This document shows positions 1 through 64,000 of a stretch of DNA of 64,000 nt, in pieces. The DNA lies in contig WIXG01000220.1 of assembly GCA_009869945.1 (NCBI GenBank), positions 1-64,000 of the forward strand, written 5' to 3'. Under the pieces are notes generated by a model that was not told the origin of the DNA, searched no databases, and saw only the letters and a list, made by a program, of their open reading frames with translations. The translations under genes were made by a program, and so were the position numbers. The first letter of the stretch is position 1. Every line of letters starts with the position of its first letter. This DNA comes from Mesaphorura yosii (Eukaryota > Arthropoda > Collembola > Poduromorpha > Tullbergiidae).

Positions 1-25
1 GAGGCTTCATCATCTCAACTCAACT

Positions 26-38
26 CTTCTCCTTGCAG
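26..38 (+). promoter_or_regulatory. Splice-acceptor-like site just upstream of TANGO2 start
   Basis: A pyrimidine-rich stretch ending TTGCAG stops 8 bases before the TANGO2 ATG. It fits the 3' end of a 5'UTR intron or a spliced-leader trans-splice acceptor. The window starts too close to tell which. Confidence 0.5.
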
Positions 39-46
39 ATTTCAAA

Positions 47-1261
47 ATGTGCAACTTGTTCATCGCCGTAACTCCTGATTCTTCTGAACGACAAAGTGAC
101 TACAAACTCGTCCTTGCTTCAAATCGCGATGAATACTATCTCAGACCAGCTAAAATCGCTGACTTTTGGGACGAGCATCCTGACATTGTCGGAGGTCAGT
201 TTTTATTCTACAACTGTGAGACTAACTGCAAATTGCCAAATTATGCATGTAGTTTCTATGTCTCGATAGGACGGGATATGGAACCGGGACGAGAAGGTGG
301 CACTTGGCTTGCGATGAACAAATCAGGAAGAATTGGTGTCTTGCTGAACATATTGACAGAAGCGCCGGATCCCACCAAGCTGGGGCGTGGCAATTTGGGT
401 ATATCTCAGCATCAAGCAGATTAAGGCTTTCAGAATTTAAGTTTCCTTGCTTGATTTGCGTAGTGAAAGATTACCTCACGTCCCCTGACTTGAATGGCTA
501 CGAATACTCACAAATGTTGTGCCGGAATGCGAGTAAATACAACGAATTCAATCTAGTGACGCTAGAAGTCAAGTAAGTGTGGAAAAGTTTACTGTGCTAG
601 ACAGGTTTTTACTGTAGCTAATGTGAGCGCAATTTTGATTTCAGGAACCCTGAGCCAGAAGTGAGCTTCTTTTCTAGTCCGAAACTAGACCCCATGAAGC
701 TCAATCCAACTGATACAAAAACAATGGTGGCTGCGTTCGGTAACAGTGCTTATGAGACTCCTTTCATCAAAGTAGCTGATGGAAAAACTCAAATGACGAA
801 AGTCGTGGGTGACTTCAAACGTAAATCCCAGAAGCGGTACCTCATCAACGGGTTATTAGAGATCCTTGAGTGCAAAACACGGTAGTGCATACTTGAAAAG
901 CAGTAAACTTCAATCCAGTAGGAAACCCTTCAGGCTTATGGCTGTTTTGCTTGTGCCTAGATTCTATCCAGATCCACAGATGCAGAAACAGATTACAAAC
1001 ACTGAGTTCTTGGAAGGCATGAGCAGTCGATATGTAGAAATGCCAGAGCACAAGTACGGGTCAAGGTAATCTCTCCCTTGGATCTAAATGTTTAGGCACG
1101 TCATTTACGACTGATGGTCTCGTTTCAGGACCCACACTGTGATACTAGTAGACTTTGAAAACAACGTCGACTACCATGAATGGACTATGATGGAGCCCAT
1201 CGTAGTTAATTCCCCCACGAAGAGATGGGTGCACTCTCAAATGGATTTCTCCCTTACCTGA
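47..1261 (+). CDS. TANGO2: TANGO2 homologue (NRDE-motif protein), six exons, complete
   Basis: Exons 47-194, 270-398, 464-572, 645-881, 961-1065 and 1129-1261 join in frame into 286 residues, close to human TANGO2 (about 276). Introns are 75, 65, 72, 79 and 63 bp, all GT/AG. The start is the first ATG and gives the family's MC-x-x-F beginning. The NRDE signature (N26-R27-D28-E29) lies in LASNRDEYY. Other family blocks are GREGGTWLAM, the GRG run near residue 90, NEFNLVTLE, and the C-terminal YGSRTHTVILVD, which matches the human YGTRTNTIILVD region. At introns 2 and 4 I chose the later in-frame acceptors (463 and 960) because they remove peptides the family lacks. TANGO2 proteins act at the Golgi, ER and mitochondria; roles in heme trafficking and in lipid or CoA metabolism are proposed and the reaction is unsettled. 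The gene is tail-to-tail with the PTB gene that follows. The family call is firm; the two acceptor choices are inference. Confidence 0.95.
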
Positions 1262-1316
1262 GCCTGTTACTTTGAGCCAAATTTCTGGTCATTATAATTG
1301 AATTGCAGTATTTTAA

Positions 1317-1322
1317 TTTATT
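1317..1322 (-). promoter_or_regulatory. Possible polyadenylation signal of the first PTB gene
   Basis: AATAAA on the minus strand lies about 285 bases past the stop codon of the convergent PTB gene. If used, the two transcripts overlap at their 3' ends by roughly 50 bases or more. I saw no nearer canonical signal. Confidence 0.4.
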
Positions 1323-1363
1323 AAACTTCTCTGTAAGTATATTATAGACAAAGCAAATTAGCA

Positions 1364-1369
1364 AATAAA
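1364..1369 (+). promoter_or_regulatory. TANGO2 polyadenylation signal
   Basis: AATAAA about 100 bases after the TANGO2 stop codon, in AT-rich non-coding DNA, is the natural 3' end signal for this gene. Confidence 0.6.
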
Positions 1370-1606
1370 GCGAGCACTAAATGTGAGAACAAGTCTTCAA
1401 ATTCCACGAATCTACTTTTTCCCCATTGCATACAATATTAAGCGCTAGATTGAATTCTATTTGTCGAAGCGTACTAGTTAGAGTTAGTTCATTTTTAAAG
1501 AAATCCACTAATTTTCAGGTTGTCTGCATCAGTTGTTCAATTTTCCGCACCCTGAGGTTTTTTCTCACGCTCAATTTAATTACAAACGGTTGGAAACAAT
1601 GGGGCA

Positions 1607-4600
1607 TTATGGGAGGTAGCCAAGTGACGCCTGAAAGTCAGTGGAGCTGTTTGATTTGGATGCCAGGTTGTTGATACTCTTATCATAGTTTGAGTTCATG
1701 TTCAGGACGTCGTGAGTGGAACTGCTGGCTTTCGAATTATTTCCTGGACGACGATTCACATGTAGATCTTTGAACATCGCTGCTATCTCCGCTGTTTTCT
1801 TCATCGATAACACCTTGTCGGTCTCCAGGCCTTTCCCACAATGTGCCCTCGTATCAGTTTCTCCCGTAACACTGCCGTTGCCTTTGGCTGGAACACAGGT
1901 CTTCCCCCTGAAATGATTTCTGTCCTGATCCTGTTTTGCATCCGAGTATTGAAATGAGTAACTAGAGCATGGCGCTGCGGTTGCATCTTCACCAGTTACT
2001 AGGCGAACTTTACTTCCTAGTGACGACTGGTGAGCCTTGGAGCGGCTGTTGCACAAAATTCCTTTTGGGGTCTGAAATGAAAAGAAAGCATTATAAGTTG
2101 TAGCTTCCAAGGGTTCAATATTCGATCAGGACTCAGGAATGATCTACCGGAGAAGAATGGAAATACGGCGATGGGTGACTGCAACTTTTGCTATCAGAGT
2201 TGCACTGTGAACTTGATTGGGGAGAGTTTAAACTGAGTTGTTGCGTTCCCTTCTTAATTTCTATTCCAGATACGCCTTCCCTCTGCTGTTGATGGACTGT
2301 TGCACAGATCGTCTTGGCACCGACGTTAATCTGTGGGTGTTGGCGTGGATGCGGCGATCCAGAACCGGCCGACCTCGAGCCGGGTGAATTGTTTCCATTG
2401 CTGTTGCTGCAGTAGGACAGCCTTCGGGCAGGATGATAGGATAGAATTTCGACTGATTTGGTTGAGACTGTCTTGAGGTTCGACGAGGATGATGTGGTGG
2501 TTGTTGGTTCAAGAGGATTGAATGCTTCCAAATCATAAGAATTCGTGTCAGTGTCAGAGGTCTCGGTGTCCAAGTTGATATTATATATTTTAAGTCCATT
2601 AGACTTAACTCTCTGAAGAGAGCAGTAACATTTTTCGCTCCCGGCGCAGCTTTCTGTATCATACCCACACATCTTTGTGGTGATTGATCGGCTAGATTGT
2701 CCACAAACTGATGCACCATTGGAATGATCATGTTGGGCCGAACCACATTTTTCGGCTGAAGAGCAAATACTCGACTTGACTCCATTTTCAGCAACGACTT
2801 TAGAACCCGACGCCGACTCGCTCTCGTCAGACTTGCTACTCCGCTCAGGTTTCCCGGTATAAGCCGGCGATGATGCTGGAATTCGAACGATCTTGACGTT
2901 TTGTTTGGAGGGCAGTGAGCAGTAACATTTCTCTGAACAATTTTCACAAGCACATCCACTACAAAAGGACATAATCGAGGCATCTTCGATCTTCGCACGA
3001 CTGCTCCCAGGTTTCGGCGGAACTGCCGGGCCACTTTTCTTCAGAATAATTTTGCGAGGAAGCTTGGAAGGCTGCTTTGCAGCCACTGATACTTTAGAGA
3101 TACCGGCAACTCCAACTCCGGCTTTAGCTGACGCCGCTGATGCTGCAGCTTGAGTGGAGGATGAAGTCATCATTATCCCAGACGTAATTTTTGAGAATGA
3201 TTTTAAGAAGGCGCCAAGAAATTGCGAATGTTCTTCGCTTTCTAGACCGGGCAAGTTTGCACTGGTCCCAGGCTTACTTGGTGCTGCTGGCTTTTTTCGT
3301 CTTCCATTGCCATGATTTTTTCCGTTCGCCCGTATGGGCAATTGATGCTTCTTCATAGCGTCCTTGCTCTTCTGGTATAGCTGGTCTTGTGTGAGCGTTA
3401 GTGCAATTTTTAGCAGCAATTGTTGATAGGACGGTTTCAAATCGTTGAAACTGTATGATAAAGAAACATGTGCGTTTTATTTCACATTTAATTTTCAGTA
3501 CGATTACTGTATTTGCTGTTTGTCTCACCTCATTCCACCCGGGTTAATGATTCGATCAAGCACCTGATCGATTGACTCGCTTAGCTGAAAATCCGTCGCG
3601 GATGACGATGAAGATAACTCCTCTTCTGGTGTAGAGATTTTCACACGTTTCGTGTTCTTGGTGTACTGCGGTCGATACCCACCTACACCATGGCCGCAGT
3701 TCCGAGCCTTGTTAATGGAAACTCTTCTCTGGGGGATTTTGAGAAGTACAGAATCCTCTGAATTGTACCGCTTCAAGTTACTTTTGCTTATCCGATCCGA
3801 CCCATGTCTCTTCTTGTTGTTTCGTCGAGGCGGTCTCACTGGTATGAGAAGCGATTCTGAGTCCGAACAAACTCCATCGGGTGAAGAAACACAGTCCTGG
3901 CAAGCGAATCGGCTTTGTCCACTTGAGCCTGCGATTCCGCAACTAGTATTGCTGCAGCAGGTCCGTAGCAGAGCGGCCGGTCCACTTCCACTTGGGGACA
4001 TCTGACAGTGTGCGTTGGAAGAGAGGGGAGGTGAGCAAGAAGGTGTCGAGAATGCCGACGAAGGATTTTGCCCATTCGCGTGGTTAGTGGCCGGCGAATT
4101 TCTGGTCAGGGTTCCGTAGCCGCTTTCGCCTTCTCTTTTGCCAATAGCATGCGGATTTGCGCAATTGCTCTTCATTTTATCGACCAGCGACTGGTAAAGG
4201 TTGGCTGCTACTACGATCGCGTCTTCTGCACACCGGCACACGAAGGCGTGACAATCCAGCGTAAATGTCGCTTCTCTCATGACGCACGCGAACAAAGGTG
4301 GGTTTCTGAAAGGTTTGCCCGCACCGTGCCCTCCAGCCGCCTCACACTTGCTTCTGTAAATGCGGGCAAACTCCTCACTCATCTGACCAAACAAGCGTCC
4401 TTTGTCTTGTCCTTCCGGGTCGGAAATTAGAGGCATGAATGCGCATTCAGTTGAGTGTGGATCGCCTCTGGCAACAAATTTGATGGCTGCCCAAACCGCA
4501 ATTGTTGCAAACGGATTCACAAGACGAAGTTTTGGACATTCAAACCTCAGTCCGTCCTTCGTAATTGCCAGCTGCCCATTGAGAATGTTTTTTCCGTTCA

Positions 4601-5726
4601 AGTAGTTGGTGTATAGTGAGCAGAGGGGAGCCTGCAGGTCCTCCAATGCAGTTGTATTTCCTTCCACTGGCACGCAACCTAAGTACTCAACGGGGAAGCG
4701 GAGGTCGCATCCATGAACCAAATTTGGGTTGCTGAATCTCTCGTTCTCAGTCGGACATGACGACGATGGCGGCCCGCGAGGGACTTGACCGCTGTAGTCG
4801 CCGTTTTTCCACACAATGTCGGCGCTACTCGAACTACAGGGAGCGCTGCTTGTTGCAACACCGCTTCGGTTGGGTAAACCCACACTTTTGTCCGCCATCG
4901 CCTTCTCGCCCATGTTGTCACAGAGTCTCATGAACGCATTTTGCACTCGCCGGTCGTCAAATGTCAATATCTCGTTGTCGTTAGCATGCTCGTTCTCCTC
5001 GCACGTGATTCGGACACTTGACACGTTACGCCCTGATCGACTTTGATTTGTTGGCTTGCCACGCGGTTGCTTGAGAAGATGCGCCGGCACCTGATTGAAC
5101 CTTGACAGGTTACTCAGCGAATCAGTAACAATTGACGAAAAGTTTTTCTCCTCTGGGATTTTCTGATAGTCATCATCGTCATCGGAAGTATCAGCACATA
5201 ATCTCAACTGTTTTGATCTCTCCGGAGCCGGAATATTGCTTTGACATTGACCCTTTAGGCGGATATCTTTGAAATATTTCTCGCTCTCGCGACTCGAATG
5301 TCTCCTTACTAAACCCGCTCCAGGAGCAGCGTGATCCCCAGCAACTGGTCGCTGTCTCGGGTTTGGGTCTTCAATTTTAACGCAAAACGGCTCGAGCAAA
5401 TGAGGCTTGAAAGAGTTGAGTTTTGTCTGTCGCCCGAAGAGACTGTCGATTCTCCTTTTGTAAATCGCACTTCGTTCACTTATGGAGTGCTGGCTCGTCA
5501 GCGAGAAGGAACTACTGCAATTGCTTTGGGTGCTTCGAGTGGTACCAGTGTCAGAGTTGCTGCTTGTGCTCTGTGGTGGGTCCCTGCGAAAGTTTAAAGC
5601 ATCGTCAACGGATGACAACCCCGACGTTCCCTCTTCTGCTTCAGCTAACGCCGCCAAGTCTTCCTCTACAACGGTTGAAATGAATCGACGACCGTTATCG
5701 CTGGTTTGTTGCAAAATTATCACCAT
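1607..5726 (-). CDS. Large PTB-domain scaffold-like protein, three exons (PTB protein 1)
   Basis: Exons 5726-3529, 3450-2148 and 2071-1607 join in frame into 1321 residues, with introns of 78 and 76 bp. A PTB/PID fold spans about residues 340-520: it opens with RFPVEYLGCVPV, carries a longer than usual loop, and ends with PPLFACVMREATFTLDCHAF and a terminal helix. PTB domains usually bind NPxY-type tails or phospholipids, so a cytoplasmic adaptor role is expected. The rest is Ser/Asn/Cys-rich and probably disordered. There is a helical block at about 734-766 beginning FNDLKPSYQQLLLKIALTL, and the motif SEKCYCSL occurs twice (about 905-912 and 1004-1011). No membrane span is seen. The start is uncertain: the first ATG (MVIILQQ) follows a strong acceptor directly, so it may be the start or an internal methionine. 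It resembles PTB protein 2 in this window. I could not name the orthologue. Confidence 0.85.
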
Positions 5727-5750
5727 CTGGAAAACAGCGATAAAAAAAGT
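5727..5750 (-). promoter_or_regulatory. Strong splice acceptor at the start of PTB protein 1
   Basis: Read on the minus strand, a T-rich run ending GTTTTCCAG abuts the ATG at 5726 with no bases between. This is a 5'UTR intron end, a trans-splice acceptor, or evidence of an upstream coding exon that I did not find. Confidence 0.6.
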
Positions 5751-8700
5751 TAGCAAACATTGACGGAAAGACGCCAATTCCAAGGAGCGTCCGAACTCTG
5801 GTGCAACTATGCGAATGAGCTATTCTTACACACGAGTTTCAGAGCGTGGAGGTGAGTGAGTCACATGGGAAAAGACTCAAATTCGTGATCGAGAAATGGA
5901 TGAATGTCGTTCCTGTTACAGCGTTGTTTGTCTTGTGCCGAATAAATGCTTACTGAATCAGAATTGCTTTCTTTGCGGTACTTACATTTGTTGCTAATGT
6001 TCCCATGCAATTCCTGCTAACTGTTAGTTTAGATTCATGTTCCGACATTGAGACCCATCCTGCATTACTGCAGGAGGCGAGTTTTGGGGACAATTTTGCA
6101 AGAACTTAATAAGGGACAGACAACCCCAAATTAAAATGTACATCAAAACTGCGAATGACGAATGGCAATCGCATGCAAGGCAGGAGCACAATTAAGTAAG
6201 AAATCAGATGGCATTTGTTTTGTGGCGTGTATTGTTGGGACGATTGCATTCTATGGTTGGACTGTAATGCAATTTATCGTATTATCATGGCGCATGTGGC
6301 CTAGGTACAATGCAAGGGGAATAATGAAATGGAATGAATGACTGAACATGACAGATGTCTATTGTGGAAATCTGTCTTTCAGAGAATGCAAAATAAATAA
6401 TAAAATTTTCGGTTGGATCAGCTCGCACTATGACTCTTTTCAGCCTCTTCTGTTTTGATTGGCTTTTCTGGTGAAAAGTAACGGGAAACTTTCTTTCATC
6501 GCTCTGCTCGTCATCAGTGGCAAGAAAATAGGCAGAATATTTGCCCATGTTCACGAAATGCTACAAGCTGCATAGAACGAGGAAATAATAGAGCTCACAC
6601 TGCCCAGAATCCCACCGAAGTATCAGCCAACAGATTTTGCGATAATTATAATTCAATCAGGAGCTCAGTGAATGGGAAATGTGAGCCTGCGAATGAATTC
6701 AGACGAAATTGAGAACACTTTGCATTGTTTACAGCCCTCATGTGATATTTTCTCAATCTGCCTGCTTTGAATCTAATTTTTTCTACATTTGCTTCTTAAT
6801 CACTCTAACACAGACGATAATTATATCAGGACTGCAGCATTGGCGTTGCGACGGAGCCTGAATCGTCGAGGAAAAGACACACATGTTGCAAAAATCAGTT
6901 CAGCATGAAGAAACTCGTGCCACATGAAAATAATGCACATGAATATCACGAAGTCATCCTCAAAGCTCCAATTTGTCCTAGACCACAGTGTAATACGAGC
7001 TCGTATTTGGTTGGTCCACGGAGAACAAGATACTTACTATTTAGTGTAAAGCAAGTCTGTTAAAATGAACTTCATGCTCAAATTAGCGTAGGCATGATGT
7101 AAATTTCGGGATGCTCACGTCGAAGATGACAGCCAGAACTCTTTTAAGATGGCTTTGCAAGCATTTACATGACCATTTCTCATTCGGATTAAAACATGAA
7201 AATCCAACTCCGCACTGCTTCATGAATTGACTTGTGATGAGATTATTCAATCATCGTTTTGATTGATTGATATAATCTAAATCTCATGCCTGATCAGAAC
7301 ATATGGCAAGTTACAGGACTTTCTCATTCATCCAGCGATACACACCTCATCTTCCTTTAAGGAAGAGTTATTTGCCTCTGATTAGTTCTACTTTCAGTAA
7401 ATCGTAAGCGTTTGTCCCGTAACTGTACTTACAACTTTAATTCCAATTTTGAATGATCGCAATGCGTGGTGTGGACGGGTTAACGAGTAATTAATTTTCA
7501 TCTGTGCAGGCAGAACAAAGCTCGCCGTGCTTAATGACCGTTAAATTGACGGTTCTTCAACTCTGAGGCGCATGTACAATTTAGACCAAGACGGTGCAAT
7601 TCTTTCACCGCCCGATCCCGAGCATGAGCGCAACCAGTCAAGCAGAAAAGAGTACAGTAAAGTATAACTCGTAAACCAAGTCAATCATGAATCATGGTCC
7701 CGCACATTTCGTACTCCACACGTGTAAGTGAATGAATGAACACACTCGTCGTCGAGCAAAGGAGTCGGTCATAGAAGTAGACTCCGCGTCCGCGCATTTC
7801 CTTGCTGAAATTCCGCCCTATGCGAAAGAAGTCGTCAAATCTCAGACTAGAGAGTCCGACATGATTCACGGGTTTTGTGCATGTGTGCAATTAAGTTGGC
7901 ACAGTCGGTTGAATAAATGCAAAGAATAAAAATAAACTCTGGCGTTCTGACTCGTGCACTTCTCTGAGTTAGAATTGAAGAGCAGGTGCGAGTCCTAAAT
8001 GAATTACTTTAGGATTTTGGTTCCATTCTGTCGTTCCTATTGTTCTCGCGTCTTTCACGTGGACATAAATCTTCAAGTCCCAATGAATGTTTTGCAGAGT
8101 CAACCACCTAGTTGGACTCGATGCTCAATCTAACGTTGCAAATCACACCAACTTGAGGTTTAAGCACTCCCCAGAAATTTCAATGTGTTTCTCTCAGGAC
8201 AAATCAATCCTATGTGATTCGGGAGACTTAAAGTCTAAGATTATCGTACGCATGATGGCAAGATGCACCTGTATGGGAACATCGTTACTTCGTGACAAAG
8301 TTCCCAACCCGTTTCTTAAGTTCTTCTCGAGTGTGGTACGAACGCATGAATGCTGGTTGCATAAGAAATGCGTTTTACTTCCCCAAAATAATTAGTAGCG
8401 GTATTAGCGTTAGGTGATGACGACGCAAACGTGATTTGGATTCTGTTCCTTTTCGTAGTCTGAAACCCCCAAACCCAGGAGCCAAGAGTCTGAGAATATT
8501 GACACCTCGCTTTTCATTGTCAGACTAACAGAAGAGAGCTAAAATTAATTCGAGTTCTCAGTTGAAATATTTGGGGAAAGAAACTGTGAAGAGGAACTCG
8601 TTGGCATTGTTATTGCTCACAGCACTCTGAAGAGTACTGTAAATAGTTATTATAACAATCAAGAAGGTCTCAGAATCTCCGCAACGAACGCAGTTGAAGA

Positions 8701-11700
8701 AACCCCCAAAAGTTGCTTTGTCAAGCGTGAACTGAAATGTAATTTATTTAATGAGAAATTATGTAATGGAAGTTGCATTGTGATGAAGCAGGAAGGAAAT
8801 GCAGAAATGTGATACACAGTAAGAAGGCACAATGCCGGATGCATGTGGCTACTAGTATAACTAATTCTGGAACAATCACCCCAAAGTGGAGGGTTACGTT
8901 TGCAATTTCTCAATTTATTATATTAATATTACCTTTAATTGTGAACAATCGCAGTAGCTTCAAAAAGCTTCACAGAATTGTTTACCGTTGAGGTCAAAAG
9001 CATTACGCACTTTGGACTACGCATTGCACTTTTAATTTATATGGTTTGCAGATTTTCGTTGAAGGCAAAGATTTGCAATAAAGATTACTAGTCCACTAGT
9101 GGAAGATAAGCACTCATATCTCCTGTTATTTGTTACCCCCTTCAATCGTTAATCTAATACTATGTACCGTAACAGAATTTTGCTGCTAATTTGAGAGCAG
9201 CAACATTAATTCCGCTTGATGTATTCCGTTCCATACGCAAGGTGCAATGCGCTCAGCGCATCCAAAATCCAACGATGCCAGGCAGTATCGATTACTCTAC
9301 AATCACACGGTGTAAATAAAAAATTAAGCCAAATTGTAAAATGTTGATGCTAACTAGAGTCTGTGGATTTATAGTGTCAAGGAATGATAGCAGACGCAGT
9401 TGAAGCTTATCATGATTTTCACGCTTGTCTTAGCTTTTGACTTCTAAATTGCTGAACTGCATTTGAGCGCAGAAAAATTACTCGAACCAGAATCATAAAC
9501 CTTGCTATGAGATTAAGCGCCTGACATTTCTGACTGTTAGGTGCTTTACGAATTAGCAAGGTAAAAGCTATATGGCCTATAAATAAAGATGGGACTCTGT
9601 TTAAGCAAGTTCAAGGACTTTCGTTTTGACATTTCGAGTTGCAATAATATTGAGCGGCTGATGGTGTGAATTTTGTTCATGACCATGATCTTACATGATT
9701 CGTATAGATCCGAAGTTTCACTTGGTCGACTAGATCGACTTGGAAATGTAAAAGGTTAAATTCTTATCTACGCATAAAACGGAGTCGTTTTGCGACATTT
9801 AATTGCAAACACGCAGAGATCTTATCAAGTGGGTAATCTCTAAGTACGATATGAACACAAAATAAATGTGCACCTACAGTTTGACCGATTACAGGATGTC
9901 GTCAACTCAGATAGATATTTGTTACTACGTACAATACAATGCAGGCAATTTGGTTTTGAACTTACCTTTTCAAGAAGAGACTGTGGCTGGTGAAGTTACG
10001 TATTTTTGATTTTGAGGACAGCTCGTGCAAACACCATTATGGAAACAAAGGTTTGATGCATTTCTGCATATTCTGCATGTCGGTATTGCCGAAAGTCTTC
10101 TGTTTTGTTAAGCGGTCAAACACCTGTCCATCCCAAGTCGAATTAAATGTAAGAATTTTAAATGCTTTATGCTTCTGCAGGCCACAGGAACGGCGCGGTC
10201 ACCGCAAAAGTAATCGAACCAAGAATGAAATGCTTATCAGGGTCACTTTGATTTTGTCGTTCTGACCGGAGTGACAAACTCAGTTTGTTATTTTACACAA
10301 TGTCAAAAGTAAAATGGCGGGGATCTGCCAAGTTTCTCACAAGTTGGTCTCGGAGCGTTGTTACTAGCCGACGTTGCATCATGTGGCTTCGGCTCCCAAT
10401 CTTGATCACTAGCGCTTGAAATTTGATATTTACATGCAAAGCCAAATTATTTAGTGTAATCACAATACTTGAATTTGAGTAAAATTGAACTAGAAGAAGC
10501 CGACAAAACCTCAAAAATTGTCAAGGGACTATTCTTCAGTTTTTGAGACACGGACGATAATGAGAAATTAGAACTTTGGAAATGAATCGCAGAGGCAGAA
10601 CGTTTAACCAGAGTCGGAAACAGCGTCAGTGCGCACTGACCACAAACTGACAAATTGCAACTCAAACAAGAACGAATGGCCTGCGCTCAAATTAAGAATA
10701 AAAACGTACGCAACCTTAACGAGAGACAGTTAGCTATTGTAACAAGAGCACGCTCTTGCTAATTCGATTATGACAAAAAGAAAAGCACCTGTCTGCGAGT
10801 GAGAATGAGAATCTTATTTTCGTAAACTCGAAACGAATTTATCGAGAAGGAGCTCGTCAGGCATCTCTTAAGCCAAGCATCCACTGATCTTATTCCTCCT
10901 TAACGTAATCCTTCTTGTCTTCTCGGCGCAGTGCTCACAAAGTGAATCTTCTTTCACTGCCATTTACCTTCCTAAATGCAGGTGAAGATTCATTGAAATG
11001 ATTAGGTTCGAAGAATATCATTGGCATTGAATACCTCTGCATCTCAGATCACGAGTTCTCGCTAATACTATTTCGTGCGGTGTACGCTGATCACAACTTA
11101 GTTTGAAGTGCAACGGTTTACTAAATGCAAGCTTTGATATTTTGTTACTGAGGTTAACTTTAGGCTTTGTAATTGTGCAAAGGACAACGGGAGTAGGCGG
11201 AATGAGTTTGTAAAGATGCACAATTTGAAGATTACGATCAAATGCTTCGTATTGTTTCACTGCAACGGAGTAAACAGCAAAATGACTCTGAGACAATTGC
11301 CATGTTATTCCACTAGGATTTTAATTGAATAGATTTCTGACGATTTGGCTTTTACTCTCAATTCAGCATACTACACGGTAAATGCGTAGGAAGCGGAACC
11401 TGTTATCAACAGACGTTTTACAGTAGAACGGAAGAGGTACTATGAATACTACTAGAGCTAGAACCCGGTCGACCAAGCTAGTTTTCGACAGTCATATTAG
11501 CTGTGGTCCTGTGGCTTGATTTGACATAGCACAATCCCCTGATAAGAATGCCCTGATCAACTCAGCTCAGTCCTCAAGAGGAAAGGCGAACAACAAACAT
11601 CAAACACACTTTTGCTCGGTCGAGTAACTTGCAATAGGAATTCGACCCAAATCTCTGAGGTGTGATATTTTATCACTTTCTTCGAATGCCCCATTGATTT

Positions 11701-12582
11701 GGTTCACTCTTTTGCTGGCTTTGAGAATGATCTCAAGTCCAAGAGAAGTGGTCTGTGGCTTGACACTTCATACCTCTTGATACTAATTTGTGGTAACCTC
11801 AAATATAGTTCACAGAGTGAGTTCGCACAGTTCGCACTACTATCTTTAGCAATGCACACAAAAAATTCTGCACATAAGCGTGAAATGTCATTTTTAAACC
11901 GCGTACTGTGAACCTCAGGAGCAGCAGTACTTTGAGCATCATGAGCCTGCGATATTGTAAAGTGACCCAATTATCATATCGTAGCTATTCTACGAATTTT
12001 GCAGCCTATTGTAATTGACTTCAGATTTTTCCATTGCCTGTCTTTAAATGAAGTATATCGGCTGACGACTGCCTGCCTGCCTGCCTGGCTCCGTTCCCTT
12101 GTAGGAAGCATAAAGCTTCGGAAAGAGAGTTTAGGAGTTGACGTCCGGTCGACATCGCACTGCTGCAAGCCTGTTCATGCTTCAGTCTGCCGCTCTCTCA
12201 CGCAACTCAGCACACGCGGTGCAGTGCCCACAGCCGCCTAATACTCATCATCATCATCATCTCTTTAAATTAATAGTAGAGTGTGACTGCCTGTGGGCCC
12301 TTTATATATTTACATGCATTCCTTATGGGAATATTTTTATGAATGAGTATTGTAGGGTGAGACAGAACCCTCTCCCGCTGAACACCACCGTCGCACGCCT
12401 TCTAACTGCCAATACCTTCCTCCGCTTTCAAGGCTCGACGTCCCTTCTATTTTCTCATTTGTACAATCTAATGGGGGAGAACGGAGGCTCTCTACTGGTT
12501 ATCAGCAAGAGGCAGTGAGAATTTTTGCATTTGAGTCGTGATAGGCCTGGGCCAAGTTGAGGTCATCGGGAAAATTTTCTAG
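5751..12582. other. Gene-poor AT-rich intergenic region
   Basis: No gene, RNA gene or element is recognised here. Short open frames (for example 6285-6554 minus and 8087-8395 plus) lack homology that I recognise and consistent splice structure. Simple repeats are small: four GCCT units at 12071-12086 and five CAT units at 12246-12260. Some of this must hold the promoters of the two divergently placed neighbours. Confidence 0.6.
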
Positions 12583-12623
12583 ACTAGCTTTCCTCGCTGT
12601 CTCGGACAGCGAGGAAAGCTAGT
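12583..12623. repeat. Perfect inverted repeat, 19-bp arms with a 3-base loop
   Basis: ACTAGCTTTCCTCGCTGTC, then TCG, then its exact reverse complement. The arms match at all 19 positions and pairing stops sharply outside them. No flanking pairing or mature-miRNA sequence that I know is present, and the loop is too short for a normal pre-miRNA. It could be a regulatory palindrome or cruciform, or the footprint of a mobile element. Confidence 0.85.
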
Positions 12624-13479
12624 GCTTAGTTAATATAACCTGACCGTTTTAAAGATCCCTTGGAACAATGATACTAAAAAATGAAGCGCTGTAGAGTACT
12701 TTCTTCCACGCGATGAGAAACTCAGATGCGTTCATTACGTGCATAGCAACGTGCATTGACGAATTCTTCAAAGATTTCGAAGACTAACTCATCATCTTTT
12801 GAATGGAGAAGCAAGCAAAAGAAGAATACGTACGTACATTGAAAGCTCGTGGTATATCACCAGCGACAGGATAATAGGCCATCGATGTAGTTAACGATAC
12901 AAATAATGGTAGGTAGCAGCGATATGTTGTCCAGGAAACGCATCAACTCACAAAGGAAAACGGTCCAGCCTGGATTTTCCAGTCGTGTCTTTGTTTTGCG
13001 TATGACGATGATACAGGCCAACGCTTTAAAGGAACAAAGATTTGAATTGAGAATTCTTGTGCGGGGATTTCGAGGCTCTCATCCTCAGAATCTCTTCGCA
13101 CACGGGTAAGACAAGTCCTCCTCATATCCTTAATCCCTTACAAGTCGAGTACGCGGCAGTAAGTCCGTGAGGTCGGTAAATATACATGTGAAATCGTACA
13201 CCTCCTATCGTAACCTAGATTTAATCCGTAGTCACAGTGGTCTTCTAGCCGGTAAGTGATTCTACAACACTAAAAGAGATTTCGAGTTTGGAAATAACTT
13301 GAATCAGACTCCTTGTTTACGAATTGCAGTTCACTAATCTTAGTCCCACGGCCTTTCGATTATCTAACATCTAGCTGGTATGTCCTGCCAAAAATTACGG
13401 GTTTGAGAAATAATTGACTATAAAATTTAATGGCAAATTTTAATTATAGCATCATTGAGTCTGCAGAATCAAAGTTGTA

Positions 13480-14236
13480 ATGGCAAATCATCAAATGGAT
13501 TCGGCAATTGCTTCGACTGCCACAGCAGCTTCCAATGGAGGTGTCGAAGAGGCAAAGGACGGTGCCGAAATACCTTCGACATTAAATAAAACCGTCTGTG
13601 AAATTTGCCATCAAAAGCCGGATCGATACAAATGTCCGGATTGCCTTATGAAATAGTAAGTAATCACAAGTTCGTTGAATTGGGGAGTGGCGTCTGGCTG
13701 ATTTGATTATACTTTCACAATCAATTCAGTAACGATATCTTTTTACTTCCTGTTATAGTTGTGCACTGCAGTGCTTCAAAAATCACAAGAGGAAAGACCA
13801 TGATGTATGCGATTCAAAAAGGAAAGAACGAAAGGCGACAGATGAAGGGTCTGCAGTATCGTCAACAGGAAAGCCGGAGAAAATTTTCGCGTCTGACTAC
13901 TGTCTGCCATCTGGATTATTCGAAGGGCTAACTTTACAGGGAAGTAAGTCTGATGACGAAACACTAAAGGAGCTAAGAAACGCTTACAGCATAAAATGTA
14001 ATGGTTATCTTTTTTCATATTTAGAGACTTATAGAAGAATGACAAAACTTTTGCGTAACAAACCACATGTGCGAGATATGATTCGGATGCTGGATGAATG
14101 CGTGGATCCCCGTACACAAATTCCCATTTGTATGCAGAATGAAGATTTTGCAAAGTACGCGCGTTTCATGATGTGCTACATTGCAAATGGAGAATTTCCG
14201 GACTCTGACTCCAGCAGTGACGAGTCCACCGTTTAA
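13480..14236 (+). CDS. ZNHIT3: ZNHIT3-like HIT zinc-finger protein, three exons
   Basis: Exons 13480-13655, 13759-13943 and 14025-14236 encode 190 residues (human ZNHIT3 is 155); the extra length is mainly a Ser/Ala-rich N-terminus. The HIT finger is C40-x2-C43-x8-C52-x2-C55-x4-C60-x3-C64, then H68/H73 and C76. After it comes the family's C-terminal region, with LLRNKPHVRDMIRMLD matching the human LLLNPHLRQLMVNLD block, and an acidic Ser/Asp tail. ZNHIT3 partners NUFIP1 in box C/D snoRNP assembly with HSP90/R2TP in the nucleus. The second intron (13944-14024) could be read through without a stop, but it has a perfect GTAAGT donor and a T-rich acceptor, and splicing it restores the human spacing. 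The gene converges on a possible minus-strand gene downstream. Confidence 0.9.
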
Positions 14237-14500
14237 GCAGTTGCTACATGTTGTTATGACAGTAGCATTCTTATTAGTACCTAAATTCTTATTATGGCTA
14301 AGATTATAAATCCATGGGATGCAAAAATTATTGAACACACACAATATGTTCCCTTCCGTGCGCTTCGGACCGACCCTCGTTTCTGACTAATTTTTTTATA
14401 TTATAAGAAATCATTCATTTTCTACGTATCATATTTTATATTACGTTTTGTACTTAAGTGGTCTTTGGTACAAAGGAAAATGTACAACTAAAACGTAGGA

Positions 14501-15570
14501 TTAAAACCTGGAAAACGGTTGTCCTAATTGTGAGCTTATTGAATCGTGAATGCGGAGAAACTGATAATGATGCTTTTCAACATGTCCGTAAGCCAAGTTG
14601 GTGCATAATTTTTTCATATCTTTAAGTCTGTAAGTGAACTTTGTACGTTGAAGGAATACTTCCTTCATTAGCATAATAGGATCTTTTCGAAAATTTCCGG
14701 TTTCCTGTTTCGTCGCGATTTCAAAGTTAATTACCAAATTCTGATTGCGTAAATTTATGGGCAAAGGTGGAGCATTCGAGCTGTTGGAGCTATTCTACGT
14801 TGGAACTTTTATTCAGCTGTGCTGTGCGGTAAATTGAAATAATGGACTCTTCCTAATTAGCTGCGAAATCTAAGTTATAAGTGTCAGAGGGATAGTTCTG
14901 GAAACGACTGCGTCGACTATGAGAGATTTTGCACCTCCCTTCGTTCTTGTTAATACAAACGTCCGAGGCTTCACTTTAAAATGCTTTAGGCTACAAAAGC
15001 CACTGTCCGAACCACGCACAAAATGGCTGGACGGGAGGCTTCCTTCTTGATGTTGATGTGACTTGAGATCCATTACCATAAAATATTGTAATCAATGCAC
15101 ACGACGCATAGCACGAGATATGTGAAAGATTTTCGAAGGGTTCTTTTCTCGTGTCCACATTCATCAAACTCAAAACTACCTGTATTCCTTTGCTGTTGCT
15201 CCTTTCATCTATCCGCGTATCTCTCACAATGGACACTTCTTGCTCTTAGCCAGCAACTAACATTGTACTACACACTCTGGTTGACAATGGAACATATTTT
15301 TTAAACCTTGTAATTCATACGTGCATTGTGTAATTATTATTCCTGTGTGACCATATTTTACATCTCGGGGCTGTCTGCTTACTTTCCGTACGAATTTGAG
15401 AAGAGTCTTTCTTGGGTCTCGACACTCGTTGTACGATGATGAAAGACCACGATCCAGGCGGACCTCGAATGTTTCAGCATTTAAGATTTTGAGCAGAGTG
15501 AGATTTTTGTGACTGAGCCGAGGAACCAAAATAATAATCTCCGTCGAGCAGCGAGCAAGAAGAAATGTGG
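14501..15570 (-). CDS. Candidate multi-exon gene, unrecognised, incompletely resolved
   Basis: Two stretches look coding. The exon 15570-15383 (188 bp) has a pyrimidine-rich acceptor ending TTCCTAG, a consensus GTAAGC donor and an unbroken frame of 62 codons including ETFEVRLDRGLSSSYNE. A terminal frame of about 97 codons ends at the TAA at 14501 and includes PPLPINLRNQNLVINFE and KEVFLQRTKFTYRLKD; it may begin at an acceptor near 14795. Several frames between them are open and could be joined in more than one way, so I give no full model. It lies tail-to-tail with ZNHIT3, 264 bp apart, as expected of a real convergent gene. No family is recognised. Chance open frames remain possible. Confidence 0.35.
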
Positions 15571-18500
15571 CTAGGAACTCAGGAATAATAAAATATTAAT
15601 AACATAATTTCCTTGTCGTGCTCGAGGAAAGCAATTCTGACACGTTATTGTGAGACTCACAAAATCCATATAAGACTGTGGAACGCAAACGCTTACGTGC
15701 GTGCATGCATGCACCTGGCTGGGACGCGCTTTTTACAGTGTCCTTGACTGAATGCCTTCTTTCTGAGAAGCGAGTTCGGTCCCTGAGAAAAGGAAGGGAT
15801 TTTACTTTCGACGAAATGAAACGATGTCCATCGGGCATTCTCATGACGCGGCCCATAAAAAGTGGCGAGGCAATTGCTTTCCATGACGGTGTGAGACAGG
15901 TGTGTAGATTTCAATATTTAATAACAGTTTTCCTACCAAAACATCCAAAATTGCACTGCTGAGAAAATGAGACAGGCGTCAGGTTCGAACAGGCAAATTT
16001 AAGTGGCTCCATTCTCCTTTCTGTCTTCTGCGGGTGCTTTTGACTTGTATGTAGTCTGTTATTCTGCAGAAGCGAACGCACTTGAAATTGATTCCCAGCA
16101 GACTACTTTACGTACGCACGCTCTCAAGTGAACCTCCCATTTCCATTCATCGCATGAGTCGTAAATTCATACTTTTACTTACGCAACGTAATAATGACAG
16201 GCTTCCTTTTCACTTCTCAGGTTTACGAGCCTTGTAGCTCGTAAAATGCTTGATCCATTTTAATTACTGAAATTCTAGAAGCCTTTGCCTCCTGTGCCGC
16301 ATGTAATAAAGCGGAGAATATTTTCATCAAGTGAAGGTACAAATTACCAATTAGTCGAACGTTTAATTTGAATTCTTTCCATTCTTGTCCTGTCCAGTCA
16401 AGGCACACAGTGAGACCCTGGCACAGGTAGATTGCTGACGCGTTTGCTGATACCCATTAACCAGCCCTCCTGTATCATCATAAAATCTGTACCCGAGACC
16501 CGAGAAGAGAAGCGGCGCTGTGTAATGCCTTGATGATGATGAGGATGCGGTGTTTCGTTTTTTATGGATAAGGTCAAGCCTACAAGGATGAGTTTATGTG
16601 GGACTCTGAGGCTCCGCGTACCTCATCCAATGATTTTAATAAGCTTGCCGAAATTCCGATGTAGCCCCTTCCTTCCTTAATTCCCTCTTTCTCCGCTGCT
16701 CCCTCAATTGATCCGACACAAACAACATTTTAGCGACGACAATGAAAGTGTACAGTGCACACACTATTTCAAGCTCTCACAAGCGGTCCAGAGCCTTGTG
16801 CTCATGGGTAGGTAGCAGCCAGGCATTTAGTGACTCAACTTTTTCCTTCCTTCTCGGTCAACTTGTCGGTTTCTTCAACTTGATCTTCGTCAGCACAGCA
16901 TCATCAACAGGATCACCTACAATGCGACCGAGCAAACCACGCTCAGATACATTGTACGACAACGCTATATTGCTACACTAGGCATGGCATCCAACTACCG
17001 TGCCTGGCTCACCTGAGATGTGTTCACCTGAAGTACGTGTACGCTGTGCTCACTGATTGGGTTCTCAGTCGAATGGAGTCCAATAAGAAGTTGATGGTCA
17101 GCCACCCCAAAATGCAGCAATATTTCATGCCTTACGGGGAAGTTGGCTACATGCGCGCAGCAGAATCCAAGTTGAAAACCAATCCCACCATAAAATAAGG
17201 CCTCTTTCCTAAACCGGCTGCATTCATTAGGAAGTCTGGTGTGTAGCCGAAGAACCTGTGCAGAGTGCCACTTGTTGCATCGCACCCAGTCGCCACATTA
17301 TCGCGTACACAAAACTGCATCTTTCCCCAGTGAAAGACTCTCGAATTAGTCTGGGAACATTCTCGCTTCAGTCAAGACAGTGCTGTTCAGGGCTGGAGAG
17401 TTTCACACCACCTGGATACCGGATCAAACGTCGGACTCTGTACTCCTCGATCGTTCTACCTGTTCTGTCTCAAACGACTTGGTATATCGTAATAGTGCGC
17501 TCGTCGCGTTAAGAACTTGAGTTATGCTACCACATCGTAAGAATGAGAGTGGGAATGCATGAGGCAGGTACAACAATGCGAGAGTAATGTAGAAGAATGT
17601 TTTTGTTATTGTTGTACATCGTCGTGCTGAAGAATGTATCCCAGGCAAGGCAAGGCGGCTACACTGGCTAGTGCCTGTAATAAACCCCAGTGAAAAATCC
17701 TTTATTATAATAATTCCTTTTTTATTTTTTTGCAATTGTTGTGTATTGGGCACCTCAGTACGCTTTGAAGTACAGAACGGGACGGTGAAAGAGTTGCCGA
17801 CGACGTTGAGACTGCAGCTCGTTATTAAGACTTTTCGTGGTCATAATTCTCAACCTGTTAATTTCGTGCACGTAAAATAAAACTAAAAATAAACACGGAC
17901 GAAAGGATTGTGTGAGAAACGAGAACAAAGTGAGGTCCAGTCAGGACTCGAAGGAATTCGTGCCAGTGTGCCTCCATCGGCAGTTTCACCAGAGTTTGTA
18001 ATTTGAACCTTGATGTTGCGTGTGAAGACGGAAACAAAGTCCACGCAGCTCAGACGCAGCAGTGAGAGTGTCACATTCGTCAATTAATCGTGAATTCAAT
18101 AATTACAGAACACGTTACGGTGTATGAGGCAAACATCTTGGATTGATTTACGAATCTGTGAAGAAGATCTCGTGCGGTTATGTTAACCGGGAATGCGTGA
18201 GCCTGAAAAGCAAAGAAAAGTTGGAGTGCATGTTGAATGTCATTGAGACAAAGATTGAGTGACACGTGTACATTTTTCACGCATACTTTCTCCAGAATCG
18301 TTGCATTCTGTTCATGATTGAGGAATAGTGAGACATCTGATTGATTCTGTGCAAAGTGCGCTTGTTCTGGCGAGCATCGCAGAGGTGAGTCCTGCGTCCA
18401 TTTGCAAAGTACAGTTTAGGCGAGAAGTGCCCAAGTCGTTAAAAGGTGCGTTTAGACTGGCAGCGCAGGCTGGGCTTGGTGTTTAGGCCGAGGCGAGTCG

Positions 18501-21500
18501 AAAACATATTTTGATTGAACAGGTTGTTTTTTCTTTCTCTGTTGAGAGAATGGAAGAAAATAAACCTGTTAGCTGAGCCATTCTGCCCTGCTTGCTCAGG
18601 AATCCTCGTCCGTACGTCCCAAAGGATGAATGTGCATGTATGAGTTATACAAAGTATGATAATACGAAGATTCGAGTCGAGTGAGTAGTAGTGACCGTTC
18701 ATTACCCCGCAGGAAGAAACAACATTTTTAATATTGTAAAGTGGACTACGCTTGCAATCAAAGCAGAGAACGCATCAGTGGAACGTCCAAAAAAATTATT
18801 ACCTCTGCACCACAATGCTCAGAGCGTAGAGCGACTTGTGGGCCGCCGAGTGCAACAAGAAACCATCTTTAAATGCCAACGCATTTAGGATTATGAAATT
18901 GTGAACCACAAGCACAGGCTGTTATCCAACTCGTCTGACAGTACGAGTCCAAGTCCAAGGGTTTTTCAAATTGCTGTCTAGATTCCTTAAAATCCTTCGA
19001 CGCTGCCAGGAAACCAATCTGCATTGGCCCTTCAGCATTTTTGCCATTTTGATCGTCTCATTTTCTAATTCTTCCTCAAATTTCAAATCAAAATTGTCTT
19101 GGTCATGCAAGCTCACGATTGAACGGTAACTGCCTCGCAAACGCACGATGCTCGCGCTCAACAAAGTCAAATTGAATTAAGCGTTAAACACGATCTTGCT
19201 TCATGATTTCAAGTTTTCTGATTTGTCAAATCTCCCCAAGCACAGAGCAGCTAATTGTTTACAGAACTATTTTCTAGCTTACACGGTACAGGCAATTGTT
19301 ATTTTGGTGAATCCAGGTCATTTGCGAAAATAATGCATGTGTTGTAATGTTGTTGTGTCGTATTAACTAGGAGGATTCATGCCGGACCCAAATAGCATGC
19401 TTTTTAGTAACAGGAAGGAAAAATATCTTCTACAAATTACAAATCGTGTGAATTTAATGGACGGGAGGAAGGAATTTTACCATAGATTATGGAATTCGAA
19501 GATCTCGAAAAGTATCTGAAATTCATCACAGCGTCCAGAATAGTAATAGGCCTCAGACCAGTCAGTATTCACCTAGGCGCCGGGTCCTTGAGCATATATA
19601 CGTCTGGCCACAGTCCTTTGCTTGCCAATGCCAAGTACGCTTTCAATTTGTTTCACAGAATTGGCTATTCAAAGGCTCAACATGGTATGTAAAAGAAAAT
19701 TTTCTGGTTAAACATTGAGCTGCTCGCGTTGTGAATGTCTTCCATCATCCAGTCAATCCAGTCTTTACCTTCTCTGTACTCAACTCAAGCCACAAGCTGA
19801 AGCTGTGTGTCCTCGGGACACTTTCTTCTGTTCAGGATACTTGGTTCATGAAAACTCTTTCTTGGTCCATACGATTAACGTAGCTGTTGCCAGATCCTCT
19901 TAGCAGTCAAGTTGATGAAGACGATGAACTGAAAACTCACCCAATAATATAATATTTATTTTACTCGCATATTTTCTGGCATTATGTTCTCCATCTGCTC
20001 GTCTCGTAAGACCTTTTAAAAAGTTGTTTTAGAGGTTTAAGTTAACTGTGCACTGGTACGATCGTTTCTTTGCAGAAAGTCGTTGCAATCTCCTCCATCT
20101 TGGTTTATTGCTTGAATACAGGATTTCAGACGCAAATTCGCGTGTGCTATTCAGACAAGCATGCCTTCAGAAAGAAAAGATGACGGCCAGCAACGAGTAC
20201 AGGAGTTCGACGAATGAAGCGAACGGGATTGAGAATGTGATTTCAGAGGAACATGAATTCAATTGATAAAAGCAGCAGCAATGAATACAATTTGATTATG
20301 CAATTAAGTTGCAGGAATTCGTTCTACAATGTCAAACCACTCCGCAGTGCGAGACGAAGGAGCTCAGTGAGGGCTGGTAATTATAATTTTAAAGGAGTCA
20401 TTAAAGTCATAAATGAATTGTAATAAATACGCAAGACCAGAAGAACATTCCTTCTGCGAACTGCAGTCGAGTCGAGTCGAGTTGAATGATACGCAATGGG
20501 TGAAGCAACTTTGAGATTGTTGTTGTGGTGCTGCAATAAAATGAGAGACAAGTTTTTATGCATCTTCTAAAATTATGAATCGAGAGAGCAACTCCTTAAC
20601 TGTGATTACGATTATGTCATACACTGTCATAATAGTCAAAGCTGCAACTGTAACACGGGCCGTGTTGTGCAATCGGGTTGAGAGAAGGTCATTAGAAGGG
20701 CCGGCCACAAGACACTTGGTTCTCTTTGAATGCAACAGTTGCAGTACATTGTGTCGACCAAATCCAATCAATTCCAATGTATTTTGAATACTGTGTTTGC
20801 GTTGTCTCGATCATTCGACGCGACTCGTGCACGAGAGAACGAGTATGACAAAAGCCGATCATGCAATTTGTAACAATGTACGAGAGAACGGCAATAATGA
20901 AACATGCTTCATTATTATATTCCATGCCCGATGCACTGTTAGCATCGGAGGCTACCACAACAAAGGTGTGTGCAAAGCAAGTGTCGAATAAGACGACGAA
21001 AGAAGAAATGCAGGCAACAATGGAGTCAGAAATTGAATGGATGTAATGAAGAAATGTTGGGATGATTTTTTAGAATAATATGTGCATATAAAGTGCTATG
21101 ACAATTACGAAGCATACACGAATATACACGTTTTGTGACTACTTTTCGTTTGAAGTTGGATGTAATCGTGTTTATTGTCTTTTCACCATTTAAGGTCAGC
21201 CATTTAGTAAGCTCGGCTAATTTCGAGAGCGAAGAATGAATAGGAACGAATCGAGTTTATATTGTCGTACTCCTGGCTGCATTTATTGCTTCCCTCATAC
21301 ACACATTAATTACATCACGGTTGCTTGTGCGTACATTTTTGACCTGGCCACAAGCAGAGACCATGCAATATCGTGAATCTCACAAACCCAGGCCAAGTCT
21401 GTTTGAGTGTGGCACTTGACTTGATCGGGACGATAAAGAAATGGAATTCTGAAGGCAGGGCGAATGAGGATTAGCAAAGTGCGTTCCACGCCATAAAGCA

Positions 21501-22390
21501 AAGCCAGGAATTACTCCAAAGAATTACTCTGGACCCAGGAGCCACTGCGGATAATCTTCGGAAGTATTTGAACATAGTCTGTGTATTTAAAACACACCTG
21601 ACTCCGGATTGCAGGCAGGTCTTAGTAATTTGACGAGCCGACAGCTCCACTTTCCATTCAAGTGTGTAGACTGTGTCGAGATTACAATTTAATGAAGTCA
21701 TCTTGGAGATTAAGTTCACACAGAAAAATTGTACGAATCGTAAATAATGCTTCCACAAGTGTGATTGTGGGAAAGCTACCCTTGGTCATTCCGCGCATTG
21801 GTTGATAGAATTCATGCAGAAGATTCTTATTGTAAATTTGGCAAACAATACTTGCATTACATTTAATATGATTATATTTGTAACGTAATAAGAAGTAGAA
21901 TTTACGTGTATTTAGCCGCGTTTCATTGTTCTCTGGCTGTGATTGTGAAACTGCGCTGGGCTTAATGATGATGATGACGCTCAGAAGGGATGCAACGCGC
22001 TTTCGAATTGCACGAGTCAAGCAGATGAAGCTCATAACCATTTTAAATGAGATTTGAAATGAAGGCAGTGAAGATGAGTTATCAAGAAGAGGAGGACGCT
22101 TGGGATTCGAAACTCGCAGGGGCTTAAAACAGAAGCGGATAGGAATATTTCAATCCAAAGTGGAAATACTTGTAATTACAGAGTAGAAATCATCAGTCTG
22201 ATGAGATTAGAGGGAAAACTGTTTTTCTCTTATTTGTACACCAACTCAGCAACGGAATGATTGATAATTACTAATTGCAAAACGAACGCTGCGGCTGTGA
22301 CTGGTGACTGACATCAATCACCAAGTCGTCTCCTACTGATTACCTGCTCGCTTGCCTCATCAACCATGTGACGCTCTATGTTTTGTGTTT
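15571..22390. other. Gene-poor intergenic region
   Basis: No confident gene is seen. At about 17340-17500 (+) a short broken frame contains TLYSSIVLPVL, which faintly recalls the C-terminal part of LINE reverse transcriptases; it is not enough to annotate. Small repeats include GATGATGATGAGGATG near 16531 and a TCGAG run near 20467. The last few hundred bases are the probable promoter and 5' region of the second PTB gene. Confidence 0.5.
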
Positions 22391-22393
22391 CAG
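22376..22393 (+). promoter_or_regulatory. Splice acceptor 20 bases upstream of PTB protein 2
   Basis: A T-rich run ending GTGTTTCAG lies 20 bases before the first ATG. It suggests a non-coding upstream exon or a trans-splice site. Confidence 0.55.
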
Positions 22394-22413
22394 CTGCCCG
22401 AGACCGAATCAGA

Positions 22414-25119
22414 ATGCCTTTGATGCGCAGACACCGGGGTGGAGGCCACGGGATGAATGGTGGCGGCAGAATGAAGGGCCACCACAGCGACGACGAGGAG
22501 TCAACTCCGATCTGCCGCTGTCGCGTGTTGTATTTGGGCTCCGCCGTCCCACATATCACGAAAGACGGACTTCAGGGAATTCAGGAGCCGCTGAAGGAGC
22601 TGTATCCAGACACGGGACTATCCTCACTGAAAGGTATTGACTCATGGCTGAGTGTCTGGTCCAACGGCCTTCTCCTGGAAAACGTAGACGAAAAGAATAC
22701 GAAAATCACACGCTTCTTTCCGATTGAGTCGCTGCACTATTGTGCGGCAGTTCGCAACGTGATTGTCCCGTCCAACGGCACAAGTTGTAATAGTAGTCTG
22801 GTTAATGGAGCTTCTTCTTCCGAGAAAGTGCAAAAGTTTCTCCCTCTCGACTCACCATTTGCTCAACTTCCGAACCTCAACCATCCGCCGTTGTTTGCGT
22901 GCATTCTCAGAAGAACGACGGGAATTAAAGTGCTCGAATGTCACGCATTCATTTGCAAGAGGGAAATAGCCGCAAACGCACTCGTGCGATGCTGCTTCCA
23001 CGCATACGCAGATTCGACTTATGCCAAACAGCTGGAGAGTGGCGGCACTCTGACCACGTCCATCGCGAACGGCGAGCGAACAGGAACTCTGCTCAGCAAC
23101 GGTTTCTCTTCCAACAACGGAACCATCTTCAAGGACAACGACCAGAGACCCATTCAGCGATCAGTCACTCCATTGAACTCCATCGAGAAGGTGGCCGGCT
23201 GGCAAGCGCTGAGTCAGAACGGTGAGTCCGACATCATCGTAGTTGGGACTGCGGGTCCCGATGAGGACTTTCCTGATGGCCCAATGACCTCTTCGACACC
23301 AAGAGACAAGCTCTACGAATACAAGGCAGAGTTTCCAGACGAGGATGAAATCTATGAAGGAGACGAGAATCATAAAATCTGGGGAGGGAACAATTCGACT
23401 CTGGGACACAATGGCACTTCTTCCGAACTCGTGTACTTGGAACCTGATGGCACTCTGAAATCAGTAAAATCGCACAACTCTCGATTATCCAGACCACGTC
23501 AGTTTGTGTCGCCTCCTCCTCCTCCACCTCCGCCGCCTCCACAACAGTTTTCATTGCTCAAGTCGGCTGAGGAGGATGAGTCCAGCAAGAAGAAGATGAA
23601 GAAGAAGATGAAGAAGGAAATGAAGCAAGGAAATGGCAAAAGCAACGGGCAACTTCAACCGACGTATTTGGTGAGACCCGCTTCCATGATGAATCTGAGT
23701 ACGAGCGCTCCGCTGACTCTGCTCCCCCAGAATGGTCGCAACGGAGGAGGAAGCATGATCAACGGTCCAGTCTCGCGTCGACCAACCAGCGCAATGTCCA
23801 CACTCACTCGCCCTGGCCATCCACAACAGCCGCAACTGATTGCCATGCCTCAACAGCCGCCCAACGGCTACCACATGATCATGCCGCCACCACAACCCAT
23901 CTACGGTCACTACGCAATCGCGCATCCGCACCAGCAGTTTGTGAAGGGAGTGAAGAAGAAGGGGAAGCAACCGACCATTCTGACTGCAGTTCCCATTCTG
24001 GCCCCGACCCCGCACATGCCGCCGCATATGATTCCATATCAGCAACAACTGCACGGCCCGAGCTCCATGATGAACCACACTGCTCCGCCAACATTTCACA
24101 GGGACGAGGTACGGGGCGGTTTGCTAAAAGGTCACCCGCAGCAGAAACACGAGATGCTCATGATCCAGCCTCCGTCGCCAGCACAGTACGCAACAATTGA
24201 GCGTGGTTATCATTATCACTCGAAGCCTCCTCCTCATTTGATGATCAACGGAGACTCAACCACACTTCTGTCCAACAAGAGCAGGTCAAGGAGTCAAGTT
24301 CTGAATCCTGGCCTGAAGAGTCGACAGCAACAATACAGGGAGGTTCCTGGGATGCATCATCCCGCGTCAGGAATGTACGGGAAGGAGTATATCGTTGATG
24401 GCCTTAATAACAATCAGAACAACATGAAAAGTCAGCACCACGCAATGCAGAGCCATTCGCCATTCAATAATGGATACGGGAACAACAACGGGCACGACTC
24501 CCGGAATCGGCATCGAGACAACTCGCAATTCAGCACGGGTAATAATCACAATGGTAGCCATAATAACAATACGGATTCAAACTCCAGCTCAAGAAACGGC
24601 GGCGGTCGCGGAGACACGCAGGACAACTCGCCGTACAACACGGGCCTGTACAGGAAAAAGGGCCAGGCCAACAGTGGCGGCAGTGGCAGCAACAACAACA
24701 ACACGGACTCTGGGAGCTCAACCCGGAACAAGGACAACGGCGGGGATGGTTCGCCGTACAACACGGGGATCTACCGGAAGAAGGGCCACTTGAATGAACG
24801 AGCTTTCTCGTACTCGATTCGTCAGGAGCACCGCTCGCGGTCGTACGGGTCACTAACGAACCTGCAATATGCCAATTCTAATGAGACTGGAGGCGACTTG
24901 CTGCTTGGCGGCGGTAGGTCGTCCGGCTCGCCGCCACACACGACGGAGGGAATCAAGAAGGAGCGGGAGATCATTCAGATGGTGAGAGATTTGGACTTAT
25001 CCGGAGATCAGATCGAGAGATCGCAGGTGCCGCCTGACCTTTACCCTCCGCGCAAGCAGCTGACGAACGGGTACCGACAGAACGGCCATCACCACGGACC
25101 CCGGATCACGCATCGATGA
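22414..25119 (+). CDS. PTB-domain protein with Pro/Asn-rich tail, single exon (PTB protein 2)
   Basis: An uninterrupted frame from the first ATG after a strong acceptor encodes 901 residues. A PTB fold occupies about residues 33-205: CRVLYLGSAVPHITKDG, then GIDSWLSVWSNGLLLENVDE, then RFFPIESLHYCAAVR, a Ser-rich loop of about 40 residues, and PPLFACILRRTTGIKVLECH with a C-terminal helix. The core looks strongly constrained. The rest is low-complexity: a run of about 11 prolines near residue 368, a Lys/Met-rich stretch near 391-406, Gln/His/Pro-rich segments, and a tandem duplication at about 717-792 containing SPYNTG(L/I)YRKKG twice. The C-terminus has REIIQMVRDLDLSGDQIE. An adaptor or scaffold role is inferred. 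The exon is GC-richer than its flanks. It shares the PPLFAC/CHAF signature with PTB protein 1. Orthologue not named. Confidence 0.88.
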   Translation: MPLMRRHRGGGHGMNGGGRMKGHHSDDEESTPICRCRVLYLGSAVPHITKDGLQGIQEPLKELYPDTGLSSLKGIDSWLSVWSNGLLLENVDEKNTKITRFFPIESLHYCAAVRNVIVPSNGTSCNSSLVNGASSSEKVQKFLPLDSPFAQLPNLNHPPLFACILRRTTGIKVLECHAFICKREIAANALVRCCFHAYADSTYAKQLESGGTLTTSIANGERTGTLLSNGFSSNNGTIFKDNDQRPIQRSVTPLNSIEKVAGWQALSQNGESDIIVVGTAGPDEDFPDGPMTSSTPRDKLYEYKAEFPDEDEIYEGDENHKIWGGNNSTLGHNGTSSELVYLEPDGTLKSVKSHNSRLSRPRQFVSPPPPPPPPPPQQFSLLKSAEEDESSKKKMKKKMKKEMKQGNGKSNGQLQPTYLVRPASMMNLSTSAPLTLLPQNGRNGGGSMINGPVSRRPTSAMSTLTRPGHPQQPQLIAMPQQPPNGYHMIMPPPQPIYGHYAIAHPHQQFVKGVKKKGKQPTILTAVPILAPTPHMPPHMIPYQQQLHGPSSMMNHTAPPTFHRDEVRGGLLKGHPQQKHEMLMIQPPSPAQYATIERGYHYHSKPPPHLMINGDSTTLLSNKSRSRSQVLNPGLKSRQQQYREVPGMHHPASGMYGKEYIVDGLNNNQNNMKSQHHAMQSHSPFNNGYGNNNGHDSRNRHRDNSQFSTGNNHNGSHNNNTDSNSSSRNGGGRGDTQDNSPYNTGLYRKKGQANSGGSGSNNNNTDSGSSTRNKDNGGDGSPYNTGIYRKKGHLNERAFSYSIRQEHRSRSYGSLTNLQYANSNETGGDLLLGGGRSSGSPPHTTEGIKKEREIIQMVRDLDLSGDQIERSQVPPDLYPPRKQLTNGYRQNGHHHGPRITHR
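24562..24792 (+). repeat. Tandem duplication inside PTB protein 2
   Basis: Two diverged units of about 35-39 codons follow each other. Each has an Asn-rich NTDS start, a SSSRN/SSTRN segment, a Gly/Asp-rich linker and the core SPYNTG(L/I)YRKKG(Q/H). The core is best conserved, suggesting it is the functional part, perhaps a short linear motif with a Tyr and basic residues. Confidence 0.8.
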
Positions 25120-28100
25120 ACGCGTCCACTGCACGCGCCAACACTCACGCGAAATAGAGAGGTAGGCATTCTCGTAATTGTAATAACGATCTGAACACTA
25201 ATCATATTCCATGCTTTGTTGGTTTTTGCATTTCGAGCCGTCTTTTCTTAATAAGGCCGCGTCTCGGCAGTCAGTTGTGTAATAATTATTATTAAGCAGC
25301 ACAATCTGGCTTCTGAATCCCATTTCCTTCCTGTCTCCTCAAAGACGGTCTGAACAAATCTCGGTTCTCGCCTCTCATTCGAGCCATGCAATGGTTCTCA
25401 GGCTTTGCCGTGCCGTGCAGGACAGCGCGGTCTGAGAACTTGGGCTCCAACCAACCATGACACATAAAATGAAGAGCCCCGTACAGCATCGCGTTTCACT
25501 ACTTACACACATTAACGCAAATTACACTTTGCGTTTGAACTGCATCGTTTATCCCGACTTTTACGATCACAACTCTATTAAAAACCAAGAGTGAGCAGTC
25601 ACAATAAGCCATTAAAAATGAGTATCACACACCGTCGCAAATAAAATGAAAACGATCCTTCGCACACGCAACCAAATACTAATTACGTGCCAGCATGCGC
25701 CACCGTTCTTGTGAGCGTGCAAATTAATTGCCAATTTAAATCGCATTCTTTGCCCAAAAGCCAAAGTTGCTGACGTCGAGAATAATAAGAGTTCACCTTG
25801 TATTGTGTGGGTAAAACAAAGCATCGGGTTAAGCGACTGCTGTCTCAGCCGTGCGACTCGAGAAGTATTCCACACGATATTCAAATTAGAGTGCAAAAAT
25901 GCACACGACCTTGCTCTAAATAATTAAATATTCTCAAACCAGTCGCGATTAGCCTTGATCTTTTCATAATCATTCTGCAATTTATCTTCGTCATCCCTTT
26001 TTGTCCATACTTGGGACTTATTCGCTTGCCGTCGAACGCCTCAAAGCGCCAGTGTCGAGTCCTTATCGCTGAGTCCTTCGAAATGGTTAATTAATTATAA
26101 CAGTTAGATTGTGGCTGATTGTTTAAGCATAAGAAATTAAAATGCAAAGAAATTCGTTCCGCAGTTTCATCGACCTGGCAACATGGCGCGATAAATTATT
26201 CAAAGCAGAGGTTTGCCGTTCGTTTCTTTGTAACTTTGCATCTGTCAACTGATTTGAACTGTCAGATCGCCCATCAAGAGTCGAATATTTCTGAGCTTCG
26301 AAGAATTCGAAAATGGAGAAAGGCGATTTAGATTCAGGCTCTCATCACGGCTCTTCACGAGTCGAGATTCGGTTCATACAAACGTCGTAGACAGACAAGC
26401 GAGCGGAATGGATGGACGGTGTTCGATGTTTGGGTGTGGTGCATGGCAATAATGAATTTTGAACGGACGAGAACGGTAACGATGGGATATGAGCTCCGGT
26501 GCCGAGTAATAATAGACTCGCTTTACGTCTTGGACTGAGTGACTGTCAAATTGGCTGCGTGCAAGCGAGTGAGAATGCGTAATTTAAAATTTAATAATAA
26601 ATCTAAAGATAATAATTTAAGAACTAACCTGATCAAATATTCATCTCGCGTCTAGGCTTGGCTCCTCGCTCATACTAAATCTACGCGAATATGCAATGCT
26701 GATGGTAGGAAGTGAGGAATCTCAGGCTGAGGTCAATCACAACCGACGACGACGAACATAGCGAGAATGCAGATGAATCACGTATGTGTATGGCACGATG
26801 TAGTTGTTGCTTGTTCGAGAGTTCATGTTATGCAACGTATACATGGCGATAACAGTCATCAGAATATAATGAACTCTTGTTCATCTTCGTCGTTAAGCAT
26901 TCATTTAAATTCAAATGCCGCAGTTACGAAGAAACAATGACAAATTAGATGCGAACAAAGCAAATACGAAGAACGTGTTTGCGCTGCGGAGGAAAGTGAC
27001 AATTAAAGTCGCTGTTATGGCCATCCGGCGTGTGGGTGTTTCTATTCTAATATCGAGACGCATAAATTATCAGTCGAAATGTGATTCAAGAACAAGTGAC
27101 TCAGATTGTAAACCATTTACGTTTGGGGGTCTTGTCCAACTAAATCTACTCTCAGAATGTCAACTTTCCTTTTAAGAACACTAATTGCGAGGCAAGTCAA
27201 AATTTTGGCTTCATTTGAGGTGGCATTGCATAAAACTGAGCGACAGGCGACGCTCTGTCAAGCAAAATAACGCTAGCCTGTTTCCAAATCGAGTAGGAGA
27301 TGCTTACGACTCCGCTCAGATTCGCAATAAAATTGCATTGCAATTGCAATTTATTTTAATAAGGTAACTGGAACTTTTGTCCCAACTGCCTACAGTACAG
27401 AATGCGCACGCTGACAGTAGCGAAGATGTGTGAAATTTATGCAGGTCGTTTCACGCGAGAATGCACCTGCATTGTTCGTCGAAATTGGTTTCTTCCTCTT
27501 CACTGACATGGCGCTGAGACAAAACTACACAGGACATGGTTTGTTTTATGAGTTCATATTGTTGACTTGCACAAACTGCGTGCCGGACCACAAGAGATTC
27601 TTTTTCTGTCGCAATCCACGGTCTCTCACAACCACCAATTGTTGTGTCGGAGCGGAAGATACGTGACGTTCTTTAACGACTTTTGTGTTCCCAATAACTC
27701 TGCATTTCAATGAGCAAAGTCTGAATTCTTAAGACCATTTTTTGTACAAATCGCCAATGAAAGAGCAAGGCATGAGTGTATGGTCATTTCGTAAATTTGA
27801 GTCGAGGCATGCATGACCAGGGAATGCCAAAAGCGAGACTGCGCTGCGTCTTGTAAGCCTGCCTTACAAAAAGGATTACGAAGACGAAATGTAACAAACA
27901 GATTTAGAAATGTGTTGTTCATTTACTGTTACACGATTGCCAAGAAAGAAGTGCAGATTTATTCTTAATCTGATGCTTAGCGTCTAGCGAGCGAGAGCAG
28001 ACGATTGTTGGCTGCGAGCAGGAAGGTGTTAGGGCCAGTTTGAAGCCCGACCGAAACCACCCACTCATTAAAAATTAATTTATCGAGAGAAGGCGCACTG

Positions 28101-31100
28101 CTCGGCCAAAGACAGCTTCCAAGACTCGTGTCAATCCATCCATCCGTCACGTCACTTGCGAAATTCCTAACGTTCGAAATGCAAATTTCAACTGCAATGC
28201 TCAAATTGCTAATTAAAGTGTGCGACCTTTTTAAATCTCAGCTAGTTGGTTTCAATCACGTGAATCTGATTTGTCATAATTTAAGAGCACTGAATACGAG
28301 CAGATTTTAAGTTTTGTAGCCACTGGCATGCGACTAGCGAGGTGTTAGTACCAGAAAGTGCTAAGAGTTCGAGGGAAGGCATCTGGTACGTTGCGATTTG
28401 CATTTTAGTGTCTGCGTGACGCACATTTGGTCACTTGAGTCTCTTGTTCTTATTACACCTACGTGCCGAATCCTGGGCACCTGTTCGCACTAAATATAAA
28501 TACTGTTACGACAGCGCGTTTCTTTGTTTATGTTGATTCGATTCATTTTATAATAACAAGAATTCACAACTCGAGTGTCGAGCGGACAGCCCAAGCACAT
28601 TGTTACTAACAATGTTCAAATTAATATCTCGAAACTCGTCGAATCAGCACACCACAGCGAGCGGCGTACTATTTATCGCCTTCACTTTGTGCTGTTTCTT
28701 CTATATTTTAGTGAGCATCATTAAAAATTATTATTTCTGTGTCTCTTGTCTTATTAACGTCATGAACGAGACATACAAACGAAGCGGAACGAATGGACGA
28801 GCTCTGTGCAGTGTGGAATGAAGGAATAAAAATAGCGAAATGAGAACATCTGAAAACTGACTGCGAGAATGAAATATTTCCCCGGCCTCCTAAAATAAAT
28901 ACTTCATCATTTAATTTCGCACGGGCTGAAAAAAATGCATTGAAGAACGAGACGTTGTAGCTGCTTGCCTGCTTTCAACCAGCAACACAAATTTCGCGAT
29001 TTTTCTTGTAACGCGTACTAAATCCGCGATCGTTCTGAAAAGAGCCTGTTAAACGGAGGCCAAAGTTTAATCTCCTTAATTAGGAGCAGTCAGCCACCAG
29101 CCATTGAGACTTCCGAATCCTGCTTCAATGAATGAACGGGCAAGCACAAAGACGTAAAAGCTGGCACCTGCGTGAGAACTGTGAGGTTTTACGGGTGATT
29201 AGTCTCAAAGAGCGAGGACACGACCAGCAATTAAATGCTTGCTGCGCGGAGCCGCTGCCAAGCCAAGGGCAGATATTCGAGATGGAGAGATACCAAATTC
29301 GCTGAATGACACTTGGGTTTCGGCGAGCATGAATGCAAATTCCATGTCAGAACTCATCTTTCACAGGACGTTTGAATTATAATCTTGTTTTCGCGTCTTG
29401 TAAGTCCGAAGACACGATATTTTACGAAATACCAGGATCGCCAACGAGGTATCAGCATGTGTGCCATCTTTCACAACTTGTTCGTCAAGAGCAGCACAAG
29501 TAACGAGGGACAACAGAACAGCATTCCTACATTAATTATGAAAAGTTCAGGTGCATTGTTATTACATTATTGTAAATCACATAAGGTTATTGTTGTTTGC
29601 ATTGCTCATATTGTACTCCCCGAGCAAAGAACATGACGCGAAAAATTTTATGCGCATATCCCGCATGTCGTTTAGCTACGGCGCAGCACGGCGTGGCAGT
29701 TTTGAATTGCGAAAAAAAGCGCATGATTTGGTGAAAAACTGGGCATTGCTATAATGCGAGCTACGCGAGTACTGTCGTGCGTGTGATTCTCGAAACGATT
29801 CACATTTATGATGGTTCGAGCGAAATGCTGTTTCTCATATCAAGATTAGGTGCAGAAACGTAAGTTCATGCACCGAGCCGGACGCCCGAGTCAAAGAAAC
29901 CGTACGGCAACTCCTCGCCATGCCAGTAATATTTGCATAACCTCTGTCATCATCGCGTTTGACAATATTGCATGCGATCTGCGATCTCACGTCTGCATCC
30001 CCGCATAGTTAGTATAATTCCAGTAGTACGAGATTGAGTGCGAGTAAAAAGCTACAGCCAGTTAAGGCAGGCTGTTAATTCTTTATAATGCTGTGCAAGG
30101 CGTGTTATTGACCTTTGAAATATAAGATATTCTTCTGCTGCTCCGTCTTCATGATCATCTCATCTTCATCTTCTTCATAATCGTCTTTATCTTGTTTCAT
30201 CGTTCCTTGCATACACGCAGACTGCATACAGAAGAACCAGTCGACTCGACTCGCATTACACAACAATGTATTTGTCTTGTATTGCGAATTTAAACTCCCC
30301 GTTTCGTTTTATTAGCAACCACGACTACCTGCATCATGCTTCTCCGTACTGCCTGCTACGTCAACTTCGTCTTGTGCAACTCAATCTTCGATTCCACCGC
30401 AGCAGCTCCTTGCTTCTAGTTGCTCCTCCATTCATTGTTGCGATGTGTGTATCCAACTAATGTGTTATAATCATATAATAGTAGTCATGATCAAATGTAC
30501 GTGCATTGTCAGAACCCATGTCTTACTACTTTGTGTCTCGAGCTCAATTCAATTCTGCCGAAACCAAATGTTGTCGCTCTCAGCTGAGTATTGAGAATTC
30601 TGAAGAAGCAACTGGCAACGCCATTTCTCTTGATTCATCTTCATCTCGAAACTGCTCTCATTGGCTTCTTGCAGTCTGCAAGGCTGTGAAGAAGAATATT
30701 TTCACAGCAACAAGTGTAAGAGAGCAATTCTGCTTTTTCTGCGTCTGAGGCGCTGCGCCGGGAAGTGCTGCACTTCTTCTCTTGAAAACTCAAATTCCTT
30801 ATTGTCTTTTTTATTTTACATTTGCCAATTTACAATTTATATATGACATTGTATTTCACTTAAGGTGGAAGAATTTATCGTAGGCAAGTACCGTTGTCGG
30901 AATGAAACAAAAAATATTGAAGCATCATCCTAGAATTATGGCAGAGTATATGGTCATGCACTCGGAGCAGCTCGAGCTCGGAGCCTCAGTCACAAAAAAT
31001 TAGCAAGTGTTTTCTCTCGCCAAATCTCACGACGAAGATGTCGAATGAAAGACGAATCTTCTCAGGAATTTTTCACCGAGTCAAGCAGTACTTCAGTAGC

Positions 31101-33953
31101 AACAATGGCAAGAAAGAATGCGAACAGAAATACTTTTATGACACGAGAAAGAGGCATGGATTAATTTGATTTGCGAGAGAATGTGGCTAGACATAGAAAT
31201 TGAATAAGCAAACTAATGCGAACAATTAATTTGGCGTTTACACGCACAATGAAATGATGTCTGGACAGTCTGGCATTCATTCCTCTGAATTGCGGATGAT
31301 GCATCTCGAGCGTTCAATCTAGCCAGCAAGAGCGTACTCAGTGTATTGTTTCTCTTGCGCAGATGCAAATGTCGTTGTTTAAAAGTTAAATTATTCATTT
31401 AAAGGTGATTGGACTTGAATTGAGTTGCGAGAAGCGCAGCAAAGGACATCATCGCACAGCCAGTGTCAGTTCATCACCCATTCTTCAACAATGGCTCGAC
31501 TTCATCTTCAGTCACTCCAACTCATTTGTATTCAATACTTATCATTTACCAATAACAACAGGAATAATAACGAAAGCATTTGCACATAGTAAAATGTGAA
31601 GATAAATTCCCTCGGTCGTCTTGCAGAATAAATTAAATCAAAGTCAAGTGCAAGTTGAGAAGCAACGTGAGGAAGCTTGTCGAAACGCTTTGGAATATTA
31701 ATAGCACGCATGAGTTCAAAGGAGTCCCTGCATCATATTGAATCGTTCCTGTGGAGCGATACGAATTTCAGAAACATTTTCTACAGATGATCGTTAAAGT
31801 TCTTGTCTGTCTGACTACCGTACGAAGAAATTATTGCAAAAGCTCAGTCTGTTTTCTTAGAAAAATCTTGTTAGGCTACCATGCCAGTCGGGAGCGGCGA
31901 CCACGTAAATTATTATCTTGATTATGATTCCTGCTTCCTTACCATTGATTGCATCTGACCATGTCGCCAAAATCGACGTGGTGATTTGACGGTTAGGAAT
32001 ACCGCAATTTGAAGCGTAATTTATTTGTCCTTTAACGAGCCGAGGTGAGCAGTGAACGGTTTGTGGCTAAATGATTTAACCAATGCCCTCCATTGAAATA
32101 TCGTAACATAAACCCAATTTCCTTGACTAAACTCGTGAAATCGTCGAACGCTTGCAAAAATCCCACAGATTGTGTTAACACCAGGCCATGTCTGAAGGAT
32201 TTACGTGAAATCACATGCTTGAACTCCACATTCGCATTGACTCGCAATTAAATTGTTATACTAGACATTACAAAGCGGAAGCAGGTTCGGGTTTATTGAG
32301 TATTGTCACATGGAGTAAGATTTCGCCGTCGCTCGTCGTGTTCTTTGACACTGTGCGGCTGGCGCGGAAAAATCCACAGCTTGTGATAGTGCTTGTCTTT
32401 ATCCCAGCCTCGGCGGTTAAAGAGATTATATCTGAATAATGAATACAAAACGTGAAGGCCACAATTCACACAATGTCAAAAATAGTGTCACTGTAATTGA
32501 GCTCAATTTTTCCTGTGTGTGAGATTGTAGGTGAAGATTACATCGAAGTTGTCTCACATTTTTTCTCACAGGTGTCTGCGAGGCCTATGACCGCAGATAC
32601 GTGAACTGAACTTTTTGTTGTGCGCTGTGAACGTTAACGACATATAATTTGCTATAATATAATACGCCATTTTATTCGAATGAGGACTAATCCATGCTTT
32701 CTTTTGTTCTTTCCAGAGACTGAAGATTTGACTTGTCTTCATCCCTTCTTCCTTTCAAGAATCAAGAAAAGGATTCATCTGCCAACTGCACAAATCTAGC
32801 ATCCACCCCAAATATGAAAGTGGATGAGGCGACGTTAATTAATAGAGCAATAAAAAAAATTGCATGTAAATCTACCCATACATTTTAGTTTATAATTTAA
32901 GATTGTTGCTAGAAGTTATGAAAAAAATTGTGTACTTTCTTCCGCGATGCTATGAAATTGTAATCATTGACTGTAATATTGATATTTATGTTAGGAATTG
33001 AATTGAAACCTTATTTGTACTTACAACAGATGTTATTCAATAGTGCGCATTAATTTTTCTGCAAAATTCTGTACAAACGTCTAACGTAACATGGCTAAGT
33101 AAGTTAAAGTTGAGAAAAAACTGAAATAGGAACGCAATATTATACAATACGAGGTTAATTCGATTTGATAAAACACATTTTTCACACTCTGAACATGCAA
33201 GTAGCGGCCAGCCAAAATGATCTTGAAAATACTAGATTGAAAGTTAGTACTTGTTCGTCTAAAATCGTTGCATTTTCGATTTTAATATGAATAGAAATTA
33301 GCGCAGTAGAAGAGTGTACGTGAGATAGAACTCAAAAGAGCCTATCACACGTTGGACGCTGTCAGCAATCGCCAATCGCTTTGCGAGACATGCAATTTAT
33401 CTACATTCTAAGAGATAGCTAACTTACTTAAGTTATTTATGGGAAAACTTTAGGTAATTAGAAGTTTCCAACATGAGGCAAAGACTAAATAGGCCCAATC
33501 ATTCAAAAATAGTTTAGATTCAAATAATAAACAAGATTTCCAAGGGCTTCTGTGCAAATACATCATCGCTGCTCCAAATCATCTTCTACCCTCAATCATC
33601 CGCGGATCGCTATCAGCTTCATAAATGATGAACTATACAATGCCAATACTAATACGTACTATAACTTAAGTGAGATAGTTTAGGAACATGCTTAGTAAAC
33701 CTATTAACTAAGTTTAGGGCAATAAGCACAAATCAATTCAAATTCTTCATAATGTGTCAAAAATAGTTACGTGTATCTATCGTTTTTGCATAGCTAAGAT
33801 GATGTTCAGAGAACTGTCTACATAAAACATTTTAATTAAGAAGTTGTGGAAACATCTAAGAGCTAAATTCGTCTCGCAAGGCTCACACTGGTTAAACTTT
33901 TTCAGAAATTTTGAATCTAGTAGCTTTCTAAAATCTGAATAAATTATTTTAAC
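25120..33953. other. 3'UTR of PTB protein 2, then gene-poor intergenic DNA
   Basis: The first part must hold the 3'UTR of the PTB gene; an AATAAA lies near 25639, with none nearer that I noticed. The rest shows no gene I can support. The last kilobase (about 32900-33950) is AT-rich with frequent stops in all frames, like a long 3'UTR of the minus-strand gene that ends at 33954. Confidence 0.5.
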
Positions 33954-34462
33954 TTAAAAATCCGTCGCGTAGTCCGAAGAGTCTGATGTTGACTTCCCTA
34001 AGCCGGATCCCGACTCCACTCGCCACAAATCTGAAGAATCACCTCCAGAGCCTGATTCTGATGAGTCACTGCGTTCTTTTGGCTCCGATTCTTCCGCATC
34101 AGTTGTATCTTTGTTTTTCTTTAATTCTTGTTGCAGAAGCTCTGTCAGTTGTAGCTTCATCTATTCCAGCTGAAAGTAATTAGAATTGGCGAATATTTAC
34201 TTGGTGGATCTCAGGCGATCACAGCGTAAATACGTAATTCTTACGTGCTCCAACATCCAGTCTTTGTTCTGGGAGAAAATTTTCCGTCGCCAATATTCTG
34301 CTTCAAAAATGCTGTCATGAGAGTTAAGATACAGTTAATAGGTATGTATAGTCTCAGAATATCAACAAATTGATAGACAAGACTAACCTTCTTCTCTGCC
34401 ATTTTCCTTCCCCCTAATCCCCCAGCCGCCACAGTTCCACTAAGCCTTCGTTTTAGATTCAT
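33954..34462 (-). CDS. Small acidic-tailed protein gene, exon joins uncertain
   Basis: Three pieces are visible. 34462-34388 starts with ATG (MNLKRRLSGTVAAGG, ending MAEKK) and has a consensus GTTAGT donor. 34311-34245 reads SIFEAEYWRRKIFSQNKDWM and ends in a consensus GTAAGA donor. 34160-33954 reads MKLQLTELLQQELKKNK, then a Ser/Asp/Glu-rich tail to TGA. The second and third join in frame if the TAG just before 34160 is the acceptor, giving a continuous amphipathic, coiled-coil-like helix followed by an acidic tail. The first and second do not join in phase with the sites I can see, so the true first exon or acceptor differs from this. The third piece also has its own ATG. No family recognised; it looks like a small nuclear or adaptor protein. 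Confidence 0.45.
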
Positions 34463-35522
34463 GTCAGCTGCTAGTCTGCTAAAATCATGAGCTGATCAGT
34501 GAAATATACAATCAGGTTTCAAGTCGGAAGTGCAGATAACAATGATTGCCCTTTCTTCATGGTTGCCTCGGTACAATTCCAGAATTGCAAGATCTGATGA
34601 TCGGTGAAAAGATCTCAGCTTCAACTTTGTCCGATTGCAAAGGCCTCTGGATTTCTGTTTTAAGATTGTTTTCAAGACGTCGGACTAGAAATATAGACGT
34701 CAAAGACCACATCGAGTGAGTTTTGAATCTCTGGATAGCGAAACGTGGTAGTGCGAACTGGAACACACGAGAAATGGGAATACAAATTGAGCAAGCATGT
34801 GCTCTCAATCGTGAGCACAGAATTACTGCACATTCGTTCCAGAGTAAACATTCCCGGCATATTCCTATGAAGCGATCACAAAAAATAGTCCTGACATTGG
34901 CCGAAATAATGTGGTTTCATCCTACACTAAATTCATTTGTACTTTCATATTCGCGTAAAGTACATATCGATAGATTCTGTTCATGGCTGGACTGGACGGA
35001 AGCATGACCAAATGAGTACTAAATTCAATTATAGGGACTAAATTTGCGCCAACGGCTTAAGGAGTCAGCAATCATGAATTACTTAATCGCACCACGAGCC
35101 ATGCCAAGAATGCTGGGGACTTAATCTCTTTGTGGGTCATCGGGTCATGCCAAAATTTACACACATAACTCAGGGGTTGGAATTCGCAACACCTTGCCTG
35201 ACAACCCATGCCGTCGCAGCATTCAGCTTTACTGCACAAAGTGAAGATCGTGCCCGTGCCGTACTTAGACAATTTATGCTTCTTGAAACGCAGACACGGT
35301 CGTGCACGTTCATCATTATTATGAAAATCTGCTTCGTGATCTTCATATTGATGCTCAATTAATTGCCCTTCACCTCGACTTTCCAGTTTTCTCTCGTACA
35401 CCCCTTCTCGCTTCTCCTCCTTCATACAAACTTCGCGAAGTCATAGCCATCCCACAATTAATATACTATTTGTCTCTTCGCGAGTGATTGGGAGACAACT
35501 TAATATGAAGACTGCAGAGAGA

Positions 35523-36061
35523 TCAGCCAGGGGAGACCATCCCAGAGAGAGCAGCTTGGTCAACAGTCGGGTGTACGTTTCCTCCGTCTTGCCGACTACC
35601 ACCGCCAGGACTGCCATTGTTGCCTGACAAGAATAATAAAGAATGCGCGAGAGAAAGATCATATCACACACATCGTGGTTTCTAACAAGCCAACCATCCA
35701 CATCACCTCCATTAAGCGAAGAATTTAAAAAACTTGATTTGGCATCTTTTCGAATAATCGAGTGGAAGGTGCACTCACTACTTCGCAAAGGGTTGTTGGT
35801 GCGGACATCATAACGTACGGTGATCAGAATACTGATGATGCTCGAAGTATAAAAATACAATCAGGTTTTTCGCTTATCTTTCACCCTTTTCCAAGTTTTC
35901 TTATTTCATTAATTGTAATTTACTAATCCATGAGGCTTGTGGGACTGTCTGTAGACTCACGCTTTTGTTGATTCATCTCTTCTTGTCAACCCCGTAGTGC
36001 AAGGACATTCCATGCTTCTCGTGCACATTGCTTGAAGTTGGCAAACAGGGCTGCAACATCC
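35523..36061 (-). CDS. Candidate three-exon 3' part of a gene with a Cys-rich exon
   Basis: Exons 36061-35961, 35831-35779 and 35623-35523 have GT/AG borders (two GTGAGT donors) and phases that agree at both joins, ending in TGA. The first reads GCCSPVCQLQAMCTRSMECP with six cysteines in 34 residues, like small secreted disulphide-rich modules. The second reads ILITVRYDVRTNNPLRS. The third is Gly/Ser-rich (NNGSPGGGSRQDGGN) and ends LSGMVSPG. Introns are 129 and 155 bp. No upstream exon or signal peptide was found, and the last exon is also open in another frame. No family recognised. Confidence 0.3.
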
Positions 36062-38318
36062 CTGCAAAGCTAAAGAGAGAGTGGGCAATCGATATCAGTT
36101 TAATTTTAATTATACGGTTGTGGTCATGATACGTGTGATCTCTCTAATCGACTGCGTCATAAAAGATGAGAAGACGCATGTGTCCTGTCCTCCACACCCA
36201 CTTGCAATTCAAGCTACCCCTGCAAACATCGTTTTTGCTCAAAAAATCCCAAATTTCTCATGATGCCTTCATGTTAATAAGCCCATGCCGATCATAGTGA
36301 TTCGCGAGTTTCTCTTTTCCAATTAATTATAATCAAGCAGTATCAATATCAGAGCTCAATAAATAAATATAAATGCTCAATGATGAATCAAATTAATTCC
36401 GGTGGCGGAATATAGCTAATTAATTATCCTGAGCGTAAGTCCGCGAGGGCTGAAGTGACGGTTGTGCAATTCTGCAAATTATGAACCTGCAACTGAATCC
36501 GGCATGGTGTTACGAAAATTTGACGTTGTTTCTTATTAGATCTTCGTAACCCAAAGCAAAGGGATAAGGGCTGATCGAGTCCTCCGAATACTTGTGTTGC
36601 TCTGCATGTCACGAGGTTTATCGGTAACTCATTGTTGCTCTAGCCTGGATTTTCATTAAACTATCATCCAGATAGTCCAGAAGCAAATTGCTGCGTAGCC
36701 TGGTAAACAATCTGCATGGTTTCATCTTCTGAAATTTTTTGCAAAGATCCGCGAGTATGCAACTTGTTGTGCCGCATGCTGCTCGCTGTAAGAATATGGA
36801 GTCCAAAGACACTGCTTGCCTGGGTTGACATACTGTAGGTACCGTTACTTGAATCTTTGAGTCTCAGTCCCTTGTATTCTCGCTGACTGATGCAATCAAG
36901 TCAAGCAGGTTCATCTTTGCATTCAACTTAATGGTGTGTAAGACGTGTCTTCTTCTTCGTTGTTTATCTGCCGAATTAATCTCGTGGCCGGCATTCCCAT
37001 TCGTTGGGTCCATTACACCTTCTGTTCAGTAAAAGGTGCAGCATTTAATTCAGCCTTAATGTATGTAAATATATGAATTGACCGAGTCGTAAAATGCGCG
37101 AGCAGATTATTATAATGCGTCTATTCATCATCGCTGATCTTTAGTGCCGGCAATGTGAAATACATTAAGCTCTAGAACCTGCGATACCTGCGAAGTCACT
37201 CACTCACTCGGTGCTAGTGTATTGGTCCAACTGTTGCTAAATATTTCTCCTTTCTTGGCATGCAACTGCGTTTTAGCAAAAGAAAACGGAGCTAAGTTCT
37301 CGTTCAAAGTATTGATAATCCCTTCATGAAGTATTGCATAAAGTTCGTAACACCATCCACAATGGTATGAGTCTTGGGAAATTAAAAATTCCATCTTCAT
37401 CTCGAAGCCGTTCGCAAGGTGATTTGCAGTGCCTGAATTTATTTTGCACGCTGCGTTGAAATTCAATTTGTGGATATTGAATTAATATTTTTGGCAAATT
37501 TTACTTGTGCTTGCAAATGCTGTAATAAATTTGAAAACAAAGTGATGAGCCTCCTCTGTGCATTATTGCATCGCGATGGCGATGAAATGAAATGGCGAAC
37601 TTTAATAACGCTGAATGAATCGAGTTTTCGTGACCATACTCTTTACCCAGTTTACCTTGTCCTCAGCAAATGAGTTTGAGGCGAAGATGAACACGATCGA
37701 CGAGCGGATTGCAAAATGGCGAAACATGAATGCGTAACCTTTGCTTTTGTAATTCCTCTTGTAAGCAGAAATAAAACAATAAGGTTTTAAAATCTCTCCA
37801 CATGATGCTCGCGTACAATTTGTTACAGCGCAGTGACCAGCAGCGGCGGTTCGTTAGGAATCACATTGACAGTTCGATCACCTGTCGCACGTTGAAGATT
37901 CTCAGACGGAGACGGAACGGTGACAATTCAATACACAATTGGATATTGTTTCAGACATTTTCAGCCTGGCCACAGTCCACCACTCGGTGTCGTCTCGAGC
38001 GGCCACTTGCTGTCCGTCGGTCGTAAATTACGTAATTAATCATCGCGCCATCACGATCACTATTTATACAAACTGTGCTGTATGGTAATAAGTCCTCACG
38101 AATAAAATTAGTTAATCTCAATTGTGGTTTTATTATGTTGTGAGACTAGTCGGGAGGAGTTTGTGAATGAAGACGAATGCAGCCGTAATTGTAATGGAGA
38201 AGGGTTTAAAGAACCTTGAATTAAGTAACTATCACAATGAAGCTGTGGTAAGACGCAAGATGCGGGACTTGCAGTCTATGAGTAAATGCAAGCTTGTAAA
38301 TTAATTAGGGTAACCATT
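36062..38318. other. Intergenic region, nothing recognised
   Basis: Only short open frames occur, such as 36424-36612 and 36618-36812 on the minus strand. They look somewhat peptide-like, but I could not connect them to each other or to a neighbour with consistent splice phases. Confidence 0.4.
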
Positions 38319-38947
38319 TAAAGATCAGTGAAACAAACTACTTTGCCAGTGAAAAAACAAACGATTTCATCGGTCGACATTTCTTTTTATTTCACTAGTT
38401 AAACAAATGAAATTGTCAATAAACAGAGGGCCAGTGAATAAAACAAAAATATAAGTAATGAATCAGAAAATATCAGTGAAACTCGCGAGAACATAATGCG
38501 TTGAATTATTGACGGGCCAAAGTCTCTTAGCTCTTTCAAGCCGACCACGCTCTCTCTCTTCTGACCATGCGCAACAGTTAGCGCTTGTTGGAAATTAGCT
38601 CTTATTTTGGAAGCCGATATGCCAAGTATGTGCTTGCGATATTTGTTTTGGAAAAAGGAGCAAGTGGAAGTGGAAGCAGTCCAGTCAGCTAGGATGATGT
38701 TAATCTTGTAGAACTAACGTATGTTGTCCGATTCTTGATCAGACTCCAATTTTTTCAAAACCACATACTGATAATTCCACTTATTCCACTGTAGTTTTAT
38801 TTTATTGTACTGAGAGCAATGATCACTGATATTTTCATTTAAAATCACACTGGTGATTTAATTTATTCCGGGATCTCACTGATACCCGGGTCACTGGTAA
38901 ATTCATGAATTTTTCACTGAAGATTCATTTGTTTCACTGGTGCTTTA
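38319..38947. mobile_element. Non-autonomous inverted-repeat (MITE-like) element
   Basis: The two ends are inverted copies: TAAAGATCAGTGAAACAAA on the left and, as reverse complement, TAAAGCACCAGTGAAACAAA on the right. The motif CAGTGAA recurs several times inside the left third; its complement TTCACTG, or shorter CACTG forms, recurs in the right third. The middle, about 300 bp, has no open frame of note. Terminal plus subterminal repeats of this kind mark non-autonomous DNA transposons, perhaps hAT-like from the CAGTG ends. I could not fix a target-site duplication, so the exact borders are uncertain. Confidence 0.55.
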
Positions 38948-39616
38948 TATGTATATCTCATTAATTAGCTTTCAGATTATTCATGAAGGATGCACGAGAG
39001 TTTTGATCTACAAAACGTCGTAAGCGCAAAAGCAATAAAACTTTGAGCACGCCGTCCATACAACTTAACTCATTAAAATGTAAACAGCCTTCGGTCCCCT
39101 TTACTTTTGTTGTCTTTCGCAAGTTGCAAGAATTAGTTTAATTCGTCATTATGAGGCCAGAGTTGGAGGTCGGTCTCCCAGCCAAATCACATTTTGATGA
39201 GTGCGCGTGACGACGATTGAATGAATTCAATTCGATCTGGGAGCAAGAAGCGCCTTTTAGTTACTCGCACAAAATTATGTCAGTGTAAAAAGCGCTGATA
39301 TCAGGCGTCATTGAGAGCTGCTCATGCATGCTGCACTTCTGTCGTGTTGTTCCGTAACATTGAAATCCCTGCTCCTGAATTGTAAATGCATCATCTCATT
39401 TGCCATTTCCTCGCAGCTATTTCGAATCTGTATTTGTAGGCCACGTAAATTAAAAGCAAAACGACGCAGCTCCTTTCCGCGTCGAGGAGAAGGCGCGAGA
39501 AAAGAGTCCGAACATGAAAGACAAATTGCAGCGTGAAAAGATGTTGGTCGCAAACTGTATCAGATGGAATCAGATTCAGAGAATACAATAAAAGAATCAT
39601 AAATAATAAAATATAC

Positions 39617-39751
39617 ATGAAAACTTTTTGCCTTCCTCTCCTTTGTTGCGTCTTCTTTTCACTTCACGAGTTCACTTGCAACTCCAATTATGGCATGATA
39701 GCAGCGGCAGCGGCGGTGGTACAGAATTCACTGCGAGAAGGCATTTTATGA
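39617..39751 (+). CDS. Possible small secreted peptide (44 residues)
   Basis: An ATG-started frame reads MKTFCLPLLCCVFFSLHEFT, a good match to a signal peptide, followed by a short tail with a run of alanines. There is no paralogue in the window and no clear transcription signal. A hydrophobic start of this kind can occur by chance in T-rich DNA. Confidence 0.2.
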   Translation: MKTFCLPLLCCVFFSLHEFTCNSNYGMIAAAAAVVQNSLREGIL

Positions 39752-40002
39752 CATGAAGAGGACGAAGAAGAACTGCCTTTTCGCAGTTCATAAAAGAAGT
39801 TTGCCACAATAAATTAGAATGATTTATTTCAGAGAGTAAAATCTAAACTGAAGGCGTGCTCGCGATTTAACCTCCTTGCATTGGACCGGCCGGCAGCAGA
39901 CAGGACATTTAGTCTGTCAAGATCAAGCAACGATTAAGTGGTGGCTGATGAGTAGCTGAGCACACAAAGGAGCACACTTGAATAAAATGGGATTTTTTTA
40001 TT

Positions 40003-40885
40003 ACTCTTTTGCATTTATAAATTTGCATGTAAAGTTTACTAAATCACAGTCTAAAATTGAAGATTCAGAAACAATAATTTTGATGGTTAGCACTTGGCCA
40101 CTAAGCAGAGTGGAGTAGCAACAAAATTGAAGTAAACTATTCGATAATCACACGCCGAATTAATTCATTCAGTGTACAATGATTTCTCTAATTTACTCAT
40201 ATCCAATCATTGAAAGAAACAAAACGCGTGCGTAGATTGTTGTAGAAGACGTAAGTGAAGAAGTAAATGACCAGGAGTGAGACGCGTGAGGACAAGAAAG
40301 GAGACGGTGTAAGAATGCAGAACTTATGTGCTAACTGTGTATCTAAATATTAATAATACACGCATAAAAATAAACGAACAGGCACATTATAACAACACAG
40401 TCTAAATCAGTTTTTAATGTAGTCTGAAGGGTTTCATGAGAAGTCGAAGGAGGCTGGAAATAAAGCGTACGTGATTTAACTCTTTATCTAGCAAGTGCTC
40501 ATATTATTTTAGCCGCACACTTCAATTCTGAGCAATACGAAGAGTTTATGAGTAGCAAACTGGTAGCGTGAATGCGGTAAGTCTTTTTTGCTTATTCGCT
40601 AATGTGGGTCCAATTGCAAGAATGCACCTACCCTACGATCTATCCTATAACAAGCAACTATCAACTACAGCTAAGTACTCTAACCCTAAAGAAACTCGGA
40701 GGAATGACTCTGTTGCAAACAAAAATAAATCGCATCTAAACTTCTTATCACTTAATTTCAGGCAACTCAAGTTTAAGCAGTAATAAATTCAGCCAGGTAC
40801 AGCTGCGGACTTGGTACGCGAACATGTTAACACTTGCTAATTTCGGACAGTCTTCTAGTCGTAAAAATTTACATAAACGCATAAA
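40003..40885 (-). other. Probable long 3'UTR of the third PTB gene
   Basis: Downstream of the stop codon (minus strand) the DNA is AT-rich and closed in all frames. A minus-strand AATAAA lies at 40002-39997, which would give a 3'UTR of about 0.9 kb. Confidence 0.4.
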
Positions 40886-43605
40886 TCAAACCATTTGAAC
40901 CGTAGCCCAAGCGTTAAAGGTGACTTTTTTATTCCCTTTCTTTTTCCCACGCCCAGCTGCGCCAAAATTACCACGAGTCTCGCTGCCCGTCTGATTTGGC
41001 CAGACACCATTGAACTTCTGCATGAGACTCTCACGAATGTTCCGCTTGAACCGCTGCGAGATGGTGGCCCACATTCCGTGGTGGTGTCCAGCTGAATCTC
41101 GGAGCAGGATCTTAGCCGTCCCTTTGCTGGGGTTCAGGTGTGCCAGGGTTGACGTTCGCGACGAGGAGCTCCTCGATGAGGAGAGTCGCGTTTTGGGCAC
41201 TGCGTAGCACATTTTGCGCGAGATGGTGCCGTTGGCGTTGCAACCGTTGTGCGGCAGTTTGTTGACATCGGCGATTTCCACCCAAGACGAGAATGGCACC
41301 AGCGCATGTCTCTCGTTGCCACACGCGAGGTATTCGTTCGCACTCATGTTGGAGTTATTGGCACCGTTGATCGCCGTGTACTGTGAAAAAAAATTAATGG
41401 ATCTCTGATAGGGCGCGAACGTGGACGAGGTTCTGCCCATGACGTGGTACAAGTACGACTCTTTGGGATAAATGGGTCTCGGCGAGCTGACAGTCTCGGT
41501 CTTAAGTGGAACTAACACAACAGGCTTTGCTGAGGTTGTTGGTTTACTTTGGCGTACTTGTTGCATGATTGATGAACAACTCGCATCTCCGGTCTTTCTC
41601 AGTGTTCGTAATGGAGTTTTGAACGATTCCTGCTGTGACTCAACTTCATCAGAGTCAGAATCATCCTCTTCACCTTCAGACGCATTTGCATTGTTTTCGA
41701 TTCTCGATAATAATGACGACGATCCATCAAACCGCCTAATGCCTGCCTGCGCGAAACGCTGCTGCGGTTGATTAGGCGGAAAGATAATGGGCGAAGACGC
41801 AGATAAGGACTTCGAGGATGGTCTCATAGTGGAAGAAGAGGATGCCGATGAAATCGACGATGTCCAAGGGGCCGTCAGCTTCGTCAACTTGCTGTACGTG
41901 CTGCTAATCGTGTTGCTGTTACTCCCATAGTAATTGTGCAGCCGATTGTTGTTCTTCCCAACGGGCAGTCCGCCCTCATCGAACCTGAAGTCTGTGGATT
42001 TGGACTCACGAGAGCCGAAGAACAACGGCGACTTGGACTTGGACTCGTGCAGAATCTCCGTTGGTGCCACGTGTGCCGGCAGCGAAGAGTACGGAACCAG
42101 CTCTGACTCGACTGGGATCGGAGGCTGCTGAGCCGGATGCAGGGTGATGGGCACACTTTGTGGCGAAGGAGAAGGCACAATAGACAGCTTGTTAGAACCG
42201 ACACTTGACAGCTTAATGCTGCTTGCATTTTTAAACGCTTTCACTAACACTCTAAGTTCACGATACTTTTGGAAAAGTTGTTCGGACTCTGCTTTGGTAC
42301 GAAAAGCCGTCACGAGCGCAATCATTTTAGCGGAATGTCGCACAACCCACACGAGCACGTTTGGGTGAACAATGTCACAGTGGCAAAACACAACGTCCTC
42401 GAGGGGGTATGACTGAAATGACGAAAGGTTCGGCAGAATTTCCCAATACGGAGATGTCCGATGGTGATGCTGTTCATCTGACGAGGAATTATTGTTAGTA
42501 GTCGGCACTGACAAATTCGGTGGCGTGCAGAATTCGTCCGAGTCTGACCCGTTGCCAGAACTCGAGTTGTTGTCATCCAAGACCTGGATGTTTTGTGAAC
42601 TGGAAATGCTGGTGTTGTCAATCGAATTTCCGGACGACGCAGACGAAAGAGAAGCTAGATTTGAACTATTTCCACTTGCGCCACCGAGTCCGTTGTCCGC
42701 AGGTCTCAGAGGCTGCTTGCCGGACACATTCAAGTGGTTCATCAGGTCGGCCAAATCAAGCTCATTGTATGACGAGTCGTTGGCGGCTCCATTGTGGGCT
42801 GAATTTGACCCGTGGATCATGGAAACGGACCGAATTGAGTCACAATCCGATTCAAAACCCTCATCTTTCGGTTTGACACCAGGTGACGTGATTTTGAGGC
42901 CTCGTTCAGAACACTCCACGAAGTACCTGCACGATACAAAGAGGAGTGTTGTCAGAATGAAAGGTCGGGTTTATTTATTTACATGGCTTCTTCGTTTGAG
43001 CCGTTCAACACCTGCAAATTAATTGTGTGTTTACTGTTCCTCATCAAGAAGAATGATACAGTTCTCAACTGTTAACGCAACAATGACAAAATAGTCGCAA
43101 GCGTTAATCCTCAACTTCTTCCGTCACTATGGGCTTAATAAATCTTTCATGATAATTATCGTATCTGCAACACCGTAATGACAATAATAATGAGCCTCGA
43201 CATATTTCTGCGCGATATTAATGATGTCTGATGCACGCGTATTTGTCTTATTAAATCCTGCTTCTCGCAATCTCTGCCCTATCAAATTATGGGATAGCAT
43301 AAAGACGGCGCGGTAATGATATCGCGGCGTGTGTCGTGGCGTGCTCGTGGAAGGAAATAGTGCAATAAATAATACGTCACCGGTTCATTATAAATATTTT
43401 ATGACATTAATTTTACTCTGCTTTGCACTTACTTTGTGTTGTCATTGAATTTCAGCGTCTTCGTCGCTGGGTCAGTGAACGACGTCGTGTACCGTTGAAA
43501 AAGTGTCGCCACGAGACTTGTCAACACCTCCGTCTGTATGGCTCCGTCCAACTGAACCTTGCCCACCAAGTAACCTGTGAACGATGCCATCTTCTTTGAG
43601 TTCAT
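40886..43605 (-). CDS. PTB-like protein with a split PTB fold, two exons (PTB protein 3)
   Basis: Exons 43605-43433 and 42926-40886 join in phase across a 506-bp intron into 737 residues. The first half of a PTB-type fold is at about residues 8-75 (FTGYLVGKVQLDG, YFVECSERGLKITSPG). The second half is at about 231-290 (YPLEDVVFCHCDIVHP, VLVWVVRHSAKMIALVTAF and a final helix). Between them lie about 155 Ser/Asn/Asp-rich residues. The long C-terminal half is Ser-rich and ends KKGNKKVTFNAWATVQMV, where K-V-T-F fits the RVxF docking motif for protein phosphatase 1. The ATG follows an acceptor (ATTGCAG) directly, so the start may be here or in an unseen upstream exon. It is more distant from PTB proteins 1 and 2 than they are from each other. 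An adaptor role is inferred; orthologue not named. Confidence 0.8.
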
Positions 43606-46600
43606 CTGCAATAATTACATAATAAGATTTAATTAATGGAATTAACAGCCTTGAACCACTCAAACAGCGTCTCAAACCACGAGTGGCACATGAAGCACAC
43701 AGTGCAATAAAATTACGCGGGATTCATTCATAATTTTTGCAATATGCATCGAGTCATGCTTTTTGGTGCCATGATACCGTCTGCAGTCTGCGGTGAGTGC
43801 GGTTTTACGAGGAGTTATGAAACGGAAACTTACACATGCATGACGAGAAACGATTTTGTTCAAACGATGGAAGCCGGAGCCAAACCCAAAAGCAGTGACG
43901 TGCAATTGCTTTTGGTGCTTGCGTTTTTGGGATAATAAAAATATCACTGCTATCTCATACCTGAGCGAGTCTGCATGCTTTCGGTCCCTACAGTCTGTCT
44001 GTGACGGCTCGATTCCCGTGAAATGAGAATGCAACGTTCAACTCAGCGTCAGTAATTACTCAACAAAATTTGATTAACGGAAGTCGAGATGAATTCCGCG
44101 ATGACTTTTATAGGCGTATCTAAACTATCATTTATTAACAACTCCCCGCGATGAGTTGCGGCAGATGGATGCCAAAATAACACAATTGCAACGGCATTCC
44201 CCTTACAACTCGTAGTACATGCCGATTTAATTCTAGTTAATGATGTAAAAATAGTGTGTGATTCTAGACACCTTCAGCAAAAAAGGAGCCCAGTAATGCA
44301 ATAATGGCTGAAGCAGATTGATGCAATGCGAAGATCATCGCAGTGTGGTTACCTCGAACAGCAAAAACATATTTTTCTGAAGTTTCCACTACAAAATGAT
44401 TAATTTTGTTCGCCTTATAAAGCAGCTTTCATTACGAAGACTGTTACTTTGTGCACAAGCCATTATTAACTGGATATTCACACAGATTCGCACTGGGAAA
44501 GAAAGAAGCGGCCCGAAAGAAAGCCAGGAATGCTGCCTCACCACCGCTGTCGTTCATCCGTTCAACCCTTCCCGTAATAACAAGCGTAATCGCATGTCTC
44601 ATCCCTCTCCGAGATTAAATTCCGAAATCCAACAATAGAAACTTAAATTACGTGGGGATCGGTTGCAAGTGCATAAATTGTGTGTTTACAGAGCCATTGA
44701 GCGAGCGAGGCAGTGCAGAATGAAACGCTATTCCTTTGAATTCACAAAGATCCATAAAATCATGACAGTATGATATACCTGTAATTCTGCGATATGAATC
44801 GTTATAACGTGCTTGCCGCGCCGCCGATACGGCACTGCACAACAATGGAACTGCGATCGAGTGCGTAATGTGAGGCATGAGACGATGGAGTTGGCTGTGT
44901 GCATAAGCACAAATAATTGCAATAAGATTTGGACAATTTTTATTTTTTGCTCCAATTTCTGCTTCTCTTGCTTTTGCTACGCTTTGCCGCTTCTTACTCC
45001 TATTATCATCCATCTCTTGAAGACTCTAAAGTTGTAATCTGTCTACTCGAACACTCGGCAGCCAACTTGGTACGTTTTTTTACGTCGGCTCAAGTCGTAA
45101 TTTCCGTTAGTTTGAACTTATAATTTTTTAGGCCAGCAATTACACGAGTTTACACACGACGTTCAATCCGTATCAGTCCAAGAATTGTGTAATACGCACT
45201 CGGCCGATGCACAATTGATTAAGTAAACAGTAATGATAATAATACATAATCAGACTAACACGTTGCAGCTGCATTTAGAATTCGCCAATATGATACAATA
45301 CGCAATTAGCTCGACTAAGCGTTCGAAATATTTCTTGAATTCGGCAAGGAACGATCGAGTTGGGCTTGGAGCATAATTAATCCAAATACCAGCCAGATTA
45401 TTGAGACAAACAGCGTTTAATTCTATGAGATGCCTTGATTCAAAAATAGAATCATACTAATTAATTCTTAAGAATACGCGTTTGTGTGAGTGTTTCAGCC
45501 GTTAATTGAAAACCATTTGAACCAATTTCAAACGTACGCTGCGTCGACATGGCTCAATGAATTTTTGAAGTCAATGCAAAGGGGCCTGCCCATGCCGGAG
45601 ATAAAATCAGCGTCTTTCGCTCATGGTGGCCAGCATCACGTTGCCGGCAAAATCTAGCAATTTCAGTGGCTAGCACAACTTCGTCGTTGCGATTATACAA
45701 AAGCGATTGCCAGGGCGTAATTGAATCTGATAAGCGAACTGAATCTCATTGTACTATTTTAGTACGTGTTTAATTGCGATTATGTCATTAATTCAACTCA
45801 GCGACTGAATCACAGTCGCAGCTACAAGTGCATGCCTATTGCAAATACGCTAATCATAAAATTTTATTGTAAACTGTGTGTTGAATGACAATGAGAGCAT
45901 TACGAACTCAGAATGTGCATTCTCTTGGCTAATAAAACTCAACATTGTTCTTGTGCAGACTTTGATACATAAAACCTTTGAAATGTGACTGATTATCGAA
46001 CCTCTGCACTGCGAATATTCTTGGCTTCTGACGGAAAACCATCGCTGAGCATGTTTTCTACTTCTCTCACCTGCCGAACTGTACCCCAGTCGATGATGCA
46101 ATTTTAACTATTTTCTACACTTGTTGAATCATAATTACCTCCCTTCTATTTTTAATGAACGAATTCTTTTTGTTCAGCAGCAATTATTATTGGAAGAGTC
46201 AAACGAAGCCTTTCAAGAGGTCGGGACATTTTTTGGTCTTTTTGTCTGCTCTCTACCTTGTCTCATTAGCGCTATAAGCATGATAATTGATGTCCTTTCA
46301 TTCTTCAAAAGGATATTGGAACGCGCTAAGTGCCTTGCGATGTAAACGTCCCAAAAATCCTTCAAACCTCCTCCAAATGCATTTTTGCTATGAAGCTGTA
46401 TCCACTTGAAATGAATTTCTTACCGAGGAGACTTTGTATTCCGTTTGCCTTGAATTCTCAAAAGTTGGGTCTTCAGTCGGGATCTCGAGCCTTCTGGTTC
46501 TTCTCATATACACACGATTCCTTAAACTGAAGTCTGCGTTCTTATGTTACACGGTTTTCCAAGTATTTTAGATTTACGGTACGAATGTCGTAAAAACGGC

Positions 46601-49600
46601 ACCATAACGATTTTACACACTTTTCGAACTGCAGTTCTTCCGGCGTGATCCAAATGAAAATCATTTTGTGGCTGGCACAGTTGCTAAATCATTGCACGCA
46701 TACGTAAATTTATCTTGATTTTGAACTTTTGGCTTCTCGTTAATTCGCAATTTTCCCGAGCTGCAAGATTCCAACTCCAACGCGGTTGCAGCAACGGAAT
46801 TCGGGCTCACTCACCTCTGACACAGAGACACACAATTGTTGGGTTCTTAACTGGTCGTAAAACAGAACAATTAAATCTCAGGTACACACACGCACGTTCG
46901 ACGACGGCATGAATCTCACTGACTGGTTTGCAGCTCTGGGCACGACAGTTAGCACTTAATGGTCCCAATGGCAGACTCGTTCTTCAGGATCGTAAACACA
47001 GTCCATCTAGATGAGGCTACTGACGATGGCCAAACTTAATTGAATTTAACTTGGCTCGGGTCCTTAAACTAACGGAGTTTTACGAAAAGAATAGAAAATC
47101 TCTTGCTTGAGAGACTCACAAAACTGGTTACAGGAGCCAGATAACTTGTATTGCTGATCTCGCAGTGATTTCATGGGTCCAAGCTGTACAATGAGCCTTA
47201 GCACTGCACTTTGTTTTCCCCTGTTCAGAGGCAGCCTGAGAAATAAAACCCAGCCGAACAGTGTCCGCAGTGGTAATCAAAAGATGCGAGTGAAGATGAA
47301 ACGGCACAACGAAGTGCAACAATGTTATACGATTGACGCGAAGAATGAGTGAGCAGGTTCTCTTTTGATGCAGGGGTTTCTGAATTCTTTGATTACTGCT
47401 GAGCTCGTAAGTCAGTCAGTAGTAGCAAGCAATGGCAAATATACGGGCTACGAGATACCTGTTCTACGCTTGTCTCGACTATTATTGTTGATCTTGAAGC
47501 CAGGTGAGTATACCTGCCAGCGAAGGATTTTCCAACAGGAATTTATTTCATTTCGTGCATGAAAAGAGCAACACTGCTGCGAGGTTGTACTGCGCTGAAG
47601 TGCAATGAGTCCAAACCCCCAATTTCGAGGCTTCGACATACAAATTACAAGCTGCCCAAGTTGACCATCAACGCAGAGTCTGTGCGGGGCAGTCGAACAT
47701 TGTGTACTGCGAGTATTTGATGAAAATACCGGCTTCGGATTTGAGTACACAAACATGACATGACGGGCATGAATAAGAAATATTTCATGTTTTCAATGGC
47801 CACGGCACCTTCCGAGCCTCTTCCTTTATCCACCGTCCCTGGCTTTGGGCCTATTCTGCGCTGCACTTCGATATTTCAAATGGCACGAGAGGTTCAGTAA
47901 CATTGACCAAAAAACAACTCTCTAATTCAAATGCCGTCGTATCTGGTAGTAAACGGTGTATAATGGTGCGATTATAGACCGTGTGTGCATAAGACGAAGC
48001 ATGTGTCTGAGGGCTTAAACCAGAAACCGTGTAAATATGATAATTAAGAAGTTGGTCAAAGTAGGCTAATGTGCGTTCAATGAAGAGATGGATTTTAACT
48101 ACTTGTTAGGAAGGAGTTTCAAATCTCTGCTCCCCACGAATTTGCCGTGCAATACAGCACTTTTCAGTTCCTGCAATCCTAGGCACGCCGATTGACATGC
48201 GCAAAATGCCACAAAAAGAGGAATTCAAGTGTTATAACATTTATTCGAAGTTTTACGACTTGTTTTCCTAATTATAGTTCATTGGTTTCTGCAATTCCTC
48301 CTTCGGATTCCGCGTGCAGACGAAATGCTGCAACGCGCCGTTGTTTCTCAATGTGTGCATTCTTATGCTCGGCTCATGATTGTAATTGCTTAGCAAATTA
48401 TGGACATGGGCATAATAATGGTTCTCGTCACTTGCGCACAGCGTGGAGAATCGGCTGCGCTGCGATGATGGCGAATGAAAAATATCTTGTGGCCATTCTC
48501 GATTTCGTGCGTCTCAATTTGTAATAGACGAAGAATGCCCCGAGTCCTTCGCAATGGAATCGAATTTCTTGACAAAGCATTTCGTCTTCATCCTGGCTCA
48601 GTTCCTTTGTTTGTGGACTCGGTCGCTCTTTTCTTGTTAAAACTTCAATTACAGCGTAAGAAGGAACAAAGAGGCCTCATTCAGTTTCTGTTTCGGACGA
48701 CTGTATTGCAAACCTGACTACCAATTTTATGGCTCCATTTTTGTAATTCATTAATTAAGCCTTAATTAATGAGGTTGTCTCAACGTGTTCTTTGTTAAAT
48801 CTCGGCGTGCACACGCTCTGCATTGTTTCGATTACTTGCCTCTTTTCAGTTTTGTTTTAAGCACACATGAAACAGATTCATGTAAATGCATACGCGAAGT
48901 GCAAAATTGAGACTTCATTTATAAGTTAATAAATCCAGCTTTTATACGATAAATGGCTGGACGCTAATTCTAAACCACTGTTCTGGGCCTCTGCATATTT
49001 CATATTCATTTTAAAGCAATGCGTGTCGAACAAGCAGGTTCCTTTACATTTGCACGCCAACAAACGGAGGAACTGCGAAATCAACACAACCGTCGCAATT
49101 CTGAATTAATTTGCGGGTTCAGTGAAATGTATTCTGACTTTTGCCTGTTTCAAAGATTTGGCTCGCCGCGAATTGTTTAATATTGACTGACTGGCCGACT
49201 TCGCGTTCCCTCATTTTCCATGCATGAAAACCGCTTCTTTTGCGAACCGTAGATATAGGCTTAATGCGAACTTAACCTCGAATGAGAGGCGCAGCCAAAA
49301 TAAGCGCGGATGAAAAATGTTGGACACACGTTGTTTTCCTTTAGTTAGCACTTGTCGTTGCCGGCTTCTGCAAACTGTAAATTAATGATTGTGCCATTGT
49401 GGGATATGCATAAAAAGGGCATAGAGCCAGCTGAATTAAATGCAACTTGTACTTCACACTTAAGAATACATGCGGACACCAAATAAAGACAAGACAGTTA
49501 TAAGAGGGAAATTTATTTCGTGTCAGTAGACGTTAGACATTGACTGTCAGATCGAACCCGCACTCGGATGGATTTGTGATTTCCCATTACCACGCTTCCC

Positions 49601-52600
49601 ATTCTATGTAGAAGCGGCGACGGCGGAATTTTGATTTTGATTTTGAGAGTATTAAAAGTCCTGTTCAGAAACAAATTAACTTCGCATCTGTCATTGGTTT
49701 CTTCTTGCCAATTCTCAATGCACGAGATTCGAATTCTTCAAATCCGGGTACAACATACTCATTGTTTATGGAGATTGCATTATTGGATGTATGTGTGTCT
49801 CGATAGACAGTGTAAGCATTATTGTTTGGGCCATAAACATGATCACCATTGATTGCAACTCGCAACAATAATTGTCACTGATGGACATTGTCATGGAATC
49901 CTCATAAACAGTTTCACCCGAATTTGGCATATGCAGGCCGGAGAGGAAATGAACCAGACGAGACTGGCTCGAGAAGGAAACGCGACCGAACAGTATCAAA
50001 CAAAACTGACCAGCAGCTCACGGGACAATGGGATCATAATGGTCGATTAATTGCGTGCAGGCACGATAGTTTCAACTACGAAAAACTTTCTTCTCAAACG
50101 AAAAGCGTAAAATAATTATCGTTGTGAAACCACCCATTTAATTCTCATTGAATGCGTTGTGTTTATTTTATTGATAAAAACTAATGAACCTTCAGTGTCG
50201 ACTGCAAATATTTATCGATTACGATTACGACTGCGACCAGCATCGCAGTGTAATTAAATGTAATTCGATTTATTGCACAGTTGAAAAAAAAACTGGTGCG
50301 ACACAAATACCATTGAGACTAAGAAATGAAATGCTGCAGTTGGGAATATTGGGCAATCGAGCAACGTGTTCAGTTTTTTGAGCCAGTCACATTGAATGAA
50401 AAATTATTACATTACTTTTTGTATTCGCAAACTGGTTTCACAAGGAACACTTCGAGTGCGCTCTCGTACAAGTTGATTGTATTCTGAAAGATTTGCCCTA
50501 CAACTACTTTCAACTTGAACTTGTACGTTAAGGATGCACATGTATCAATGAATGATACTTTTAATGGCTGAAAATTATTGGCAATTATCAAGTCAACAGC
50601 GTACAATTTGAATGTAGTCAAGATCGCTCAGGATTTCATGATGTCCAATTCTACGGCAATCGCCTACGGAGTTCGAGACTCGATTTCCGCTGCAGCTATT
50701 TCTAATTTTGGAAAAAATCGAACCAGTTTGTTGACAACCTGCTGAGAAAATAGCCTTTCTGTGAGTGGTGCAATAAAGTTTGGGCGATTTTAATGAAGTT
50801 CAATGCAAAACTCACTCAATGCCATAATTCGCAAAATGCAAGCCTCATAAATCAAACCTTTTTAAGTACCCAGGAGTCGGCTGATGTATGAATAATTATT
50901 GTTCCATTGCCCCATATCGAAGCACGAGATAATTAAACCCTGCCTTCTTGTCGTGTTCTGAAGACCCATGCCAGAATAGTATGCGTTCACCACGGACTGC
51001 ATTCATGCTCATTTTTAATTAAACGGGAAATTGATGGTTATGGATTTGTAGCTGTCGTTGCAAATTCGTGGGTTCCTACCTGTAATTAAGATTGTGCACT
51101 TCTCACGTAGGAGAGAAAACTCTGCGCAGAAACAAGTAGCAGCGAATGATTGGGCACTGTGCACGCACATTTCAGAGTAGACCTCTGTGCATGAACTCGA
51201 TTGAACGCAGACTCGGCGTTCAGCATTGTTCCTTCAATCCTTTTGTCATTGTTTACTAATTATAATACGTGCTTGTCATATTTTATTCGTATCAAATGAA
51301 AGCAGGAGAGCGTTCACAGTGGGGCAAGAACACTAGGAGAGGTTCAAGTTCAAAGAGATTAAAGAATTTGAGACCAATGCGCACTTAACTGACGTGCTTC
51401 CCTTTCGACTGGCGAGAGCGCTTGAAAAAACCGTGCATGAGAGCTCAAGTCTGAGTGACAAGCCTTGAAATGCTCTATCGACTGAACTGGTCGTTCGTAC
51501 AAATACTTAGCGATATGGAAAGTAATCTCTTCATACAAAGGGACTGCCCAAATGTAAGACAATTAATATTGTCAGCATGGCAAAAGGAACTAATCCAAAA
51601 GACGAATTAAAAAAGTTGTCTAGCTTTTTGTTAACCGCGTCCAAAAAGGAATTTCTTCTTTCGGTGAAGAGTTGCAGGGGTTTTCTGTGTCTGAGTTGTA
51701 AAATTCCTGCAGCACACACGTACGGTGTAATAATCTTCTACAGTGCGGCATAATAGATGTTAATCATCGAGTAATGATATTATACGAGAAATGTGTGTTA
51801 TTGGAATAGTGGGCCAATATGAAATGAAACGTATGATTTGGTCAGACAAGAATATTATAAAGAGAGGCTGAGGCTAACGAAATGATTCGGTGATGATGAT
51901 GTTGAGAAGAAAAGAACCACACGTGGTAGAAGAGGCGATGCGATGCGCTGGTTGGAGATTTGAGTTTAATATCAAGTCACCCCGTTTTACCCTTTCAAAC
52001 AAGCTTCGGCAAAACGGTACAGTGTACAGCCAGCTTCGCATGGCCGCTGACTGCTGTGCTGCGTTTCGTGGCCAATGTCACTTCGCCATTCACCTGACTG
52101 CAAAACCTCATTCATTTTCTCCACAGCGCAGACATCACAACAATAACAAATTGCAATTTCACATTGTGTGCGTGTGTATGCAAAAGAAACCAAAACTGAT
52201 GAAGTTTTGTGGTCTCACCCATCAAATCAGCCCGGCACAAATTTCATAGGAAAATTGCCGCAGTTGGCATTTCCTCATGACTGGTTCAATGCATCGTGCT
52301 CAGCCACCACTCCGCACTGAATGCCAGGATGATAAATCAAAATCATTATCGTGTTGCGGTCGCACTCGCGTCGTTCTCTTTCGTCGTTGCGAGGACGCTT
52401 TCGTTCTGACTGCCCAAATAATCCTGAAGATGAAATGCAAAGTTATTATAAAATATTCTACGATTCCACGCAGCGTAGCAGAGGGAATTTAGAACATGAA
52501 ACCAAATCAATCAATATTAATGACTCGAGTACCGACTCGTTAATAGGCAGTCTTCAATCATCTCCCAACATGACTTACTTAAGATGAAGGTGCTGCCACT

Positions 52601-55280
52601 GCAAATGTGATTGCCCATGATTGACTAGAACAAAAGACGCACATTTAATTCGCGCTGTGCTGCAGCACAAGAAATTCACATTCAACAAAAAGAAGATTTT
52701 CGATTTTCGAAGGAAAATGAACGGAAAATTTAAAACTTTCATTTACAATTTCTGACTCGGTATTAATAATAGAATGGGATTATGACTGCTTGCCGAGAGT
52801 GTGGGCATATTTCGACTCTTGAAGTGTGTACTTTACTGACGACTTAAATCTCTTACAAGAGTCAAGGTGACATTTCACTTTATGGGTCCATTATCGTTTT
52901 CTCAGGTGCACGCAGCGTTTATTCATAGGATGAACGAAAGTCTGAGAACCCTTTCCTTTCTTCACTAAACACAAGACATTTTATGGGTTCAATAAGCATT
53001 AAGTTTTATTTTTAGGCAAATAAGAAAACTCTCTCTCGATCGCCAGCTCCACGGGACCTGACTCGAGTTGTCAAAATTCTAAAGGGCAGCCCAAACTAGT
53101 GAAGTGAAAACCTTTAGCACGACTACCTGCAAGAGTGTTAGCACATTTGTCATGCCGACTTGAAGAAGTGTGACTGAGACTATTAATAGTTTGAAGGTAA
53201 TTATTGCTCTCCATCGTTTTGGAAAATCCTTGTGCCAGGCTTCAGGCTTACTCAGACTCTGAGGCCAGTTCAGAGACGTGATGTCCTTCGATTCGGGTTA
53301 ACAATGATAGGCATTAGTTGAGTTCATATTTAGAAAGAGAATCTCCAAATTTCATCATAGCAAAACTCAAACTGGAATGAGCCACTCTCAAACGTCTGTA
53401 CCGGCCTCCGTCTGGGGAGGACGATGACCATGGGCATGACAGATGAAGTGGCGCACGAAGAAGTGAAGACAGACAAGTTAATTAGATTGTTAGTTTGGAA
53501 TGCGCAATGGTAGCACTTGTGAGTGGAATTTAAGAAGCTGCATTCCTGGGACATACATTCGCTCCTCAAACTATATTGTCAAGTGTTAAATTATGAGAAA
53601 ACGATTTACGCAATATTTTGAGACTCGAAGCTCAGTATGAACAAATTTCAGTGAATGGCTGATTGTGTGAAAGGCCTAATTACAAATCAGACAAAAAATG
53701 CGAACTTTGGTTTACGTAATTGCAAGAATATTTGCAGTTTGAGCAGTCTTTCTAATCCTTCGAAAAATTCGAGATGAAAGACGCTGTCGCTGTCGAGCGC
53801 GTCGACTGCGCTCATCTTCGTTGCACATTCCACATCACCAAGTGCGACTTTCCTCACAATATTTGACGCTGTCCACAACAGTAATCTCCGTGTACAATGG
53901 TTGCTTCGACTGGGTGATGGCTTTCATGGTATTGTGTCGCTTGATTTGACGTGTCGGTAATCAGTCACGAAATTCTTTTATGCTGCACTGAGGCCACAAA
54001 GGCTCTGCCCGTACGAGCCACCTCGCTTTTGTAAATGGGGACAGGAATGCACGACAAAAGACACATTTGATTTGATTTGCTAATTCGATGCTTCCTGAAT
54101 CCTGATTTGGAAGTACAGTCACAAATTGCTGTAGGAAGTGCAGGGATGGAGTGTAGAAATGCAATAACGTGCATTAAAGCAGTTTGAGTTCTGCAATTTC
54201 ATTTTTCTTGTCTTGGGGTTAATTCCTTTAGCGACAATTACTATTATTAGCAAAAGTAGTGGCCAAGGGGTTGCACGGGCTCTTATTACAGAACCAATTG
54301 ATCCATTCTGCGTAGTTTATCTTATTTTCATGTTGCACTGCTTTGTAATTGCAATTTGTACTACTTTGTTATGGACTTAATTGACAAGAAAAGGGAAACG
54401 ATGAATCACGAACACTAAATCTCGGCACAATATGCAATCATTTAGGCGCAAAAATACTTACGGGTGATGGAGATTCGAGCTGCCAGTAAAAGTGAGAATT
54501 GCAGAAGTTTTAACACAAAACCTTGTTACCGTTTCGATATTTCTGAAATTCTGATTGTTACAATTTTGTATCTCATGATTGCTGTTATTATCATTACACT
54601 GACGAACAAGCCCGGCGAGAGGCCGAAGTTATTGTCCTCCTTGCGCTGTGCTATTTTCATTCCGAGGTGCTACATATTGGCGTCACCAAAATTATAAGCT
54701 TAGCACGTTAATTAGCATCAATTAGTTGTACAAGGAACACTCCGAGAGTCATGTCAATAAATTTCGCCATAAATTATGGCCGACCCGCTCACATTTGTGT
54801 CCACCATTCGTTCTGTGTTGCCCCACGGCAAATTAAACATTTCTATTAGCCATGATTAACACTTCACGGGGTCCGCGCAATTTCGTAAGCAAGTGCGGGC
54901 CTTAGTTGAATGAGCCCAATTAGTATAACGTGTTAAAAAGCGCACGGCTCGAAATTGATGCTGCTGGTATTCAGCAAGCCAATTCGAGCTTTTGTCGCAG
55001 TTCGACAAATGCAGTGCAATGCGCATGGCACATGATAAATGAAATGGTGGGTTTTGTTTTGTCTTAAAATATGCAGAGAACAGTGAAAGTCTTGGACTGC
55101 AATTGGGAATCGTGTGTTTACATAATCAGCTCGTCACTGAATAATTAAGAAATAAAACACGGTGGTGCGTAGACGCAATGTGAAGTTGGCAACAGAGATC
55201 CACGTCTCTAATTTTTCTCTGAAACAATCGCTTCAAATTACATTGAAAAAGTAATAATTCATCCTTTATGCATTAATTAG
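43606..55280. other. Upstream region of PTB protein 3 and long gene-poor DNA
   Basis: The first part must contain the promoter of the third PTB gene. Beyond it I found no recognisable gene, RNA gene or mobile element. The open frames present are short, and opposite-strand frames overlap them, as in random AT-rich sequence. Confidence 0.5.
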
Positions 55281-55499
55281 GATTCTGGGCCCACACCCAT
55301 CAACATATTCTTGCTCCTTGCGGTGCCATACGATCCTAAGCTTGCGAGAACACTCGAGTACAAACTTAAGTCTCATAAAGATGGAATAAATTATCTCAAC
55401 GACCGAGCCCATTCTATTGTAGCTGATGAATCATCAGAGTTTACAGCAAAACTAAATCAAAATCAGCCACGCCACAAACAGGACGTATGCTATTACTAG
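55281..55499 (+). CDS. Candidate exon with spectrin-repeat-like sequence
   Basis: After an acceptor-like TTAATTAG the frame is open for 72 codons to TAG: DSGPTPINIFLLLAVPYDP, then TLEYKLKSHKDGINYLNDRA and SEFTAKLNQNQPRHKQD. The spacing of His/Leu/Ala in the middle resembles helix A of spectrin repeats. A weak GTATGC donor lies before the stop, so it could be an internal exon. No partner exon was found. Chance is a real alternative. Confidence 0.2.
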   Translation, partial: DSGPTPINIFLLLAVPYDPKLARTLEYKLKSHKDGINYLNDRAHSIVADESSEFTAKLNQNQPRHKQDVCYY

Positions 55500-56582
55500 A
55501 GTACGAGTTAGAGCGTTCGAAGACGATAGTTGGTATCGGTGATTGTGTAAGAAATATCCTCGTGTATTTAATAATTAGACTATATTTCAATGTAATTAAG
55601 ACTCCCTTCTGATTCAAACAAACAAAATTTGAGTATTAAAACAATGCCCATAAGAGCAGACAGCCTACAGCGTCTTTAAAATTACAAATTTCAGGAATCT
55701 GAACTACTTTTGCTTAGCTTTCGATACTCTGATGGCTGAAATTCAAATTTTAAGACGGACGAACTCATACAACTAAACCGTCTTTTAGTAGACTGTAGGC
55801 GCTTGTGGTGTATTTTTTGTCTCGCAACGTTTGTAGAGATTGAAAAAGAGTAAGGAGAAAATGGACGCGCACGTGATTTTCATGATGCCACACAAAACGA
55901 GCGTGGTCATTTTCGCATTTTGCACGGGTCATATTTGCATACGCCACAGCGAAGAGTAAGTGGATTTCTATTTTAACACAACGCGCGGCGCAGTGCAACT
56001 GAATGGGGCTTAATTCAGTCTGAAGTTGGAAAAGAGATATTTCAAGTTGATAATTGAAGACTGATGTCACAGTTCATTAATGTAAACAGTATTGTCCTTT
56101 TTACATATTATACACGCACTCGGTCGCTGTGTTCAATTTGATTAACATTCTGATTATCAGTGAGTATCGTGCCCCAAACAGCTTCAAGCCGTACGCAACT
56201 CTTGTAGAAGTGCTCGTCTGCACGCTTCACGTTGCCAAACATTGTTAAGTATGATTTGACTATACAATACAATGCATGTCCATCATGTTTCATTATTTGC
56301 AGATGAATGAATGAATGATGCATGCTAATGGTCAATTTTGATTTGCTAAGGCACAGCAAGTTGGTCAAAATTAAATTATTTATAGAAACCACAATGAAAT
56401 GGTGGCTTTCTTCTTTCTGGGACTAACGTCTTTCCTCGCGACTCACGAAGTGTGTGGCACGCTGACCAGTCGAGAACTCTTCAAGTAGGACATATTGTCT
56501 TTTAATTGCACAATTTGCAGCAAAGTGTAGTTGTCGCACGAGATTGCAGGCGGATCAGATATTTAGTGGGTTAAATATTCAC
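55500..56582. other. Intergenic DNA, nothing recognised
   Basis: AT-rich sequence with no gene I can support. Part may be the 3'UTR of the candidate minus-strand gene that ends at 56583. Confidence 0.4.
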
Positions 56583-57050
56583 TTATTCCGTACATAATCG
56601 TGTGGAGACGAGTTTAAATATATCATTGATTTCTGAGGCAATACATTTCAAATATTCACTGCAGTCTGCCTTGCCAAACTCACCATCGGTGTGTTGGTGT
56701 CAAGTCGATATAACCGATTTAAAGATTATTTCACCTTTATCGGCGAACCTGTGTAAGAGCGTCGGCAACGCATCCAATGACTCTTCTGTGCTGATAAGTA
56801 CAAGATATTGTTGCAGAAGTCAATGTTAGGCAAAGTTTCTCACCTAGATAAATCGGCCGTGTTGAAGGAATTTATCAAATCTTTCAATCTCATCTTGTCG
56901 TTCATGTCAGTAGTCAATCTCACGAACAAAAACAGTATGGCAGTGCTGTCGAGACCCCGGCCGTATTCAATGTTAAGACGAGAGTTAATTTTATGCAACG
57001 TAATGGATCGACAGTCATGTATCACTCGGACTAAGTGGATTTTAGCCGAT
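56583..57050 (-). CDS. Candidate three-exon 3' end of an unrecognised gene
   Basis: Exons 57050-56844, 56790-56735 and 56665-56583 are bounded by GT/AG sites (TCTAG|GTGAGA, TTATCAG, AAAG|GTGAAA, GGCAG) and join with agreeing phases, removing introns of 53 and 69 bp. The product ends at TAA and includes STAILFLFVRLTTDMNDKMR, DLINSFNTADLS, ESLDALPTLLHRFADKD and EYLKCIASEINDIFKLVST, which look like soluble helices. A further open frame with a strong acceptor (57184-57093) reads SLAVHLWAMSLPVYTNEIFN, but it does not join in phase. No family recognised. Confidence 0.35.
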
Positions 57051-58293
57051 CTAGATTAAGTAAACAATCAGCTTTTGTTTTATGATGACAACCAGAAGCC
57101 AGTCCGTTAAATCGTTAAAGATCTCGTTTGTGTACACCGGTAAAGACATGGCCCATAAATGCACTGCAAGTGACTCGACCCTTTCTAAAAGGAAGATAGC
57201 AATGTAAGCGTAACATGTAAAATGTCAGGGAGTGTTCGTCAGATTTTGAAATATGAGATGTTGACAACGCTTTAGGCACGTACGTCAGCACTCACTAGAA
57301 AAATATTCACAGAAAGTGAAACAATTTGTAAATCGCATTTCAAAATGTTTTGCGGAGTGAAATTAAGGGCAGTGTCTCATCATGGTAATTCTCAGAAGTC
57401 CGACTCAGCAACCTGCAATCAGAAATGCAAGCGCACGAAGTATACTCTTTGATGACATCGTTAAGACTTGCAACTGTGCGAGAAACAAAGAAGTCAAGAA
57501 GTGCTTAACATTGACATGATCGACGCGAAACGCGGAGTGACAACAATAATATTGTAATTATTCTGTCTGTCTCGCAACTCTGATCTTATTAAGAAATCTG
57601 GCAAAATACTTGTGCTCGGAAGAGAGAAAGTTTTCTGATCTCTTTGAATATTAATAGCGGGTGAATGCGTGAGCACGTTGTGTCGTTGTACGCGAGTACA
57701 CGTCATTTGTCTCTGGGTTCACAACAGCAGCATGAGTAATCAGCCAACATTTTGAAGAAGATGAATTGCCAGATACACAAACATTACAAGAGAACGATTG
57801 TCTTTCGAGAGATAAGGGAAAAGTATCATTGCTTCTGCGTGGTGCTGCTGATCGCAAGACATGATAGCCTAGCAGATGAAATTGTTTCTGTGTTTCGCAA
57901 AACAATCGAGTCCCTTCTGCAATTTTCTTATTTGCATAAAACAAAAAGGAGAGTTTAATAATTTCAGCAAATGAATTAACATGTTCATTTATCAATGCGA
58001 GTTCTGCTGCTCAGCTCAACTCTCTACCACTTTACTGTCGACTGTCGCTGGTGCCACGTAGCGTTGCAGCGCAGTGGGCACAACAGTAAGTCAACTGCTG
58101 ATGTAATGCAATGGGCTTGGAATGTATTAAACGTGATTGATGAATGATTGGGAAATTGAATCCATCTTCCAGCTCCCCACACTGTTTGTTGGTTGGTGGT
58201 GACACTTGAGCCACATGTGCAAACAGAGAGATAATCAATTATAAAAATAGCAAGAATTTCTTTTTAATAATGCCCATTGTGATCGATCTTCAG
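57051..58293. other. Intergenic or intronic DNA
   Basis: Apart from the unlinked frame at 57184-57093 noted with the neighbouring candidate gene, I see nothing that I can support here. Confidence 0.4.
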
Positions 58294-58463
58294 TTTCCAC
58301 CCATGCACACAACTTCGATTCTGAGAAATCGCAGATGAAAAATGAATTCAACCTATTTTCTAATTTACACGGCTCGGAGCATTTGGAGGAGTGGGAGCTC
58401 GTGCTCATTGGCGAAGTGGTATCACCAGCCAGAGATCTCACAACTGCCCCGGCTTACCTGTAA
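58294..58463 (+). CDS. Candidate terminal coding exon with 3'UTR-like sequence after it
   Basis: Following a TCTTCAG acceptor, an in-phase frame reads STHAHNFDSEKSQMKNEFN, then EHLEEWELVLIGEVVSPARD, and ends LTTAPAYL before TAA. The 400 bases after the stop are AT-rich and closed in all frames, with AATAAA at 58515-58520 and further copies after it, as in a 3'UTR. An earlier acceptor at 58250 would extend the exon. The opposite strand is also open over most of it. No upstream exon or family identified. Confidence 0.3.
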
Positions 58464-59517
58464 CCACTTAATTGTGAAAGACACATTGCTAAAACATCCG
58501 TTTAGTCCCTAGTTAATAAATGCATCGCATAAATTTTCGCGAATAAATGATAGAACTTATCACATATCACCTAATATACTAAAATACGGCTACGAGTCTC
58601 ACTTCCTAAACATTACACTAGTAAATTCAAAGCTAAGATTCCGGCAACCCGTCAAATTTCTTCTCGGCTTGTAAACAAACTAGGACTGCCCTAATATGAG
58701 ATGTAATTTTTCCATCAGTTTAACAAACCTAATTATCGGTGAAAAATTAAAACATTTTACCAGTAAAGTAGGAAATGAGTAAATAAATTTATACTGCAGT
58801 TAGATAAGCCCTTTCACTTGTTACATGGGTTAATTGAAATACCAGTGAAAATTCGCAATTAAAAGTTATAAAGAATTAATTAGCATTACTTATTCATTGA
58901 CGATGTAAGGTCTTCCGTGCACCTGCTGGAAATTGGCACGTCCTTTGAAGCAGGGGAAGTTCAATAATCTCTTTCACGACAGCCAAGCGGAAGATATGCT
59001 TACAATGTTTTTGATAAAAAGGGCAAGTGAAGACTGATCTCTTCCAGTTATCAACATGAAAAGTTATTACATGGTAGGAAAAGTAATTGGAGGTCATTGA
59101 CGCGTACGATCAATAGATTACACTTTGCCTTTGTGGTATATCTTTCGTGACTTCTTTGTGTCCACAATCGAGTGACACCGACTAACTTGGTGAGAAATAA
59201 TCCTGCATTTTAAAGAAAATTTGAATAAATAAGGACTTTAACTTGGGATTTAGAATGTACATGTTTTGAAATTAGCTGGAATTTACCTAGAGGCAACGTG
59301 ATCTCAGTGTATGTTCATCCTTTATGTATCTGTTCATTGATTCTAGTCCGTTATTTGTTGAAGAATAGCCAGGAGCACGACCTTCGTACTAGCCTTGGTT
59401 TTGATCAAGCCAAGTACTTTTAAAGTAAGACACAAATTCCTTTCTGTCATTATCAGCTCTTCATTTCTTGAGCCAGAGTCCGCACATTTGATGAAATGAG
59501 TTCTCAGAATAAAATAA
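58464..59517. other. AT-rich non-coding DNA
   Basis: The first 400 bases look like a 3'UTR with several AATAAA copies. The rest shows nothing recognisable up to the transposon. Confidence 0.4.
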
Positions 59518-60743
59518 TACATGGACAGGAGGCACAATTTTCCCCTGGAAGCACAAACATGCTCCTTGAGCAAATGTTTGTTTTCACTATGTTCTTTTGA
59601 AAGCTATAAATATAAGCTTCGTTTCCGTGAAATTCTTATTTTTGTGTCCTACCTCTAATAAAAATGTTGCGCACGGAACATCACGCATTGGCTAAACGTA
59701 TCGTACAATTTTACAAAAATCAATCTGATAAGAAGAAATCCGAAACTGTGAAACGCCGAATTTTATGGCTGAAGAAACGCCGAGTAGAACAATCTACAAT
59801 GTAATACAAAGGTATGAAGGTTCTGGATAATTTATATGCAAAAGTTTACCTGGCCGTCCTTCCACAAAAATGTCACCAAAGAAAGTACGGTGTCTCATAT
59901 AAAAGTGCACAAACTGGGAATCACAGCGAGAACAAAAAAGAAAACCCAGAAGTACACAAACAACCAAGAATCACGTGCTAAGACTGGGTACCCAAAATTT
60001 TATTAAAAAAAACTAGAAAGAAATTCCTGGTTATTGATGACGAGACATATATTACTTTTGATCCAAATTAAGCACCCGGAAGGGACTTTGTGCATTCTTC
60101 TGATCAGAGCCAACTCAGTTATGAAGAATAACTTTAAGTCAAAAGCCAAATTTCCGAAGAGATATCTTGTTCGGTAAGCAATTGATGAACTTGGCAATGT
60201 ATCAGAGCCGTACATTTCTACTGACACAATGACCAGTTATATTTACCTGAAGGAATGTCTAAAGAAGCGTGTGATTCCCTCCGTTCTCAAGCATAATGAA
60301 ATTAATGTTTTATTCTAGCCGGATATGGCTACTTGTCATTATGCGGGCAAAGTGGTTGAGTTCCTGACAGCCGAAAATATTGAATTTGTATGGAAAAAAG
60401 ATAATCCTCCTAATGTACCTCAGGTCCGTGGAATCGTAATGTTCTGGGCTGAATGCAGGAGAAGATACAACGCTTGACGTGTGGAACCCAAAAACATGCA
60501 AGGTTTTAAGCTAGTTTGGAACAGATTGTCGAAAGAAGCAGGAGAAATGTCTGGAAAGGTAGTAATGGACATGCGTACAAAGCGCTGAAATAAATTGGAT
60601 TCAAAGGACTTCGAAAAGCCGTGGGCGACATTTATAATAAGAATCGGACCTAAAATTAAAGTTAGTTATAATATTACGTGTATAATTGCTCATATTACCA
60701 TTCAGTTTCAATTAGAAATTTGTGCCTTTGCTCCTTGTACATA
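59518..60743 (+). mobile_element. Decayed Tc1/mariner transposon
   Basis: From the ATG at 59664 to about 60655 a broken transposase can be followed. An N-terminal helix-turn-helix part has TPSRTIYNVIQRYEGSG in a second frame and a PGRP hook; a middle part reads KVHKLGITARTKKK. The first catalytic aspartate block is FLVIDDETYITFDPN and the second is PDMATCHYAGKVVEFL. NPPNVPQVRGI, the block that precedes the third acidic residue, comes about 37 residues after the second aspartate. At the third site the usual RPIE reads RGIV, so the catalytic acid is lost. There are several in-frame stops and at least one frameshift. The ends are tentative: imperfect inverted repeats around AGGCACAA(T/A)TTTC lie inside TA dinucleotides at 59518 and 60743. 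It is an old, dead copy; the DD37-like spacing suggests a maT or DD37E-type subgroup. Confidence 0.85.
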
Positions 60744-62862
60744 CTGCAATTGAAGCATATGAATCTCATCATTAAGAAGTTTCGCATCACTGCACAGCTA
60801 GCCCGACTTGGTGCTTAGATGGACAGTAACCTCCAGTGACTGCCCTGCCCATTCTAACACAAATTATCAATCTGATTCCGATCGTAACCCTCCAATCTTC
60901 TCTAGTAAATTTGAGAGGACATTCCTTTGTCGTCTATTTCGTCTGGTGAATAATGATTTGAGTTCAACTTTGTTTCTTTGCATAGCTAAAATGAATAATC
61001 GTAGATTCATAAATCATACCCCAAAATACAGGATACGAAATGGAAAAATGTGGATGGCATTGGTGTTTGGAGGGCAACAAAAATGTGTGGAGCATTGTTG
61101 ATTGCAAGAGCAATCTCGAACTTCGTTTTGAGCATGCTTAGAATAGAAAAAATTGATTCTGGTGCATAAAGAAGGAAGGCAGCACGAAAGTCTGAGCTAT
61201 ATATTAAGAAAAAACTTGATTTGCACAACAGGCACACACCTTTGACCTTTGCAGCTCTGAATTTGTGTGCACCATGTCTGTAGTTTGTGGCTTGTGGCGT
61301 AATTGAATGGAAAGTTAAGTATTTGTGCTAATAAAATTCAGCTTAGCATGATAATGCCCTTTGCGAGACTATCACATAAGAGAATTTTGGTAGATTGCAA
61401 GACATCTCAAAGATTTTCGTACCGCAAATGGTGAAATTATACTTTAAAAATTTTGAACACGGCCAACAACACCAAATATGCAGAATGCTCAAACGTGAAC
61501 CTTTATTATTAAGCTTGCACGGCGTGAATTATAGACTTGTTTGTTGCCATCATTATTATGCACTTTGTAAGGTCAACCTTTTCTAATTGCCGTGTTATTG
61601 TCATAGTCTTAGGGGAAAACGCTGAAGACGATTCGTTGAGAATCGTTGAAGATTGCATCCACACGCGTTAATTCCTTCTCACGTCACCTTTTCAATAAAT
61701 GTCGATCGGTGCATTTATTGCCATTTGAGTATCAGATTTATGGATTTAAAAATGATTGTAAGGACACTTTATACGCTACTGATTGAGTTGAGTGAATGAA
61801 ATATTGGCAACGCCTGCCGTCTGAGTTGCCGAAACTCAAAGCTTGGAACAGCTCTGCGACTGATAAATTACGAGAATAAACGTAATAAAAAGAAGCAATA
61901 AACTTCAGCATAATAACTGCATTACAATCAAACTAGCCAATCCTCTATCACATTATTTACGACAATGCAGTCAAGGAGATAAAACAGAAGGTTACAGAAG
62001 CATGTTAAGTAATTATTCTGGGGACGCTTCCTCGCGAGACTTCAACTCGACCTGCCTCTCCTTTATGACGTCTCGCCTTCTTGCCGTACCAATTAATTAG
62101 GCTTTCGTTCAATCATTCTTTTAGCTCCCTCGAGAATAATTGGCCTCGAGATGTTTTTAAAAATTGTCAGTCAATTGAAAATTCAAGTCATCTTCGCAGC
62201 AAGCTGTTGATGTGTGTCCTTTGTCGTTACAGCACGCCATAAATGATTCTTGTTCGATATCCTGTTTGCCTTTGCTCTTTTGGTTTGCATCACTTCATTT
62301 TCGCCTGTTCCTTAATTGCTGATACAGTTTGACTTCTGTCGACTCTTAATTTATTATGCTCATGTTTCGAAAGATATAATTATTTGACGTGAACTTTCAC
62401 TCTTCTAATTTAATGGGTCTCACTTTACAACTGCTCAATTTCATGACACCAAAGAGAAATTCAACTCTAATGCATGCAAATCAGTTTCAGCACATTGCTT
62501 GTGCAGTTACAATGCCATACTGCTCGCGAATTCTCTCGTCTGCATGCATACATTCATTCATGTGTACGCAGAATTAATGGTTGCAATTTCGTTGAATAGA
62601 GTAGTGAGTAGATTACTAAAATTCCCTCCCGTGTTATTCTTAGGGGGTGAGAAGAGGAGGAGGATTTTCCTCCGGGCAGATCGGGAAATGAACGTAATTT
62701 TCTTTAAAAATTCGCTCAGTTTACATTTCCGTGTTAATCTTATGGAATTCATGTCTGAAAACGTTAAAATACTTTTAAAAATTCAAGTTTAAATTACAAA
62801 ACGTTGGAGGAAGTCGGAAGGCTTTTCCTCCATCTTTTAGGTCTCATTCCCATATTATTTCT
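60744..62862. other. Intergenic DNA, nothing recognised
   Basis: No gene I can support. A small palindrome of GGAGGA and TCCTCC lies near 62656-62672. Confidence 0.4.
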
Positions 62863-63052
62863 ATGGCGTGGGAGGGAGAATGCAAAATTAATCCTGAAAA
62901 ATTTCAATTTCCTCTAAAAACATTGAAATTGCCAAAAATTGAGAAAAACGTCTTGGAAGAATTAGCGCTATTTGGGAAAAGCGGGGCTGCAAATTTGACA
63001 CTGAAATTGAGAATTCTCGATTATTTGTACGATTCGGGGCAACTCGAGACAG
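62863..63052 (+). CDS. Candidate first coding exon, unrecognised
   Basis: ATG opens a frame MAWEGECKINPEKFQFPLK, then LPKIEKNVLEELALFGKSG and LRILDYLYDSGQLET, ending in a good donor (GAGACAG|GTGGTT). A pyrimidine-rich acceptor-like CATCTTTTAG lies 22 bases upstream, as at the other starts in this window. The peptide has a believable amphipathic pattern, but the region is locally AT-rich and no next exon was found. Confidence 0.25.
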
Positions 63053-64000
63053 GTGGTTCTGACGCAAATCACACTTGACGCATAGATTTCCTGCTTTCTT
63101 CCAAAATGATAAGTTTTAGTGTCAAACTCGATTTTGACATGTTGGGGGCAACATGAGACACGCGCATGGGCTATTTTGCAACGTGCGCGGTATTTGAAAA
63201 ATTTGTAAAAGATTTGACATTCGGAAATTTTGCATAAAGTTGGCGAAATTTGATGAATCGAGTCATTAATTTGCATACAAGAGTCATGCTACAACTTGCA
63301 ATACAGAAGCGGGTCACTGCACATATGCCAAGAACAGTACATAGGCTTATGTACTGCAGGACGGTTTCATGCTTGAAATGAAATCCGTAGATAATGACAT
63401 TTCTGTGATGTGAGGGCTCCCCGTAATAATATTATGGAGCGCATTCCTCGTCCTTCTGAACCCTTCATCGCATTGTTTCGAATTCATTGTTCATGCGAAG
63501 GACGTGCGCCCCCCTCATATGATCCCTTCGTCAGTTTAAGTGACAGCATTCATGCGCACGACGATGATATATTCGAACCTCGCGGCAGCCCCGAGCAATT
63601 GCCCCTACGCCGCCTTAATTAAAGCTCCAGCTATTGTCGGCAGCCGCCAAAGGGGCTTAGGTTGCCGGGATTTTACTAATCTACTTACTACTTACTATTT
63701 TGGGGTCGTACAGGTATAAATTCCTTTTGCCAAAAATCATATCAGTCTACGGCTTGGCAGATGCAATACTCGAGATAAGCACATGCGTATGGGATTCAGC
63801 TGTGTGAGCAGGAGCGTTTCAAATTTAATTTTTGTTTTTACGTACTTGCACCTCGATTTTCTACTTCAACAGAAGATTTTTTAAACAATGTTGGCGGGAG
63901 TGTTGGGAAGGTGAAGAATGGTTCCATCTCTTCATGTCCTGCGATTAAGCGGTTGACCATACCATAGCGGGTAGAAGTAGTTCACGATCTATTTTGAAAC
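63053..64000. other. Window end, nothing firmly recognised
   Basis: An open frame at 63440-63622 (+), starting MERIPRPSEPFIALF, is peptide-like but has no supporting splice structure. The remainder is non-coding as far as I can tell. Confidence 0.35.

Follow-up and report, generated by a model that had tools for sequence, protein, structure and literature searches.

The 64,000-nucleotide window analysed here (positions 1 to 64,000 of contig WIXG01000220.1 of Mesaphorura yosii) raises the question of whether its three long genes all encode PTB-type proteins and, if so, whether they form an old duplicated cluster of adaptor genes, as a preliminary description had proposed. Gene models were built with GT/AG junctions taken from the DNA sequence, and spliced translation reproduced exactly the described lengths (1321, 901 and 737 residues) and orientations (-, +, -). 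The following features were distinguished:

1607-5726, minus strand: CDS of gene 1, PTB-type, 1321 aa (exons 3529-5726, 2148-3450 and 1607-2071)
4164..4733, minus strand: PTB domain of protein 1, residues 332-521, intronless (hhalign, blastp, sub-threshold PID_2 match)
13480..14236, plus strand: ZNHIT3-like gene, two exons, no relative of the PTB genes (zf-HIT)
22414-25119, plus strand: gene 2, PTB-type, 901 aa, one coding exon (ORF and translation)
22489..23040, plus strand: PTB domain of protein 2, residues 26-209 (hhalign, sub-threshold PID_2 match, low-confidence model)
40886-43605, minus strand: CDS limits of gene 3, 737 aa, two exons (spliced translation)
43433..43605, minus strand: exon 1 of gene 3, would-be PTB strand 1 and helix 1, without statistical support
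40886..42926, minus strand: exon 2 of gene 3, remainder of the 737-aa protein (spliced translation)
42218..42496, minus strand: PTB-like domain of protein 3, its C-terminal half with strands 5-7 and the last helix (profile, sub-threshold PID_2 match)

The residues P, E, S, K, Q, G, N, R and T make up 60, 63 and 60% of proteins 1, 2 and 3, respectively, a composition that fits the largely disordered chains described earlier. Protein 2 contains ten consecutive prolines (residues 367-376), protein 3 carries the motif KKVTF from residue 724, close to its C-terminus, and in the PTB-like domain of protein 3 a low-complexity insertion of approximately 140 aa precedes the C-terminal half. Genes 1 and 2 lie in opposite orientations, about 17 kb apart. 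The ZNHIT3-like gene (zf-HIT, E 5.8e-9, above the cut-off; ZNHIT3_C, E 0.17, not significant) is located between them, and the PTB genes are therefore interrupted by others, as had been noted.

The PTB assignment was examined with a profile composed of nine PTB sequences encoded elsewhere in the same genome. When the 445 ORFs of the contig were ranked against this profile, proteins 2, 1 and 3 occupied the first, second and third places. Since the three proteins are also the longest ORFs of the contig, the scan was repeated with length control, the contig ORFs being cut into 499 tiles, none longer than 160 aa; the five top tiles were derived, in order, from proteins 3, 1, 3, 2 and 2, and for each of the three proteins none of 100 full-length shuffles matched the observed score. 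The cut-out domains of protein 1 (hhalign score 31.9) and protein 2 (33.4 over 124 columns) were not equalled by any of 200 shuffles, nor did any of 200 shuffles reach the score of the cut-out domain of protein 3, and a joint profile of proteins 1 and 2 matched the nine-row profile with 96.4% probability (E 1.2e-9). A stretch of gene 1 exon 2 also scored 25.1 (0/100 shuffles), so that the profile has at least one probable false positive, due to chance; a score in the mid-twenties is thus no proof in itself.

Among the Pfam PTB models, only PID_2 (PF14719) was listed, in each case below its curated cut-off of 25.4 bits: for the PTB pieces of protein 1 (E 0.0044, 17.4 bits) and protein 2 (E 0.00033, 21.0 bits) and for the C-terminal piece of protein 3 (E 0.00049, 20.5 bits); in this search of cut-out pieces the N-terminal piece of protein 3 had no PID_2 match. 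In a PID_2 search of the genome at E up to 10, proteins 1 and 2 were absent among the matches listed, and protein 3 was one of two sub-threshold matches (E 0.082). PF00640 (PID) and PF08416 (PTB), the models suggested for checking the proposal, were absent from the listing for the cut-out pieces, which extended to E 10, and from these loci in the genome searches.

Structure models were generated with AlphaFold without deep alignments, from protein 2 with protein 1 as a second row and from exon 2 of protein 3 alone, and were of low confidence (mean pLDDT 39.2 and 43.6, respectively). The element order of the low-confidence protein 2 model (E-H-E-E-E-E-H-H-E-E-H) fits a PTB domain, and the C-terminal half of the protein 3 domain was modelled as strand-strand-strand-helix with a block pLDDT of 65-73, an order that fits as well. 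For neither model did Foldseek find a structure at or below E 0.001. The best, non-significant match of protein 2 was the ARH PTB domain 3so6 (E 0.081), and for protein 3 the list was headed by chains of GATOR1 and of end-joining proteins, followed lower down by PH, Ran-binding and PTB chains, all non-significant. In sequence searches against solved structures, the PTB domain of protein 1 had no match at E up to 10, that of protein 2 had one weak match, again 3so6 (an LDL receptor adaptor; E 0.41), and the C-terminal piece of protein 3 matched two F-box protein 11 entries (E 2.8 and 3.3).

Proteins 1 and 2 are clearly similar to each other. They align by blastp with E 1e-10 (z 17, 0/1000 shuffles as good), reach a pairwise z of 17.4 in the comparison that includes the canonical PTB rows, and are each other's best non-self match across the 93-Mb genome (E 0.003 each way). 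Both halves of the domain contribute (z 5.1, 3/2000 shuffles; z 12.6, 0/2000 shuffles), and both domains lack an intron. The YLG, PPLFAC and (D/E)CHAF(V/I)C motifs reported for the pair were found in both proteins. An extended loop is likewise present in both, but its two sequences are unalike (245/2000 shuffles as good). PPLFAC and CHAFxC alone were rejected as proof of a special tie between proteins 1 and 2, because canonical PTB rows share a looser form; the FAM43-type row, for example, reads PKLFCWIYRH...RCHAVLC. Judged by these alignments, PPLFAC...CHAFIC is largely a general PTB signature. The overall similarity supports proteins 1 and 2 as paralogous PTB-type proteins, and their genes would most simply be an old local duplicate pair.

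Protein 3 is a different case. It has no sequence similarity to protein 1 (pair z 1.4) or protein 2 (-0.2). The preliminary description had ascribed to it the fold pattern only, and its domain is PTB-like in the C-terminal half alone. None of 200 shuffles of that half was as good against the PTB profile, compared with 116 of 200 for the N-terminal half, and the N-terminal piece (exon 1) shows a sub-threshold Ubiquitin_6 match (E 0.00024, 21.4 bits; cut-off 27). Together with the non-significant Foldseek rows of its low-confidence model, which include the Avo1 PH domain and the Ran-binding domain of RanBP3, these observations would suit another PH-superfold or beta-grasp protein rather than a PTB protein. 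We regard this as rather unlikely, given the C-terminal half, the fact that protein 3 supplies the best of the 499 contig tiles, and its place among the sub-threshold PID_2 matches of the genome; as a sequence-based assignment, protein 3 is probably the carrier of a PTB-type module. Of the claim of three PTB-type proteins, the profile comparisons show PTB similarity at the sequence level for proteins 1 and 2 and the C-terminal half of protein 3; they do not support it for the N-terminal half of protein 3.

A fourth PTB-like gene was found outside the window, at 91.4-92.9 kb of the contig, about 48 kb past gene 3, so that one 133-kb contig out of 1127 carries four such genes. Gene 4 also lies below the cut-offs of the Pfam PTB models. 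Could all four descend from one tandemly expanded ancestor, forming an old adaptor cluster? Their linkage speaks for it: in simulations in which PTB genes were placed at random (assumed totals of 15-60 genes, 20000 runs), four genes within 89 kb never occurred with 15, 20 or 30 genes and were rare with 40 (0.0002) or 60 (0.00155). The AU test rejected neither {1,2,3} (p-AU 0.283, which lends this group no support either) nor {1,2,3,4} (0.399). Set against this, genes 3 and 4 show no clear sequence similarity to genes 1 and 2 (z -0.3 to 1.6), and among genes 1-3 only the pair 1-2 resemble each other more than they do other PTB genes. Intron places disagree as well, with none in the domains of genes 1 and 2 and those of genes 3 and 4 split at differing points, as do the top canonical rows (JIP-type for gene 4, FAM43-type for the other three). 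In the PTB tree (11 rows, 124 columns; the Shc- and NOS1AP-type fragments, two of the nine canonical rows, were left out) none of the eight inner branches was starred, including that of the pair 1+2 (support 89/86), and the positions of proteins 3 and 4 are unsure because their end branches exceed 3. We consider a single tandem expansion improbable. Of the proposed old duplicated cluster, the paralogy of genes 1 and 2 is supported; a derivation of gene 3 from the same duplication is not supported by these comparisons.

Coincidental linkage, in which unrelated PTB genes happen to lie near one duplicated pair, has only slightly less than an even chance in our estimation. Contig C85 offers a parallel, carrying three PTB genes within 146 kb (presumably NOS1AP-, Fe65- and tensin-type) found by two different Pfam models, and with the pair counted as a single event, two lineages fall within 40 kb at frequencies of 0.07 (15 genes), 0.30 (30) and 0.78 (60). 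Inclusion of the fourth gene makes chance less comfortable, three lineages within 89 kb having frequencies of 0.001 (15), 0.011 (30) and 0.082 (60), values that depend on a post-hoc choice and assumed totals.

With respect to known PTB classes, the sequences suggest that the proteins are diverged representatives of an already described type of signalling adaptor. FAM43/PID_2 proteins are the nearest: PID_2 is the sole Pfam PTB model listed for proteins 1-3, and in a comparison with four genome PTB rows, each over 100 aa, the FAM43-type row was the top one for all three (z 6.7, 5.9 and 2.6). They differ from this class in the long insertion ahead of the PPLFAC strand (proteins 1 and 2), in chains of 737-1321 aa, and in their sub-threshold PID_2 scores; a separate PID_2 gene, well above the cut-off and which we take to be FAM43, is located on contig C116. 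The predicted strand/helix order of protein 2 also fits Dab/Numb/ARH-type domains (PF00640), whose ARH member was its top, non-significant Foldseek row, but no PF00640 match is listed for proteins 1-3 at E up to 10. The Tensin/EPS8-type PTB domain (PF08416) belongs to the same superfold; both of its genome matches are on other contigs (C170 and C85).

The reading we prefer, and hold to be reasonably probable, is that the products of genes 1 and 2 are divergent PTB adaptors of the FAM43/PID_2-like type and paralogues of each other, derived from an old local duplication that was either inverted or rearranged later, and that gene 3 encodes a separate PTB-like adaptor. In gene 3 the domain (PTB-like, or at least of the PH superfold) would be interrupted twice, by an intron and by a lengthy insertion of low complexity. 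According to two papers, the ligand groove of PTB domains is floored by strand 5 (PMC4985636), and strand 5 and the C-terminal helix are ligand-binding (PMC3938774). The domains may bind tail peptides of the NPxY type, or related ones, in a groove formed by strand 5 and the last helix, and the long disordered chain would attract partners via short candidate motifs: proline motifs of SH3 type in protein 1, the ten-proline run in protein 2, and KVTF, a short candidate motif of PP1-docking type, in protein 3. We infer in this way the ligand class, the partners and the adaptor role of proteins 1-3, and likewise infer that gene 3 is linked to genes 1 and 2 through ancestry or coincidence, not function. 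That the proteins work on common receptors, as had been suggested, is speculation, and we think it very unlikely that the locus is an ancient conserved block of at least four highly divergent PTB adaptor genes, all scoring under the present Pfam PTB cut-offs, whose duplication yielded scaffolds with common receptor tails but with partners of their own, such as SH3 proteins, polyproline binders or PP1.

Scans of viral and prokaryote contigs with protein 2 found no relatives, as expected for an animal gene, and among the literature matches listed none was seen that describes a comparable cluster of PTB genes. PTB adaptor repertoires are frequently tallied by domain models. As all four genes fall below the Pfam cut-offs, such tallies may be too low for invertebrates. 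Should other animals share the linkage, the expansion of PTB adaptors could be traced at this locus; otherwise the case would be an ordinary one.

Six-frame ORF analysis distinguished three long coding regions in the window (genes 1, 2 and 3). Their translation across GT/AG splice sites, identified directly in the sequence, gave proteins 1, 2 and 3, of 1321, 901 and 737 residues, respectively, exactly the sizes in the preliminary description, whose alternating orientations (here -, +, -) and intervening unrelated genes were likewise recovered. Gene content and the presence of introns are those of animal DNA. The window covers bases 1-64000 of contig C220 (WIXG01000220.1; 133,089 bp), which carries the following features:

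2-882, + strand: TANGO2 homologue (E 1.1e-23), at the contig's left end
1607-5726, - strand: gene 1
between genes 1 and 2: ZNHIT3-like gene (zf-HIT, E 5.8e-9)
22414-25119, + strand: gene 2
40886-43605, - strand: gene 3
91384-92918 (91.4-92.9 kb), - strand: gene 4, PTB-like, outside the window

The neighbour scan took selected ORFs, and further genes may lie between genes 2 and 3. A possible small gene in this interval (window 33957-34495, -) has an acidic, serine-rich C-terminus; neither of its two ORFs had a Pfam match at E 0.01. Judged by eye, gene 4 may continue into later exons, the ORFs at C220:81152-82246 (-).

In Pfam searches, all three proteins matched PID_2 (PF14719, the model for FAM43-like PTB), but every match was sub-threshold. 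For proteins 1, 2 and 3 the whole ORFs gave E 0.15, 0.032 and 0.0096, and the cut-out pieces (for protein 3 the C-terminal piece of its split domain) E 0.0044, 0.00033 and 0.00049 (17.4, 21.0 and 20.5 bits; cut-off 25.4). When the genome (93.0 Mb, 1127 contigs) was searched with PID_2, the matches up to E 10 included protein 3 (E 0.082) and neither protein 1 nor protein 2. For gene 4, Pfam gave nothing at E up to 1.

The fold claim was tested independently of Pfam with a profile of nine PTB sequences from elsewhere in the same genome, found by PF00640 (PID) and PF14719; several rows were joined, trimmed or partial, and their type names are putative. A combined profile of proteins 1 and 2 matched it with 96.4% probability (E 1.2e-9, 121 columns). 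Single scores were 31.9, 33.4 and 31.7 for proteins 1, 2 and 3 and 30.0 for gene 4, each reached by 0/200 shuffles. Among all 445 six-frame ORFs of 70 aa or longer on the entire contig (mean 10.6, SD 3.0), proteins 2, 1 and 3 ranked highest (37.5, 33.4 and 33.2), followed by gene 1 exon 2 (25.1 over 31 columns) and gene 4 exon 1 (22.0). Because the top three were also the longest ORFs, the scan was rerun with 499 tiles, none longer than 160 aa. The five top-scoring tiles came from proteins 3, 1, 3, 2 and 2 (32.9, 31.6, 31.5, 27.1 and 26.9), followed by two tiles of gene 1 exon 2 (25.6 and 25.4), three more tiles of proteins 2 and 1, and the gene 4 exon at rank 11 (22.0). Full-length shuffles reached the score of none of the three proteins (0/100 each), and two other long ORFs were at chance level (32/100 and 69/100). 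The match of gene 1 exon 2 (window 2136-3476, -; score 25.1) was taken for a chance false positive; since it too had 0/100 shuffles as good, scores near 25 are no proof.

The result for protein 3 calls for caution, its profile similarity being confined to the C-terminal half of the domain (0/200 shuffles as good; N-terminal half, 116/200). Its exon 1 part (43433-43605, -) instead resembled, below threshold, the ubiquitin-like model of Neuron navigator (E 0.00024; 21.4 bits, cut-off 27). For the gene 4 domain the N and C halves had 0/200 and 2/200 shuffles as good. AlphaFold models of protein 2 (protein 1 as second row) and of protein 3 exon 2 alone had mean pLDDT of 39.2 and 43.6; at these low values their strand/helix order appears compatible with a PTB domain, and neither had a structural match at E 0.001 or better.

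Proteins 1 and 2 share 25% identity over 164 columns, most of the domain (E 1e-10; 0/1000 shuffles). Similarity extends to the domain's first part, ahead of PPLFAC (z 5.1, 3/2000 shuffles), and is strong from PPLFAC onward (z 12.6, 0/2000); the insert between these parts, the extended loop attributed to both proteins, is not similar (245/2000). Outside the PTB domain the three proteins had no mutual similarity (blastp, E up to 1). In genome searches, proteins 1 and 2 found themselves, then each other (E 0.0027 and 0.0034), then one weaker match each, at E 0.55 and 0.18, on another contig, and the translations of these matches showed no PTB pattern by eye; protein 3 and gene 4 each found nothing but self.

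Pair z-scores were computed among the four candidates and canonical PTB rows of the same genome. The 1-2 pair reached 17.4, and pairs 1-3, 2-3 and 3-4 reached 1.4, -0.2 and 1.9; the FAM43-type row gave 6.7, 5.9 and 2.6 with proteins 1, 2 and 3, and the JIP-type row 5.0 with gene 4. For scale, JIP-Fe65 gave 15.0 and FAM43-JIP 10.8, pairs of types that are presumably no recent duplicates; by this comparison the 1-2 value is high, yet not out of all proportion. The PTB tree joined proteins 1 and 2 (89/86) and resolved no other grouping. AU tests rejected neither protein 3 joining this pair (p-AU 0.283) nor the forced groupings of all four (0.399), 3+4 (0.399) or 1+2+FAM43-type (0.29). The PTB domains of proteins 1 and 2 lack introns; those of protein 3 and gene 4 are split at different points.

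The linkage itself was assessed by placing PTB genes randomly on 93 Mb, a test chosen after the fact, with assumed totals of 15, 30 or 60 genes, Pfam missing divergent ones. Three genes would fall within 42 kb with probabilities of 0.0002, 0.002 and 0.02, respectively; with genes 1 and 2 as one duplication, two lineages would fall within 40 kb with 0.07, 0.30 and 0.78, and three lineages, gene 4 counted, within 89 kb with 0.001, 0.011 and 0.082. A span of 146 kb on contig C85 of the same genome also contains three PTB genes differing in type (at 52595, 155356 and 198595), which we take to be NOS1AP-, Fe65- and tensin-type. On these grounds a duplicated pair of genes 1 and 2 is well supported, and one ancient cluster of genes 1-4 is possible. 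The observation in the preliminary description was sound, and its interpretation is half supported.

PMC4985636 describes strand 5 of PTB domains as the element along which peptide tails are bound; these are often of NPxY type, with or without phosphorylation. PMC3938774 has strand 5 and the C-terminal helix taking part in ligand binding. Proteins 1, 2 and 3 would be putative adaptors, with a single docking domain and long disordered chains bearing short motifs. These include SH3-type motifs in protein 1, ten prolines in protein 2 and KKVTF near the C-terminus of protein 3, which ends KKVTFNAWATVQMV (window 40886-40950, -). Its KVTF resembles the PP1-docking RVxF motif. The low-complexity tail of protein 2 (window 24600-24800, +) holds two copies of a SPYNTG(L/I)YRKKG stretch. 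The finding is a modest one: new divergent PTB genes of a known kind, in linkage.
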